Origin: Diacronema lutheri
Lineage: Eukaryota; Haptophyta; Pavlovophyceae; Pavlovales; Pavlovaceae
DNA length: 64,000 nt
Direction: 5' to 3'
Assembly: GCA_019448385.1 (NCBI GenBank)
Contig: JAGTXO010000038.1
Coordinates: 1-64,000 of the forward strand
The notes under the pieces were generated by a model. That model was not told the DNA's origin and ran no database searches. It saw only the letters and a list, made by a program, of their open reading frames with translations. This document shows, piece after piece, positions 1 to 64,000 of the stretch. A program made the translations under genes and the position numbers. The number at the start of each line of letters is the position of its first letter. Positions within the stretch are counted from its first letter, which is position 1.

Positions 1-10
1 GTATAGATGG

Positions 11-3000
11 TCAAGCCAATCCGATCAGGGCACGATCGCGCCCCGAGTGCAGCGCGGGCCGTTCGGAAGGACGTCCTTGTGAGGGAGCTCTTCGCGTTTG
101 GCGAGCGGGGGAGCACGACGCGCAGCGTTTGCTGCGGCGGCGTGCGGGCGGCGAGCAGCGGTCGGGCTGCTCGCGACGAGGCCGGAGCAGGACGGCGCCC
201 GTGGCCGCCGCGCAGGTGACGCGCGCCGACGAGCCGTAGCGAGCGTCCGTGATCCGCACGGCGGTTGGAGCGGGCCGGCTGGTGCGGCGCGCTCGGGCCA
301 CGGGTGGCGGCGTGCACGGTCGTGCCGCGCGCGGCACGCGTCGCCAGCCGCGCGCGGACCTGGGCAGAGCCCGCAAAGCGTCGACCGCTGCGCGGCTCGG
401 CCGTGCGTCAACGCCGGCCGCGCTTCGGCCGCGCGCGCTGCCGCCGCCGGCACTGGCGCTGGCAGCTCCGCGGGCGGGGGTGCGGGCGCGAGAGCCGCCG
501 CCGCCACCGCCGCCGCGCCCGCCGCCGTCGTCGCCACCGCCGTCGCCGCCGCCGCCTCCCCCGCCGTCATCGTCGTCGTCGCCGCCGCCGCCTCCGTCGC
601 CGTCGCCGTCGCCGTCGCCCTCGCCGCCGCCGCCGTCGCCGCTGCCATCGTCGTCGTCGTCGTCGTCGCCCTCGTCGTCGCCCTCGTCGTCGCCGTCGCA
701 CTCGTCGTCGCAGTCGTCGCCCTCGCCGTGCACCATGCGCTCCTCACGCTCCCACACCTCGCCGCGCGCCCACCAGGCGAGCACGAGGGCAAAGCGCTCA
801 GGCGTCGACGTGGTGTCGCGCCCGGCCGCGTGCGCCGCCATGTCGTGCACGTCGTAGAAGATGTTGCGCGCGGCGTTGTAGTCGCGGTGCACGGGCTTCT
901 TGCCGCCGTTGCACGCCGGGCAGATGACGAGCGCGTGCACCGTGCGCGTGCCGCCCTTTGCCACGGGCAGGCGCGGGTTCTGCGCGAGCTCCGCGCCGCA
1001 GCGCTGCAGCCTGCCGCCCTTGGCGAGCCGCGGCATCGAGCAGTGCATCGACGTGTACGGCTCGGGCACGAAGACGGCCGCGACGCCGCGCCGCCGCAGC
1101 TCGCGCAGCAGCCCCACCTGGAAGGCGGGCGGCGCGCCCTTGGGCTGCGCGCCCTTGTGGTCGCGCAGCCACTTGCCCACGCACACGAGCAGCCGGTCGC
1201 GCGTCACGCCGTCGACACAGTGCGCCGCGATGAGCGCCTCGGCGACGCGCGCCGCGTTGGACCGCCCGCCGCTGTCGCGCCGCCAGCGCTCCTTCCGGCG
1301 CGCCGGCGCGTCGTACACGTGCTCGGCGGCGCGCTCGCGCACCCGCGCGCTCTCGCGGTGGAAGGCGTGGAACTCGCCCTCGCCGAGCACCTTGGCGCTG
1401 TGCGCCTCGCCAAGCCGCGCCTCGTCCGCCTCCACGCTGAACTCCTCGCCGCGCCCGTCCTTGCGCACGCGCCGCCGCGCCGCGTTGGTCTTGGCCGTCT
1501 CGCGCGCAAAGCCCGCGGCGCGCGCGCGCGCGCGCTGCGTGAACTGCCGCCAGACGGCCGCCCGCCCGACGTGCGCAGAGTAGGTGGTGATGTTGCCCAT
1601 GTTCGGGTCGGCCGCGACGACGACCGCCGCCTCGACGTCGATCGCCCGCCGCAGCTCGGAGCCGAGCGCGACGGCGATGCGCCCGTCCGGCCGGCGCCAG
1701 CGGTGCAGGACGCCCGAGCCGCCGGCCGGCGCCTGCGCCTTCGGCACGAGGACGGTCCCGACGGCGTGCACGGCGACGCCATCTGTCACCACCGACTTGA
1801 CGGGCTGCCGGCCCGGGAGCGGCACGCGCGGCAGCGGCGCGAGGCCAACCCACGAGCGCCGCGCGTGCCACGGCAGATCGGCCGGCGGCCGCTCGCGCCC
1901 GGCGTAGTCGAAGACGCGGTTGGAGATGTCGAAGCGCGTCGCAAAGACCGCGTACCTGACGCGCACGTCCGACATCGGCGGGGTGTTGCCGTTTGTGCCT
2001 GTCCACTTGATCGGCTCGCCATCGTGGTCGCGCAGGTCCAGCGCCTTGAGCCGCGCGCGCAGCTCCTTGCGCTCGTCATCCGAAAGCGTCACCCAGATGG
2101 CGCTCGCGGCGAAGCGCACGTTGCGCGGCACCTGCGCGCAGCGCGCGGCGCGCGAGCGCGCGGGCGCGTGACCAACCTGGCCGCGGGGCGGCGCGCACGG
2201 CGGCGGCGCGCGCGCGCTTGGGCCCTCGGCGGCGGCAGCGGCAGCCACGCCTCGCGCGCACATTGTGCGTGCGCAGCGGCGCCACATTGTACCGCGGCGG
2301 CCGTCCGGTCAGCTGCGTGTGGATGTGCGCGAGCCGGCAGAGCAGCGCCTGCCCCTCGGCCACGTGCTGCAGGGTGCGGATCTGCACGAGGAAGTAGCGC
2401 GTCGTGTGCCGGTCGTAGTTCCACCTTTTCGTGGGCGTGCACTTGTAGTCGATCTTGTGGAGGACCATGTCGGGCAGGTGGCGGTCGAGCGCGGCGGGGC
2501 AGCCGACGCGCGCGCCCTCCACGTCGCCGCGCAGCAGCCGCTCGCACAGCTCGCGCACGCGCGCGTTTCGCTGCATCTCGGGCAGCGCGACGAGCGCCTC
2601 GTCGCGCTCGACTGCCGCGCGGACGACGTCGCGGAGCAGCCCGTTCACGACGCGCGATGGATGCATCAGGCACGCGGTGGACACCTGCGTCGCCTCCGCC
2701 TCGAGGATCTCCGTGAGGCCCACCGCGCAGACGGGCTGGACGCCCTCGGCCATCTCGCCGACGGCGCGCGCCGTCGCCGCCTTGGTCTGCGCGGCGGCTT
2801 GCTCGGCGGGCTTGCCTCGGGGCGCTGCACCGTACGTGCTCTCGTCCTTGTGCCAGCCGATGGCCGAGAAGATCGCACGGACGGTTCCCTTGTCCATCGT
2901 GGTCGACGTGTGCACGCTGGTCGACGGGCCGCCCGACGCCGCGCCGACGGCCTGCGCGCTCGCCACCGCAGCCTCGTCGCGCACCACCTTGTTGATGACG

Positions 3001-3130
3001 CGGTACGCCTGTGTCGTGAGCCTGTGCACGGCCGCCGCGATGCGCCGCAGCTCCTTCCGCGCACCGGGCTGCGCCGTCACCGCCTGCGGCCCCGCGTTGA
3101 GCGTCGAGCGCTTGACCACGAAGCCCGGGA
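11..3130 (-). CDS. Fanzor (TnpB-like RNA-guided endonuclease) module, 3' end of the giant gene
   Basis: The helical N-terminal part runs about 3110-2262. A 130-bp intron (2261-2132) restores the Fanzor-typical segment reading PLRTHN|VPRNVRF across the splice. RuvC-I is at 1590-1630 with DPNMGN (Asp codon 1607-1609). The position of the canonical TnpB RuvC-II glutamate instead reads VCVGKW, followed by the family-typical KG..P stretch. The next acidic candidate is in FVPEPYTSMHCS (Glu codon 1061-1063), matching the relocated glutamate described for Fanzors. Cysteines follow as HC, RC and CPAC (TnpB-type zinc ribbon), then RuvC-III HRDYNAARNI (Asp codon 881-883). All three acidic residues are present, so the nuclease looks competent. 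The last 240 residues (about 740-11) are Asp/Gly/Ser/Arg-rich and may be a linker, or an ORF extension past an unrecognised splice. The partner guide RNA would be expected at the element's end beyond position 1; none is visible here. Confidence 0.85.
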
Positions 3131-6100
3131 GCACGCTGACGCGCGTGCGCGCCGTCGCGCCGCCGGCGGCGCGCGCGCTCGGCGCAGCGGGCTCGTCCAC
3201 GCGCGCGCGCTCGACGCCGCGCGCGCGGGGAACGCTCGGCGCGCGCGCGCCCGCGGCGTCGCGCGCGCTCGCGGCGGCACCCGCCGCGGCGCGCTTGCCC
3301 GCGGCGCCCGACTCGCCGTGCGCGCGAAGCGGCGCCGACGCCAATGCCGACGCCGCGCCCGCGCCGCCGCTGCCGCTGCCCGATACGCCCGCGCGCCGCT
3401 TCTGCTCGTCGCGCGTCTTGCGGAACTGGGCGACGAGGTCGCTGCTCACGTTGGCCTCAGGCTCCCACGTGTCGGCGCTCTCGTCGTAGCCCCGCCACCT
3501 GATCCGGAACTGGAACGTCACCTTCTTGCCCGCCTTGCGGCGCTCGTCGACGACCGCCTCGACCTCGTACGTGCGCGCCTCCTCGTCGACGCTCGCGCCC
3601 GCCGCGCTCGCGCCCGTGTCCGGCCACCCAGCGACCGTGCCGCCCAGCCTCTCGGCGGCCGCGCGCAGCTGCCGCTCGCGCTGGGCGGCCGCGGCGCCTC
3701 GCGCGACCAGCGCGGGCAGCATGCCCGCGCCGCCCGCGAGGCCGTGCGCGCCGACGCTGGCGGTCATCAGCGCGTCGAGGCACGCGAACGTTGCGAGCGC
3801 ACGCGCGCCATCGTCGCCGCCGCGCGGCTGCGAGCGCACGACGGGCGATGGCCGCGGCTCCCCCTCGGCCGCGAGCAGCGGCCAGATCGCACTGGCCAGC
3901 GCGACGGCATGCGCGCCGACCGCGACGGCCACGTCCGCGTCGAGCGGCGCAAAGTCGTAGCGCACGAGCGCGGCCGGGCGCGAGTCGTCCGTCGGCCGGT
4001 CGGCGACGAGCAGCCCGACCGGGCGCGGCGGCTCGCCGGACGGCGCGGCGACGGGCACGCAGAGGAGCACGACGAGCAGGCGCGGCGTGCCGCCGAGCAG
4101 CGCGCGCGCGGCATCCGCCCCGTCGGCTCCGCCGCGCGCGGCCGCGGCGAGCAGCTCGGCCGCGCGCGTCGGGCCCAGCGCCGTGCGCGCGTCCTTGCGC
4201 GCGCGTGCGCGGGCCGTGTACGCGGCGCAGGCGTCGTCGAGCACCGCCGCGCTGGGCGCGGTGCCAGTCGTCGCCCACGCGCGCAGCGCGTCGCGCACCC
4301 GCGTGACGATCGCCTGGTCGACCGCCGCCTCGCCGGCAGCGTGCGCCGGCGCGCACGCCGGCGGTGCGGCGGCAGGCGCGAGCGCGGGCGCGCCGTCGGC
4401 GCCGTCAACGCCGACGGCGCCGTCGGCGCGCCGCCACGCGAGCTTCGCCTCGATCTGCTGCCGGACGGCGTGGCAGTGCCGGTCGATGCCGCGCGCGTCG
4501 TCGAGCGCGGCCAGCGCGTCCTCAGCGGCGGGACGGCCGCTCGCGTCCGCGACGGCCTGCAGGCAGAGCAGCGCGGCCGCACGCGCGTTGCACGCGCTCT
4601 GCGGCTCGGGCGCGAGCGCGAGCTCGAGCTCGAGCGGCGACGCGCCTCGCGCCGCGGCGATCGCGTCCATCAGCACGTCCAACCGCTGCACCAGCGCCCT
4701 GTGCGCGTCGCGCGGCGCGCCCGTCGACGGCGCGCGCGAGCGCGTCGCCAGGAGCCCGAGCGCGCGCGCCGGCGCGCCCGCCGGCGTGTGCAGCACGAGC
4801 AGCGCCGCGCCCGCCAAGCTCGCGTTGCGCGTGACGAGCGCGAAGATGCGCGTCGCCTCGTGCGCGCCCACCGACGCCCAGATCGCAGCGCGATCGGCGT
4901 CCGTCTGCGCGTCGCACAGGTCGCGCACGTCGTCCGGCGCGAGCAGCGCGCCGCCGCCGGCGGAGCGCGCGACGATCGCCCGCGCCTCCGCCACGAAGAC
5001 GGCCTGCGGCAGGTCGGCGTGGCGCGCGTCGACGATGGCGCGCGTCGCGTGCACGCCGAGCTCCACGCCGCGGTAGAAGGCGCGCGCGTTGGCCGCGCGC
5101 GCGTGCGCCGGCCGTCCGTCCGCGTTGCGCCTCGCGCGCGCCTGCTTGCTCGTGCGCGCGAGGCCGTCGCGTGGCGGTGGCGGCAGCGTGGCGAGGAAGC
5201 GCGCGGCGGGCGGCGGCGCGCGCACGCCGCGCTGCCGCCGTGCGATGGCCGCGAGCCGCCGGCCCGCCGCGCTGCCGCCCGCGCCGACGTGCTGCCGGCG
5301 GCCGAGCGCCGCCGGTGGCGGCGGCGGCGGCGGCGCGGCGGCGGGCGGCGGCGCGACGGCGGGCGGCGGCGCGGCGGCGGGCGGCGGCGCGGCGGTGGGC
5401 GGCGGCGCGGCGGCGGGCGGCGGCGCGGCGGCGGGCGGCAGCGGCGGCGGCGCGGCGGCGACGGCAGCACCAGTCGGCTTGTCCGCCCACGCACCCGAGA
5501 CTCTGTCCCAGACCTTGCCCCATGGCGCGCGCCCACGCGGCCGCGCGAACTGCCCCGGCTCGAGCGCCTGGCCGCGCTTGGCGGCGGCGGCGGCGGCAGG
5601 GGGCGGGCGGCCGGCGCGCCAGTCGAAGACAGGTGCAACCGTGGCGGCAGGCGCCGAGTGCCGCGCGTCGGTCACAGAGCGCGTGGTGCGCGCGGCGACC
5701 GTGGCACGCCTGGCGGGCGGGCGGTGAGCAGCGCCCGCCGGCGCGCCGGCGGGCGCGGCCGCCTCGAGCCCGGCGGAGGCGCCGCGCTTGCGCTTGCGCG
5801 TGCCGCCGCGCGCGCGCCTGCGCGCGCGCCCGCCGCGCGCCCGTTCGGCCTGCGCGTCGCCAGCCGCGTCGCCGGCCGCGTCGCCGCGCCGCACGTAGAC
5901 GACCGCGAACGCCTCCTCGCCGGTCCCGTCGACGCCGCCGCGCGCGCGGCGCAGGACCGACCGCCACTGCAGCCGCCGCGCGCGGCCGGGCTCGCACGCA
6001 AACCAGCGCCCACCGCGCCTGACGACGGCCACAAAGTCGTCGTCGCGCCGCCCGCGCCGGCGCGTGCGCAGCAGCACGCACTGCACGTCGAGCCAGCCCT

Positions 6101-9100
6101 CGTGCCAGTCGGCCGTGCTGGGGGCGACGCGAATCGACTGCGGGAGCTCGACGCCAAAGCCGGCGAGCCGCACGATGTGCGCGACGATGACGCTCGAAAT
6201 GGCGGGGGCGCTCGACGGGTCGCCCGCTGCAGCGAGCACCGCCCCGCCCCAGTGCTCACGCGTGACGCAATCCGCGTCCTCGACGTGCACGTGCGCCACG
6301 CTCGCGCCGAGCTGGTGCAGCAACGCGCAGATGTCGGCGTCGACCGTCCTCTCCTCCTCGGCCGCCTCGGCCGTGCCGCGGGCGGCGGCGTCGCCTGCCG
6401 GCTGCCCGAGGTACGCGATCGCCCGCTCGACGGCCGCGCGCTCCGCACGCGCTGCGCTGTCGATCGCCGCATTGCCGACGGGCGCGCGCAGCGCCGCGAT
6501 CGCGTCTTGCAACGCCGTCGCGTCGCCCGTCGCCGCCGTCGCCGCCACCGCCGCCGCGCTCGCGGTGCCGTGCGCGACGGCGTGCAGCGCGGCGGCGCGC
6601 GCGGCGGGGATGCGCCCGTCCAGCGCGAGCACGAGCGGCGGCCCGGCCGGCGTCTGCTGCCGCCGGTGCCGCCGGCTCGCAGCCGGGTGGTCGGCGCGCG
6701 CGCGCTCGAGCCGCGCGCGCCGCTCGACGACGCGCGCCCAGAAGGCCTGCACCCTCGGCTGCGCGAATGCAAGCCAGCCGACGCCGCGCGTCACGACGTG
6801 CACGACGATCCGGTCCTCGTGCCTGAGGTACTGCACGTAGAGCGCTTTGCGCACGCCGAGGACGTGCATGCCGAGCTGCAGCTGATCGCGGTGCGGCTGC
6901 GGCGGCCCGTCCTCGTGCGCCTTGGCGTCCGCCTTGGTGAGCGTCTTCACCTCGACGAGGACCTGCTCGTTGTCTTCGGGGAGGATGGCGAGCCCGTCCG
7001 GCGAGAAGGCGAACGGCGCGCTCTTGTCGTGCGGGTCCGCACGCACCATCGGCAGGTTGCACACGACGGTGATGCCGTACGCGGCCGCCAGCTTGCGCAG
7101 CGCGACGGCCTCGCCGAGGATGCCCGCGGTCGTCGCCTTGGTCCGCACCTCGCGCCGCCGCCGGTGCACGTACTCGTCGGTGAGCGTCTCGTGCGCGACG
7201 CCGGCGTTGTCGTTCACGACGTCGCCAACCTTGCTGCCCGTGACCTCCTCCCATCGCTCGTCGTGCCAGCGCGGGCTGCGCTGCGCGGGCGCGCCCGCGC
7301 CGACGGCGTCGAGCACGCGGCGCAGCGCTGTGCCGTCGGGCGCAGCAGGCACGCGCGCGCGGTCCTGGGCCTCGCGAGCGTCGAGGACGCAGCCCGTAGT
7401 GGAATCTTGGGGTAGGTCGAGCTTGCTCGCCTCGCCGTAGCGGCTCTCCAGCTGGCGCGGTGCGTCGGCAGGGCCGCCGTCCGTGCGCGCACCCGACGCG
7501 CCCGCCAGTGCACGGGGCGCAGCGTCCGAGGCGCCCGCCGCGCCCGCGCCGCCGCCAATCGCGCCAGCGCACGCGCGCGCCGCGACCTGCGGACGGCCAG
7601 CCGCAGGGACCTCGTCCGCTCGGCCGGCCGCTGCGTCGGCCGTCCGCTTGGCCACCTCGCGCACGTCTCCGAGCGCGAGCGTGGCTGGCGCCGTCGAGCT
7701 CCCGTGGCGTTTGTTCCAAAACTCGAGCAGCCCGCCAAGGAAGGGCGTGCCCGTCGGGCGGTCCTCGGGCACCTCCGCCAGGATCGCGTCGACGCGCAGC
7801 GCGGCCGCCACATCGCAAAACGCGCGCGCGGCGCGCGCCATCCGCTCGGCGCGCGCGCCGCCGTCGTCCGCCGCGCGGCGGATGGCGTGGCTCACGTGCG
7901 CGACGCGGAGCGAGACGACGGCGTGCGCCGGCGCGTCGGCGCCCGTGCCGAGCGTGTGCCGCCGGATGGCCAGCTGCCCATCGCCCATGCGCGGCGGGAG
8001 CGACGCGCACGCCGCGACGGTCGTCTTGCCGGCCGCGCTGTCGCACAGCCAGCTCGCCTCGCCGCCGCCCGCAAACTCAAAGGTCGCGAAGCCCTCGCGG
8101 CCGAAAAGCGCGACGAAGTGGTCGAGCACCGCCTTGTTGATCGCGCGCGCCGCCGGCCGCGTCGATGCGCCGCGGGCAGCGCCACCCGCCGCGCCGCGCG
8201 CATCGCTGCACGTCGCAGGGCAGGTGCAGCCGGACGCGCGCACGCCGTCCGACCGCGTCCGCGGCAGCTCGAGCTCGCGCACCTTGGGGCAGAACCAGAG
8301 CGGGTTGGACGCCTCGAGGCACAGCACGACGAGCCGCCCGTCCGTGCCGGCCAGCGCGCGCGCGTCGCGCAGCAGCTCGACGGCGAGCTCGGACGTCGCC
8401 GCGTGCACCGCCGGCTCGCCCGTCGCGCGGTCGGGCGGGAAGAGGCCGCCGCCGACGAGCGGGCTGGGGCAGCGGCCGAGCATCACGAGCAGCGGCGGCG
8501 GCGGCGTCTGCGGCGCCTGCTGCCCGACCGCAGCCGCCGTCAGCCCGGCCAGGTCGGAGCTCGTGCGGAGGGCCTTGAGCGCGACGCGCGAGCCGGTGCC
8601 CGCCTGCTCGGAAAACGTGGCGAGCATGGCGCACGTGCTCGCCCTCGCGCCGCACTGCCAGCTGACGCGCGCGAGGAGGCCTTCCAGCGTGTCGTTTTCC
8701 GCGCGGGCCGCGTGACCGCGTCGAGCGCCGCCGGGCCGAGCTGGAGGCTGCCGGGCGTGACGCACAGCACCGCCTCGTGGTAGGCGCGCAGCAGCTCCCT
8801 CGGCAGCTGCTCGGCGGGCGTCGCCGCCTGCCCGCCCACCCACCGTGCACCGTGGCCGCCGTCGCCCGCGCCCGCGAGCCGGACCGCCGGCCCGCCCGTG
8901 ATCGCCGAGGTCGGTGGCGTGCCGAGCGCGTCGACGAGCGCGCGCACGGGCGCGACACGCCTGCGCGCAGCGTCCGCGCCGACGGCGAGCGCGGCGATCT
9001 GAGCGCCCTCCCATGCGCGCTCCCTCGCGTCGTCCCGCGCGGCCGCCGGCGCGGCGCCCGGCCGCGCGCCGTGCGGCACCGCGCACGCCGCCGCGACGAC

Positions 9101-10984
9101 CTCCGCGCGCGCGCCGGCGGCGTCGGGCGCGTGCAGCTGCGCGAGCGCGCCAAAGAGCGCGGCGGCCGAGCGGTAGCGGCCGTGCGCCGCGACGAGCGCG
9201 TAGAGCACGCGCAGCGCGGCCACGCCCGCCTGGTCGGGCGCGTCGCCAGCGATTTGCTCGACCTCCCACGTGCGCGTGGGCGGCGGGCTGCCGTCAGCCG
9301 GGTCCGGACGCAGCGCCCACGCGCGCTCGACGATCGCGTTGAACACGCCGTGCGCGGCGCCCTCGTCAAACTCGGCGGCGCCCGCCGCGTGCGCGCACCA
9401 CCCGTGCACGCGCGACGTGGGCGCGTCCACGGCGCGCTGCACGACGAGCACCGCCGGCCGGTCGACGCAGCCGAGGCTCACCGCCGCGTGCTTGCCCTCG
9501 AGCAGCGCCGCCGCCGCAGCCTCGACCAAGGCGTCATCAGGCGCGTCGCCGACGACGACGGCACAGCCGTCGCCGTACTCGGCCTGCATCGCGGCGACGC
9601 ACGACGCGACAAAGTCGCCGCCCGCGGCCGCCGCGTGTCGCGCCGCCAGCATCCGGCGCGCGATGGCAAGCCAGACGTACTCGGCCGGCGCGCGCGCGGC
9701 GCGCGCGCGAGGCGCGCCGGCCGCGCCGCGTGCGCCCGCGCGTGCGCCTCCAGCGGCCGCAACGGCCGAGGCGGCTGGAGCGGCGGTGAGCGTGCGCCGC
9801 GCGCGCTTCGCCGGCCGCGTGATGGGCGATGCACCCGCCGTCGCACCGCCCGCAGCAGCCGGTGCGGCCGCCACAGCGCCCGCCGCGACGCCACTCGTCA
9901 CGACGCCCGTGGCGGGCGGCGCGGCGGCGGACGTGGCCGCCTCGACGGGCGTCGCGCAACTACCGCCAGCGGTCGCGGACGCGCCCGGCGACGCGTCGGC
10001 GAGGAGGTGGCGCAGCACGCCGCGCGCGAGCGCGACTCGCACGGCGAGCGTCAGCGCGCGCAGGCGGTCGGAAGGCGAGGCGTCGCGCTCGGCGTCGGCG
10101 GACGTGGCGGCAGCAGGCGGGGCGGCGGGCGGCGCGGCGGCGGACCGGGCGGCCGCCGGCGCAACCTCGTCGGCCTTGGCCAGCCAGACGAGCCCGGCGA
10201 CTGCGAGCACGACGCTGTACGCGCCGACATCGTCACCCGCAACGCGCGCCAGCCGGGCGTGGGCGTCGGCCTCGGACACGGCGACGCGGAAGAGCACGTC
10301 GTCGCGGGCAGCTTGCTCGGCAAACTGACGCAGCTGCTTGGCCATCGTCACGCCGGCGACGCACGCCTCGCCCGCCTCTGCCTCGACCTGCTCGTCCTGG
10401 CCGATGGCGGACGCGCCGGCCTCGGCGCCACCGTCGAGTGTCCGGCGGCGCTCGAGGGCGAAGCCACGCACACAGACGCTCTGGAGGCCGCCGAGCGCGC
10501 CCGCCTTTTCGTGCAGCGCGCACGACAGCTCGACCACCGAGTCCACGCGCCTCGCGGCGGCGCCCCCCCGCTCGCCGCGCGTGGCCGCGCGCACGACGAA
10601 CACCGTGAATTGCGCGCGCTTCGCCGCGCGCGCCGACGCGCACGCGTGCTTCAGGAGCCGGCAAAGCGCGGGCCTTTGCGCCGCTGCGCCCCGCGTGCAC
10701 AGCAGCAGTTGGCCGCGCTCGTCGCCCAGCTCCTGCTCGACGGCGGCCTCGAGCGCGTCGTCCGTCAAATCGCCGTGCTCCGTCGAGGCGAGCGCGCGCG
10801 CAGCCGCGAGCGCCAGCTCGCCTGCGCCCGCGCGCCGCCGGCGGCGCGCACCGGCGGGCGCGTGCGGCGCCGACGCGTGTGACGACGCCGCCGCGTCCGC
10901 GCGCGCACACGCGGCGCGCAACGCCTCACGCGCCGAGGCGGCCGCGCGCGCCCTGGGCGCGAGCTTCAAGAACGTGCGCGCGGC

Positions 10985-11030
<46 letters not shown>

Positions 11031-14000
11031 TCGCCCGCGTCGCCGGCCGGCGGCGGCGGTGGCGGCGGTGGCGGCGCGGCCACGGCGGCGGCAGCAGCGG
11101 CGGCGGCGGCGGTGGCGGCGGCGGCGGCGCCCAGCGCGGGCGGCGGCGGCGTGGCGGCGGCGGTGGCGGCGGCGGTGACGCCAGCGGCGGCCTTGGCGCC
11201 GCGCGTCTGCGGCGGCGTTTCGGCGCCATCGGGGCTGCCCCCGCCGCGCACCGCGCTCGTGACCGCGCAGACGCCGCCCGGCGCACGATCGCCGGCCGCG
11301 CCGGTCAGCGCGACGCGGAGGCGCTCGCCGACAGCGTACATGTCCGCCACGCTGAACGTGCGCGGCGCGGACGAGCAGCCCGCCGCGGCGAGCGCGTCGT
11401 TGAGCGCGCCCACTATCGCGAGGCCGCACGTCGCGCCACGCTGCGCCGCCTCGTTGAGCAGCAGCGCGCGGCGCACGCGCGAAATGTCGAGACCCGCCGC
11501 GTGCAGCGTGGCAGTTATCGCCTTGGCGAGCATGAGCGCCTGCCTGCAGGGCGACGCGAGCGTGTCGACGAGCACCGCGTCGTAGCGATGCTCGCCCGCG
11601 CGCGCGACGCGCACAAGGCGCAACGCGGTGAAATGGCCGGAGGCGAGCTGCGCGCCGTCGTCACCGCCCGCGCCGCCGCGCTCGTCCGACGGGCTCCACA
11701 CGCCGATGACAGCCTGCGTTGTCGCCTCGCTGCGCAGGCGGTGCAGCAGCGCGGCGCGCTCGGCGTCGTCCTGAAACACCGCGGGTTGCGCGGCGAGCGG
11801 CACGTGGCAGACATGCCCGCCGCCGGCCTGCCCGTGCACGCGCAGCACGACCTCGCAGCACGCGTCGACGGTTGAGGCGAGCATGTCGCCGCTGGCGATG
11901 CGCTCCACCTCTGCCTGCGGGAGGCCGGCGCTCGCGGCGGCGGCGGCCAGCCGGCGCGCAGCCGCGTCGCCCGCCCACGCAAGCAGCGCCGAGTTGGCGG
12001 GTTGGAGGGGAAGCTCAAGGGCGGCTGGTTCGGTGGCGGTAGCCTCGTTGGCAACGGGCACGTTGGCGGTGCGCGCGTTGGCGGCGGGCGCGGCGGCGAT
12101 GGCTGGTGGGGCGGAAGACGCGCCCGCGGCGGCAGGCGCGGACGCGGCAGCGGCAGCGGCTAGTGGGGCGGGGAAAACGCCGTCGGTGGCAGGCGCGGAG
12201 GCGAATGCAGGAGCAACTAGTGGGGCGGGAAAATCGGCGGCAGGCGCGAAGGCGGATGCAGCAGCGGCTAGTGCGGCGGGGAAAACACCGTCGGCGGCAG
12301 GCGCGAAGGCGGATGCAGGAGCGCCCAGCGGGGCGCAGAAAACACCGTCGGCGGCAGGCGCGAAGGCGACAGCAGCAGCGGCCAGTGGAGCGGAGGCGCA
12401 GGGCCACGCGCGCGCCAGCCGTGCAAGCCCAAGCCGCGCGCGAGCGACGCACGCGCCGATGGCCGAGGCGGCGGCGCAGGCCACGACGTGGCCTGGCACC
12501 GGTGTGGCCAGCCGCTCGCGGGTGTGCACGTCGAGCCGCGCCCCACGCCAAGAGCGGCGGCGCGCTGAACGGAGGCGCGCGACCCCGATCGATCCGCCCG
12601 CGCACGCGCGCGCCGGCTCAGTGTGGCCAACGCGCGCCGCTATGCAAGGCGCGCGCGCGATAACGGCGGCTGTCGGCCGTGGCGTGCGCGTGGCGGCGCC
12701 GCGGCGACGGGCGCGGCACACGAGCCGCTCGGGCGCGCCGCCGCCGCGCGGCACGATGTCGAGCAGCACGGTCACGCCGCGCGCGCGCGCGACCGCCGTG
12801 CACGCGAGCCGCACGGGCAGCGGCGGCCCGTCCGGGCGCGCGAGCGCCGCCACCTCGGCGTCGGTGAGGCTGTGCAGCTCGCGGCGCGCGCGCGCGAACG
12901 CGGCGATGTCCGCGCGCAGCTCCGCGTCCGTGCCGAGCGCGGCGCGCGCGTGCACGGGGAGCGACGCGCGCAGCGCGTGGAGCACGCCGCCGCGCGCGCC
13001 GCGCGGCGCCGGCGCGCGCTCGCGCTCAGCGCGCGCGGCGCGCGTGAGCTCGCGCACCGCGCGCGCGAGATTGCGCCGCGCGGCCGCGACGGGAGGGCTA
13101 GGTGCGCGCGCGCGCCGGTTGTAGCGCGGCCGCGCCGAGTTGAGGGGCGGCGGACGCGGTGCGTACGCCGCGGCGCGGCCCGCGCGCCAAAAGGCCGGCG
13201 GCGGGCGCAGCTCCGTCGCGTCGACCGCGGCCGCGAGCGCGCCGAGCGCGGCGTCGCTGTCGCCCGCCGCGTCGGCCGCGTCGACGAGCACGAAGAGCGC
13301 GCCGAGCGCGCGCGACGCGGCCGCCTGCGCGGCGGTGGGGCGGGCGCAGGCAGCGACGCATGCGGCCGCCATGCCGCGCGCCGCGGCGAACACCGGTGAC
13401 GTGACGGCCGCGCCGATGGCAACGGCGGCGGCGGCGACGGTGGAGGCGGTAGCGCCGGCGATGGAGGTGGCAGCGGCGGCGGCGCTTGCCATCGCGCGGC
13501 GCGCGAGACGCGAGGCGCCACCGACCGCCGCCGCCGCAGCGCGCGCTGCGCGCGCGCCGGTGGCGCGCATCGTCGCCGCGCCAGGCGCCGCCGCGCCGAT
13601 GCCGCCGGCGCCCGCGCCGTCGCCCCTCTCGGCCGTGCAGGGCTCCGATGACGGGCCCGGCGTGCGCTGGCGCGTGATGCGCGCGCCGAGGCGCGCGCTC
13701 CGCGCCGCGCGGCCGGCGACGTCGAGGACGCGCCGTGCGCGCGCCGCGCAGAGGCCGCGCGCGCGCGGCGGCGCACCGACAGGCGCCGAGCGCCGCGGCG
13801 CGCACGCCGGCGCGTCGCTGTCGGGTTGCGCAGCGCGCGCGCGGGAACTCGGCGCGGCGTGTGCGGGCGGCGGGCGCGCGCCCGCGCGGCGCAGAGGCGC
13901 GAGGCGCCGGCCGCAGACGAGGCGTGTGCGCGGCCAAGACGGTGAGGGCCGCAGGGCGCCGTCGACGTCGCGCATCGGCGGGCCGCGAGCGCGCCGCGCA

Positions 14001-17000
14001 GCCGTGCGGCGCGCACAAGGCGCTCGGCGGCGCGCGCGCCGCTCGGCGCGCGCGGCGGCGCGCACGCCAGCGACGGCTGCGGCCACGCCGCGCGCCAACA
14101 CGGCCGCGGCGTGCGCCATCGCACCGAGCACGGCGCGTGGCGCGCCGAGCAAGCGCAGCAAGCGCGACGCCGTCGCGCGCGCCGGCGCACCGTGTGCAGG
14201 GGCCTCGCCAGCGCCAGCACCGACGCCGCCATCGCCGCAGCCGCAGGTGGCGTCGCCGCCGCCGCAGGCGTCGCGACGGACGCCGCCGCCGCCGAAACAA
14301 CCGCCGCACACGTCGCCGCCGACGTTGCCACCCCAGCCGCCGTTGCGTGCGCAGGTGGCTGCGGCGCGTGCGTGCGGGAGGCGTGCCGTGCGGCGCGCAT
14401 CACACGGGCTGCGCGACGCGAGCGACGCCGCCGGGGTCCCCGCTGCGCCAGGCGCGCCGTGCGCGCCAGCCTCGCCGGCCTCGCCGGTGCGCGGTCGCGC
14501 GCTCGCCTCGACGTGGCCGCCTCCGCCGCCATCGCCGCCGTCGAACCGGGCGGCGGAGGGCTGCTGCTCGAACCGCTCGTCGGCGTCGGCCGCCACCGCC
14601 GCCTCGCGCTCCGCCGCCGCGGCGGCCGCACGGCGCGCGTGGCGGAGCGCGCGGCCGCCGTCCGCTGCGCGGCGTGGTGGCGCGGGCGCGGCCTTCGGCG
14701 CGCGCGGCCTCTCGGCGCGCTCGCGGAGCACGGCGAGCGGCGTGCCCGTGGCGACGCTCGTGCAGACGCGCCGCAAGGCGGCGCTTACGCACGCGTGGAC
14801 GACGCGCGCCGTCCGCTTGTCGGCGGCGCGCGCGGCGCGGCGCGCGGCCTTGGCGGCGGCCTTTTTGGCGCGCCTCTGCTCCGCCTGCTCCGACAGCGCG
14901 CGCGCCTGGCGCTCGGCTGCGAGCGCGTCCTCGGGCGAAACGGTCGGCCTCGGCGGCCGCGCGCGCGCGCTGCGACGCTGCGCGCTGCGGCGGTCGGACG
15001 GCGGCTGCCGCGGCGGCGAGGACGGCGAGCGCGAGCTCGGCGTGGGCGACCAATCGCCGCTGACGGTTGCGAGCGGCGCAAACGGGTTGTCGTCCCCGCG
15101 ACCCGCGGCGTGCGACAGTGCACGCGGCGTCGGGCGCCGGCCGACCGCTGGCGGGCCCCACTCGGACGGCGGCTCCGAGGGCGAGCGCGCCGTCGGCGCC
15201 GCGCGTTGCGCGGCCGGCGGCGCCTCCCGGTCCAGCGCCGCCTGCTCTCTCGCCGCGGCCTGCTCGTCACCCTCCGGCACGCCACGCGGCGCGAGCACCG
15301 CGGTGGCGCAGCGCGTCGCGTTGAGCAACGCCGCCTCCATCTGCCGCACGCTGGCCTTGGCGCACGCCACACCCTGTCTCGCCCGGCGCAGCGCCTCGTG
15401 CGCGCGGCGCACTTCCGCGTCGGCATCTTCGCGCATGCCAAAGTGCGCCTGTTGCAGCCGCAGGTCCGCAGGGCGCCCCTGCGCGCGAGGGGCACGGGCG
15501 CGGCGGCGCGCAGGTGACGGAGCTGGCGCGCCGTTCTGCGCTGCGCGCACGCCAATCGACGGGCGCGCGCGCGGCGGGGCGCGCGCGCGCGCGCGCGCGC
15601 GCGCTGCCTACCCAGCCGCCGGCCGGCTCGCGCGAGCGCGCCAGCTGCTCCGCCGCCTCGGCGTCGAGCACGCGCTGCTGCGCCTCCTCCTCGCCCAGTG
15701 CAGCGAGGTGCAGCCGGCGGGCTGCCTTGCGGCAGTTGCCCTCCGCCTTGCCCACGGCCTTGCGCGCCGCGTCGACGGGGTCGTCGTTGGCTCTGGCGCG
15801 CCTGCGCTTGCCCTTGTCGGCGGGCGGCGGCTCGGCGCGCTGCAGCGTGCCGAGCGCGTCGTCGGCTCCGCGCGCGGCCGCCCGCGGGCGGCGGGCCCCA
15901 AAAAGCGCACCGGTCGCCGTGCGCGCCGCGCAAGCAACGACCAGCGCTGACATGCCGGCGAAGACCGCACCGCCCAGCGCCACGGTTGCCACGATGCGCA
16001 GCGTCCCGTGCGCAGGCCGCGCTGCCTCCGCCGCTTTGGCGGCCTCGCGCGCGCGCGCATCGGCGGCTCTCATCTCGTGCAGCAGCCCGGCCGCGCCGCT
16101 CGCGCCGTCGCGGCCGCGCGCGAGCTCGCACAGCACCGCCGCCGCGCGCCGCGTGGGCTCGCGCGCGAGCAGCTGCGCGCCGCCGTCGGGGCGCAGCTTC
16201 TCAACGAACTCGACAAACGTCGCGTCGCGCCAGAGGGACATGCGGAAGGCCCTGTGCACCGCCCCCTCGTGCTCGCGCATCCGCCGTGCCGCCCGCCTGC
16301 CGTCGCGCGCGTGCGCGTGCGCGGCCGCGTCGACTCCCGCGACGCCGCGCTGCGCGTCGCGCGCGGCCGACGACGGCGCCGCCGCGCTGCCCGCCAAGGG
16401 CGCCGCAGCGGCGACGCGCGCGTGCGGAGCGACGGGATCGCCGGCGGCCGGCGGCTCGGCGCGCTGCGGCGTGCCGTTTGCTCCGCGCGCGGCCGTCCCG
16501 GGGGAGATGGCCGCGATGGCGCCGCCAGCCGCGCCGCGCGCCAGCCACGCGCATAGGCTGCCGACGAGCTCGCCGAGACCCCCGACGGTCGCCGCGGCGG
16601 CGAGTGCGCCGGGCTTGCCGGCCGACAGCGGCTCGCGAGCGTCGTCGTCGCAGCCGCCGGCACCCGTCTTGGCGAGTGCGTCGCGCTCGCCCTCGACGCC
16701 CGCCACGACCGCCGCCCCTCCGTCGTCCGCCGCGCCGGCCGCGCGCGCGGCCGGGCGCAGAGGAGGCGTGCCGGTGCAGCCGTCGCCGCTCGTCTTCGCC
16801 GTTTCCTCCACTTTGGTCACTTCGTCGCCACCTGCGCCATCTCCGACGCCGGGGCCCTTGGTCACGCTTGCCGCCATGCGCGCCGTGCCCGCCGGCCAGC
16901 CCGCCGACTGCTCGAGCGCGGCGGCGAGCGGCGCGACGCGCGTCGACTCGGGCGCGCTCTCGTCATCGGGCTCGAGCGCGTTGTGCAGGCGCGCGAGCGC

Positions 17001-19286
17001 GCGCTCGACGGCCGCGGCGCCACTGCCGGGGGCGCGGCTCGCCGCGCGCACCGCGCGCCGCCAGGCCGGCGCGAACATGAGCGCCGGCTCGAGCGCCGCG
17101 AGCGCGCGCGCCTCGCGCGCGTCGCTCGCGCCGAGGCGCGGCGGCACGCGCGCGGCTCCGCGCGGCGCGGTGCCTCGGAAGCGTGGGCTCAGCGTGTAGG
17201 CGAGGTGCTGCGGCACGCCGCGCGCCTCCGCGCGCGCGCGTCCGTCCTCGACCTCGCGCCGCGCCTTCGCGATCGCCGGCGTGGCGCGCGCGAGCCAGTC
17301 GGGGTCGGCGGGCAGGTGGATCACGACGAGAATCGGCGCCCAGTCCAGCCGCGGGTTCTTGTGACGGTCGGGCACGACCCACACGAGCAGCACCGTGCCC
17401 TCCGCGCCGCACGCCGCCTCGTAGATCCTGGGCTGCGAGCGCCAATCGGGCCTGACGCGCAGCGCCCGCGCGTGGTCGATGGCGGCGGCGCGGTCGCCAT
17501 TGAAGTGAACCGTCGTCACCTCGCCGATGACGGACCGGCCGGACCGCCAGCAGAACACCGCGTCCGCCGACCCGCCGGCGATGGCCGCGAGCGATTCGGG
17601 CGCGGCGAGCCGCGGCAAGCCCTCGAAGGCGGCAAAGTCCTCGTGCGCATTGTACACGCCGCCCCAGCCGTCGTGCGCGTACGCGCGCGCGGCCGCTCGT
17701 ACCGCGCGCGGCTGGTTCTCCACGCCCGACGTCATGTGCCATGTCGTCCCCGCGAAGCCGGGCTCGCCCAGCTCGGCCCGCACGACGGTACCGTACCCCG
17801 CGCCCTGCGTCGGGGCGGCGAGGTGGTGCATGCCCGCGCCGGTCACGCCCTCCGTGCGCTGCCGCGTGACGATCGTGCCCGTCGCGTGCGCGAAAAGCGT
17901 GTCGACCACGGCGGGCGCGCGCCCGCTGTTCGCCCGTAGCCGCGCCCTGCCCGCTTTTAGCTGCTCGGGGTCCTTGGCGTCGTACACGCGCGCGTCCGCG
18001 TCGCCCTCATCAGGCGCAGTGTAGACGCAGCGGCGTTCGAGCGGCGCCGAGCCACCGCCGTCCGCCGCCGCCGGCGAGGTTGGCGCCGCGCCCGCCGCCA
18101 CCGCGCTCGTCGCCGCCGTGCCCGTCGCCACCGCCGCAGCCGCCGCGCCCGCGGGGTCGTCGTCCCCGTCCTCCGCGCCCTCCCCGTCGTCAGCGGTGGT
18201 GGCGTCGCCATCGTCCCCGTCGCCCTCGCCCCCGCCGAGGCTGCTGAATGGTCGGGGCCCCCACGCCGAGGCGGCGCGCCGCTGCGGCGCACGCGGCGGT
18301 GGCGCTCGCGACGGCGGCCTTGGCGCCGCCGCGCCGCGCGGCCTGGCCGCCGTCGACAGCGCGCGGCCTGCAGCGCCCGTGAGCGCGTCGAGCGCGGCCG
18401 TGCGTGCGATGCGGTCGTCGGGCGCGCGCAGCGCCGCCTCGACGGCCTGCAGCAGCCCGTCGGGCGCGGATCCGCCGACACTGGCATCGCACGCCTCGGC
18501 GAGCCGCGCGGCCTCGGCGAGCCGCGCGGCCTCGCGGGTGAACGGGCCGAAGCGCCTGGCGCGGTCGCCGAGCAGAGCGCCGATGGCGGCGCGGAGCGTG
18601 CGCGCGCGGGTCTCCTCGTACGCGGCCGTCGTGAGGCGCGCGAGGCACGCGTCCAAAGCCTTCTTGATGTCGACAAGGACACTCGCGCGGCGGCCGTAGA
18701 GCGTCGATGCGCTCGCCACGACCTCGGCCGCGACTGTTGCCGCGGCGAAGCAACACGCGGCCCCACTCTGCGGGGGCGCCTTGAAGGCATCGATGGGCGG
18801 CGCTGTTCTGCCGATGCGCTGCGCAAGCTTCTTGATGAGCACGCCGGCCGCCGTGGCGTACGCCGATTCGCCGTTGCCCAAGGTGCGCGAATCGGCGAGC
18901 AGGGCGAGCGCGGCGCCGGGCGGCGCGCCGCGCTGCGCGGGCGGCGCGAGGAGCAGGTACGCCGCCGTCCAGTGCACGAGGCCGCTGGACGCGCGGAGGC
19001 AGAGCGGTAGCACGACCACGAGCACCTGCCCAAACCGGTCCGCATCCGCGCATGCTTTGCGCAGGTTGCGCAGCGCCACCTTGAGCGCATGCTGCGAGCA
19101 CCCCGTGTCGCCCACCCTAACCCTGCTCGTGCCGAAATCCGCGTAACGCAGCAGGGCGATGAGGCAAGTGGATGGGACCACGTGGGGGTGGGTATCTCCC
19201 GGCGACAGAATGGTGCTGAGGGCCAGCGAGAAACTGTCCGAGCCGCCCCGCCCGCCGGGCAAAGCGTCCTTCACGGAGTCCTCCAT
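11..19286 (-). CDS. Giant multidomain protease-nuclease protein with C-terminal Fanzor (4 exons)
   Basis: Four long minus-strand frames join into one predicted gene: exons 19286-15612, 15478-8717, 8603-2262 and 2131-11. The introns are 15479-15611, 8604-8716 and 2132-2261 (133, 113 and 130 bp); all begin GT, end CAG and are phase 0, and every exon is a whole number of codons, giving about 6,299 residues. The start ATG at 19286 has a good context (CAGATGG). Domains in order by residue: Ulp1-like protease (25-182), PD-(D/E)XK-like (505-672), 57-bp VNTR (about 2250-2340), Ulp1-like (2420-2590), Ala/Gly/Pro linkers, degenerate protease-like (3200-3320), YqaJ nuclease (3950-4090), two eroded protease-like regions (4220-4380, 4980-5100), chromodomain (5150-5215) and Fanzor (5310-6060), then an Asp/Gly tail. 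The domains are my motif readings. The splice joins are inference; separate genes or internal starts remain possible. Function as a whole is unknown, but the set (SUMO/ubiquitin-type proteases, DNA exonuclease, histone reader, RNA-guided nuclease) suggests a selfish element. Confidence 0.6.
480..740 (-). repeat. GAC/GGC microsatellite (Asp/Gly tail)
   Basis: Interspersed (GAC)n, (GGC)n and (GACGGC)n triplets encode an Asp/Gly-rich tail after the Fanzor core. On the opposite strand it reads poly-Ser/Pro. The true C terminus of the Fanzor is uncertain because of this stretch. Confidence 0.7.
3400..3580 (-). other. Chromodomain
   Basis: TYEVEAVVDERRKAGK, then FQFRIRWRGYDESADTWEPEANV and a helix SDLVAQFRKTR, make a canonical chromodomain. 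The aromatic positions are Y in TYEVE, W in RWRGY and W in TWEPE. Such domains bind methylated histone tails and are used by retrotransposons and some DNA transposons for targeting. It lies about 270 bp before the Fanzor N-terminal region in the same frame. Confidence 0.85.
3750..4100 (-). other. Possible degenerate Ulp1-like region before the chromodomain
   Basis: It reads LLVVLLCVPVAAP, RPVGLLVADR and VRYDFAPLD, then SAIWPLLA and SQPRGGDDGARALATFACL (about 3790-3840). This follows the strand, Asp, W-helix, Q..DCG order of Ulp1 domains, but with DDG in place of DCG. If homologous, it has lost the nucleophile. Low confidence. Confidence 0.25.
5320..5465 (-). repeat. PPPAAA microsatellite linker
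   Basis: About seven units of a 21-bp GCGGCGGGCGGCGGCGCGGCG-like repeat encode PPPAAAP on the minus strand. It is a low-complexity linker within the giant gene, with the frame maintained. Confidence 0.75.
5900..6370 (-). other. Possible eroded cysteine-protease-like (Josephin/C48-like) region
   Basis: The region has a DICALLHQLGAS helix, REHWGGAVLAA, and later DDFVAVVRRGGRWFACEP, which recalls the His strand (HyvAlrr.g.W..lDS) of Josephin or C48 peptidases, with Asp in place of His. The resemblance is in pattern only. It could equally be an unrelated fold. Confidence 0.2.
6780..7190 (-). other. YqaJ/lambda-exonuclease-type PD-(D/E)XK nuclease domain
   Basis: Reading 5' to 3' on the minus strand: a helix GILGEAVALRKL, then FSPDGLAILPED and QVLVEVKTLT (6940-7015), then HRDQLQLGMHVLGVRKALYV (6830-6890). 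The Glu of the first helix, the PD, the EVK and the QxQ helix are the hallmarks of YqaJ-type exonucleases, which resect DNA ends in phage and viral recombination. All catalytic residues are present. It lies about 3.2 kb before the chromodomain in the same frame. Confidence 0.7.
9190..9560 (-). other. Degenerate Ulp1-like domain (nucleophile Cys missing)
   Basis: The order of elements resembles a C48 core: RPAVLVVQR then RVHGWCAHAAG, and finally EQIAGDAPDQAGVAALRVL, which aligns by eye with the Q....DCGv.al block but has QAG where CG is expected. If homologous, it is catalytically dead. The homology call is weak. Confidence 0.3.
10980..11180 (-). repeat. GCC/GGC low-complexity tract (poly-Ala/Pro/Gly)
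   Basis: Runs of (GCG)n and (GGC)n read as poly-Ala interrupted by Pro/Gly in the minus-strand frame. It separates the second Ulp1-like domain from the next globular part and is probably a flexible linker. Such tracts are prone to length variation and assembly error. Confidence 0.75.
11380..11890 (-). other. Ulp1/C48-like cysteine protease domain 2 (apparently intact)
   Basis: The blocks are GHFTALRLVR (His, 11621-11646), AVLVDTLAS (Asp, about 11555-11585) and AAQRGATCGLAI (Gln and Cys, 11418-11461). This is the His-Asp-Gln-Cys order of C48 peptidases, including the CG pair at the nucleophile. It is preceded by a helix reading LPQAEVERIASGD, like the start of a Ulp1 core. This is the best preserved protease domain of the chain. 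Confidence 0.6.
12129..12398 (-). repeat. Approximately 57-bp tandem repeat coding for Ala-rich units
   Basis: About five imperfect units of roughly 57 bp, each reading like FAPAADGVFPAPLAAAASA on the minus strand. They sit just upstream of the second Ulp1-like domain inside the giant gene. The frame is kept through the array, which supports the region being translated. Confidence 0.7.
17270..17770 (-). other. PD-(D/E)XK-like nuclease domain (divergent)
   Basis: The segment contains GGSADAVFCW then SVIGEVTT (17500-17577), which looks like the Asp strand and ExK strand of the PD-(D/E)XK fold with Lys replaced by Thr. It is followed by RSQPRIYEAACGAEGTVLL, resembling the Gln-containing helix and following strand of YqaJ exonucleases. 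It is laid out like the clearer YqaJ domain at 6.8-7.2 kb and may be a diverged copy. Loss of the catalytic Lys argues against normal activity. Confidence 0.35.
18740..19210 (-). other. Ulp1/C48-like cysteine protease domain 1 (apparently intact)
   Basis: N-terminal domain of the giant protein. Three blocks appear in the order expected for Ulp1/SENP peptidases: a His strand VHWTAAYLLL (18957-18983), an Asp strand ALLADSRT (about 18890-18905) and a Gln/Cys block PPQSGAACCF (18748-18775), where one of the paired cysteines would be the nucleophile. The spacing fits a short Ulp1 core. Such domains remove SUMO-like proteins and are common passengers in large eukaryotic DNA transposons. The exact family is inference. 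Confidence 0.5.
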
Positions 19287-19805
19287 CTGCAGACTGTGGG
19301 CACGTCAGTGTCCGGATGGCGGCCCGGATGATACTTGGGAGAATTTACATGATGCCCTGGAGAATGCCACGCTCTCCCACAACCAGGACCCGCCAGCGCG
19401 CCGAGCCTACTCGTTTGCCCGCGCCGCCTCTCTTTGCGCGCCCGAGCGCGGCCTCCGAGCGCGGCCAACGTCCTCCGGGGGCGTGCATCGTGGCTGCTCG
19501 GAGGGGCTGCGACGCGGCGAAAGCTCGCTGCGCGGCCGCAACGTGAGCGCGCGCGCGCGGCCGCGCGCCGGCCTGCGCTGCTCTGCACGGCCGCGCGCCG
19601 GCCTGCGCAGCCTCGTCGCGCAGCGTGAGCGCGAGCGCGCGCGAGGTGAGCTCGGCGGATGGGTGCGCGGCGGCGTTGGCGGCGGGTGCGGCGGCAGGCT
19701 GGGCGGCGGGTTTGGACGGAGAGTGTCCAGGAAGAACGGGGCGCATCCTGGCTGGGAGTTGGACGGCGCCCACCACGCGCTGGCGGATCCTGGTTGCCAC
19801 CACCA

Positions 19806-19824
19806 CCCCCCCCCCCCCCCCCCC
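19806..19824. repeat. Poly-C tract, 19 bp
   Basis: Uninterrupted run of 19 C on the plus strand, preceded by (ACC)n. It is one of five C/G homopolymers clustered between 19.8 and 24.6 kb. Confidence 0.9.
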
Positions 19825-21192
19825 GGAGACGAGGACCAGGGGCATGGCCGACTCGCTGCGCCGCACAGCGCGCGGCGCGCGGCATGCTGCGCGACCTCAA
19901 GCACATCCAGCCGCGCTCCGCCCACGCAACGCGCGCAATGCCGCGTTGCACTGCAGGTGTGCACGTGCGGCTCTCACGCGCACTGTGTTGCACGAACGGC
20001 ATCACGCCACCGAGCTGCGTCCGGACCACGCGCCGCGCGCAGGCGACCACACAGGGGCGCGCCGCGCCGCGCGTGCGCGCCCTCGCAACCGTTGCAGCAC
20101 GCTCTGCCTTGCACTGCGCCGAGCCGCCGCGCGCTGTGCGCGTGCATGCAGGGCGCACGCGTGCGACGAAGCGCGCGCGCGGCGAGGCGCGCGGGCGGCT
20201 CGCTGCGCGGGCGGCAACGCGCCCAGCTGCGCCCAGGCCAGGCGCGCGCCCGCGAGTGCCACCGGGACGCACTGCCCCCGCCGGGGTCGCCGCGCGCTCT
20301 GTGTGTGCGCTCGCGCGCTGCGAGCGCGGCGGAACGTTCGTGCATGGCGCGAAGAGCGCGGCACCCGAAGACGGCTGCCCCGAGCCCGCGCCGGGTGGCA
20401 GCGAGCGGCGGCACCTCCTCGGCGAGCCCGCCCCGCGCCTTCCCCTCCACGTGGCGTTTTGAGGCAGACGGACACGCGCCCACACTGCGACTGGGCACGC
20501 TGCTCGAGGCAGACACGCACCCAACGCGCGCGCACCACGCGCCCGCGTCGGCGGGCCGGTGTGAACGAGCGAGAGCTCGGTGTCGCCAACGGGGGCACGG
20601 GCGCGACTTCGGTCCGCCTCTCGACGGACGCAGGCGACGCTGCCGGGAACTTCCCCGACGCCTGCACATCCAGGGCTTCGAGGTACAGAGCTGGGCAACA
20701 GTGCCGCTCGTCACCGATGAGGCGGCCAAGCTCGCTATCCTTGCTGCCCTCGGCTCCACCAAACAGCCGGGCGACCCAACGGTTCGTGATCGCCTGGCCG
20801 CCAGGTGCGAACCGCGCCCGTGCAAGCGCTTCACCCGCATTCTCCGCCCCGCTGCGGACGTCCGCCTGCCGGCCGCGAACACGGCCGGTGCGCGTTGCCG
20901 CCTGGCCCAACACGAAAACCCGCCCGCCCCCGAGGCCGCAGGTCCTACCTGCCCAAGCGCAGCCCAACGGCACGCAGACAGCCCGCCTTGGCAACCGACT
21001 CGTGCGCGAGCGCTCCGCCCTCCACAAGAGCCTGCCCCACGCCACCGCCGACGCGGAGCCAGCGCAGCCGACGCCCCTCCGCGACGCTCGCGCCGCAAGG
21101 CGCAAGGGCCCCGGCGAGACGGCGTCAACCAAGCCCGCCGCTGGCACAGCGCCGGCACCCGGAGCCCACCCCAAGCCCCCGCGCACGCCTCG

Positions 21193-21222
<30 letters not shown>
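21193..21222. repeat. Poly-C tract, 30 bp
   Basis: Uninterrupted run of 30 C on the plus strand. Length may be unreliable in assembly. It has quadruplex or i-motif potential. Confidence 0.9.
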
Positions 21223-21223
<1 letters not shown>

Positions 21224-21625
21224 ATCGGCGGACCGATTGCGTTTTGGTGCGCCAGGCTCAATGCGCCATCGCAGTGGCGGGCCCGCAGACGCAGACGCTG
21301 ACATGCCCAACGCTGGGCACTGAGGCCGCAGGCCGGCCCTCCTGGACCTGGCGGGCGAGCTGCCCGCGCAGCGGCCACGCGAGCCTCGCACTGACCGTGG
21401 CGGTCGCTGCCACCGTGATAGCTGCGGGTGCGGCGGCCTTGGCCCCAACCCCATCATCCGTCTTCATCCCCGCCCTGCTCGCGCTCGCGGCCTACGTCGG
21501 CAATCCCTGCACCGGGATCCGCCCCGCGAAGTCCACACAAGACTTATCCGTGCTGCACGCCAGCCGCGCGCGCCGACGCGCGCCGCTCCCACACGCTCAC
21601 CTCCGTTTCCGCGGGCGGCCCAACG

Positions 21626-21662
21626 CCCCCCCCCCCCCCCCCCTCCCCCCCCCCCCCCCCCC
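21626..21662. repeat. Poly-C tract, 37 bp with one T
   Basis: Run of C interrupted by a single T at 21644. It ends about 70 bp before a possible retrotransposon endonuclease remnant. Confidence 0.9.
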
Positions 21663-21734
21663 GGCAGGCGGCCATCGAGCCGCATTAGCACACCCGCCCG
21701 GGGCCTCCCGCCGCACCCGCAGCGGCTCGGCGCC

Positions 21735-21912
21735 TTGAATCCTCCCGTCCCCCGGGGTGAGGCCTTCAACCCGGGCCCAGCGCGCTCCGACTGCCTCACG
21801 CGCGCCAGCGCCAACCTCGGCGGCATGGTAGACCCCGAGCGAAAAGCCGCACTTCTCGCCGTCCTCGTCAGGCGCAAGTACGTTATCCTGCTCCTACTGC
21901 CGACGCGGCTCC
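21735..21912 (+). pseudogene. Possible endonuclease (EEP) remnant of a non-LTR retrotransposon
   Basis: The plus-strand frame reads ASANLGGMVDPERKAAL, then VRRKYVILLLLPTRL. This resembles the first strand and helix of exonuclease-endonuclease-phosphatase domains of L1-type elements (typically N.rGl..p.K..al, then l...pDvlfLQETh). The catalytic LQET is not preserved in frame (LLPTRL), and no reverse transcriptase follows. It would be a short 5' fragment. The call rests on a pattern over about 35 residues. Confidence 0.25.
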
Positions 21913-22217
21913 CGCGCGCGCGGACTACTACGCCGGGCAGATCGCCGCAGACGCACGTGAGTGCACACGTGCGGACAAGGCGCACACGCTCGACGTCCAG
22001 TTAGCGCACGTGCACGTGCGCGCCACTGGTCACATTTGAGCGTCCGTGCTCGCCCACAGCGTCGCCATCCACAAGATGCGCGCTGGAGCCATCCAAGCAG
22101 GGCTCTGCCTGCTCGGCTTCCGCAAGGCAATTTGGGCCGCGGACAGCGGACAGCGGACGGCGTGCGCGTGCGAGGTGCGAAAGGAGGAAGAAGGTAGGGA
22201 GAGTTGTGTGTGTGTGT

Positions 22218-22239
22218 GGGGGGGGGGGGGGGGGGGGGG
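22218..22239. repeat. Poly-G tract, 22 bp, after (TG)n
   Basis: A short (TG)n microsatellite followed by 22 G. It falls in the noncoding stretch just downstream of the USP-like gene. Confidence 0.9.
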
Positions 22240-22645
22240 CACAGCGGCCGCCGGAGACGAGGACGCACTCACCGCTGTTGGCAATGCGCGCGTCACGGAG
22301 ACAACTTGGCGGGCCTCGCACGCAGCTGGGCCGATCGCCGCCGTAGAGATGTCTGCAGCCGTCTCCGCGATGCCGATCGTCGCATCTGTTGGCACCGCTG
22401 CCATCTGCCGCACCCGCGGCCAGGCTGCCGGCAAGGTCGGCGCGTCGGGCTCCGAGCTCGGCCACGCAGGCGATGCGGCCGACGGCGGTGACGCTGAGCC
22501 CAGCGCCGGGTCCAACGGCTCCACGTCGAGCCGGCTGTGAACGAGCATGCTCGCACCACTTGCCCACGCCAGCGCGTCGGACTCAGGCACGTTGTAGATC
22601 TGCGCGGGCAACGCGCGTGCGTGCGGCAGGCGCGCGCGCGAGCTT

Positions 22646-23668
22646 TCAGGCCACGCGCGCGTGCCGCGCGGGAGGACGGGGCGGTCGCGGCTGCGCTCGA
22701 CCGCCGGTCGCGGCACCGAGCGACCGTGCGCGCCGCCGCACGTTGTAGTCGTCGCACGGAAACCAAGCCTCGTTGCGGAGCACGATGGCGACAAGGTGCC
22801 CGCTCATCGGCCCCTCGCCCACGTGCACCACGCCGGCGACGGGGAGGTGGTCGCGCCCGCCGAGCAGCAGCCGCGGCGCGCACACGAGCGCGCGGTTGTT
22901 CTTGCACTGCGAGCCATTGCCGCGCGTCGTGCGCGGCGCCTCGACAGCAATGCTGGCTGGCGTGAGCACGCCCGAGTGGCCCGCGTTCGTGTGGCGATCC
23001 CGCGGCGGCCCAGCGGCGCCCCCCAGAGCGTGTGCAAGCGCGCGCGCCGCATCGCCGCCGACGCTGACGAGTACGGCGATGCCCTCGCCGGCCTCTGAAG
23101 GCACGGCGATCTGCTCGAGCACTGGCCCGACGCGTGTGTCGGCTTCAAAGGCCGCAGCGAGCCCGGGCACTCGGCCGAGCAGCAACCGGAAGAACTCAGC
23201 GGCATCCTGCGGCGTCCTTCGCGCGCCACGGCCCGAGATGACGTCGATGACGGACACAAGACACAGCCGTGTCGGCGCCCTGGTGTCCTCGATCAGCGTG
23301 CCAAAGTCCCGAAAACGCGCCCTCTCGACGCTGTTGGCACGGCGCGAAGCGGAGCGAAGCATCGCACGGAGCATGTTCAGGGCGAAGAGCGATTGCATAA
23401 GGACGGTCGTGTAGCACGCGCTGCCCTCGTTTTTCGCGCCTGCGCCGCGCCGCGCAGCGCCGGGTGTGCGGGGTGCGCACGCACGGTTTGCGGCGGGATG
23501 GAGGGAGGCTGGCTGGGCGCGCGCCGAGCCCGGCAAGCCGTGCAGGCGCTCACCACGCGGCACGCCGGGCACTCTCACCGGCCACATCGGGCCGTCAAAC
23601 GCGTCTTCCACAGGCTGCCGACCGACGACGTAAAACTTGCTCAAGGCGCCGCGCCGTGCACGCGCCAT
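22646..23668 (-). CDS. Compact USP-type deubiquitinase (UCH family)
   Basis: A 340-codon frame from the ATG at 23668. The Cys box reads NEGSACYTTVLMQSL (Cys about residue 85, codon 23414-23416), where animal and plant USPs have NxGNxCYxNxxLQxL. A QDAAEFFRLLL block follows, as in the QDAxEF motif. The His box reads MSGHLVAIVLR (His about residue 291), then EAWFPCDDYNV with the usual W and D before V. These are the signatures of ubiquitin-specific proteases. The Cys-to-His distance (about 206 residues) is shorter than the usual 300 or more, and no CxxC zinc fingers are seen. The start is uncertain because the frame stays open upstream. It lies on the same strand as, and between, the broken PIF1 helicase and the giant Fanzor gene, so it may be element cargo rather than a host gene. 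The preceding residues 1-70 show no domain. Confidence 0.7.
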   Translation of the reverse strand: MARARRGALSKFYVVGRQPVEDAFDGPMWPVRVPGVPRGERLHGLPGSARAQPASLHPAANRACAPRTPGAARRGAGAKNEGSACYTTVLMQSLFALNMLRAMLRSASRRANSVERARFRDFGTLIEDTRAPTRLCLVSVIDVISGRGARRTPQDAAEFFRLLLGRVPGLAAAFEADTRVGPVLEQIAVPSEAGEGIAVLVSVGGDAARALAHALGGAAGPPRDRHTNAGHSGVLTPASIAVEAPRTTRGNGSQCKNNRALVCAPRLLLGGRDHLPVAGVVHVGEGPMSGHLVAIVLRNEAWFPCDDYNVRRRARSLGAATGGRAQPRPPRPPARHARVA

Positions 23669-25214
23669 GCGCGCGCTGTTGCGGGCTGCGCAGCAGGGAC
23701 GACGGGGGAATTGGCGAGCGAGGGTTGGGCGCAGATCAGCGTGGTGGCGCGGCAAGACGAGCGCGCGCCGGGCGCCTGGCGCGGAGGCGCCCCGCGCGAG
23801 GACGCGAGCCGCTTCTCGCACCGGACGGGCGCCCACGCGCAAGCCGGCTTTCGAGGGCTGGTGGATGGTGGCAGATGCCGAAACGGACACATGGAATGAT
23901 GCGTCGGCGGCGCGAGCGCGGGACGATCTTGCCCGGGCAATTTTGCGCACGCTGCCAGCGCGCGTATGCGTGCGCATGCAGCGGGCGGCGCGCACGTTGC
24001 GCGTGACGGGGCGCCGAGCGGCACACCGGCGGGGACGCGCTCGCCGCTGCCGTGGCATCGTACGCTGCCTGCGTGCTGGCCCGCACGCACGTTGCCGGCG
24101 CGAGGGGACGGCGAGTGCGCCTCGGCCGAACAGGCGCGAACGTTACGCCCGAGCGCGTGGCCGGGCCCCGCCGACTGCACGCAGCGCCGGCCCAGGCGCG
24201 CATCCGCCCGACGCGGATTTGGACGACGCATCGACCGGCACGCCGAGCGTCTGCGCCCGCCTCGCGGCCGGTCGCGCCGGCCCCTCTTCGGCCCGAGGCC
24301 GCACGTCCGCCGCGCGCCGCTTTGGCGCGCGGCGCGGCGCTCCCGGAACGCGCATGGCACACGCGCGGTGCGCGGGCACGCCCGCAACGCGCCATTCCAG
24401 CGCGAGCAGTTCGGCAAGCTTGCAGCGCGCGAGCAGCCGGGCATGTGCCGCGGAAACACAGTTCGCTGTGTGCGCCGGCCGCGACGACACGGCGTAGCGG
24501 CGCGAGGCTGGCCGCCGGGGCCACGGGCGTACTGCCGTGGCGCGACGCCATGGTATGAGCATTAAATTCATCGGGGGGTGGGGTGGGGGGGGGGGGGGGG
24601 CGCGTTGTGCGCACTTGGCGCGCGAGTAGTGCGAGTGGCGGGCGAGCCTCGTCGCCCACGGAGCCCGCCCCCGGCTCGGCGGCGCGCCGCCTGCTCGCCG
24701 GGTCGCGCACCGCCGTCGCCGCCGCTGCGCACTTGCCCAGCTTGCCGGCAGGCGGCAGGCGGCGGCGACGGCGGCGGCGGCGGCTGCGGCTGCGGCGCGA
24801 GCGCGACGCCGGGCGGCGGCAGCGCCGACGGCACGCGCGCAGCGGCGACCCACGCGGCGGCGGGCAGCGCGCCAGCGTGAGGCCCCTGCGCGCCGGCCGC
24901 ATTGGCGCCGCCCTGCGCGCCCTAGAAGGGCGCGCAGGTACGCGGGCCGGTCGCGCGGCGCGCGGTGCTGGCGAGCACCCGACGGCTGCGCGTCGGCGCG
25001 AGCGGCGCGGCGGGCGTCGCGCCGGCGGGTGCTGGCCAGCACCGCGCGCCGGCGGCGCGCCCGCCGCCAGCGCGCCGCCCGCCGCCGGCGCCGCGCGCGC
25101 CGTCCGCGCCCGCCGCCACCGCGCGCCGCCGCCGCGCATTCGCGCGCGGCGGCGACGGCGGCCGCGGCGAGCGCCGCCGCCGCCGCCTCGCCACCGCTGA
25201 CCGCGCGGAGCACC
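23669..25214. other. Noncoding-looking stretch between USP and PIF1 genes
   Basis: There is no convincing gene. It contains a poly-G tract (24573-24600), GC-rich low-complexity sequence and a perfect 16-bp palindrome GGTGCTGGCCAGCACC at 25028-25043. Frames on both strands are Arg/Ala-rich shadows. The 3' end of the PIF1-like pseudogene runs into it without a clear stop. Confidence 0.5.
24573..24600. repeat. Poly-G tract with a few T interruptions
   Basis: About 28 bp of G broken by T at two places, on the plus strand. It belongs to the cluster of C/G homopolymers flanking the USP-like gene. Confidence 0.9.
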
Positions 25215-27570
25215 TCTTTGAAGACGACGCTGCGCGTCACGAGGTCCGGGCCGAGCGCAAAGCGGACGCGCGACGTGTGCCCGACGCGCGAAGCGGCCAC
25301 GTGGAGCTGGCCGTGCGTGAAGCACGGCTCGGCGAGCCACACGCCCGCGCACCCGAGCGCTTGCCCCTGCGCCTCGTTACGCCGGCCGCACCGGGGAACT
25401 GGCGGCGCATCCGCACAAGCGCGAACGTGCCGTCGTCGGGCGAGTGGTGGTCGACACGCGCGACGAGCACGGTGCTGTCGCGCCCGGCGGCCGCGCCGGG
25501 GCGTGCGCACTCGAGCAGCCGGCCGCCGGCGCGCACGCCGCGCACGATCAGCCGCGTGCCGCCGCACAGCCCCTCGCCGGGCGAGAGGTTGCGCGGCAGC
25601 ATCACCACCATCCCGGGCTTCAGGTCGAGGACGCGGTGCGGCATCTGCGCGTGCTCGAGCGAGTCGAGGAATTCGACCGACGCCCGCGCAATCTGCTTGC
25701 CCGCCCCGTCGTCGCGCCAGCTCGTCCGCCGACGCGCACCTCGCCGCCGCGCCCGGGAAGCGGCCGATCGCCAGCCAGTTGATCCGCGCCACGTCCGTCT
25801 GCTTGGCGCAGAGCACCGCGCGGTCGCACAGCGAGCCGTCGTCGGTCCAACACGTCGCGCCGTGGACAAAGTCGTCACGAGCTCCGTCGGGTAGGCCGAG
25901 CCCACGCGGATGGGGACGCCGCCGACGGCCTCGGGCAGCTGCACGGGATCGAGCGGGAATGCGCCGGGCATGGCCCCGGCCGCCGGCACCGCCGCGGGAA
26001 CGGCGCCGTCGCCGGGGCTGCGCAGCAGCTCCGCCCACTCGCCCGCGCCGAGCGCGTCGCCCGTGTCGCGCGCCGCGCTCGAGGCGCGAACGTTCTCGAC
26101 CAAGGCGTGCTGCCGATCGTGCTGCCACGGCGCCGAGTACTTGAGGCAGGAGCGCACGATCTGCGCGCGCGAGCCGCGCCGCACCACCGGCAAGCACTGG
26201 CGAAAGTCGCCGGCGAGCAGCAGCGTCTCGCCGCCGAAGCGCTCGTCGACGCCCGTCACGTCGCGCAAACACCGATCAGGCGAGTCGAGGTGGCACCGCG
26301 TCTGCATCGGCGCCTCGTCCCACACGACCAGCCGCCGCGGCGGCCAGGGAGCGCCCGCGCTCGGAGCGCGGCACGCCATTGAACGGCTTGCCCGTCGGAG
26401 TCGGCACCGCCGGGCACCTTGAAGGTCAAGTGGAAGGTGCGGCCGTCGGGCAGCAGCGTGGCGGCGACGCCCGAGGACGCGCCCACGACGACCGCGTGCC
26501 CATCCGCGCGCACGGCGGCGATAATGGCGCGCTCGACGAACGTCTTGCCCGTTCCGCCCGGCGCGTCGCAAAGATGCAGCCGGTTGCCCACGCCGCGCAG
26601 CGCCGATTTGACGACCGCGCCGTGGAGCGCGCACTGCTGGCCGCCCTCGGCCATCGCCGCGCGCGCCGCCGCCGCGCTCGCAGCCCGCTCGGCGCGATGG
26701 TAGCCCTGCGCGCGCGCGAGCTCGCGCCCGCCCGGCCCGGCCGGCGCGCGCGCCGTGCGCAGACCGGCCACCGCCGCGAGCGCCGCCGCGCGCTCGCGCT
26801 CGTCGGGCACGTACAGCCCCGTGGAGTCGAACGTGTCGGCCCAGGCGGGCACGCCGTACGAGGCGAAGGCGTCCGAGCCGGGCTGCGGCCGCTGCTCGGC
26901 GCGCTTCAGGAGCATGACCCCGCACACGTTCCACTTGGTGCCAAACATCGAGCCCGTGAGCCCCGTGTAGACGCGGTCGAGCTGCGTGGCGATGGCGCAG
27001 ACGTCCTCGTGCCGGATCTCGTCGACCGGTTCGCGCCGCGCGTCGACGAGCGGCACGACGCGCTCGGAGCCCGCCCACGTGAACGTGCGCGTCGACATGT
27101 TCAGCCGCGTGTGCGCGAGCGTGTCGTCCTCGTACTTGGGCTTGACGGCGGGCGAGAGCTTGCCGCGCACCTCCTCCTTCGAGAGGCCGCGCGTGTTGAG
27201 CAGCTCCTTCTGGCGCGCGTGCACCGTCTCGACGCGCTGATCGTCGATGGCGCGCAGGGCGCCAAAGTAGGCGTCCATCTGCGCGAGCGGCGCGCCTTCA
27301 ATCGGCAGCTCCTTGTCGGTCACGCCGGCCGTGTACGCCGCCTTGTCGACGTCCGTCGGCCCGTACATGGTGCCAAAGTTGCCGTCGCCCGTGAGCTCGG
27401 GCCAGTCGACGACGCAGGGCGGCGAGACGAAGGCGAGCGCGCGGCGCGACGGCCCGTAGCTCAGCTTGTCGACCGTGCGCGCCTGCTCGCTCGGCTTGAC
27501 CGGCCGCGTGCTCACGATCTCGCAGTTGACGAGCGCCGCGTCGAAGGCGCGCAGGTCGATGGCGGCCATG
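25215..27570 (-). pseudogene. PIF1: PIF1-family helicase, broken by several frameshifts
   Basis: The likely start is the ATG at 27570 in a strong context (CGACCATGG). Motif I is APGGTGKTF (about 26555). Motif II reads VVWDEAPM in the next frame, then LLAGDFRQCLPVV (about 26200), GGTRLIVRG (about 25560) and, in a third frame, NEAQGQAL with FTHGQLHVAASRVG (about 25290-25370). These are the PIF1 motifs in order. To read them through, the frame must change near 26350, 25880, 25715 and 25390; none of these places shows a convincing intron. The N-terminal 330 residues have no recognised domain. PIF1 helicases of this DEAPM type occur in Helitrons, giant viruses and large transposons as well as in hosts. 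It is either a decayed element gene or a locally error-rich assembly. Confidence 0.75.
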
Positions 27571-27574
27571 GTCG

Positions 27575-28045
27575 TTGTGCGCGGGAGATCACGCTGCAGG
27601 CGGGCTCCACAGTAGGTTCGAGAAAAAAAAAAGCTGGGCCAACGGTCAGTCGAGCGCCACAAGCAATCCTCGGGAGCCGGTGGCCCAACCCAACCCAACG
27701 ATCTTCGTCGCCACCCTTCGCGCGTTTTCCGTTCGCGCCCAAGCAGACAATGAGACCACAATCTCGGTGCTGCTCGGCGCGATGATGGGCCTCAGCGGCT
27801 CGGTGGCGATCGTGCTCTACGTGCGCGCGCGACGTCGCGAGGTGCAGCACGGGCGCGTGGCGACGCCGCGCATCATCCAGCGCCAGCTCGAGCTGCAGCT
27901 GCCGTGGGGCCGGCCGGACGAGGCATCCGTCGCCTCGCGTGCCGAAACGCCGGGCGTCGAGGCCGCGTCGCGCTCGGTGCGCGACGCGGCGCCCGAGCCG
28001 GACCCGGACGAGGGCTACGTGCGCGTGGCGAGCGCGGCGTTCTGA
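27575..28045 (+). CDS. Hypothetical single-pass membrane protein (possibly a last exon)
   Basis: An open frame of up to 156 codons. From about 27755 it reads NETTISVLLGAMMGLSG and on to VLYVRARRR: one transmembrane helix followed by a basic stop-transfer, then an acidic tail ending DEGYVRVASAAF. The upstream part (27575-27750) is of poor quality and includes a 10-A run. The sequence CAAGCAG|ACAATGAG near 27751 would serve as a splice acceptor, so the real protein may begin in an unseen exon. It is divergent from the PIF1-like gene, with almost no spacing. I do not recognise the family. Confidence 0.4.
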   Translation: MCAGDHAAGGLHSRFEKKKSWANGQSSATSNPREPVAQPNPTIFVATLRAFSVRAQADNETTISVLLGAMMGLSGSVAIVLYVRARRREVQHGRVATPRIIQRQLELQLPWGRPDEASVASRAETPGVEAASRSVRDAAPEPDPDEGYVRVASAAF

Positions 28046-28126
28046 GGCGCGCACGACGTCGCCCAGCCAGAGCAGCCCGGGGCGGGGCGAGTCCGGCTGC
28101 GCGGAGGTCCGGCTCGAGCGGGCGGG

Positions 28127-29011
28127 CGCCATGCTCTGAGGCGCCGCCGCTTTCTAAAAGGGTGTAGGGTGTAGGGTGTAGGATGCAAAACAAGCCCTCC
28201 CCACATTTGGGCCCGACGTCATTCCTTCTTCGAAGCCGTGACGTTACTCACATACGAGTACTTTTACTTAGTGTAGGATGTATCTATTCTCTAAGTATTT
28301 GCATAGTGTAGGGTGTAGGATACGTACGGTTACGAAAGTCCTACAGGGAGTGAAGGAATGACGCTGTGACGAAAGAAGGAATGACGTCGGGCCCAGATGT
28401 GGGGAGGGCTTGTTTTGCATCCTACACCCTACACCCTACACCCTTTTGAAAAGCGGCGGCGCCTCAGAGCATGGCGGCTCGACAGCATGGCGCCTATACA
28501 GCATGGCGTCGTCCAGCGTCACGCCGCGTCGTGGTCCTGCCGCTCCTCCGTGGCGCACGGATGGCGCTCCTCCGTGACGCAGCCGAACGACGTCGCGGCG
28601 TCACGGCCCGGGCGCAGTCGCCATCCTGGACGCCACGCTGGACGACGCCATGCTGTCGAGGCGCCATGCTGTCGAGCCGCCATGCTCCGAGGCGCCGCCG
28701 CTTTCTAAAAGGGTGTAGGGTGTAGGGTGTAGGATGCAAAACAAGCCCTCCCCACATTTGGGCCCGACGTCATCCCTTCTTTCGTCACAGCGTCATTCCT
28801 TCTCCCCCCTATGGGACTTTCATGACCGTACTTATCCTACACCCTACACTATGCAAATACCTAGAGAATAGATACATCCTACACTAAGTAAAGGTACTCG
28901 TATGTGAGTAACGTCACGGCTTCGAAGAAGGAATGACGTCGGGCCCAAATGTGGGGAGGGCTTGTTTTGCATCCTACACCCTACACCCTACACCCTTTTG
29001 GAAAGCGGCGC
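28127..29011. mobile_element. 0.88-kb nested palindrome made of two inverted MITE-like copies
   Basis: Two copies of an approximately 330-350-bp element (28127-28475 and 28684-29011) lie in opposite orientation. Each has terminal inverted repeats of about 100 bp that start GCCGCTTT, carry three (TGTAGGG)-type heptamers and continue through TGCAAAACAAGCCCTCCCCACA to GACGTCATTCCTTCTT. The interior is AT-rich, holds further TGTAGGG units and has no coding potential. The sequence between the copies also pairs with itself, so the whole region is one long imperfect hairpin centred near 28565, with the same terminal repeat present four times in alternating orientation. The two copies look roughly 95% alike by eye, suggesting a recent inverted duplication. 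Confidence 0.85.
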
Positions 29012-29137
29012 CGAAGGTGGGAGGATGCCACCCGTATGCGCGCGTTTGAACGTGCGCGGACGGCCGTTGGCTTCGCGCCCTTTCGCCCACGGTTTGCGCG
29101 CCAACGGACCAGTCCTCCGCGGGCGCCGCGCATCGTC

Positions 29138-29344
29138 TCAGGGGCGGTCGGTGTGGTACGCCGCGCGCATCGTCAGCGCCGCGGCGTCGAGCTCGGCGAG
29201 CGAGGGCGCGTACGTGACGCCGCTCAGCACCTCGTCCGCGCCCGCCCTCGTCGCGCTCGCCGCCTCCGCAGTGCGCGCAGGCGGCTTCGTGACGGCACGC
29301 GAGGCCACGCCGCGCGCCGCAGGTGCCTTCGCGCGCTGCATCGT
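29138..29344 (-). CDS. Small ORF of uncertain status (about 68 codons)
   Basis: It starts MQRAKAPAARG and ends ALTMRAAYHTDRP. The composition is more protein-like than that of neighbouring shadow frames, but there is no homology or motif. It would be divergent from the coiled-coil ORF at 29428. It may be the terminal exon of a larger, broken gene. Confidence 0.2.
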   Translation of the reverse strand, partial: TMQRAKAPAARGVASRAVTKPPARTAEAASATRAGADEVLSGVTYAPSLAELDAAALTMRAAYHTDRP

Positions 29345-29427
29345 CTGTCTGCCGGTCCGACGCGCTCTGCTCTGAACGAACGGACGGCACGCCCGACGAG
29401 ATCTCGTCGCGTGCACGCTCGCACAGC

Positions 29428-30260
29428 ATGTACCCCCAGAACGTCTCCGAGCTGCTGCCCGACGAGATCTTCGGCGACGAGCTGCTCGTCGACCGGCACT
29501 ACCGCGTGCGCATCCTTCAGCGCGTCGCCCGCCGCCGCGATGCGGCCGAGGCCAACTTTTGGCTCGACGGCGGGCCCGCCGACTCGGTCGTCGGCGCGTG
29601 CATGTGCGGCCGAATCTACGCGCTCAAGTGCATGGGCCGGCTCGTCCGCGGCGCCCGGATCCTCGCGCTGCTGCGCAAAAATGTGGCGCTCGCCACGTGC
29701 CGCGCACACCTCATGGGCCACATGCTCCAGCGCATCGTCGGCGACAGCGGCGTCGCGCGGCTGCTGCAGCTGGTTGCAGCTCGTTCGCGAGGATCACGAC
29801 ACGCTCAACGCCGAGCACCAGGCCTTGGAAGCACAGCATGACACCGGCCAAGTCATGCGACGGCATGTGCGCGCGCGCCGACGCGCTCTCCAAGGACCTC
29901 GCACGGGCGCACGAGCACGCTCACAAGCTCGATGGCTATCTGGTGTGGTGCAGCGAGCGCCTCGGTGAGAGTGACTCTTTCAACGGAGCGCTCGAGAACC
30001 TGAACACGCGGTGCAGCATGAGATGTGCTGGCTCCACGCCGAGATGTCGTCGCTCGTTGCGAGTTCGCCCGAGGCTTACGCGAACGACAGCGAGGCCACC
30101 GACTTCAAGGACCACGGCGTGTGCGTCGAGTTCGATGTCTTCAACCGCGACGGGGTCGAGGGCGCGCCCGTGCCCGCGACCGCGCCCACGAAGGCAGAGC
30201 CGGGCATCGAGTCCGAGTGCATCGCGCCCGCACAGGCAGAGCCGGGCAGCGAGTCCGAAG

Positions 30261-30293
<33 letters not shown>

Positions 30294-30370
30294 GGCAGAG
30301 CCGCGCACCGAGCCCAAGTGAGCCAACGTGCCGCCGAACTCGCCCAAGCTCTCGTCGGTCGACAGTCAGG
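29428..30370 (+). pseudogene. Frameshifted alpha-helical/coiled-coil protein
   Basis: From the ATG at 29428 the frame reads MYPQNVSELLPDEIFGD and continues with good composition to LLQLV (about 29780). It then shifts to a frame reading REDHDTLNAEHQALEAQH, then near 29845 to one reading MCARADALSKDLARAHEHAH, and near 30010 to HEMCWLHAEMSSLVASS, ending in an acidic, Pro/Arg-rich tail. The pieces are continuous in order and helical, so one ancestral gene with about three indels is likely. None of the joins has splice sites of sensible length. The family is not recognised. Confidence 0.45.
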
Positions 30371-31025
30371 CCACCGAGTACAAGACCTCCTACGCGAACT
30401 CACGTGCTCGCCACCTGCAACGCCTCGAGTTTACGCACGCGTTCGAGTCTGTGCAGGCCGAGGTCGCTTAGCCAAAGCGCGCCAAGGTTCCGGCCACCGG
30501 CGCATCCAGCACGGCGGTGCGCAACACCCGCAGCTCGGCCAACGGCAAGTAGCGCGCCGGCGCAGCGCACGGTATGCCGCGGCGAGCTCAGTCGCGAAGA
30601 GTGTCCGACTGGCCGCGCCCTCCACGGGGTGCACGCGCACTCGGCGCGGTCCGGTCAGTCAGGGGGCCTCAGCTTGCGCGATGCCAGTTGCGAGCCCCCC
30701 CGGAATCCGCCATTCTATTCTACTAGGCGTAAATCACCCAAGCCCTTCCGGTCGCCCGCATTCCGGGGTCGGACCCTCCGTCGGCCCGGCTCGGGCCCTC
30801 CGTCCGCCGCGCCCGCTCGACCCCGAATTCTACTCCAAATCGGCCGGTCAGGAGGGTGTCTCGGTCCTAGGCTCGTCATAAGCCTCGCCCCGACCCCTCG
30901 AGCGCTCATTGGCTGGCTTTTAACCCTTGATTGTACGACCCGGGTCGTACTCTCAGCCTTACACTGGCCGGACCAGCCCGGACCGCGCCCTATATAGGTT
31001 TTGCGGTCGAGGAGTTCTATGAACT
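30371..31025. other. Intergenic stretch with palindromes and a TATA-like sequence
   Basis: No gene is seen. The stretch is less GC-rich than its surroundings from about 30700 onward. It contains a perfect 18-bp palindrome GTACGACCCGGGTCGTAC (30933-30950), a CCTATATAGG box (about 30989-30998) and an inverted repeat GAGTTC-TAT-GAACTC (31012-31026) overlapping the stop of the minus-strand Tudor-like gene. These could be regulatory or the end of an old insertion. Confidence 0.5.
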
Positions 31026-33287
31026 CTACACTGGCGAAACACGTTCGCCGACTCTGCCACTCGCCACCGCCTGCTGACAAGTGCCGCCGAGGCCGCGGAC
31101 GACCGCCTGCACACTGGCGAGCTCTCGGCGGAGCGCGGCGGCAAGGCGTAGCAGGCGCGCGGGCGGCAGCGACTCGGCCCGCGCGCCGTCGCCCTCGCCG
31201 CCCTCGCCGGCGAGCTGCTCGGCGCTCAACCATTGGTGCAAACGCGTCTCGTCGTACCGCACCCAAAACCACTGCCCCGCCTCGCCGCGCGCCTGCGTGC
31301 CCTGCTTGACCTCGATGACGTGCGCACAGTGCCACACCGGCTCGGTGGGCTCGAGTGCGCCGCGCTCTGAGCTCGCCGGCGCGCACGGGTCGACGGCGCG
31401 CACGGCACAGCCGGCGCGCAGCGTAGGCGGGACGGCGGCCGGCTGTGCGTCACGCATGAGCGCGACCGTCGCCTCGCCGACCCACGCCGTGCTGCCATCG
31501 CCAAAGAACTCGACGAGCACGCGCGAGCCGCGCGCGTCGACGACGACGCCGTCGCGCGCGCAGCCCGTGCGCGCGCATGTGGCGACCACCGCCTCGTGCA
31601 GCCGCAGCTCGGCCGCCGCAGGCGCACACGGCGGGGCGGCCAGCGCGCCGCGAGCGCGCGCGCGCACCGCGCGCATGTGCGTGCTGTCGTCGCCGTCGGC
31701 GGTGGCGGCTGCGCCGCGCGAGCCCGCCGTGCGCGCGCCGTAGGATTCTGCGAGCCGCATCGAGCGCGCGGTGCGCGACCTTGGCGCGGCCGGCGAAGGC
31801 GGCGCGCGCGCCGTCTTCGCCGGTGCGGCTGCGCCGTCCGCCTCGCCGCGCGCGCGCTTGCGCGCTTCGCTCGGGCGCGCCGTTTGCCGATTGGCGCAAG
31901 GAGCACGCAGCGGCGCGCCGCGGCGGGGCGACTCGGTGGCGCCGTCGGCGGCCGCGCCCGCACGCCGCGTGCGAGCGCACGCCGCGGCGCCGGCGGCCGC
32001 ACGCGCGCCCGGCGCGCAGTCGCCCGCGCCCGCACGCGGCGCAACGTGGCACAAACCGACCCACTGGAAGAGGTGCGAGCTGTCGTACTGCACCCACAGC
32101 CAGTACGCGCCCTCGCCCGCGCGCCCGACGCCACGCCGCGCCTCGACGACGCGCGCGTCGTGCCACACGGCGCCGTGCCCATGCGGCTCGCGCGACGACG
32201 CATGGAACGGATCGAGCGCGCGCACGGCGCTGCCCACGCGCAGTGCGTCGGGTAGCGCGCCGTCGGCGGTGGCGGGCATGAGGCGCACGTGCGCGCGGGC
32301 GACCCACGCCCGGCTTTGGTCGTGCAAAAACTCGATGAGCAGCCTGTCCGAGCAACCCTCCTCCTGCGCGACCACAATGCCGTCGTACTCTTTGGCGCGT
32401 GACCCGCGTCCCCAGCGCGCGACCACCGCTTCGTTGAGCTGCAGCTCGTCGCCATCGCTGTCGCCGGAAGCGTCCATCTCGTCGGACGAGCTGCTCGCCC
32501 GCGAGCCGGCGCCGCTCCCGCGCTCGGCCACAACGCCGCGTTGCGCCGGCGGCGGCGCGTGCGCCGCGTCTGCGTCGCCGGCCGATGCCGCGTGCGCGAA
32601 ATCGGGCGAATCGACGACGCCGGGAGGCACGCCGCCCGCTCGCGCCGTGCGCTTGGCAGCGTCCGCCCCGCCGCGCGCGGTAGCAGCAGCGGCAGCGCCG
32701 CCGCCCTCGAACGCCGAGCATGCGCGCGGCGGCTCGGCCGGCGTCGGCGGCGCGGGTGGCGCGCGCGCGGCGCGTCCACCATCGGCGCGGTCGGCTGCGC
32801 CCGCGACATCGGCCCAAGGCGCGCCTTCCAATTTTCGCGCGCGCGTCGCGTCGAAGGCCGTCGCCACCAGCGCGGGCGCCGCTGGCTGCGGGCGCAGCGC
32901 GGGCGAGACGTCGTCGGCAGACCGCCACTCGCGGCTCTCGGCGTCGGTGCTCACCAGGAAGAGGAGATGCCCGCCGAGCCCGACGCGCACGTCCTCAACA
33001 CGTGCGGAGTGCCAGCGCAGTGCGTCGACGTCGTCGCGCACCTTCACTGCGCAGCCGACGCGCAGCGCGGGCAGCTCGGGCATCGCGGCCGGCAGCACGC
33101 GCACGCCCGCCGCGTCCACCCACGCGCTCGCGCCGTTGAGCTCGTGCTTGGCGTGCAGGAGGAAGAGCACGTGGACGCGCGCACCATCGGCCGCCACCTC
33201 GGTCACGACGCCCTCGAGCCCGCGCCGCCGGCGCGGGAAGTGGACGCACACCGCGTCGCCGACCGCGGGCGCGGACGTGTCCAGCAT
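31026..33287 (-). CDS. Repeated Tudor/Agenet-like domain protein
   Basis: A single-exon 753-residue frame. The start is the ATG at 33287 (MLDTSAPAVGD), because the sequence just upstream is AT-rich and untranslated-looking. It has three pairs of small beta-barrel-like domains, at residues about 5-67/74-129, 282-337/345-415 and 562-612/624-690. The first member of each pair reads like AVVARW...DGIVV...LLIEF..D.S.AWV and the second like LRVGSAVRALDP...VWHDARVVE...YWLWVQYD. This is the layout of tandem Tudor/Agenet domains, which bind methylated histones or other modified peptides. The linkers are acidic or Ala/Arg-rich with nuclear-localisation-like stretches (ARKRARGE). A chromatin reader role is inference. 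The gene appears intact and ends at an inverted repeat. Confidence 0.6.
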   Translation of the reverse strand: MLDTSAPAVGDAVCVHFPRRRRGLEGVVTEVAADGARVHVLFLLHAKHELNGASAWVDAAGVRVLPAAMPELPALRVGCAVKVRDDVDALRWHSARVEDVRVGLGGHLLFLVSTDAESREWRSADDVSPALRPQPAAPALVATAFDATRARKLEGAPWADVAGAADRADGGRAARAPPAPPTPAEPPRACSAFEGGGAAAAATARGGADAAKRTARAGGVPPGVVDSPDFAHAASAGDADAAHAPPPAQRGVVAERGSGAGSRASSSSDEMDASGDSDGDELQLNEAVVARWGRGSRAKEYDGIVVAQEEGCSDRLLIEFLHDQSRAWVARAHVRLMPATADGALPDALRVGSAVRALDPFHASSREPHGHGAVWHDARVVEARRGVGRAGEGAYWLWVQYDSSHLFQWVGLCHVAPRAGAGDCAPGARAAAGAAACARTRRAGAAADGATESPRRGAPLRAPCANRQTARPSEARKRARGEADGAAAPAKTARAPPSPAAPRSRTARSMRLAESYGARTAGSRGAAATADGDDSTHMRAVRARARGALAAPPCAPAAAELRLHEAVVATCARTGCARDGVVVDARGSRVLVEFFGDGSTAWVGEATVALMRDAQPAAVPPTLRAGCAVRAVDPCAPASSERGALEPTEPVWHCAHVIEVKQGTQARGEAGQWFWVRYDETRLHQWLSAEQLAGEGGEGDGARAESLPPARLLRLAAALRRELASVQAVVRGLGGTCQQAVASGRVGERVSPV

Positions 33288-33477
33288 TGAATGAAGAAGT
33301 TTTTTCACTTTTAAAAGTACGTATGGGGGTAAAGATTTGTTCCTTTTTTGGAGTTGAGCAGTCATTTCCCTCGCTGCAAGCTAGCTGATCGTCCGCACCG
33401 TGTGAGCCTCACGGGCAGCGCGCGGGCCGCGTAATCGTGCCAACGCGGGCCGCCTGGATACCGGCCCGGCACGCAAC

Positions 33478-33830
33478 ATGCAAGCGCGCGAGCGCAGCGG
33501 CGCTGCAAGCGCTGCAAGCGCGGCGCCGCCGGACGAGCCCGAGGACGAGGGTGCTGCTGCTCACGGCGGGGTCGATTTTGAGGACGTGGACGAGGGCGCT
33601 GCTGCTGACGACGCGCGATGCGGCGCGACGGCGGCCGACGACGCGCAGGTCCGGCACATGCTTGGCAAGATGACGGCGCAGATCATCAAGTCGATGGCGT
33701 CGTACGTGAAGACCGATATGTCGGGCAAACAGCGCGAGCGCTCGGAATGGAGCAAGTGGCTCCACGCGTACGCGAGCGGCAACGCGGAGCTGTCGCGCTG
33801 CCCGTTCGATGTCGCGCAGCTGAGTTTAAG
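33478..33830 (+). CDS. Small acidic hypothetical protein, 3' end uncertain
   Basis: From MQARERSG the frame is Asp/Glu/Ala-rich and then helical (HMLGKMTAQIIKSMASYVK, about 33656-33715), reaching YASGNAELSRCPFDVAQL near 33820. The frame remains open beyond, but the sequence there is antisense to the last kinesin exon, so the protein probably stops or splices near 33830. It is convergent with the kinesin gene and divergent from the Tudor-like gene. The family is not recognised. Confidence 0.4.
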
Positions 33831-33874
33831 TCAATTGAGTGTATCACCCTTCCCCCCTCCTCTCCCCTTGAGAT

Positions 33875-34352
33875 TCAGTTCAAGGGGCGGGCTGGCGCGT
33901 TCTCCTTGCCCACGTCCAGCTCTTTGCATGCGTCCACGCCCAGGGCGAGACTGTCTCCACGCGCGCCGGTCGTCGCGCACCTGGGCGCGCCGCGCTCAAC
34001 CGCCGGCTTGCGCGCGGCCGACGGCGACGGCGACAGCGCCGGCGCGCCGTTTGCGTCCCCTGGCGCGCGGCAGCCCGCCAGTGCGCAGAGCGGCGCGCGC
34101 TCGTCGTGCCCGCGCGCGCCGGTGGCGCCGCGCTGCTCGAATGGCGGTAGCGCGACCAGCGGAGCCTGTGCGACCTTGTCGTGCGCGAGTGTGGCGCACA
34201 GCTGCCGCTCCGTCTGCGGCAACGGCGCGACCGCCCGCCCGCGCGCGCAACACGACGCGGGGCCCGGGGACAGGCCCCCGGGGGGAGGGGACGGGAAGGA
34301 ATGCGGCATTGACGGCACGCAAAGGTAAGCGCCACACGCCGATCAGGGTGTA

Positions 34353-34388
<36 letters not shown>

Positions 34389-35290
34389 CGGCAGGCAGGC
34401 GACGGCGCGCGGCAGGGCTCGCCGCGCGCACCTCGTGCAGCCGCTGTGCGCGCGCGAGCGCGACGCGCTCTGCCGCGGCGCAGCGCGCGCGCAGCCGTGC
34501 GACCTGCACGTCGCGCGCGCGCAGCTCGCGCGCGAGCTCGCGCGTGGCCATCGACGCTGCGGCGCCGTCCGCGCCGGACGATGCTGCCACGGCCACGGCC
34601 ATGGCCGCATCGGCAGCGCGCGCGGCGCGCGCGTCGGCAGCGGCGGCGCGCGCGTCGGCGTCGGCGAGCGCAGCGCGGTCGTCGCGCGCGAGCTGCGCGA
34701 GAGCGCGCTCGGCGGCGGCGATGGCGGCGGCGAGCTGCGCGCGCAGTTCGGCCTCGCGCTCGCGCCACCCCGCGCGCGCGCGCTGCAGCTCGCCGCCGCC
34801 CTCGTCGGCGAGCGCGTGGCGCAGCGCGCGCGCGCCGTCGTCGTCGCCGCCGCCATCCGCGCACGGCGCGCGCGCGGGCGGCGACTCGAGAATTGGCTGC
34901 AGGAAGGTCCACGGTTGCGCAGCGACGCTCTGCCGCTCGCGCGCATGCGCCGCCTCGTCGAGCGCGCGCGCCTCGCGCTCGGCGCACAGCGCCGTGGCTG
35001 ACGCGTCCGCGGCGGCCTCGGCGGCGGCCGCGCGCAGCTCGGCGTCGGTCGCGCGCCGCTCGGCGTCGGCCGCGCGCGCGCCGGCCGCTGCGGCGGCGGC
35101 GGCAGCGTCGGCGCGCGCATTGCGCGCGTCCTGCTCGGCGCGCTCGGCGCGAGCGAGCGCCTCGCCCAGCTTTACGCGCAACTCCCTCGCGCGCGCGCCG
35201 CCCCCTCCTGCGCCGCTCTCGGCAGAGCCGCGCCGTCCGGGCGCGACGGCGCCCGCGGCCGCGGCCGCTTCGAGGCGCGCGTCGAGCGAA

Positions 35291-35333
<43 letters not shown>

Positions 35334-36927
35334 AGCGGCCGTCGGCGGTGCGCCAATGCGCCTCGAAGCGCGCGAGCTGCGGCGGCAGCGTCTGCGCCGC
35401 GAGCCGCGCGTCGGCCGCATCGGCGGTGCGGCAGCCAGGCGCCCACGTTGTGCGCCGCGGCTCGGCGGCGGCGGCGGCGGCGGCAGCGGCGAAGGCGGGC
35501 GCGCCGGGCGCAGCGTCGGCGGCGGCGGCGGCGCCGCGCCAAAACATCTCGGCGATCCGCGCGAGCTGCGCGCGATACTCACCCTCCTTGGCCGCACGCG
35601 CCGCGCGCTCGGCGCCGAGATCATCCTGCGCGCGCGCAAGGGCGTCGGAAAGGGCCAGCGCGGACGGCGCCACGTCGCCGGCGCCGGAGCTGACGTCAAG
35701 GCGGGCCATCTGCTCGCGCAGCTGCGCCACCTCCGAACGCAGCCGGCGGATCAGCGACTTGTCGTCCAAGAACTCGTTGACGCTCGCGCGGTTGGTCACG
35801 TGCTTTGCGAGCGCGGCAAACTTGAGCGTCGATGCCGTCTCGGCCGCGTGCTCGTCGGCGAGCGTGACGGTGCAGACGAGCGCGGTGCGCGCGTTGCCGC
35901 CGAGCGCGGGCTGCAGAATCTTGGTGAGCGGCGAATCGCGGTACGGGATGTGCGCGCCCGCCGCGTCTGCGCCGTGTGCGGTGAGCTTGGAGATGACGAC
36001 CGACAGGTGGTGCAAACTTTGGTTAATGCAGCACCCTTCCTTGAGGCGCGCGCCCGCAGCGGCTGTCTTGGCCTGGCGCTCGGAGCCGGCGAGGTCGACG
36101 AGCGTGAGCACGGCGCAGCGTACCGCGCCGCCACCGCCGCCGCCGTCGCCGACACCGTCGACGCCACTGTCGGCGGCGGCGGCGGCGGCGGCGAGCGCCG
36201 CGCGGCGCGCGTCGTGCTCCGCGCGCAGCGTCGACTCGACGGTCAGCTGGAAGACGGTGTGCGAACGGCTTGAGCGCTCGTTCATCGCGGTGCCGCCGAC
36301 GTGCCGGCTCGCCTCGCCCGCTGCCATCAGCCGCGCCACGTCCTCGCGGGAGCGCACGACTTCCTCGCTCAGCCCCTTGACGACGAACCGGCCGCAGAAC
36401 GGCGCCGCCGAGCCGTCGGCGAGCCGGCCGGCGGCAAAGTCCTCGCGAATGGCAAGGTTGGCCTGGCGCGAGAGGAGGTCGGTCACCGAGTCGTTGTAGA
36501 TCTCGAGCATCGACACGCGCAGCAGGAAGAGCCGGTCCGCCATCGCGGGCAGCGCGCCGAAGATGGCGTCGATCGCGAGCGGCACGACGCCCGGCTCGTC
36601 GGCCGAACCGTACATCGTGTGCGTCTTGCCGGACGACGTCTGCCCATAGGCGATGATCGTACCGTTGATCCCCGCGAGCGTCGAGCCGACCAGCTCGCGC
36701 GCCACCGCCGCGTAAATATCCGCGTTCCGCGCGTCCGGCGCGAAGACGCGGTCAAACGTGAACGCGCCCGCCGCGGCCGAGCCGCCGCCGCCGCCGCCCG
36801 AAGGCGCGCCGGAGGCGGCGATCGAGTCGCCCGAAATGCGCCACGGCGGCGGCGCCGCCGCCGCCGGCCCGCCGCCGCGCGCGCGCGCCTGCGGGCGCAC
36901 GCGGATCATGACCGAGATGCGCTCCAT
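33875..36927 (-). CDS. Kinesin motor, kinesin-7 (CENP-E)-like
   Basis: Exons 36927-34432 and 34213-33875 are joined by a 218-bp GT-AG phase-0 intron, giving about 944 residues. The start is MERISVMIRVRP. The motor domain covers about residues 1-370: P-loop GQTSSGKTHTM (about 96), switch I NERSSRSH, switch II LVDLAGSE (about 280), with a Gly-rich insertion between the last two. The neck reads NEFLDDKSLIRRLRSEV, typical of kinesin-7. Residues 400-830 are an Ala/Arg/Glu coiled coil. The second exon ends GKENAPARPLN, which contains a KEN box, the APC/C degron expected of a mitotic motor. Reading straight through the intron gives an Arg-rich tail that is probably an artefact. It is divergent from the small Cys-rich protein gene, with 57 bp between start codons. 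The N-terminal motor assigns the direction as plus-end; the mitotic role is inference from the neck and KEN box. Confidence 0.85.
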
Positions 36928-36984
36928 CGCGGGCCCGTTCAAACTTTGAGCTGGCGAGTGCTGTGATCTCGTCCACACTCAATT
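36928..36984. promoter_or_regulatory. 57-bp bidirectional promoter region (kinesin / Cys-rich protein)
   Basis: Only 57 bp separate the kinesin start (minus) from the first ATG of the Cys-rich protein (plus). The stretch contains AACTTTGAGC and CAATTTTGAGC, a near-repeat, but no TATA box. Shared regulation is likely but not shown. Confidence 0.45.
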
Positions 36985-37524
36985 TTGAGCAAAAGCGCAC
37001 GCTGCCTGATGGCCGTCCGCCGCACGCGCATCACGCGCGCCGCGCTCGTTGGCGCGGTGGCACTCGGCGCGCTCGCTAGCGCGGTGGCGCTTGCAGGCGT
37101 GCTGCTCTCCATCGTCGCACACGACGCGCTCGCACAGCGCGAAGGTGACAGCGCGCTCGCGCCCCATGGCCGCGCCAAGCGCGACGCGCACGTCGAGGCG
37201 TGCGTCGAGGCGGCGACGCACGCGATGGTGGAGCGGCGCGAGGCGTGCGACGACGCCTTCATGGCGTGCGTGCTAAGTAGTTGCACCGGCAAGAAGAAGG
37301 GCAAGGTGCGCGACGACTGCGCCGCCGGCTGCGTGCGCGCGAGCAGGGCGTGTGCTCCAATTGACGAGCTCGAGCGCGAGCTCGACCGCGCCGAGGCCGA
37401 GTGCCGCGACGCAGCGACGCGCGAGGGCGCGACGCGGCAACGCGAGCGCGCGCGGATGTGGCTTCGGAAGGACACGACGCGCTCGCACGCCCGCGCTGCG
37501 CAACAGGCAGCGACTTCGCGCTGA
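36985..37524 (+). CDS. Small membrane-anchored or secreted Cys-rich protein
   Basis: 179 residues from the first ATG (an alternative ATG at 37009 gives 171). A hydrophobic segment ALVGAVALGALASAVALAG near residues 20-40 acts as a signal peptide or anchor. Six cysteines follow in the central part (ACVEA, EACDD, MACVL, SSCTG, DDCAAGC), which may form disulfides in a CHCH- or defensin-like fold, and then a charged helix (DELERELDRAEAECRD). Role unknown. Confidence 0.55.
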   Translation: MSKSARCLMAVRRTRITRAALVGAVALGALASAVALAGVLLSIVAHDALAQREGDSALAPHGRAKRDAHVEACVEAATHAMVERREACDDAFMACVLSSCTGKKKGKVRDDCAAGCVRASRACAPIDELERELDRAEAECRDAATREGATRQRERARMWLRKDTTRSHARAAQQAATSR

Positions 37525-38471
37525 GCTCGGCGACGGTGAAACGATGTTCGCGTCAGGCACACGGCGCGCCGCACCGCCGCGGGCGGCGATGTCGGCCGGT
37601 GCAGCTGCACCGCGGCATGGTCGCCGAGATTGCGCCGCGTGCGCTTGTGTGCTGGGCGGGCAGCAGCGAGGCACTCTGTACAGCGTGCCTGGCGTCCGGC
37701 GTGCCTGGCGCGCGCATGTCCTGCCTGCCTGACGAGGCGCGCCACGGACAAGGCGTCCTGCCATTCAACCGTGGCGCGCGGAGAGCGTGCGCACATTCGC
37801 GCCAGGACGAGACATCGCCGATGGCGTCACACGCGACAGGCGTTAGCCGTCAGGGTGGGGGTGGAAATCGAAATTATTTGCCGAGGCAGAGAAAAATAGT
37901 TCAATGTAAGATCGTGTGCATCACATCGTTAAATCAAGTAAAAGGCGTGATTTAAGTAGCATGTAGATGCACACATGCCCGACTCTCGAAAGCTGGCCGA
38001 GGTAGCATCCGCTATTCTTCGACTCACGATTGTGGGGCGCATGCCGCATGGCGCGCTTTAGCGATGCGGCGCGCGGTCGCGCGCCGCGTGCGCGCGGCGC
38101 TCAGCCGCGTGGCGCATCGCCGGCATGGGGCGTTCCCACCGCGAGCGTTCAACGTGCCGTGCATCAGCTTTGCGTCGCGGACACGCGACGGGCGACGACG
38201 CACAGCACGCAATGTCGACGACGCGGACGATGCGCGGACGATCGCGCGCGGACGGTGCGCGCTTGGCGCGCCGTCGACTTTGACTCACGCCGCTTGTCGT
38301 GGGCGCCCGCCACGGCACACGCCAGCGCAACAAGAAGTTATGCGCTCTCGCGATGCACGGCGACGCTCAGTCTCTTCGCACCCGCGCGCGCCTCCGCTCG
38401 CAACTCGCATGAGGCAATTCTGGTCTACGGCATCATGCCTCGCACGGGCTTCGTCGCGAGCGGTCCAGCCG
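37525..38471. other. Intergenic region, about 0.95 kb
   Basis: I see no gene. The segment 37860-37990 is unusually AT-rich for this window (AAATTATTTG, ATCGTTAAATCAAG) and may hold 3' processing signals. The short frames on both strands lack motifs. Confidence 0.5.
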
Positions 38472-41274
38472 TCACAGCACCCGCGCGAGCCGCGGCCTTT
38501 TAACTCGCGCGCTCGCCTCGCCGTCGGCGCGCTCGTCGCCGCACGGGCGCGTGAACGCGAGCGCGCGCGGCACGCGCGCGCCTGCAGCGCGGCGGCGCAG
38601 CACGTGCACGGTGCAGTTGGTGCGCGCGAGATCGGCAACCATGCACGCGCCGAGCTCGTCGGGCGGCACCTGCGCCGCCATGAAGTGCTCCGCGAGCATG
38701 GCGCGGAAGCGCGGCTCGCACCCGTCCGTGGCCTCGCGCCCAAAGCGCTGCACCTGCGCCTGCGGCGCGCCGCGGCACGCCGCGCCTGAGGCGCGCGGGA
38801 GGCGCGCGGCCGGCGCGCCGCTTCTCTCGCGCCGCGCGCACGCACCTGCAGCACGAGCGTGCGCGCGCCCGCGAGCTGCAGCATCGAATCGAGCAGCGCG
38901 CGCCAGGTCGGCTCGGCGTGGCCGTACACGACGTCGGCGGCGAGGAGCACGTCGGGAGGCTGCTCGAGGCCGCACGCGCCGAGCGCATCGGCGATGCCCC
39001 ACCTGCGCGCGCGCGCGCGCGCAGCGGCGGCGGCCGCGCGGTGGCGCGTCGGCGGCGTGGCGCACGACAGAGCGCGCGTGCGGCGACGGTGCGCGCGCGC
39101 CTGAGCTCGGCCGCGCGCAGCACGGCGGGAAGAGGCGGCGCGTTGCGCGCGCAGTTGTGCCGTAGCAGCTCGAGCGTCGGCCCGTCGCCGTCCGTCGCGA
39201 TGACGAGCGCGCAGCCGCGGTGCGCGGCCACGATCGACGGCAGGCCGAGGCCGGCGCCGAGCTCGACGGCGGTCGTGCCCGCCCACTGCCGCCAGAGCGC
39301 GCGCGCGTCGCCGCCACCGGTGCGGTCGCCGCCGCCGAGCAGCGCGCCGCGCAGCGCGCCGCTCGAGAGCGGCGCCGGTTGCGACGAGAGCCACTGCGAG
39401 AGCGTGACGCTCGCCTCCCATGCGGCGACGCCCGTGTGCTTGAGATGGCGCCCGGGCGCGCGCGACGCGAGCGTCACGCACAGCCCGGCGGCGTCGATGC
39501 CGGCGTCGGCGTCGGCCGCCTCGTCCGGCGCGCGCAGCGCGGGGAAGGCGAAGCGCAGCTCGCGCGCCGCGCCCATCGCCTCGCGCAGCCGCTCGTCGCG
39601 CCCGCCCGCGCGCGCGTGCGCGCCCGCAAACTTGAGGAGCTCCTGCGCGTTGAACGAGTCGAGGCGGCGCAACGCGGCGTCGGCGAGCGCGGCGGCGAGC
39701 GTGGGCCGCGTTGCGCCCACGCCCGCCGCCCACAACGCGGCGAAGCCGCTCATCGCGTTGGCCAGGTCGCGCGCGTTGAATGCGCGCGCCGCGCGCGCCG
39801 CGCCCGCTGCGAGCAGCGCGCACAGGCGCGCGTCGGCAGTCGGCGGGCCGAGGCGCGCAGCGGCCCACACGACCGTCGCGACGTGCTGCGGACTCAGCGC
39901 GCTGCCGCCGCTTTTGCCGCCCTGCGTCGCGCGCAGCGCGCGGCGCGTCGCCTTGCGCAGCGCGCGGCCGGCGCGCGGCGGCGGCGGCCTGCCTATGCGT
40001 GCGAGCGCCCACCACGCGTTGGACAGGTCGAGCGGTGCGAGCGCCGTGGCATCGCGGCGCAGCGCGGCGCACAGCGCGCGCACCGGCGCGACCGCCGCGC
40101 CGCCCTCCAGATGCGCAAACGCCCAGAGCAGCTGCGCGCCCTGCGAGCCGCTCAAGCTGCGCTCGCGCGCGCGGCCGCGCACGGCTGCGCGCAACGCGCG
40201 CGCAAAGGGCGAGGCCGGCGCGCCGCCCGGCGCGGCAGCGCCATCGGGCGCGTACGCGACGCCCGCTTGCGCCGCGACCGCCGCCCACGCCGCCATCGCC
40301 AGCTCGACGCCGCGGAAGCGGCACAGCCGCGGCGCGCACGCGGCCGCCGCGCGGCCAAGCCGCTCGCCAAGTGGCGCCGCGCCGGCGGCGTCGGCGTCGG
40401 CGTCGGCGCGCGCCCCGCGCGCGGCGTGCGCGAGGCGCGCGCAGCCCCACAGCGCGTTCGCCAGCTGCTGGTCCGCGAACTGCGCGCCGCGCGCCTCGAG
40501 CGCGGCGAGGACGGCATCGGCGAGCGCACCGCAGTCGCGCGCGCACGGCGCGCGCGCCGCGCCCGCCGCCGCGTCGGCGCCGACGAGCTTGCCGAGCGCC
40601 CACGCGACGTTGGCGAGCTCCTGCGGGCTGAACTCTGCCGCGCGCCGCGCCGCCGCCGCCGCGACCGCGCCCGGCGCGTAGCCGGCGCGCTCGAGCGCGC
40701 CGGCCGCGCCGCCCCCGCCCCCGCCGAGCGCGCCGGCCGTGGCGAGCGTCGCAAACGCCCACGCGCCGTTGGCGATGGCTTGGGGCGTCGAGGCGGCGAG
40801 TGCGGCGCCGAGCGCGCCCGCCAGCTCGAGCAAGAACGCCTCGTCCGCCGCGCCCTCGCCCATCCGCGCGAGCGCCCACGCCGTGCTCGACAGCTCCTGC
40901 GGCTTGAACTCGGCGGCGAGTCGGCCGCGCGCGGCGCGGACGAGTGCGGCGATGAGTGGCGGTGCGCGCGTGCCGGTCTTGGCGAGCGCCCAGAGCAGGT
41001 TGGCCACATTGCGCGCCGGTGCGCCGCCCGCCGCCGCGCGCGCGACCAGCGCGGCCGCGCGTGCGCACAGCGCGGCCGGCAGCCCGTCGCGCGCGTCGCC
41101 GCCGTCGCGCGCGCCGAGCGTCGCGAGGCGGTGCGCGGCGGTGGTGCAGTTGACAATATTGAACGACGACGCGCGCACGGCGACAAGCGCGCGCACCGCG
41201 CCCGCCGACGGCGCGGAGAGCAGCTCGTGGTTGAGCGCGCGCGCGTCCGACATCGTGGACGGCACGTCACGCAC
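38472..41274 (-). CDS. HPR/RAP-type repeat protein fused to a METTL21-like methyltransferase
   Basis: Three exons: 41274-39101, 39002-38846 and 38753-38472. The first intron is GC-AG (98 bp) and the second GT-AG (92 bp); together they give 870 residues. Residues about 40-560 hold repeats of the kind xLANVAWALAKL or NGAWAFATL (for example FSPQELANVAWALGKL), typical of heptatricopeptide/OPR/RAP-type organellar RNA-binding proteins. Residues about 610-850 are a seven-strand methyltransferase: VTLSQWLSS, motif I VELGAGLGLPS, TDGDGPTLELLRHN, then across the intron AELRWG, and LLAADVVYGHAEPTW in exon 2, the DVVY of METTL21/FAM86 lysine methyltransferases. The exon 3 segment VQRFGREATDG through FMAAQVPP completes the fold. 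The start could also be the ATG at 41253. It is divergent from CLPTM1. Confidence 0.75.
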
Positions 41275-41354
41275 GAGTCACAAGCTTGACCTGCTCGCGG
41301 TGGCGCCGAGCGCGAAACTGCATTTCCGCGCTCCAAAGGAGGAGCGGAAGGGTG
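41275..41354. promoter_or_regulatory. Very short divergent promoter region (methyltransferase fusion / CLPTM1)
   Basis: The outermost start codons of the two genes are 11 bp apart (41274 and 41286). If the inner starts (41253 and 41355) are used, the gap is about 100 bp, which is more plausible for a shared promoter. No core element is recognised. Confidence 0.35.
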
Positions 41355-43467
41355 ATGCTCGGCACGCTCGCGCTCATGGCGCTCATGGCGTACGCCGTTC
41401 TCCTCGCGGTGCTGTTCGCAGCGGTTGCCTTCCCCGAGACGTGTGTACCACCGGCGCCGTGCTTCCGCCCTGAGCTGCCCGCCGGCACCCGCGTCGACAT
41501 CGCCGCGTACGCATCCGAGCGTGCGCACGCGTCGCCGGGCTCGGCCGCCGCGCTCTTCTGGCTTGCGCGCGACGTCGAGCTGTACGCGCCGCTGAACGCG
41601 ACTGTGCCGCTGCCGATTCCACCCGCCGTGCGCATCGCCAACGCCACGCTCTGGGCGCACTTCCTCGTGTACGCGCCCGAGCGCGACGTGGACGAGCCGG
41701 CCGCCGACGGCGCGGTCGCGCTCGCGCAGCCCTACGATCCCGCACGCGTGCCTGTACGCCGCCCACTGCTGCGCACGAGCGCGCAGGTGGTCGGCCACGT
41801 GCTCCCCTACTCGCCCCTCGATTACCTCGTCCCGGCGCTCGCGCCCGCCGGCGCGCCGCCGGCGCCGGCCGCGCACGCCAGCGCGCCGCTCGGAACGACA
41901 CTGGCCGACGCGGCCAAAGCGCGCGAGAGCGGCGCGCTGGCGGCCGTCGACGGGCCGTCGCCGCCGCCGCCGCCGCGCGCGCCCTCGCCGCACTTTCTGT
42001 ACGCCGGCCGCGCGCTACGTGTGCGCGTCGTCGCCGACTTCCACGCGCACGCGGCGTCTGAGCTGCCCGACGGCGTGCGGCTGCGGCCGTCACTCGGCGA
42101 GCGCGGCGACGAGGGGCGCGGTGGCGATTCGGACGGCGGGTGGGTGTGGCGCGGCGGCGGGTGGGGCTACCTGCCGCCGCTGTACGCGGACACATTCTCG
42201 CTGCTCCGCAGACACGCGGTGCAAATGTCGGACGACATCTCCCGGTCGCACCCGCGCGTCGAGATCGACTGGCGGCCGCGCTCGCTGCTCGTGCACCGGT
42301 GCGTGCTGCAGCTCGCGCAGGCGCTCGATCAGCTCGGCTCGCTCGCCGGCTTTGGCGCGGCCGAGCTCGAGGACGTGCGCGAGCTGCTCGGCGAGGAGCG
42401 GCTCGAGCGCGTGCTCGTCGAGCAGGCGTTCGGCTGGGCGCACGGCGCCTTTGCCTACCTCGCGTTCCGCTCGGAGGTGCGCTTCTGGCGCGGGCGGACG
42501 GACACGGCAGGGCTGTCGGCGCGCACGCTGCTCATCAACGCAGGCTGCTCCCTCGTCGTCCTCGCCTATTTGTGGGAGGGTGAGGGCACCAACCGCATCC
42601 TCCTCCTCTCGTCGAGCGCAGACTTCGCCGTGCAGGCATGGAAGGCGCTCACGCTCGTCGCGGCGAGGGCGGCGCGCGCACGCGCGCGGCGCGGCGCGCG
42701 CGCGCGGCGCGCGGCGGACGAGGCGCGCGCCGTCGCGCGCGAGGCGGCGACCGAGTCGTTCGACGCGCTCGCGTTCGGCGCGGTCGGCGCGTGCGTGCTG
42801 CCGCTCGGCGCCGGTCTCGCGCTGCACACGCTCGTGCAGTACCCGCACCGGTCGTGGCGGGCGTGGCTGCTCGACGCGTCGGCCAAGGCGGTCTACCTCT
42901 TCGGTTTCGTCGCGATGACGCCGCAGCTCTTCGTCAACTACAAGCTCGTGCGGCGTGGCGCGCGTGACCAGGCGCGCGCGGCCCGCGCGCGCAGCCTCAC
43001 GCGCGCCGCGCCGCGCGCGCGCCGCGCGCGCTGCGGCCGAGCAGAAGAGCGTGTCACATCTGCCGTGGCGCGTGCTGTGCTACAAGGCCTTCACCACGTT
43101 TGTGGACGACGCCTTCTCGCTGCTCGTCTCGATGCCGACCGCGCACCGCGTCGCGTGCCTGCGCGACGACCTCGTCTTCTTCGCGCTTCTCTACCAACGG
43201 CGCTGCTTCCCGGTCGACCTCTCGCGCGCAAACGAGTACGGCTATGCGTATGCGCCCGCCGCCGCGGAAGAGCGCGCGGCGCTCGAGTGCGCGCCCGCCG
43301 CCGCGGAAGAGCGCGCGGCGCTCGAGTGCGCGCCCGCCGCCGCGGAAGAGCGCGCGGCGCTCGAGTGCGCGCCCGCCGCCGCGCGCGCGCCGGGCGGCGG
43401 GCGCGCGGATGCGCACTCGGGCCTGCGGCGAGTCAGTCTCAGCGACCGGTCACTCGGCGGCACGTGA
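41286..43467 (+). CDS. CLPTM1: CLPTM1-family multipass membrane protein
   Basis: Exons 41286-42947 and 43045-43467 are joined by a 97-bp GT-AG phase-0 intron, giving about 694 residues (671 if the ATG at 41355 is used). That second ATG directly precedes a hydrophobic segment, LGTLALMALMAYAVLL. The luminal N-terminal domain has WAHFLVYAPERD. Family hallmarks later are PLYADTFSLLRRH and, across the splice, MTPQLFVNYKL|KSVSHLPWRVLCYKAF, then TFVDDAFSLLVSMPT, HRVACLRDDLVFF and YQRRCFPVDLSRANEYG. CLPTM1 proteins are ER/Golgi membrane proteins linked to lipid scrambling and receptor trafficking. The tail carries a three-copy 39-bp repeat and lacks further domains. The aldolase gene follows on the same strand after 59 bp. 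Confidence 0.85.
43252..43380 (+). repeat. 39-bp tandem repeat, about 3 copies
   Basis: Three near-perfect units encoding APAAAEERAALEC in the C-terminal tail of the CLPTM1 gene, followed by a partial fourth. The unit is a multiple of three, so the frame is preserved. Confidence 0.9.
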
Positions 43468-43526
43468 TCTGCACCCATAACGGCGCAATTTTTCCGAAAT
43501 TCGTAATTACAGCGTGTTTCAACAAA

Positions 43527-44777
43527 ATGATCGGCATCCTCATCGCGGCGCTCGCCTTCCGCGGCGGCGGGACGGCGGGTGGCGGCGCGCGCCACGGCTC
43601 GCGCGTGGCAATGCGCGTGACGCCCGCCGGCTCGAATGGCGCACACCTCAGCGTCGCGCAAAAGGCTGAGCTTGCCGAGATCGCGCGGCTCGTCGCGCGG
43701 CCGGGCAAGGGCCTCACCGCGTGCGACGAGGGGCCGCTCACGGTCGGTGCGCGCTTCGAGAAGGTGGGGATCACCAACTCAGAGGAGACGCGGCGTGCGT
43801 ACCGCCAAATGCTCTTTGAGACGCCCGGCGCCGAGCAGTACCTCTCGGGCGCGATCCTCGACCCTGAGACGCTCTACCAAAAGTCGTCGACGAGCGGCGA
43901 CTTCTTCCCACAAGTCCTCTCCGACCGCGGCATCGTGCCGGGCGTCAAGCCGCATCTCAAGGTGTACGCGTTGCCGGGCTGCGGTGGCGAGACTGTCATG
44001 CAGGGCCTCGATTCGCTCGCCGCCCGTTGCGCCGAATACCGCAAGGCCGGCGCGCGTTTCGCCAAGTGGCGGTCGCCGCTGGAGATCCGCGACGGCCAGA
44101 TCTCGCGCCTCGCGATCGAGGCCAACATGCACGACCTCGCGCGGTACGCGCTCATCTGCCAGGCGGAGGGGCTGATGCCGATCGTCGAACCCGACATCTC
44201 GCTCGCCGGCGACTACGACCTTGAGACCGCCGTGCGCCTCAACGTCGAGGTGCAGGCCGAGCTGTACAAGGCGATGATCGACCACGGCGTTTACATGGAG
44301 GGCGCGACGCTCAAGCCGAACATGGTCAACCCGGGCAAGGCGTGCACGACCAAATACACGTGTGAACAGATCGGCCAGGCCAACATCGACGTGCTCTCTC
44401 GCGTCTTCCCCTGCGCGATGCCCGGCGCCAACTTCCTCTCGGGCGGCCAATCGCTCGAGAACGCGGCCGCGCGCCTCTCGGCCATCAACAAGGCCAAGGG
44501 CGGCTGCCCGTGGAACCTCTCATTCTCGTGGTCACAGGCGCTGCAGCTCCCGCTCATGGAGCTGTGCAAGGGCACTGGCGAGCTCCAGCTCGAAGCCATG
44601 TCCGAGCTCTACCTGAGCGAGCTCAAGATCGCCGGCGCTGCGGCCCTCGGGCAATACGAGCCGCCGCTGCCCGGCGCGGGCGACCACAAGCCGCCCGCGC
44701 CGCGCGTGACCGAGGTCGCACCGAGCCCGCCGCCGCCGCCCGTTGCCGAGAAGAAGCCGTGGTGGCAGTTTGCATAG
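43527..44777 (+). CDS. FBA: Class I fructose-bisphosphate aldolase, probably plastid-targeted
   Basis: 416 residues; the ATG at 43527 sits in AACAAAATGA. Catalyses reversible cleavage of fructose-1,6-bisphosphate to DHAP and GAP. Visible family features are LTACDEGPLTVG (catalytic Asp, about residue 67), NSEETRRAYRQMLF, FAKWRSPLEI (Lys 180), IVEPDISLAGDYD (the EPE region), GATLKPNMV (Schiff-base Lys, about 263) and LSGGQS. The leader MIGILIAALAF followed by RGGGTAGGGARHGSRVA looks like a signal peptide plus transit peptide with Phe at the junction, as in algae with secondary plastids, so a plastid or pyrenoid location is likely (inference). The C terminus is unusual: after the normal end it adds a Pro-rich spacer and ends EKKPWWQFA. 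It is convergent with the EF-hand gene, 84 bp between stops. Confidence 0.92.
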   Translation: MIGILIAALAFRGGGTAGGGARHGSRVAMRVTPAGSNGAHLSVAQKAELAEIARLVARPGKGLTACDEGPLTVGARFEKVGITNSEETRRAYRQMLFETPGAEQYLSGAILDPETLYQKSSTSGDFFPQVLSDRGIVPGVKPHLKVYALPGCGGETVMQGLDSLAARCAEYRKAGARFAKWRSPLEIRDGQISRLAIEANMHDLARYALICQAEGLMPIVEPDISLAGDYDLETAVRLNVEVQAELYKAMIDHGVYMEGATLKPNMVNPGKACTTKYTCEQIGQANIDVLSRVFPCAMPGANFLSGGQSLENAAARLSAINKAKGGCPWNLSFSWSQALQLPLMELCKGTGELQLEAMSELYLSELKIAGAAALGQYEPPLPGAGDHKPPAPRVTEVAPSPPPPPVAEKKPWWQFA

Positions 44778-44861
44778 TGGCAGTTTGCACAGTCTCGCGC
44801 CGCTACTGACTGCATGAATAAGTCGTGAGTGTTCCAGCTCCACTGACTGCGTGCAGTGCCA

Positions 44862-46444
44862 TCAGTGCCGACGGTACGACATGGATGTCGGATCGCGCGT
44901 GTTCAGCTTGCCTGGCACCTTGGATGGCGGCCGGTGCGGCTTAACGACAGCAGGCGAGAGCTCGGCGCGCACCTGCTGGCCGACGCGCCCCTGCTCAATG
45001 TTCTGCTTTGTCCGCAGGTCGCTCAGCATGTTGCGGTGGCTTTGCATCAGCCGCTGCGCGCCGTTGAGCCAGTGCTCCTGCGCAGGCGCGGACGCGCGCG
45101 TTGCGCGCGCATGCGCACGTGAGACGCCGCAGCTGCAGGCGCAGGTAGCGACGCCAGCCGGCGCAGGCCGGTGCGAGCAGCACGAGCGGTGCGAGCGCGG
45201 GCGTGCGCGACGCCGCGCCGGCGCGGCGTGGCGCGGCGCGGCCACTCGCCTTGTGCTCGTCGCGACCGCGCTGGATGCGCTTGTGCAGCGCCTCGAGCTC
45301 TCGCGCCTGTGCGCGCTTCATCTGCAGCTCCTTGGTCGCATACACAACCTGCAGCTCATTTTCAATCTTGGCCTTCTCCCACGCCTCGAGCTGGTCGGCC
45401 TTGAGCTTGGTGGCCTGCGCGTCCACGTACCTGCACAGACGCGCGACGCGCCGGCGGCGCGTGCGCCGGGAAGGGCGTGCGGCTGAGCGGGTAAAAGGCG
45501 CACGCGCACCGCGCTGGACTGAGCTGGACCATGCCCACGTCGCCATCGTTGCGTGCGGCGTGGAGCGCGCGGGCGTGACGCGCGGGCGTTACGGGTGGGC
45601 GAGGCGGGCGAGGGAGGGGCAAGCGCATACTTGCCCTGCTTGGCGAGGGTCTCCTGCACGCGCCGCAGGTTGAGCAGCTCGCGCGAGAACTTTTGGCGCA
45701 TCGGCGCACGCTGTCGGATCTCCTCCTGGAAGCGCACAAACTCGATTGCGTGCCTCTGGCGCGTTTGCTCGTCGATATCCTGCGCCTGCCGCTCGAAATC
45801 GGCCATGTTGCGCGACCACGCCGAGTTGAACTCCATCGCCTCCATCATGTGCGCCTCCTCGACGCCCGAGCGCTCTGCCTCCTGGCGCGACGCGACCGCG
45901 TCGTGCAGGCGCGCCTCCTCCTCGACCTGCATCGCCGCGTAAACCTCCTTGACCGAGGCGGCCGTCGGATAATCACCCGCGGCCTCGCGCCGTTTCCGAT
46001 AGTCATCGAGGACCGAGAGGAGCGTCACGACAACGTAGTGGCGCGGCACGGCAACCTCGCCGCCAGGCGGCGGCGCGCCCTGCCGCGCGGCGAGCTTAAG
46101 CGTCGTCTTGGCCAACGACGCCTCGACGAGCGCGCGAAAGGCGTCGAAGCCGAAATGCCCGTCGCCATTTGCGTCCGCATCCGCGATCGCGTCCGCGGCC
46201 TCGCGCTCGGTGCGGCCGCTCGAGCGGAGCACCGCGGCCATCTCGGGCGCGTCGATGTAGCCGGCTCGCTCGCGGTCGATCAGCGCAAAAATGACTTGGT
46301 AGTCCTCGTACCGACTATTCTCCGCCTGCGCCGCGCACGTTGGCGCACGAAGGCCGAGAGGGCGGGCGTGCGCGCGTCAGCCGCCCGCAACACGTCCCGT
46401 CGCGCGCCGCGGCCGGCGCGCACCATCTCCTCCACCAGCGCCAT
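44862..46444 (-). CDS. EF-hand and coiled-coil protein, possibly flagellar
   Basis: Exons about 46444-46349, 46325-45631, 45430-45250 and 45077-44862, giving about 395 residues. The introns are 45431-45630 (GT-AG, phase 2) and 45078-45249 (GC-AG, phase 0, donor AAG|GCGAGT). Between the first two pieces is a 23-bp GT...AG gap, too short for a normal intron, so the N terminus is uncertain or carries an indel. A degenerate EF hand (IDRERAGYIDAPEMA) is followed by a good one, DADANGDGHFGF. The rest is long charged helix (FERQAQDIDEQTRQRHAIEF, KADQLEAWEKAKIENELQ, NGAQRLMQSHRNMLSDL). The protein resembles conserved axonemal coiled-coil proteins in style, but I cannot name the family. It is divergent from the Pro-rich wall protein gene. 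Confidence 0.6.
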
Positions 46445-46571
46445 TGTCCGTTTCTCCCCGTGACACGCCGTCACGCAGAGCGTTACGCTTCGGCGTCAGG
46501 CGAGTTACTACTATACCATTAAAAGGGGCTATTTTGGAAGTTGAAAGGCAACCGCCGGCTTCACCCCCAGG
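46445..46571. promoter_or_regulatory. Divergent promoter region (EF-hand protein / Pro-rich protein)
   Basis: 127 bp between start codons, with a local AT-rich patch TACTACTATACCATTAAAAGGGGCTATTTTGG (46506-46537) that could include TATA-like elements for both directions. Confidence 0.45.
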
Positions 46572-49500
46572 ATGGCGGGCGGGCTGAGGCTCGGTGAGCC
46601 AGCCCGTGACGCCGCGCGCCGCCCGACGACCATGCGCCGCGTGCGCAGCGGCGCGGTCGAACCGGCTGTCGCGTGCATCAACGGCGCGGCCGCTTCGCCA
46701 CGAGGTAGCCGCGCTTGCATAAGCACGCCGCGCGCGTTCAGCCTGCTCGGCGCTGCTGCTGTGCTCGCGTTCGCCGGCGTGCCAAGCGCGTCGGCCCAGC
46801 TCTCCATCAAGTCGTGCGCGCAGCTGGGCTGGCCATTTGGCAGCCCGGGCACGCACCCGTTCGTCTGCTCCAAGTCAGATACCGGCCTCGCCTTCGCCAT
46901 CGCCAAGGGCCTGCCCACGGACCCAGCTCCGCCAAACTGCCCGGGATCGCGAGAGTGCGTCGCGCTGCGCGGCTTGTCGCGTTGCGCCCTTAGCCGGCTG
47001 CGCGGGATGGCGCGTCTGGATGCATACTGCACGCGCGCGCGCAACTTCTGCTCGCGCGCCCCGCGCGCGCGCCCGCGCGCACGCCCGCGCCGCTCACGCA
47101 TGCCGAGCGGCCGCGTGCGGCCCGTGCTGTGCTCCCGCGTGCGCGCAGCTACTTTGGCGACGGCAACGCCGTGGATTACTGTGCGACGCTTGGCGCGCGC
47201 CTGTGCACCACGAACGAGCTCTATGCCGGCGTGCAGTCTGCGGGCAACTGCGGCTTCATGGACGCGCTGCTCGTCTGGACGAGCACGGCGTGCGAGCGCG
47301 CGGCGTTCAATGGGAGCACCGCGGCGGTTGCGACCGACGTGGGACAGAGCAGGTGCCGCAACACGAACAACGCCTTTTCGCACAACGTGCGCTGCTGCGC
47401 GGACGTGCTCGAATCACCGCCACCGCCGGCTCCGCCGCCGAGCCCTCCGCCGTCGTTGCCGCCGTCGCCGCGCCCACCGCCGAGCCCACCGCCGCCCTTG
47501 CCGCCGCCCAGCCCACCGCCGCCTTTCGACCTGCTCCGTCCGCCGCCAAACCCGCCCTACCGGCCGCCCTCGCCGCCGCCAAGCCCGTCGCCACCGCCCG
47601 CTTCGACAATGTCGTGCTTGGACCTTGGGTGGCCGTTTGGCAATTCGAATGCTTTCCCGCTCGTTTGCTCGAAATCAAACACAGCCAGCGGCGGCGTGTG
47701 CCCCGGCACGCGCGGTGTGGCCGACGCGATCGCCTACTGCGCCGCGCTGCACACGCGCCTGTGCACACAGGCGGAGATCCTCGCGGGCGTTGGTGACCTG
47801 GGTGGGTGCGACGTCTTTGAAGCAGCCCACGTATGGACGGGCAGCGTGTGCAGCACGCAGACGTACGTCGGAACGGTGGCGATACGGCGCAACGCGCTGG
47901 ATGTCAGGTGCCGCAACCCGGCGAACACCTTTTCGCACAACGTGCGCTGCTGCGCGGACGTGCTCGAATCGCCGCCACCGCCGGCTCCGCCGCCGAGCCC
48001 TCCGCCGTCGCCGCCGCCGTCGCCGCGCCCACCGCCGAGCCCACCGCCGCCCTTGCCGCCGCCCAGCCCACCGCCGCCTTTGCCACCGCCAAGTCCTCCT
48101 CCACCGCCGCCGCGTGTGGAGCCCTTCCCCCCGCCAGCACCGCCGCGCCCGCCTCCGATCCCGCCGCCCAGCCCGCCGCCCAGCCCGCCGCCCAGCCCGC
48201 CGCCGAGCCCTCCGCCTTCGCCGCCACCTCCACCGCCCCGCGTCGAGCCCTACCCGCCACCCCGTCCTCCGGCGCCACCGCCATCTCCACCTCCAACGCC
48301 TCCGCCCCTGCCCCCTCCGCCTCCCTCGCCGCCGCCAAGCCCGTCGCCACCGCCCGCTTCGACAATGTCGTGCTTGGACCTTGGGTGGCCGTTTGGCAAT
48401 TCGAATGCTTTCCCGCTCGTTTGCTCGAAATCAAACACAGCCAGCGGCGGCGTGTGCCCCGGCACGCGCGGTGTGGCCGACGCGATCGCCTACTGCGCCG
48501 CGCTGCACACGCGCCTGTGCACACAGGCGGAGATCCTCGCGGGCGTTGGTGACCTGGGTGGGTGCGACGTCTTTGAAGCAGCCCACGTATGGACGGGCAG
48601 CGTGTGCAGCACGCAGACGTACGTCGGAACGGTGGCGATACGGCGCAACGCGCTGGATGTCAGGTGCCGCAACCCGGCGAACACCTTTTCGCACAACGTG
48701 CGCTGCTGCGCGGACGTGCTCGAATCGCCGCCACCGCCGGCTCCGCCGCCGAGCCCTCCGCCGTCGCCGCCGCCGTCGCCGCGCCCACCGCCGAGCCCAC
48801 CGCCGAACACGCCTCCACGGCAACCTCCTAACCCTCCGCCGTCGCCTCCTCCGCTGCCACCGCCGTCTTCGCCGCCTCCCAGCCTGCCTCCGAGCCCGCC
48901 TCCGAGCCCGCCGCCGCGCCCGCCTCCGAGCTCGCCTCCGCCGCCTCGCTTCTTGCCGTTCCCGCCAACTTTGCCGCCTAGCCCACCGCCAAGCCCGCCA
49001 CCATCTCCGCCGCCGTCGCCACCGCTGCCACCGCCGAGTCCGCCGCCCAGTCCGCCGCCCAGTCCGCCGCCCAACGCGCCACCAAGCCCGCCTCCGAGCC
49101 CGCCACCCACGCTTCCGCCGCTGCCACCGCCATCGCCGCCACCGTCGGTGTCGCCGCCGAGCGCGCCTCCGTCGCCGCCTCCCTCGCCGCCGCCGTTGCC
49201 GCTCCCGCCGCCTACGCCGCCTAGCCCACCGCCAAGCCCGCCACCATCTCCGCCGCCGTTGCCACCGTTGCCACCGCTGAGTCCGCCGCCCAGTCCGCCG
49301 CCCAGTCCGCCGCCGAACGCGCCACCAAGCCCGCCTCCGAGCCCGCCGCCGAGTTCGCCACCCACGCAGCCGCCGCTTCCTCCGCCATCGCCGCCCCCGT
49401 CGGTGTCGCCGCCGAGCGCGCCTCCGTCACCGCCTCCCTCGCCGCCGCCGTTGCCGTTCCCGCCGCCTACGCCGCCTAGCCCACCGCCAAGCCCGCCACC

Positions 49501-52500
49501 ATCTTCGCCGCCGTTGCCACCGTTGCCACCGCCGAGTCCGCCGCCCAGTCCGCCGCCCAGCGCGCAACCAAGTCCGCCTCCGAGCCCGCCTCCGAGTTCG
49601 CCACCCACGCTTCCGCCGCTGCCACCGCCATCGCCGCCGCCGTCGGTGTCGCCGCCGAGCGCGCCTCCGTCGCCGCCTCCATCGCCGCCGCCGAGCCCGC
49701 CTCCGCATCCGCCTCCGCACCCGCCTCCGAGCCCGCCTCCGCCGCCTCGCTTCTTGCCGTTCCCGCCGCCTACGCCGCCTAGCTCACCGCCAAGCCCGCC
49801 ACCATCTCCGCTGCCGTTGCCACCGTTGCCACCGCCGAGTCCGCCGCCGTCGGTGTCGCCGCCGAGCGCGCCTCCGTCGCCGCCTCCATCGCCGCCGCCG
49901 AGCCTGCCTCCGCGCCCGCCCTTGAGCCCGCCTCCGCCGCCTCGCTTCTTGCCGTTCCCGCCGCCTACGCCGCCTAGCCCACCGCCAAGCCCGCCGCCGA
50001 GCCCGCCGCCGAGTTCGCCACCAACGCTGCCGCCGCTGCCACCGCCATCGCCGCCGCCGTCGGTGTCGCCGCCGAGCGCGCCTCCGTCGCCGCCTCCATC
50101 GCCGCCGCCGAGCCCGCCTCCGCACCCGCCTCCGAGCCCGCCTCCGCCGCCTCGCTTCTTGCCGTTCCCGCCGCCTACGCCGCCTAGCCCACCGCCAAGC
50201 CCGCCACCATCTCCGCCGCCGTCGCCACCGCTGCCACCGCCGAGTCCGCCGCCCAGTCTGCCGCCCAGTCCGCCGCCGAACGCGCCACCAAGCCCGCCTC
50301 CGAGCCCGCCACCCACGCTGCCGCCGCTGCCACCGCCATCGCCGCCACCTTCGGTGTCGCCGCCGAGCGCGCCTCCGTCGCCGCCTCCCTCGCCGCCGCC
50401 GAGCCCGCCTCCGCGCCCGCCTCCGAGCCCGCCTCCGCCGCCTCGCTTCTTGCCGTTCCCGCCGCCTACGCCGCCTAGCCCACCGCCAAGCCCGCCACCA
50501 TCTCCGCCGCCGTTGCCACCGTTGCAACCGCCGAGTCCGCCGCCCAGTCCGCCGCCCAGTCCGCCGCCGAACGCGCCACCAAGCCCGCCTCCGAGTTCGC
50601 CACCCACGCTTTCGCCGCTGCCACCGCCATCGCCGCCACCGTCGGTGTCGCCGCCGAGCGCGCCTCCGTCGCCGCCTCCCTCGCCGCCGCCGAGCCCGCC
50701 TCCGCGCCCGCCTCCGAGCCCGCCTCCGCCGCCTCGCTTCTTGCCGTTCCCGCCGCCTACGCCGCCTAGCCCACCGCCAAGCCCGCCACCATCTCCGCCG
50801 CCGTCGCCACCGCTGCCACCGCCGAGTCCGCCGCCCAGTCCGCCGCCCAGTCCGCCGCCCAACGCGCCACCAAGCCCGCCTCCGAGCCCGCCACCCACGC
50901 TTCCGCCGCTGCCACCGCCATCGCCGCCACCGTCGGTGTCGCCGCCGAGCGCGCCTCCGTCGCCGCCTCCCTCGCCGCCGCCGAGCCCGCCTCCGCACCC
51001 GCCTCCGAGCCCGCCTCCGCCGCCTCGCTTCTTGCCGTTCCCGCCGCCTACGCCGCCTAGCCCACCGCCAAGCCCGCCACCATCTCCGCCGCCGTTGCCA
51101 CCGTTGCCACCGCCGAGTCCGCCGCCCAGTCCGCCGCCCAGTCCGCCGCCGAACGCGCCACCAAGCCCGCCTCCGAGCCCGCCACCCACGCAGTCGCCGC
51201 TTCCTCCACCATCGCCGCCGCCGTCGGTGTCGCCGCCGAGCGCGCCTCCGTCGCCGCCTCCATCGCCGCCGCCGAGCCCGCCTCCGCACCCGCCTGCGAG
51301 CCCGCCTCCGCCGCCTCGCTTCTTGCCGTTCCCGCCGCCTACGCCGCCTAGCTCGCCGCCAAGCCCGCCACCATCTCCGCCGCCGTCGCCACCGCTGCCA
51401 CCGCCGAGTCCGCCGCCCAGTCTGCCGCCCAGTCCGCCGCCGAACGCGCCAGCAAGCCCGCCTCCGAGCCCGCCACCCACGCTTCCGCCGCTGCCACCGC
51501 CATCGCCGCCGCCGTCGGTGTCGCCGCCGAGCGCGCCTCCGTCGCCGCCTCCATCGCCGCCGCCGAGCCCGCCTCCGCACCCGCCTCCGAGCCCGCCTCC
51601 GCCGCCTCGCTTCTTGCCGTTCCCGCCGCCTACGCCGCCTAGTTCACCGCCAAGCCCGCCACCATCTCCGCCGCCGTTGCCACCGTTGCCACCGCCGAGT
51701 CCGCCGCCGTCGGTGTCGCCGCCCAGCGCGCCATCAAGCCCGCCGCCGAGCCCGCCTCCGAGCCCGCCACCAACGCTGCCGCCGCTGCCACCGCCATCGC
51801 CGCCGCCGTCGGTGTCGCCGCCCATCGCGCCTCCGTCGCCGCCTCCCTCGCCGCCGCCGAGCCCGCCTCCGCACCCGCCTCCGAGCCCGCCTCCGCCGCC
51901 TCGCTTCTTGCCGTTCCCGCCGCCTACGCCGCCTAGCCCACCGCCAAGCCCGCCACCATCTCCGCCGCCGTCGCCACCGCTGCCACCGCCGAGTCCGCCG
52001 CCCAGTCCGCCGCCCAGTCCGCCGCCGAACGCGCCACCAAGCCCGCCTCCGAGCCCGCCACCCACGCAGCCGCCGCTTCCTCCACCATCGCCGCCCCCGT
52101 CGGTGTCGCCGCCTCGCGCGCCTCCGTCGCCGCCTCCATCGCCGCCGCCGAGCCCGCCTCCGCACCCGCCTCCGAGCCCGCCTCCGCCGCCTCGCTTCTT
52201 GCCGTTCCCGCCGCCTACGCCGCCTAGCTCACCGCCGTTCCCGCCACCATCTCCGCCGCCGTCGCCACCGTTGCCACCGCCTAGTCCGCCGCCGTCGGTG
52301 TCGCCGCCCAGCGCGCCACCAAGCCCGCCGCCGAGCCCGCCGCCGAGTTCGCCACCCACGCTTCCGCCGCTGCCACCGCCATCGCCGCCGCCGTCGGTGT
52401 CGCCGCCGAGCGCGCCTCCGTCGCCGCCTCCCTCGCCGCCGCCGAGCCCGCCTCCGCACCCGCCTCCGAGCCCGCCTCCGCCGCCTCGCTTCTTGCCGTT

Positions 52501-55500
52501 CCCGCCGCCTACGCCGCCTAGCCCACCGCCAAGCCCGCCACCATCTCCGCCGCCGTTGCCACCGCTGCCACCGCCGAGTCCGCCGCCCAGTCCGCCGCCC
52601 AGTCCGCCGCCCAACGCGCCACCAAGCCCGCCTCCGAGCCCGCCTCCGAGTTCGCCACCCACGCTTCCGCCGCTGCCACCGCCATCGCCGCCGCCGTCGG
52701 TGTCGCCGCCGAGCGCGCCTCCGTCGCCGCCTCCATCGCCGCCGCCGAGCCCGCCTCCGCATCCGCCTCCGCACCCGCCTCCGAGCCCGCCTCCGCCGCC
52801 TCGCTTCTTGCGGTTCCCGCCGCCTACGCCGCCTAGCTCACCGCCAAGCCCGCCACCATCTCCGCTGCCGTTGCCACCGTTGCCACCGCCGAGTCCGCCG
52901 CCGTCGGTGTCGCCGCCGAGCGCGCCTCCGTCGCCGCCTCCATCGCCGCCGCCGAGCCTGCCTCCGCGCCCGCCCTTGAGCCCGCCTCCGCCGCCTCGCT
53001 TCTTGCCGTTCCCGCCGCCTACGCCGCCTAGCCCACCGCCAAGCCCGCCACCATCTCCGCCGCCGTTGCCACCGTTGCCACCGCCTAGTCCGCCGCCGTC
53101 GGTGTCGTCGCCCAGCGCGCCACCAAGCCCGCCGCCGAGCCCGCCGCCGAGTTCGCCACCAACGCTGCCGCCGCTGCCACCGCCATCGCCGCCGCCGTCG
53201 GTGTCGCCGCCGAGCGCGCCTCCGTCGCCGCCTCCATCGCCGCCGCCGAGCCCGCCTCCGCACCCGCCTCCGAGCCCGCCTCCGCCGCCTCGCTTCTTGC
53301 CGTTCCCGCCGCCTACGCCGCCTAGCCCACCGCCAAGCCCGCCACCATCTCCGCCGCCGTCGCCACCGCTGCCACCGCCGAGTCCGCCGCCCAGTCTGCC
53401 GCCCAGTCCGCCGCCCAACGCGCCACCAAGCCCGCCTCCGAGCCCGCCACCCACGCTTCCGCCGCTGCCACCGCCATCGCCGCCGCCGTCCGTGTCGCCG
53501 CCGAGCGCGCCTCCGTCGCCGCCTCCCTCGCCGCCGCCGAGCCCGCCTCCGCACCCGCCTCCGAGCCCGCCTCCGCCGCCTCGCTTCTTGCCGTTCCCGC
53601 CGCCTACGCCGCCTAGCTCACCGCCGTTCCCGCCACCATCTCCGCCGCCGTTGCCACCGTTGCCACCGCCTAGTCCGCCGCCGTCGGTGTCGCCGCCCAG
53701 CGCGCCACCAAGCCCGCCGCCGAGCCCGCCGCCGAGTTCGCCACCCACGCTTCCGCCGCTGCCACCGCCATCGCCGCCGCCGTCGGTGTCGCCGCCGAGC
53801 GCGCCTCCGTCGCCGCCTCCCTCGCCGCCGCCGAGCCCGCCTCCGCACCCGCCTCCGAGCCCGCCTCCGCCGCCTCGCTTCTTGCCGTTCCCGCCGCCTA
53901 CGCCGCCTAGCTCGCCGCCAAGCCCGCCACCATCTCCGCCGCCGTCGCCACCGCTGCCACCGCCGAGTCCGCCGCCCAGTCCGCCGCCCAGTCCGCCGCC
54001 CAACGCGCCACCAAGCCCGCCTCCGAGTTCGCCACCCACGCTTTCGCCGCTGCCACCGCCATCGCCGCCACCGTCGGTGTCGCCGCCGAGCGCGCCTCCG
54101 TCGCCGCCTCCATCGCCGCCGCCGAGCCCGCCTCCGCACCCGCCTCCGAGCCCGCCTCCGCCGCCTCGCTTCTTGCCGTTCCCGCCGCCTACGCCGCCTA
54201 GCCCACCGCCAAGCCCGTTACCATCTCCGTCGCCGTCGCCACCGCTGCCACCGCCGAGTCCGCCGCCCAGTCTGCCGCCCAGTCCGCCGCCGAACGCGCC
54301 ACCAAGCCCGCCTCCGAGCCCGCCACCCACGCTTCCGCCGCTGCCACCGCCATCGCCGCCGCCGTCGGTGTCGCCGCCGAGCGCGCCTCCGTCGCCGCCT
54401 CCCTCGCCGCCGCCGAGCCCGCCTCCGCACCCGCCTCCGAGCCCGCCTCCGCCGCCTCGCTTCTTGCCGTTCCCGCCGCCTACGCCGCCTAGCTCACCGC
54501 CGTTCCCGCCACCATCTCCGCCGCCGTTGCCACCGTTGCCACCGCCTAGTCCGCCGCCGTCGGTGTCGCCGCCCAGCGCGCCACCAAGCCCGCCGCCAAG
54601 CCCGCCGCCGAGTTCGCCTCCCACGCTGCCGCCGCTGCCACCGCCATCGCCGCCGCCGTCGGTGTCGCCGCCGAGCGCGCCTCCGTCGCCGCCTCCATCG
54701 CCGCCGCCGAGCCCGCCTCCGCACCCGCCTCCGAGCCCGCCTCCGCCGCCTCGCTTCTTGCCGTTCCCGCCGCCTACGCCGCCTAGCCCACCGCCAAGCC
54801 CGTTACCATCTCCGTCGCCGTCGCCACCGCTGCCACCGCCGAGTCCGCCGCCCAGTCTGCCGCCCAGTCCGCCGCCCAACGCGCCACCAAGCCCGCCTCC
54901 GAGCCCGCCACCCACGCTTCCGCCGCTGCCACCGCCATCGCCGCCGCCGTCGGTGTCGCCGCCGAGCGCGCCTCCGTCGCCGCCTCCATCGCCGCCGCCG
55001 AGCCCGCCTCCGCATCCGCCTCCGCACCCGCCTCCGAGCCCGCCTCCGCCGCCTCGCTTCTTGCGGTTCCCGCCGCCTACGCCGCCTAGCTCACCGCCAA
55101 GCCCGCCACCATCTCCGCTGCCGTTGCCACCGTTGCCACCGCCGAGTCCGCCGCCGTCGGTGTCGCCGCCGAGCGCGCCTCCGTCGCCGCCTCCATCGCC
55201 GCCGCCGAGCCTGCCTCCGCGCCCGCCCTTGAGCCCGCCTCCGCCGCCTCGCTTCTTGCCGTTCCCGCCGCCTACGCCGCCTAGCCCACCGCCAAGCCCG
55301 CCACCATCTCCGCCGCCGTTGCCACCGTTGCCACCGCCTAGTCCGCCGCCGTCGGTGTCGTCGCCCAGCGCGCCACCAAGCCCGCCGCCGAGCCCGCCGC
55401 CGAGTTCGCCACCAACGCTGCCGCCGCTGCCACCGCCATCGCCGCCGCCGTCGGTTTCGCCGCCGAGCGCGCCTCCGTCGCCGCCTCCATCGCCGCCGCC

Positions 55501-58500
55501 GAGCCCGCCTCCGCACCCGCCTCCGAGCCCGCCTCCGCCGCCTCGCTTCTTGCCGTTCCCGCCGCCTACGCCGCCTAGCCCACCGCCAAGCCCGCCACCA
55601 TCTCCGCCGCCGTCGCCACCGCTGCCACCGCCGAGTCCGCCGCCCAGTCTGCCGCCCAGTCCGCCGCCCAACGCGCCACCAAGCCCGCCTCCGAGCCCGC
55701 CACCCACGCTTCCGCCGCTGCCACCGCCATCGCCGCCGCCGTCCGTGTCGCCGCCGAGCGCGCCTCCGTCGCCGCCTCCCTCGCCGCCGCCGAGCCCGCC
55801 TCCGCACCCGCCTCCGAGCCCGCCTCCGCCGCCTCGCTTCTTGCCGTTCCCGCCGCCTACGCCGCCTAGCTCACCGCCGTTCCCGCCACCATCTCCGCCG
55901 CCGTTGCCACCGTTGCCACCGCCTAGTCCGCCGCCGTCGGTGTCGCCGCCCAGCGCGCCACCAAGCCCGCCGCCGAGCCCGCCGCCGAGTTCGCCACCCA
56001 CGCTTCCGCCGCTGCCACCGCCATCGCCGCCGCCGTCGGTGTCGCCGCCGAGCGCGCCTCCGTCGCCGCCTCCCTCGCCGCCGCCGAGCCCGCCTCCGCA
56101 CCCGCCTCCGAGCCCGCCTCCGCCGCCTCGCTTCTTGCCGTTCCCGCCGCCTACGCCGCCTAGCTCACCGCCGTTCCCGCCACCATCTCCGCCGCCGTTG
56201 CCACCGTTGCCACCGCCTAGACCGCCGCCGGCGGTGTTGCTGCCCGGCGCGCCACCAAGCCCGCCGCCGAGCCCGCCTCCGAGCCCGCCACCCACGCTTC
56301 CGCCGCTGCCACCGCCATCGCCGCCGCCGTCGGTGTCGCCGCCGAGCGCGCCTCCGTCGCCGCCTCCCTCGCCGCCGCCGAGCCCGCCTCCGCACCCGCC
56401 TCCGAGCCCGCCTCCGCCGCCTCGCTTCTTGCCGTTCCCGCCGCCTACGCCGCCTAGCTCGCCGCCAAGCCCGCCACCATCTCCGCCGCCGTCGCCACCG
56501 CTGCCACCGCCGAGTCCGCCGCCCAGTCCGCCGCCCAGTCCGCCGCCCAACGCGCCACCAAGCCCGCCTCCGAGCCCGCCACCCACGCTTTCGCCGCTGC
56601 CACCGCCATCGCCGCCACCGTCGGTGTCGCCGCCGAGCGCGCCTCCGTCGCCGCCTCCATCGCCGCCGCCGAGCCCGCCTCCGCACCCGCCTCCGAGCCC
56701 GCCTCCGCCGCCTCGCTTCTTGCCGTTCCCGCCGCCTACGCCGCCTAGCCCACCGCCAAGCCCGTTACCATCTCCGTCGCCGTCGCCACCGCTGCCACCG
56801 CCGAGTCCGCCGCCCAGTCTGCCGCCCAGTCCGCCGCCGAACGCGCCACCAAGCCCGCCTCCGAGCCCGCCACCCACGCTTCCGCCGCTGCCACCGCCAT
56901 CGCCGCCGCCGTCGGTGTCGCCGCCGAGCGCGCCTCCGTCGCCGCCTCCCTCGCCGCCGCCGAGCCCGCCTCCGCACCCGCCTCCGAGCCCGCCTCCGCC
57001 GCCTCGCTTCTTGCCGTTCCCGCCGCCTACGCCGCCTAGCTCGCCGCCAAGCCCGCCACCATCTCCGCCGCCGTCGCCACCGCTGCCACCGCCTAGTCCG
57101 CCGCCGTCGGTGTCGCCGCCCAGCGCGCCACCAAGCCCGCCGCCAAGCCCGCCGCCGAGTTCGCCTCCCACGCTGCCGCCGCTGCCACCGCCATCGCCGC
57201 CGCCGTCGGTGTCGCCGCCGAGCGCGCCTCCGTCGCCGCCTCCATCGCCGCCGCCGAGCCCGCCTCCGCACCCGCCTCCGAGCCCGCCTCCGCCGCCTCG
57301 CTTCTTGCCGTTCCCGCCGCCTACGCCGCCTAGCCCACCGCCAAGCCCGTTACCATCTCCGTCGCCGTCGCCACCGCTGCCACCGCCGAGTCCGCCGCCC
57401 AGTCTGCCGCCCAGTCCGCCGCCCAACGCGCCACCAAGCCCGCCTCCGAGCCCGCCACCCACGCTTCCGCCGCTGCCACCGCCATCGCCGCCGCCGTCGG
57501 TGTCGCCGCCGAGCGCGCCTCCGTCGCCGCCTCCCTCGCCGCCGCCGAGCCCGCCTCCGCACCCGCCTCCGAGCCCGCCTCCGCCGCCTCGCTTCTTGCC
57601 GTTCCCGCCGCCTACGCCGCCTAGTTCACCGCCAAGCCCGCCACCATCTCCGCCGCCGTCGCCACCGCTGCCACCGCCGAGTCCGCCGCCCAGTCTGCCG
57701 CCCAGTCCACCGCCGAACGCGCCACCAAGCCCGCCTCCGAGCCCGCCACCCACGCTTCCGCCGCTGCCACCGCCATCGCCGCCGCCTTCGGTGTCGCCGC
57801 CGAGCGCGCCTCCGTCGCCGCCTCCATCGCCGCCGCCGAGCCTGCCTCCGCACTCGCCTCCGAGCCCGCCTCCGCCGCCTCGCTTCTTGCCGTTCCCGCC
57901 TCCTACGCCGCCTAGCCCACCGCCAAGCCCGCCACCATCTCCGCCGCCGTTGCCACCGTTGCCACCGCCTAGTCCGCCGCCGTCGGTGTCGCCGCCCAGC
58001 GCGCCACCAAGCCCGCCGCCGAGCTCGCCGCCGAGTTCGCCTCCCACGCTGCCGCCGCTGCCACCGCCATCGCCGCCGCCTTCGGTGACGCCGCCGAGCG
58101 CGCCTCCGTCGCCGCCTCCATCGCCGCCGCCGAGTTCGCCTCCGCACCCGCCTCCGAGCCCGCCTCCGCCGCCTCGCTTCTTGCCGTTCCCGCCGCCTAC
58201 GCCGCCTAGCCCACCGCCAAGCCCGCCACCATCACCGCCGCCGTTGCCACCGTTGCCACCGCCTAGTCCGCCGCCGTCGGTGTCGCCGCCCAGCGCGCCA
58301 TCAAGCCCGCCGCCGAGCCCGCCTCCGAGCCCGCCACCCACGCTGCCGCCGCTGCCACCGCCATCGCCGCCGCCGTCGGTGTCGCCGCCGAGCGCGCCTC
58401 CGTCGCCGCCTCCATCGCCGCCGCCGAGTTCGCCTCCGCACCCGCCTCCGAGCCCGCCTCCGCCGCCTCGCTTCTTGCCGTTCCCGCCGCCTACGCCGCC

Positions 58501-61500
58501 TAGCCCACCGCCAAGCCCGCCACCATCACCGCCGCCGTTGCCACCGTTGCCACCGCCTAGTCCGCCGCCCAGTCCGCCGCCCAGTCCGCCGCCGAACGCG
58601 CCACCAAGCCCGCCTCCGAGTTCGCCACCCACGCTTTCGCCGCTGCCACCGCCATCGCCGCCACCGTCGGTGTCGCCGCCGAGCGCGCCTCCGTCGCCGC
58701 CTCCATCGCCGCCGCCGAGCCCGCCTCCGCACCCGCCTCCGAGCCCGCCTCCGCCGCCTCGCTTCTTGCCGTTCCCGCCGCCTACGCCGCCTAGCTCGCC
58801 GCCAAGCCCGCCACCATCTCCGCCGCCGTCGCCACCGCTGCCACCGCCGAGTCCGCCGCCCAGTCTGCCGCCCAGTCCGCCGCCGAACGCGCCACCAAGC
58901 CCGCCTCCGAGCCCGCCACCCACGCTCCCGCCGCTGCCACCGCCATCGCCGCCGCCGTCGGTGTCGCCGCCGAGCGCGCCTCCGTCGCCGCCTCCATCGC
59001 CGCCGCCGAGCCCGCCTCCGCACCCGCCTCCGAGCCCGCCTCCGCCGCCTCGCTTCTTGCCGTTCCCGCCGCCTACGCCGCCTAGTTCACCGCCAAGCCC
59101 GCCACCATCTCCGCCGCCGTTGCAACCGTTGCCACCGCCGAGTCCGCCGCCGTCGGTGTCGCCGCCCAGCGCGCCATCAAGCCCGCCGCCGAGCCCGCCT
59201 CCGAGCCCGCCACCAACGCTGCCGCCGCTGCCACCGCCATCGCCGCCGCCGTCGGTGTCGCCGCCCATCGCGCCTCCGTCGCCGCCTCCATCGCCGCCGC
59301 CGAGCCCGCCTCCGCATCCGCCTCCGCACCCGCCTCCGAGCCCGCCTCCGCCGCCTCGCTTCTTGCCGTTCCCGCCGCCTACGCCGCCTAGTTCACCGCC
59401 AAGCCCGCCACCATCACCGCCGCCGTTGCCACCGTTGCCACCGCCTAGTCCGCCGCCGTCGGTGTCGCCGCCCAGCGCGCCATCAAGCCCGCCGCCGAGC
59501 CCGCCTCCGAGCCCGCCACCCACGCTGCCGCCGCTGCCACCGCCATCGCCGCCCCCGTCGGTATCGCCGCCGAGTCCGCCTCCGTCGCCGCCTCCCTCGC
59601 CGCCTCCGAGCCCGCCTCCGCCGCCTCGCTTCTTGCCGTTCCCGCCGCCTACGCCGCCTAGTTCACCGCCAAGCCCGCCACCATCTCCGCCGCCGTCGCC
59701 ACCGCTGCCACCGCCGAGTCCGCCGCCCAGTTTGCCGCCCAGTCCACCGCCGAACGCGCCACCAAGCCCGCCTAGCTCACCGCCGTTCCCGACACCATCT
59801 CCGCCGCCGTTGCCACCGTTGCCACCGCCTAGTCCGCCGCCGTCGGTGTCGCCGCCCAGCGCGCCACCAAGCCCGCCGCCGAGCCCGCCGCCGAGTTCGC
59901 CACCCACGCTTCCGCCGCTGCCACCGCCATCGCCGCCGCCGTCGGTGTCGCCGCCGAGCGCGCCTCCGTCGCCGCCTCCCTCGCCGCCGCCGAGCCCGCC
60001 TCCGCACCCGCCTCCGAGCCCGCCTCCGCCGCCTCGCTTCTTGCCGTTCCCGCCGCCTACGCCGCCTAGCTCACCGCCGTTCCCGCCACCATCTCCGCCG
60101 CCGTTGCCACCGTTGCCACCGCCTAGACCGCCGCCGTCGGTGTTGCCGCCCGGCGCGCCACCAAGCCCGCCGCCGAGCCCGCCTCCGAGCCCGCCACCCA
60201 CGCTTCCGCCGCTGCCACCGCCATCGCCGCCGCCGTCGGTGTCGCCGCCGAGCGCGCCTCCGTCGCCGCCTCCCTCGCCGCCGCCGAGCCCGCCTCCGCA
60301 CCCGCCTCCGAGCCCGCCTCCGCCGCCTCGCTTCTTGCCGTTCCCGCCGCCTACGCCGCCTAGCTCGCCGCCAAGCCCGCCACCATCTCCGCCGCCGTTG
60401 CCACCGTTGCCACCGCCGAGTCCGCCGCCCAGTCAGCCGCCCAGTCCGCCGCCCAACGCGCCACCAAGCCCGCCTCCGAGTTCGCCACCCACGCTTTCGC
60501 CGCTGCCACCGCCATCGCCGCCACCGTCGGTGTCGCCGCCGAGCGCGCCTCCGTCGCCGCCTCCCTTGCCGCCGCCGAGCCCGCCTCCGCACCCGCCTCC
60601 GAGCCCGCCTCCGCCGCCTCGCTTCTTGCCGTTCCCGCCGCCTACGCCGCCTAGCCCACCGCCAAGCCCGTTACCATCTCCGTCGCCGTCGCCACCGCTG
60701 CCACCGCCGAGTCCGCCGCCCAGTCTGCCGCCCAGTCCGCCGCCGAACGCGCCACCAAGCCCGCCTCCGAGCCCGCCACCCACGCTTCCGCCGCTGCCAC
60801 CGCCATCGCCGCCGCCGTCGGTGTCGCCGCCGAGCGCGCCTCCGTCGCCGCCTCCCTCGCCGCCGCCGAGCCCGCCTCCGCACCCGCCTCCGAGCCCGCC
60901 TCCGCCGCCTCGCTTCTTGCCGTTCCCGCCGCCTACGCCGCCTAGCTCACCGCCGTTCCCGCCACCATCTCCGCCGCCGTTGCCACCGTTGCCACCGCCT
61001 AGTCCGCCGCCGTCGGTGTCGCCGCCCAGCGCGCCACCAAGCCCGCCGCCGAGCCCGCCGCCGAGTTCGCCACCCACGCTTCCGCCGCTGCCACCGCCAT
61101 CGCCGCCGCCGTCGGTGTCGCCGCCGAGCGCGCCTCCGTCGCCGCCTCCATCGCCGCCGCCGAGCCCGCCTCCGCACCCGCCTCCGAGCCCGCCTCCGCC
61201 GCCTCGCTTCTTGCCGTTCCCGCCGCCTACGCCGCCTAGCCCACCGCCAAGCCCGCCACCATCTCCGCTGCCGTTGCCACCGTTGCCACCGCCGAGTCCG
61301 CCGCCGTCGGTGTCGCCGCCGAGCGCGCCTCCGTCGCCGCCTCCATCGCCGCCGCCGAGCCTGCCTCCGCGCCCGCCCTTGAGCCCGCCTCCGCCGTCTC
61401 GCTTCTTGCCGTTCCCGCCGCCTACGCCGCCTAGCCCACCGCCAAGCCCGCCACCATCTCCGCCGCCGTTGCCACCGCTGCCACCGCCTAGTCCGCCGCC

Positions 61501-64000
61501 GTCGGTGTCGCCGCCCAGCGCGCCACCAAGCCCGCCGCCGAGCCCGTTACCATCTCCGTCGCCGTCGCCACCGCTGCCACCGCCGAGTCCGCCGCCCAGT
61601 CTGCCGCCCAGTCCGCCGCCGAACGCGCCACCAAGCCCGCCTCCGAGCCCGCCACCCACGCTTCCGCCGCTGCCACCGCCATCGCCGCCGCCGTCGGTGT
61701 CGCCGCCGAGCGCGCCTCCGTCGCCGCCTCCCTCGCCGCCGCCGAGCCCGCCTCCGCACCCGCCTCCGAGCCCGCCTCCGCCGCCTCGCTTCTTGCCGTT
61801 CCCGCCGCCTACGCCGCCTAGCTCACCGCCGTTCCCGCCACCATCTCCGCCGCCGTTGCCACCGTTGCCACCGCCTAGTCCGCCGCCGTCGGTGTCGCCG
61901 CCCAGCGCGCCACCAAGCCCGCCGCCGAGCTCGCCGCCGAGTTCGCCTCCCACGCTGCCGCCGCTGCCACCGCCATCGCCGCCGCCTTCGGTGTCGCCGC
62001 CGAGCGCGCCTCCGTCGCCGCCTCCATCGCCGCCGCCGAGTTCGCCTCCGCACCCGCCTCCGAGCCCGCCTCCGCCGCCTCGCTTCTTGCCGTTCCCGCC
62101 GCCTACGCCGCCTAGCCCACCGCCAAGCCCGCCACCATCACCGCCGCCGTTGCCACCGTTGCCACCGCCTAGTCCGCCGCCGTCGGTGTCGCCGCCCAGC
62201 GCGCCATCAAGCCCGCCGCCGAGCCCGCCTCCGAGCCCGCCACCCACGCTGCCGCCGCTGCCACCGCCATCGCCGCCCCCGTCGGTGTCGCCGCCGAGTC
62301 CGCCTCCGTCGCCGCCTCCCTCGCCGCCGCCGAGCCCGCCTCCGCCGCCTCGCTTCTTGCCGTTCCCGCCGCCTACGCCGCCTAGCCCACCGCCAAGCCC
62401 ACCACCATCTCCGCCGCCGTCGCCACCGCTGCCACCGCCGAGTCCGCCGCCCAGTCCGCCGCCCAGTCCGCCGCCGAACGCGCCTCCAAGCCCGCCTCCG
62501 AGCCCGCCACCCACGCTTCCGCCGCTGCCACCGCCATCGCCGCCGCCGTCGGTGTCGCCGCCGAGCGCGCCTCCGTCGCCGCCTCCCTCGCCGCCGCCGA
62601 GCCCGCCTCCGCACCCGCCTCCGAGCCCGCCTCCGCCGCCTCGCTTCTTGCCGTTCCCGCCGCCTACGCCGCCTAGCCCACCGCCAAGCCCGCCACCATC
62701 TCCGCCGCCGTCGCCACCGCTGCCACCGCCGAGTCCGCCGCCCAGTCTGCCGCCCAGTCCGCCGCCGAACGCGCCACCAAGCCCGCCTTCGAGCCCGCCA
62801 CCAACGCTCCCGCCGCTGCCACCGCCATCGCCGCCGCCGTCGGTGTCGCCGCCGAGCGCGCCTCCGTCGCCGCCTCCCTCGCCGCCGCCGAGCCCGCCTC
62901 CGCACCCGCCTCCGAGCCCGCCTCCGCCGCCTCGCTTCTTGCCGTTCCCGCCGCCTACGCCGCCTAGCTCACCGCCAAGCCCGCCACCATCTCCGCCGCC
63001 GTTGCCACCGTTGCCACCGCCTAGTCCGCCGCCGTCGGTGTCGCCGCCCAGCGCGCCACCAAGCCCGCCGCCGAGCCCGCCTCCGAGCCCGCCACCCACG
63101 CTTCCGCCGCTGCCTCCATCATCGCCGCCGCCGTCGGTGTCGCCGCCGAGCGCGCCTCCGTCGCCGCCTCCCTCGCCGCCGCCGAGCCCGCCTCCGCACC
63201 CGCCTCCGAGCCCGCCTCCGCCGCCTCGCTTCTTGCCGTTCCCGCCGCCTACGCCGCCTAGCCCACCGCCAAGCCCGCCACCATCTCCGCCGCCGTCGCC
63301 ACCGCTGCCACCGCCGAGTCCGCCGCCCAGTCTGCCGCCCAGTCCGCCGCCGAACGCGCCACCAAGCCCGCCTCCGAGCCCGCCACCAACGCTCCCGCCG
63401 CTGCCACCGCCATCGCCGCCGCCGTCGGTGTCGCCGCCGAGCGCGCCTCCGTCGCTGCCTCCCTCGCCGCCGCCGAGCCCGCCTCCGCACCCGCCTCCGA
63501 GCCCGCCTCCGCCGCCTCGCTTCTTGCCGTTCCCGCCGCCTACGCCGCCTAGCTCACCGCCAAGCCCGCCACCATCTCCGCCGCCGTTGCCACCGTTGCC
63601 ACCGCCTAGTCCGCCGCCGTCGGTGTCGCCGCCCAGCGCGCCACCAAGCCCGCCGCCGAGCCCGCCTCCGAGCCCGCCACCCACGCTTCCGCCGCTGCCA
63701 CCACCATCGCCGCCGCCGTCGGTGTCGCCGCCGAGCGCGCCTCCGTCGCCGCCTCCCTCGCCGCCGCCGAGCCCGCCTCCGCACCCGCCTCCGAGCCCGC
63801 CTCCGCCGCCTCGCTTCTTGCCGTTCCCGCCGCCTACGCCGCCTAGCTCGCCGCCAAGCCCGCCACCATCTCCGCCGCCGTTGCCACCGCTGCCACCGCC
63901 GAGTCCGCCGCCCAGTCCGCCGCCCAGCGCGCCACCAAGCCCGCCTCCGAGCCCGCCTCCGAGCCCGCCACCCACGCAGCCGCCGCTGCCTCCACCATCG
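46572..64000 (+). CDS. Giant signal-peptide, Cys-module, Pro/Ser-rich (HRGP-like) protein, 3' end off window
   Basis: Exon 1 is 46572-46954 (an alternative ATG at 46632). A 194-bp GT-AG phase-2 intron follows, then one exon from 47149 that stays open to 64000 (more than 5,600 codons). The leader FSLLGAAAVLAFAGVPSASAQ is a signal peptide. Three Cys-rich modules follow: the first split by the intron (CAQLGWPFG to RCCADVLE), the second from about 47612 and the third from about 48368. Each has C.DLGWPFG, F.LVCSKS, YCA.L..RLCT..E, VWT, C, then C and VRCCAD. They are separated by SPPPP runs. After 48725 the protein is almost entirely PPSPPPS with recurring RFLPFPPPTPPS landmarks. The pattern matches pherophorin/extensin-type hydroxyproline-rich glycoproteins of algal walls or scales. 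The function of the Cys module is not known to me. Confidence 0.75.
47570..48806 (+). repeat. Near-identical direct duplication, offset 756 bp, covering the Cys module
   Basis: The sequence from about 47570 to 48045 recurs at about 48326 to 48801 with no difference that I could see by eye, including silent positions. The offset is 756 bp (252 codons), so the frame is kept. It duplicates one whole Cys module plus flanking Pro codons. Confidence 0.9.
48725..64000 (+). repeat. Pro/Ser-coding repeat array, about 291-bp units with higher-order blocks
   Basis: The motif CGCTTCTTGCCGTTCCCGCC (RFLPFPP) recurs about 51 times, mostly 290-294 bp apart, so the basic unit is about 97 codons. Between landmarks, shorter CCGCCGAGC-type units vary in number. 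Rare variants recur together: for example, CCGTCCGTGTCG at 53487 and again about 2.25 kb later at 55739, and GCCCGTTACCATCTCCGTC near 54210/54800 and again near 56760/57347 (about 2.55 kb apart). This points to block duplications of several units. No frame-breaking indel is evident. Confidence 0.9.

Follow-up and report, generated by a model that had tools for sequence, protein, structure and literature searches.

A high-copy mobile element of about 31 kb in Diacronema lutheri with a gene region predicted to encode an exonuclease, a chromodomain and a Fanzor nuclease

In Diacronema lutheri a mobile DNA element has recently multiplied to about 200 near-identical copies, and one of them fills the first 31 kb of the window (the whole stretch analysed, 64 000 nucleotides of contig JAGTXO010000038.1 in assembly GCA_019448385.1). 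The main gene region of the element, on the minus strand, is predicted to begin with a long N-terminal part, followed by a RecE/YqaJ-type exonuclease, then a chromodomain and finally a Fanzor. Fanzors are gene-cutting enzymes related to the CRISPR nuclease Cas12. As an explanation of the whole, we lean towards a mobile element that encodes a single giant chain and spreads by means of its RNA-guided Fanzor. Features are listed in Table 1.

Table 1. Features of the element copy in the window.
Feature	Position	Strand	Basis
Mobile element copy, ~31 kb	1-30998		Window opens contig C83 at the element's left end
Non-coding 3' region, Fanzor stop to element end; candidate omega-RNA scaffold	1-406	-	Conservation
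Exon 3: Fanzor nuclease lobe, acidic/glycine tail, basic C-terminus	407-2131	-	End approximate in window copy
TNB region of Fanzor	860-1099	-	PF07282, 1.2e-6
Intron 2, GTGCGC...GCGCAG, phase 0	2132-2261	-	KFE25_006464 junction; 2-base difference between copies
Exon 2, ~4,405 codons	2262-15478	-	Two other copies uninterrupted around 8.7 kb
Presumed Fanzor N-terminal lobe (WED/REC-like)	2262-3140	-	Position and spliced junction
Chromodomain, HP1/CDYL type	3417-3569	-	PF00385, 3.3e-12
RecE/YqaJ-type exonuclease domain	6717-7292	-	Profile matches; D...E-x-K...Q motif by eye
Second H-D-Q-C 'Ulp1-like' motif region	11404-12070	-	By eye only
Probable intron 1, GTAGGC...CGCGCAG, phase 0	15479-15611	-	Frame switch and coding-signal dip
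Exon 1, ~1,225 codons	15612-19286	-	Open frame; coding signal from ~19.3 kb
Segment earlier taken for PD-(D/E)XK	about 17145-18017	-	No profile match
H-D-Q-C 'Ulp1-like' motif region at the N-terminus (unproven)	about 18530-19286	-	By eye
USP/UCH-type peptidase domain, Cys box part	23174-23440	-	PF00443, 4.3e-8
PIF1-type helicase gene	25240-27572	-	PF05970, 1.8e-24 and 4.2e-14; 2B domain, 6.2e-13
Imperfect palindrome, 872 bp, 89-90% to own reverse complement	28142-29013		In the 40 copies scored
Frames on the opposite strand; may encode a coiled-coil protein across three frames	28951-30990	+	Frame analysis

The element, its copies and its ends

The element unit occupies positions 6-30990, with flanking TATA at 2-5 and 30991-30994, and the GC content across 1-31000 is 76%. 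Its left end starts GTATAGATGGTC and its right end closes ...GGACCGCGCC[C/G]TATATAG; the ends, also read in other copies, are GTATAGATGG and GCGCC[C/G]TATATAG. A second copy (C71:151837-182853) is 99.5% identical to the window copy and lies between unrelated flanks. The 43.5-Mb assembly contains 173 right ends and 197 left ends, of which 193 are exact and four start with a different base; the 193 and the 173 were counted with patterns that contained TATA and therefore cannot test TATA targeting. With probes lacking TATA, this motif adjoined all 21 right ends and all eight left ends with visible flank, and TATATAG is present at 142 of the 173 right ends in the whole-genome count. The element occurs in discrete size classes with identical termini; in the 21.5-kb class the exon-1 pattern is absent from 12 of 12 copies, and the one copy of this class that was read retains the left 11 kb, including the exonuclease, chromodomain and Fanzor. 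The near-identical copy in unrelated flanks, the end counts and the shared termini of the size classes establish that the element is mobile. The mean length between paired ends is 27.7 kb (60 of the 100 listed left ends could be paired), which, extrapolated to 197 left ends, suggests that the element occupies roughly 3-5 Mb of the genome.

No terminal inverted repeats were found between the two element ends, and no clean empty site was found when one was sought via a neighbouring repeat family. Many contigs start with the element; a telomeric element was considered and rejected, as other copies are internal and the contigs start at the edge of the repeat, presumably because a 31-kb repeat is longer than the PacBio reads of the assembly (N50 of 23 kb; PMC8379373).

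Upstream of the giant gene, the same strand also encodes a PIF1-type helicase and a USP-like peptidase. The helicase gene has an N-terminal extension of ~300 residues, for which a search for solved relatives found none, and contains frame changes (small introns or shared frameshifts). The PF00443 match of the peptidase spans profile positions 2-100 of 254 only, with a His box seen by eye, and the plus-strand frames at 28951-30990 matched no family. As the principal gene of a ~200-copy element, the giant gene encodes a transposon protein and is not a unique host gene. The sequence-only reading, which had described this protein, missed its setting in a ~31-kb element with PIF1 helicase and USP-like peptidase genes.

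We regard it as quite possible, if short of probable, that the Fanzor, the exonuclease and the helicase travel as passengers, and that mobility comes from a DDE or tyrosine/serine recombinase which escaped recognition, encoded within the element or elsewhere; it would duplicate 4 bp (TATA) or cross over there. TATA lies on both sides, the lack of terminal inverted repeats would fit site-specific recombination, and large regions of the element carry no assigned domain. Fanzor1 proteins have been captured by many transposon superfamilies, among them Helitron, Mariner, IS4-like, Sola and MuDr, and Sola2 has AT-rich 4-bp duplications (PMC3627910). Against this stands the result that Pfam scans of the element's main frames, taken one by one so that an intron-split domain could escape, identified no transposase or recombinase family. 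Sola2 shares the AT-rich 4-bp flanks, but its inverted repeats and its own transposase were not found in this element. Helitrons and Helitron2 elements resemble it in the PIF1-type helicase, in the occurrence of Fanzor1 in Helitrons and in short hairpins near both ends (by eye); they differ in that here no Rep (HUH) domain was found (frames around PIF1, scanned one by one, matched neither Helitron_like_N nor Rep), there are no 5'-TC/CTRR-3' ends and insertion is at TATATAG.

The giant minus-strand gene

The four long minus-strand open frames of the sequence-only reading (15267-19304, 8540-15607, 2076-9293 and 11-2308) are present, and the codon-position signal starts abruptly at ~19.3 kb and then tracks them one after another, in a score that was partly trained on 8.7-0.4 kb and so gives independent evidence for 19.3-8.8 kb alone. 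Upstream, over 3.3 kb, the score does not exceed +2 in any frame. Within the gene the signal is weak or negative (300-base bins) at 15.7-15.4, 14.5-13.6, 12.7-12.1, 10.0-9.7 and 8.8-8.5 kb. The chance of a stop-free run at the local base composition is 4e-6 for 1225 codons, 5e-11 for 2355 and 3e-11 for 2405; frame length alone is weak evidence here, because the GC content is 76% and the window holds 148 frames of at least 200 amino acids, and the codon-position signal carries more weight.

Three phase-0 GT-AG introns had been proposed to connect the frames. That at 2132-2261 is supported: a diverged copy, fused to SAM domains and annotated by NCBI as KFE25_006464, has its splice at precisely this junction (...PLRTHN to VPRNVR...). 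The genome annotation drew on RNA-seq evidence (PMC8379373). An intron at 15479-15611 is plausible, the bin over it being negative in all three frames. The intron at 8604-8716 is refuted by both other copies examined, the C71 copy with a 4518-codon frame open across it and the C19 copy likewise open; window and C71 copies differ there by two single-base length differences. The gene end previously placed at 11 was likewise rejected. The window frame runs to that point owing to a one-base difference near 430, and the real end is near 407, as indicated by the stop of the C19 copy at 406-408 and by the C-terminus of the database protein P0009. Exons 19286-15612, 15478-2262 and 2131-407 are likely to encode one chain of ~6,200 residues.

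Two copies compared with each other show three length differences in exon 2, all multiples of three, and a two-base difference in intron 2; the exon-2 differences are weak evidence of coding, the sequence there being codon-periodic. Synonymous and non-synonymous substitutions number 15 and 36 in exon 2 and one and eight in exon 3. The random expectation for the synonymous share is 28% and 26%, respectively, so that the substitutions look neutral; dN/dS between the two copies is uninformative. No internal repeats of the giant protein were listed at E<=0.01, and a search with P0003 residues 640-2400 found no homologue; the Fanzor exon was the only part for which relatives turned up.

That the region comprises two or more genes seems to us on the unlikely side. 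In that case an upstream gene would run from 19.3 kb down to ~13-14 kb, and a downstream one, starting at ~12 kb, would encode the exonuclease, chromodomain and Fanzor; only an open frame through low-complexity DNA would connect the two. A boundary could possibly hide in the linkers at 14.5-13.6 kb, where the coding signal is weak, and at 12.7-12.1 kb, where it is lost and where 57-base repeats occur (12127-12393); the 21.5-kb class, which lacks the exon-1 pattern and in the copy read keeps the left 11 kb, also points this way. However, the exon-2 frame is stop-free there and lacks a Met between 13372 and 11884, so a new gene starting at the gap would need an unseen exon; beyond it, the signal picks up in the same frame.

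Exonuclease, chromodomain, Fanzor and candidate guide RNA

The exonuclease domain (P0003 residues 668-859) matches the RecE-like profile phrog_434 with an E value of 4.9e-16, which places it in the PD-(D/E)XK lambda-exonuclease group and bears out the earlier YqaJ-type call. Matches to TIGR03033 (3.7e-6) and Pfam YqaJ (0.008) were both under their cut-offs, and a PDB sequence search with the domain found no match. It resembles the phage RecE/lambda-exonuclease-type YqaJ proteins in this profile match; here, however, the domain is inside a giant eukaryotic element protein and the frames scanned contain no RecT/Beta annealing partner. The segment of exon 1 that had been taken for a further PD-(D/E)XK nuclease drew no profile match, Pfam and PDB searches with exon 1 being negative.

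The chromodomain was recovered by its Pfam profile and aligns with the chromodomains of CDYL (2dnt, 3.3e-11) and HP1 (1kna, 3.3e-9). By eye, it retains Y, W and Y at what we take to be the methyl-lysine cage positions. No Met occurs between 3722 and 2897, that is, from the chromodomain into the presumed Fanzor N-terminal lobe, and the splice agrees with the published gene model; the predicted fusion of chromodomain and Fanzor in one open frame is therefore well supported. A Fanzor starting at Met 2897, and so devoid of the chromodomain, is possible.

Sequence evidence supports the C-terminal Fanzor. PF07282 matches at 1.2e-6 in the window frame and at 2.5e-6 in P0009, which is 99% identical to the window Fanzor exon; P0010 alone gave no match, P0011 was under the cut-off and the NCBIfam guided_TnpB score was far under its cut-off. 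At the sequence level the Fanzor has an intact RuvC D-E-D set (D171, E353 and D413 in P0009 numbering, invariant in three of three sequences) and is spliced once after the chromodomain frame. Among 458 candidate Fanzor exons, 76 were scored and 75 of these are without a stop. A profile search of 2262-3140 yielded no match of its own. AlphaFold on the Fanzor exon, with a three-row alignment, gave a pLDDT of 41 and an unusable model.

Position and conservation make 1-406 a candidate omega-RNA scaffold. In a pair of copies with 51 differences among 5718 exon-2 sites, 405 sites of this region show no difference; putative guide-RNA folding was no better than that of shuffles (z of -0.55 to -1.4). 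The omega-RNA of SpuFz1 lies between stop codon and element end, and its motif is given as 5'-CATA-3' (PMC10432273). PMC11423790 names CATA and TTAA for GtFz1 and SpuFz1, respectively, so the two sources disagree, in the passages concerned, on the assignment of motifs.

The Fanzor had been described as the end of a giant fusion chain that also holds Ulp1-like proteases, perhaps a polyprotein cut by them. Its in-frame position with the chromodomain, downstream of the exonuclease and within one reading frame with it, stands; the protease part found support in neither profiles nor models. Self-cutting is only a possibility, and one that we find doubtful. Two segments show H...D...Q...C in order, by eye, with a spacing that we take to be that of the Ulp1 family, and cleavage into mature enzymes would account for the length. 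On the other hand, Pfam gave no Ulp1/C48 profile at E<=1 (whole frames) or E<=10 (segments), PDB searches with the segments found no match and the AlphaFold model of one segment (11404-12070; mean pLDDT 46.6) was unusable.

Possible mode of spread and relation to known systems

The Fanzor resembles Fanzor1 (Bao and Jurka 2013, PMC3627910; Saito et al. 2023, PMC10432273) in its RuvC/TNB lobe with D-E-D and the [TS][TS]xxC...RD order, in its place in a mobile element with the 3' end towards the element end and in the AT-rich motif at the insertion site. It differs in its in-frame fusion with a chromodomain, which apparently extends to an exonuclease and thousands of other residues, and in its ~31-kb carrier. 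The proposed logic, a nuclease led by an element-end RNA (here putative) to the empty site, is shared with the IS605/IS607 TnpB OMEGA systems; in this eukaryotic element no TnpA was found, and modules for chromatin and recombination come in addition. Giant eukaryotic transposons such as Polintons/Mavericks (PMC6431247) are similar in size and in their many enzymes, but PolB, integrase, capsid and ATPase are absent from the frames scanned here, as are long inverted repeats; the main text of PMC6431247 does not contain the words Fanzor, YqaJ, Ulp1, chromodomain or Pif1.

An integrated virus or Polinton-like element is very improbable: the 31-kb length, helicase, exonuclease and cysteine peptidase are suggestive, but the frames scanned hold no capsid, packaging ATPase, PolB or integrase, terminal inverted repeats are missing and four IMG/VR scans, which reach mainly close relatives, found no relative of the element. 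Least probable of all is a decayed or misassembled locus without function, a description that may hold for the window copy alone, which lies at a contig end of a PacBio assembly (PMC8379373) in which repeats are presumably hard to polish and has several single-base length differences, mostly in its first 430 bases; for the element family it is largely refuted because other copies are open over the same stretches, and P0009 is 99% identical across the Fanzor exon.

If spread is driven by the Fanzor, this enzyme would read an RNA transcribed from the ~400-base end by its stop codon into the flank, recognise a TATA-type motif like that at every insertion read and cut the empty site, sister or new. 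The RecE/YqaJ exonuclease and the PIF1 helicase would process the ends and copy them by recombination, the chromodomain would tether the machine to H3K9-methylated chromatin, and the USP and unproven Ulp1-like parts might blunt host ubiquitin/SUMO responses. A strand-transfer enzyme for the first insertion may sit among the thousands of residues with no assigned domain; as no transposase was found, the mechanism is unanchored. We think it improbable that the element represents a new class of giant eukaryotic element with chromatin-directed, RNA-guided cut-and-copy by one ~6,200-residue protein and no conventional transposase, in which the chromodomain would lead to silent chromatin, the Fanzor would cut TATA-flanked sites matching the element-end RNA and the RecE-type exonuclease and PIF1 would complete insertion.

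We found no description of the Fanzor-chromodomain-exonuclease arrangement, or of this element, in the open-access literature searched. According to PMC10432273, what Fanzors do for their elements is still unknown. In the present case a Fanzor forms part of the main protein of a ~200-copy element, in an alga that can be cultured, is used industrially and has a compact genome of 43.5 Mb, and naturally deleted size classes offer a comparison. Because of the many near-identical copies, the culturable host and the natural deletion classes, the role of a Fanzor is directly testable in this organism. A chromodomain fused to a nuclease that, by analogy, would be RNA-guided is a natural design for chromatin-targeted cutting.

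The element and its ends

Positions 1–30998 of the window (64 kb, from the start of contig C83; 43,492,796 bases in 103 contigs were searched) are a copy of a mobile element with its parts. They align with contig C71 of the same genome (151837–182853) at 99.47% identity (73 mismatches, 20 gaps) up to 30998, where the alignment ends. The flank at 31001–48000 gave only short weak matches to C71:130001–210000 (the best 89 bases at 83%), which were taken for low complexity, and the genes to the right of 31 kb are ordinary eukaryotic ones (a kinesin, a CLPTM1/aldolase open frame and an EF-hand gene). The element's final 2.9 kb occurs at 40 places at 99–100%, the window copy included (40 scored of 306 candidates). 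Towards the end of the window lies a long 291-bp (97-codon) repeat array with a GC skew of about −0.34 to −0.39, where the plus strand is open for 5,669 codons up to the window end; one frame of its short unit CCGCCGAGCCCG would encode Pro-Pro-Ser-Pro.

Features of the element copy and its surroundings
Feature	Position	Strand	Remark
Element copy	1–30998		
Stop of giant gene (read in the C19 copy)	406–408	−	
Exon 3	407–2131	−	
Intron	2132–2261	−	
Exon 2	2262–15478	−	
Exon 1	15612–19286	−	
PIF1 helicase motifs	25240–27572	−	spread over three frames
Imperfect palindrome	28142–29013		872 bp
Coiled-coil-like protein	28951–30990	+	readable over three plus-strand frames only
Repeat array	48000–64000	+	

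All 21 right ends that were read, the window copy counted in, have GGACCGCGCC[C/G]TATAT, with TATATA in 20, and all eight left ends with visible flank have GTATAGATGG; the probes behind these reads contained no TATA. Two of the right ends, on contigs C85 and C26, have a flank in common; a single locus may have been assembled twice here. Whole-genome exact counts, for which the search patterns contained TATA, gave 193 left ends with G and four with T as the first base, and 173 right ends, of which 142 continue as TATATAG. Immediately before the right-end TATA (30990), the base is C in eight and G in 13 of the 21 copies read, and the left-end G is nearly fixed (193/197). The presence of TATA on both sides fits either duplication of the 4 bp or crossing over within TATA; no terminal inverted repeats were found, and an empty insertion site was sought but none was obtained. 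In four of the 21 copies (L013, L014, L016 and L017) a separate repeat of the ACTAACGACGCTT or GTAACGACGCTT type, one form of which has 149 exact copies, begins no more than about 10 bases from the insertion site and is perhaps a preferred target.

Among the matches listed, 60 of 100 left ends pair with one of the 93 right ends used, giving copies of 30.5–31.1 kb (n = 26), 29.1–29.4 kb (n = 8), 26.0–26.9 kb (n = 8), 21.4–21.6 kb (n = 13) and other lengths (n = 5). Content was scored for 54 pairs on contigs C1–C43 with exact patterns from exon 1 of the giant gene and from the PIF1 gene; a missing pattern means missing or changed, since one substitution can hide a copy from an exact pattern. Both patterns are present throughout the 31-kb class (24/24), that of PIF1 alone is absent or changed in the 29-kb class (7/7) and both are absent or changed in the 21.5-kb class (12/12). 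The 26-kb class is mixed (PIF1 only in four, exon 1 only in one, neither in two), and four pairs have other lengths. Genome-wide, the exon-1 pattern occurs 157 times and the PIF1 pattern 131 times.

The giant gene and its protein

The codon-position score of the giant gene starts at ∼19.3 kb, with the exon-1 frame running to ∼15.7 kb, a second from 15.4 to 8.8 kb, a third from 8.5 to 2.2 kb and a fourth from 2.2 to 0.4 kb; upstream, the best frame scores −19 to +2 per bin. Coding signal is weak at 14.5–13.6, 12.7–12.1 (which holds 57-base repeats) and 10.0–9.7 kb. The frame switch at 15.6 kb fits a 133-base GT-AG intron. The middle intron at 8604–8716 claimed in the sequence-only reading does not exist: an open frame of 4518 codons crosses this place in C71, a third copy on contig C19 (L060–L061) is also open, and the window copy differs from C71 at this switch by two single-base length differences. 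The intron at 2.2 kb is borne out by the predicted protein KFE25_006464, which runs from ...APLRTHN straight into VPRNVR.... Copies differ by 2 bases inside this intron and by 24, 33 and 18 in exon 2; the 2 bases (2216–2217) are absent from L056–L060 (5/5) and present in the window and C71, dividing the copies into two types. The gene was said to end at position 11, but the C19 copy has the tabulated stop, and P0009, a database protein ∼99% identical to the Fanzor exon, ends in ...GSARGPKRGRR. The gene model therefore has three exons and ∼6,200 codons, where the sequence-only reading had three introns and ∼6,300 codons.

Three of the domains assigned by eye were recovered in profile searches: a RecE/YqaJ exonuclease (phrog_434, 4.9e-16, at residues 668–859 of protein segment P0003; weaker with TIGR03033 and Pfam), a chromodomain (Pfam, 3.3e-12; nearest solved relatives CDYL and HP1) and a Fanzor (PF07282, 1.2e-6), whose catalytic D, E and D are invariant in all three sequences compared. 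The Fanzor exon is stop-free in 75 of 76 scored genomic copies (458 candidates), and its relatives P0010 and P0011, on short contigs, are 44–46% identical to the searched exon. The supposed Ulp1 proteases, two regions with H-D-Q-C motifs seen by eye, found no support in Pfam (E ≤ 10), PDB or AlphaFold.

Three points weigh against this reading: substitutions in exons 2 and 3 look neutral in the two copies compared, the searches made found no relatives of the non-Fanzor parts save KFE25_006464, a fragment of the same element, and gene boundaries inside the linkers are possible. Within these limits the giant gene probably encodes a single chain, and the mechanism proposed below is much less likely. 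A start at Met 2897, giving a Fanzor without the chromodomain, is likewise possible, the chromodomain frame being Met-free from 3722, before the chromodomain, to 2897, inside the presumed Fanzor N-lobe. In KFE25_006464 itself, a published D. lutheri gene model on a contig of 1,863,016 bp, three SAM domains are fused to 70 residues of the presumed N-lobe and the beginning of the nuclease lobe; either a host gene has captured an exon or the prediction is an artefact.

Other parts and movement of the element

Further genes of the element, by profile matches, are a PIF1 helicase and a USP/UCH-like peptidase. Comparison of two copies showed no length differences across the PIF1 motifs, whose frame changes are either small introns or shared frameshifts. 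The region 28.95–30.4 kb likewise lacks single-base length differences between two copies, and the frame pattern of the coiled-coil-like protein reflects either small introns or a gene inherited in broken form. The palindrome, whose arms contain GGGTGTAGGGTGTAGG-type repeats, is present in the 40 element copies scored; it could serve as an origin or a regulatory region, or be a foldback element nested in the larger one.

These parts are shown; the mechanism by which they would be used is inferred. About 400 bases separate the Fanzor stop from one element end, a stretch matching the position of the omega-RNA (guide RNA) in SpuFz1, and TATA stands outside the opposite end in all 21 right ends read. 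For SpuFz1, PMC10432273 gives CATA as the TAM, the motif beside the target, and places the omega-RNA beyond the stop; in PMC11423790 the CATA and TTAA assignment is reversed. The 405 bases past the stop are identical in two copies that diverge at 0.9% of their exon-2 sites, which is no more than suggestive of a candidate omega-RNA, and they fold no better than shuffled sequence. The RecE-type nuclease and PIF1 helicase would meet the needs of a recombination-based copy step. Pfam scans of the element's main frames, one by one, found no transposase, so it is still a strong rival reading that a conventional enzyme, encoded somewhere in the unassigned sequence, moves the element.

Many contigs (for example C1, C12 and C83) start at the left end of the element, so it is probably a limit on how contiguous the published D. 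lutheri assembly is.
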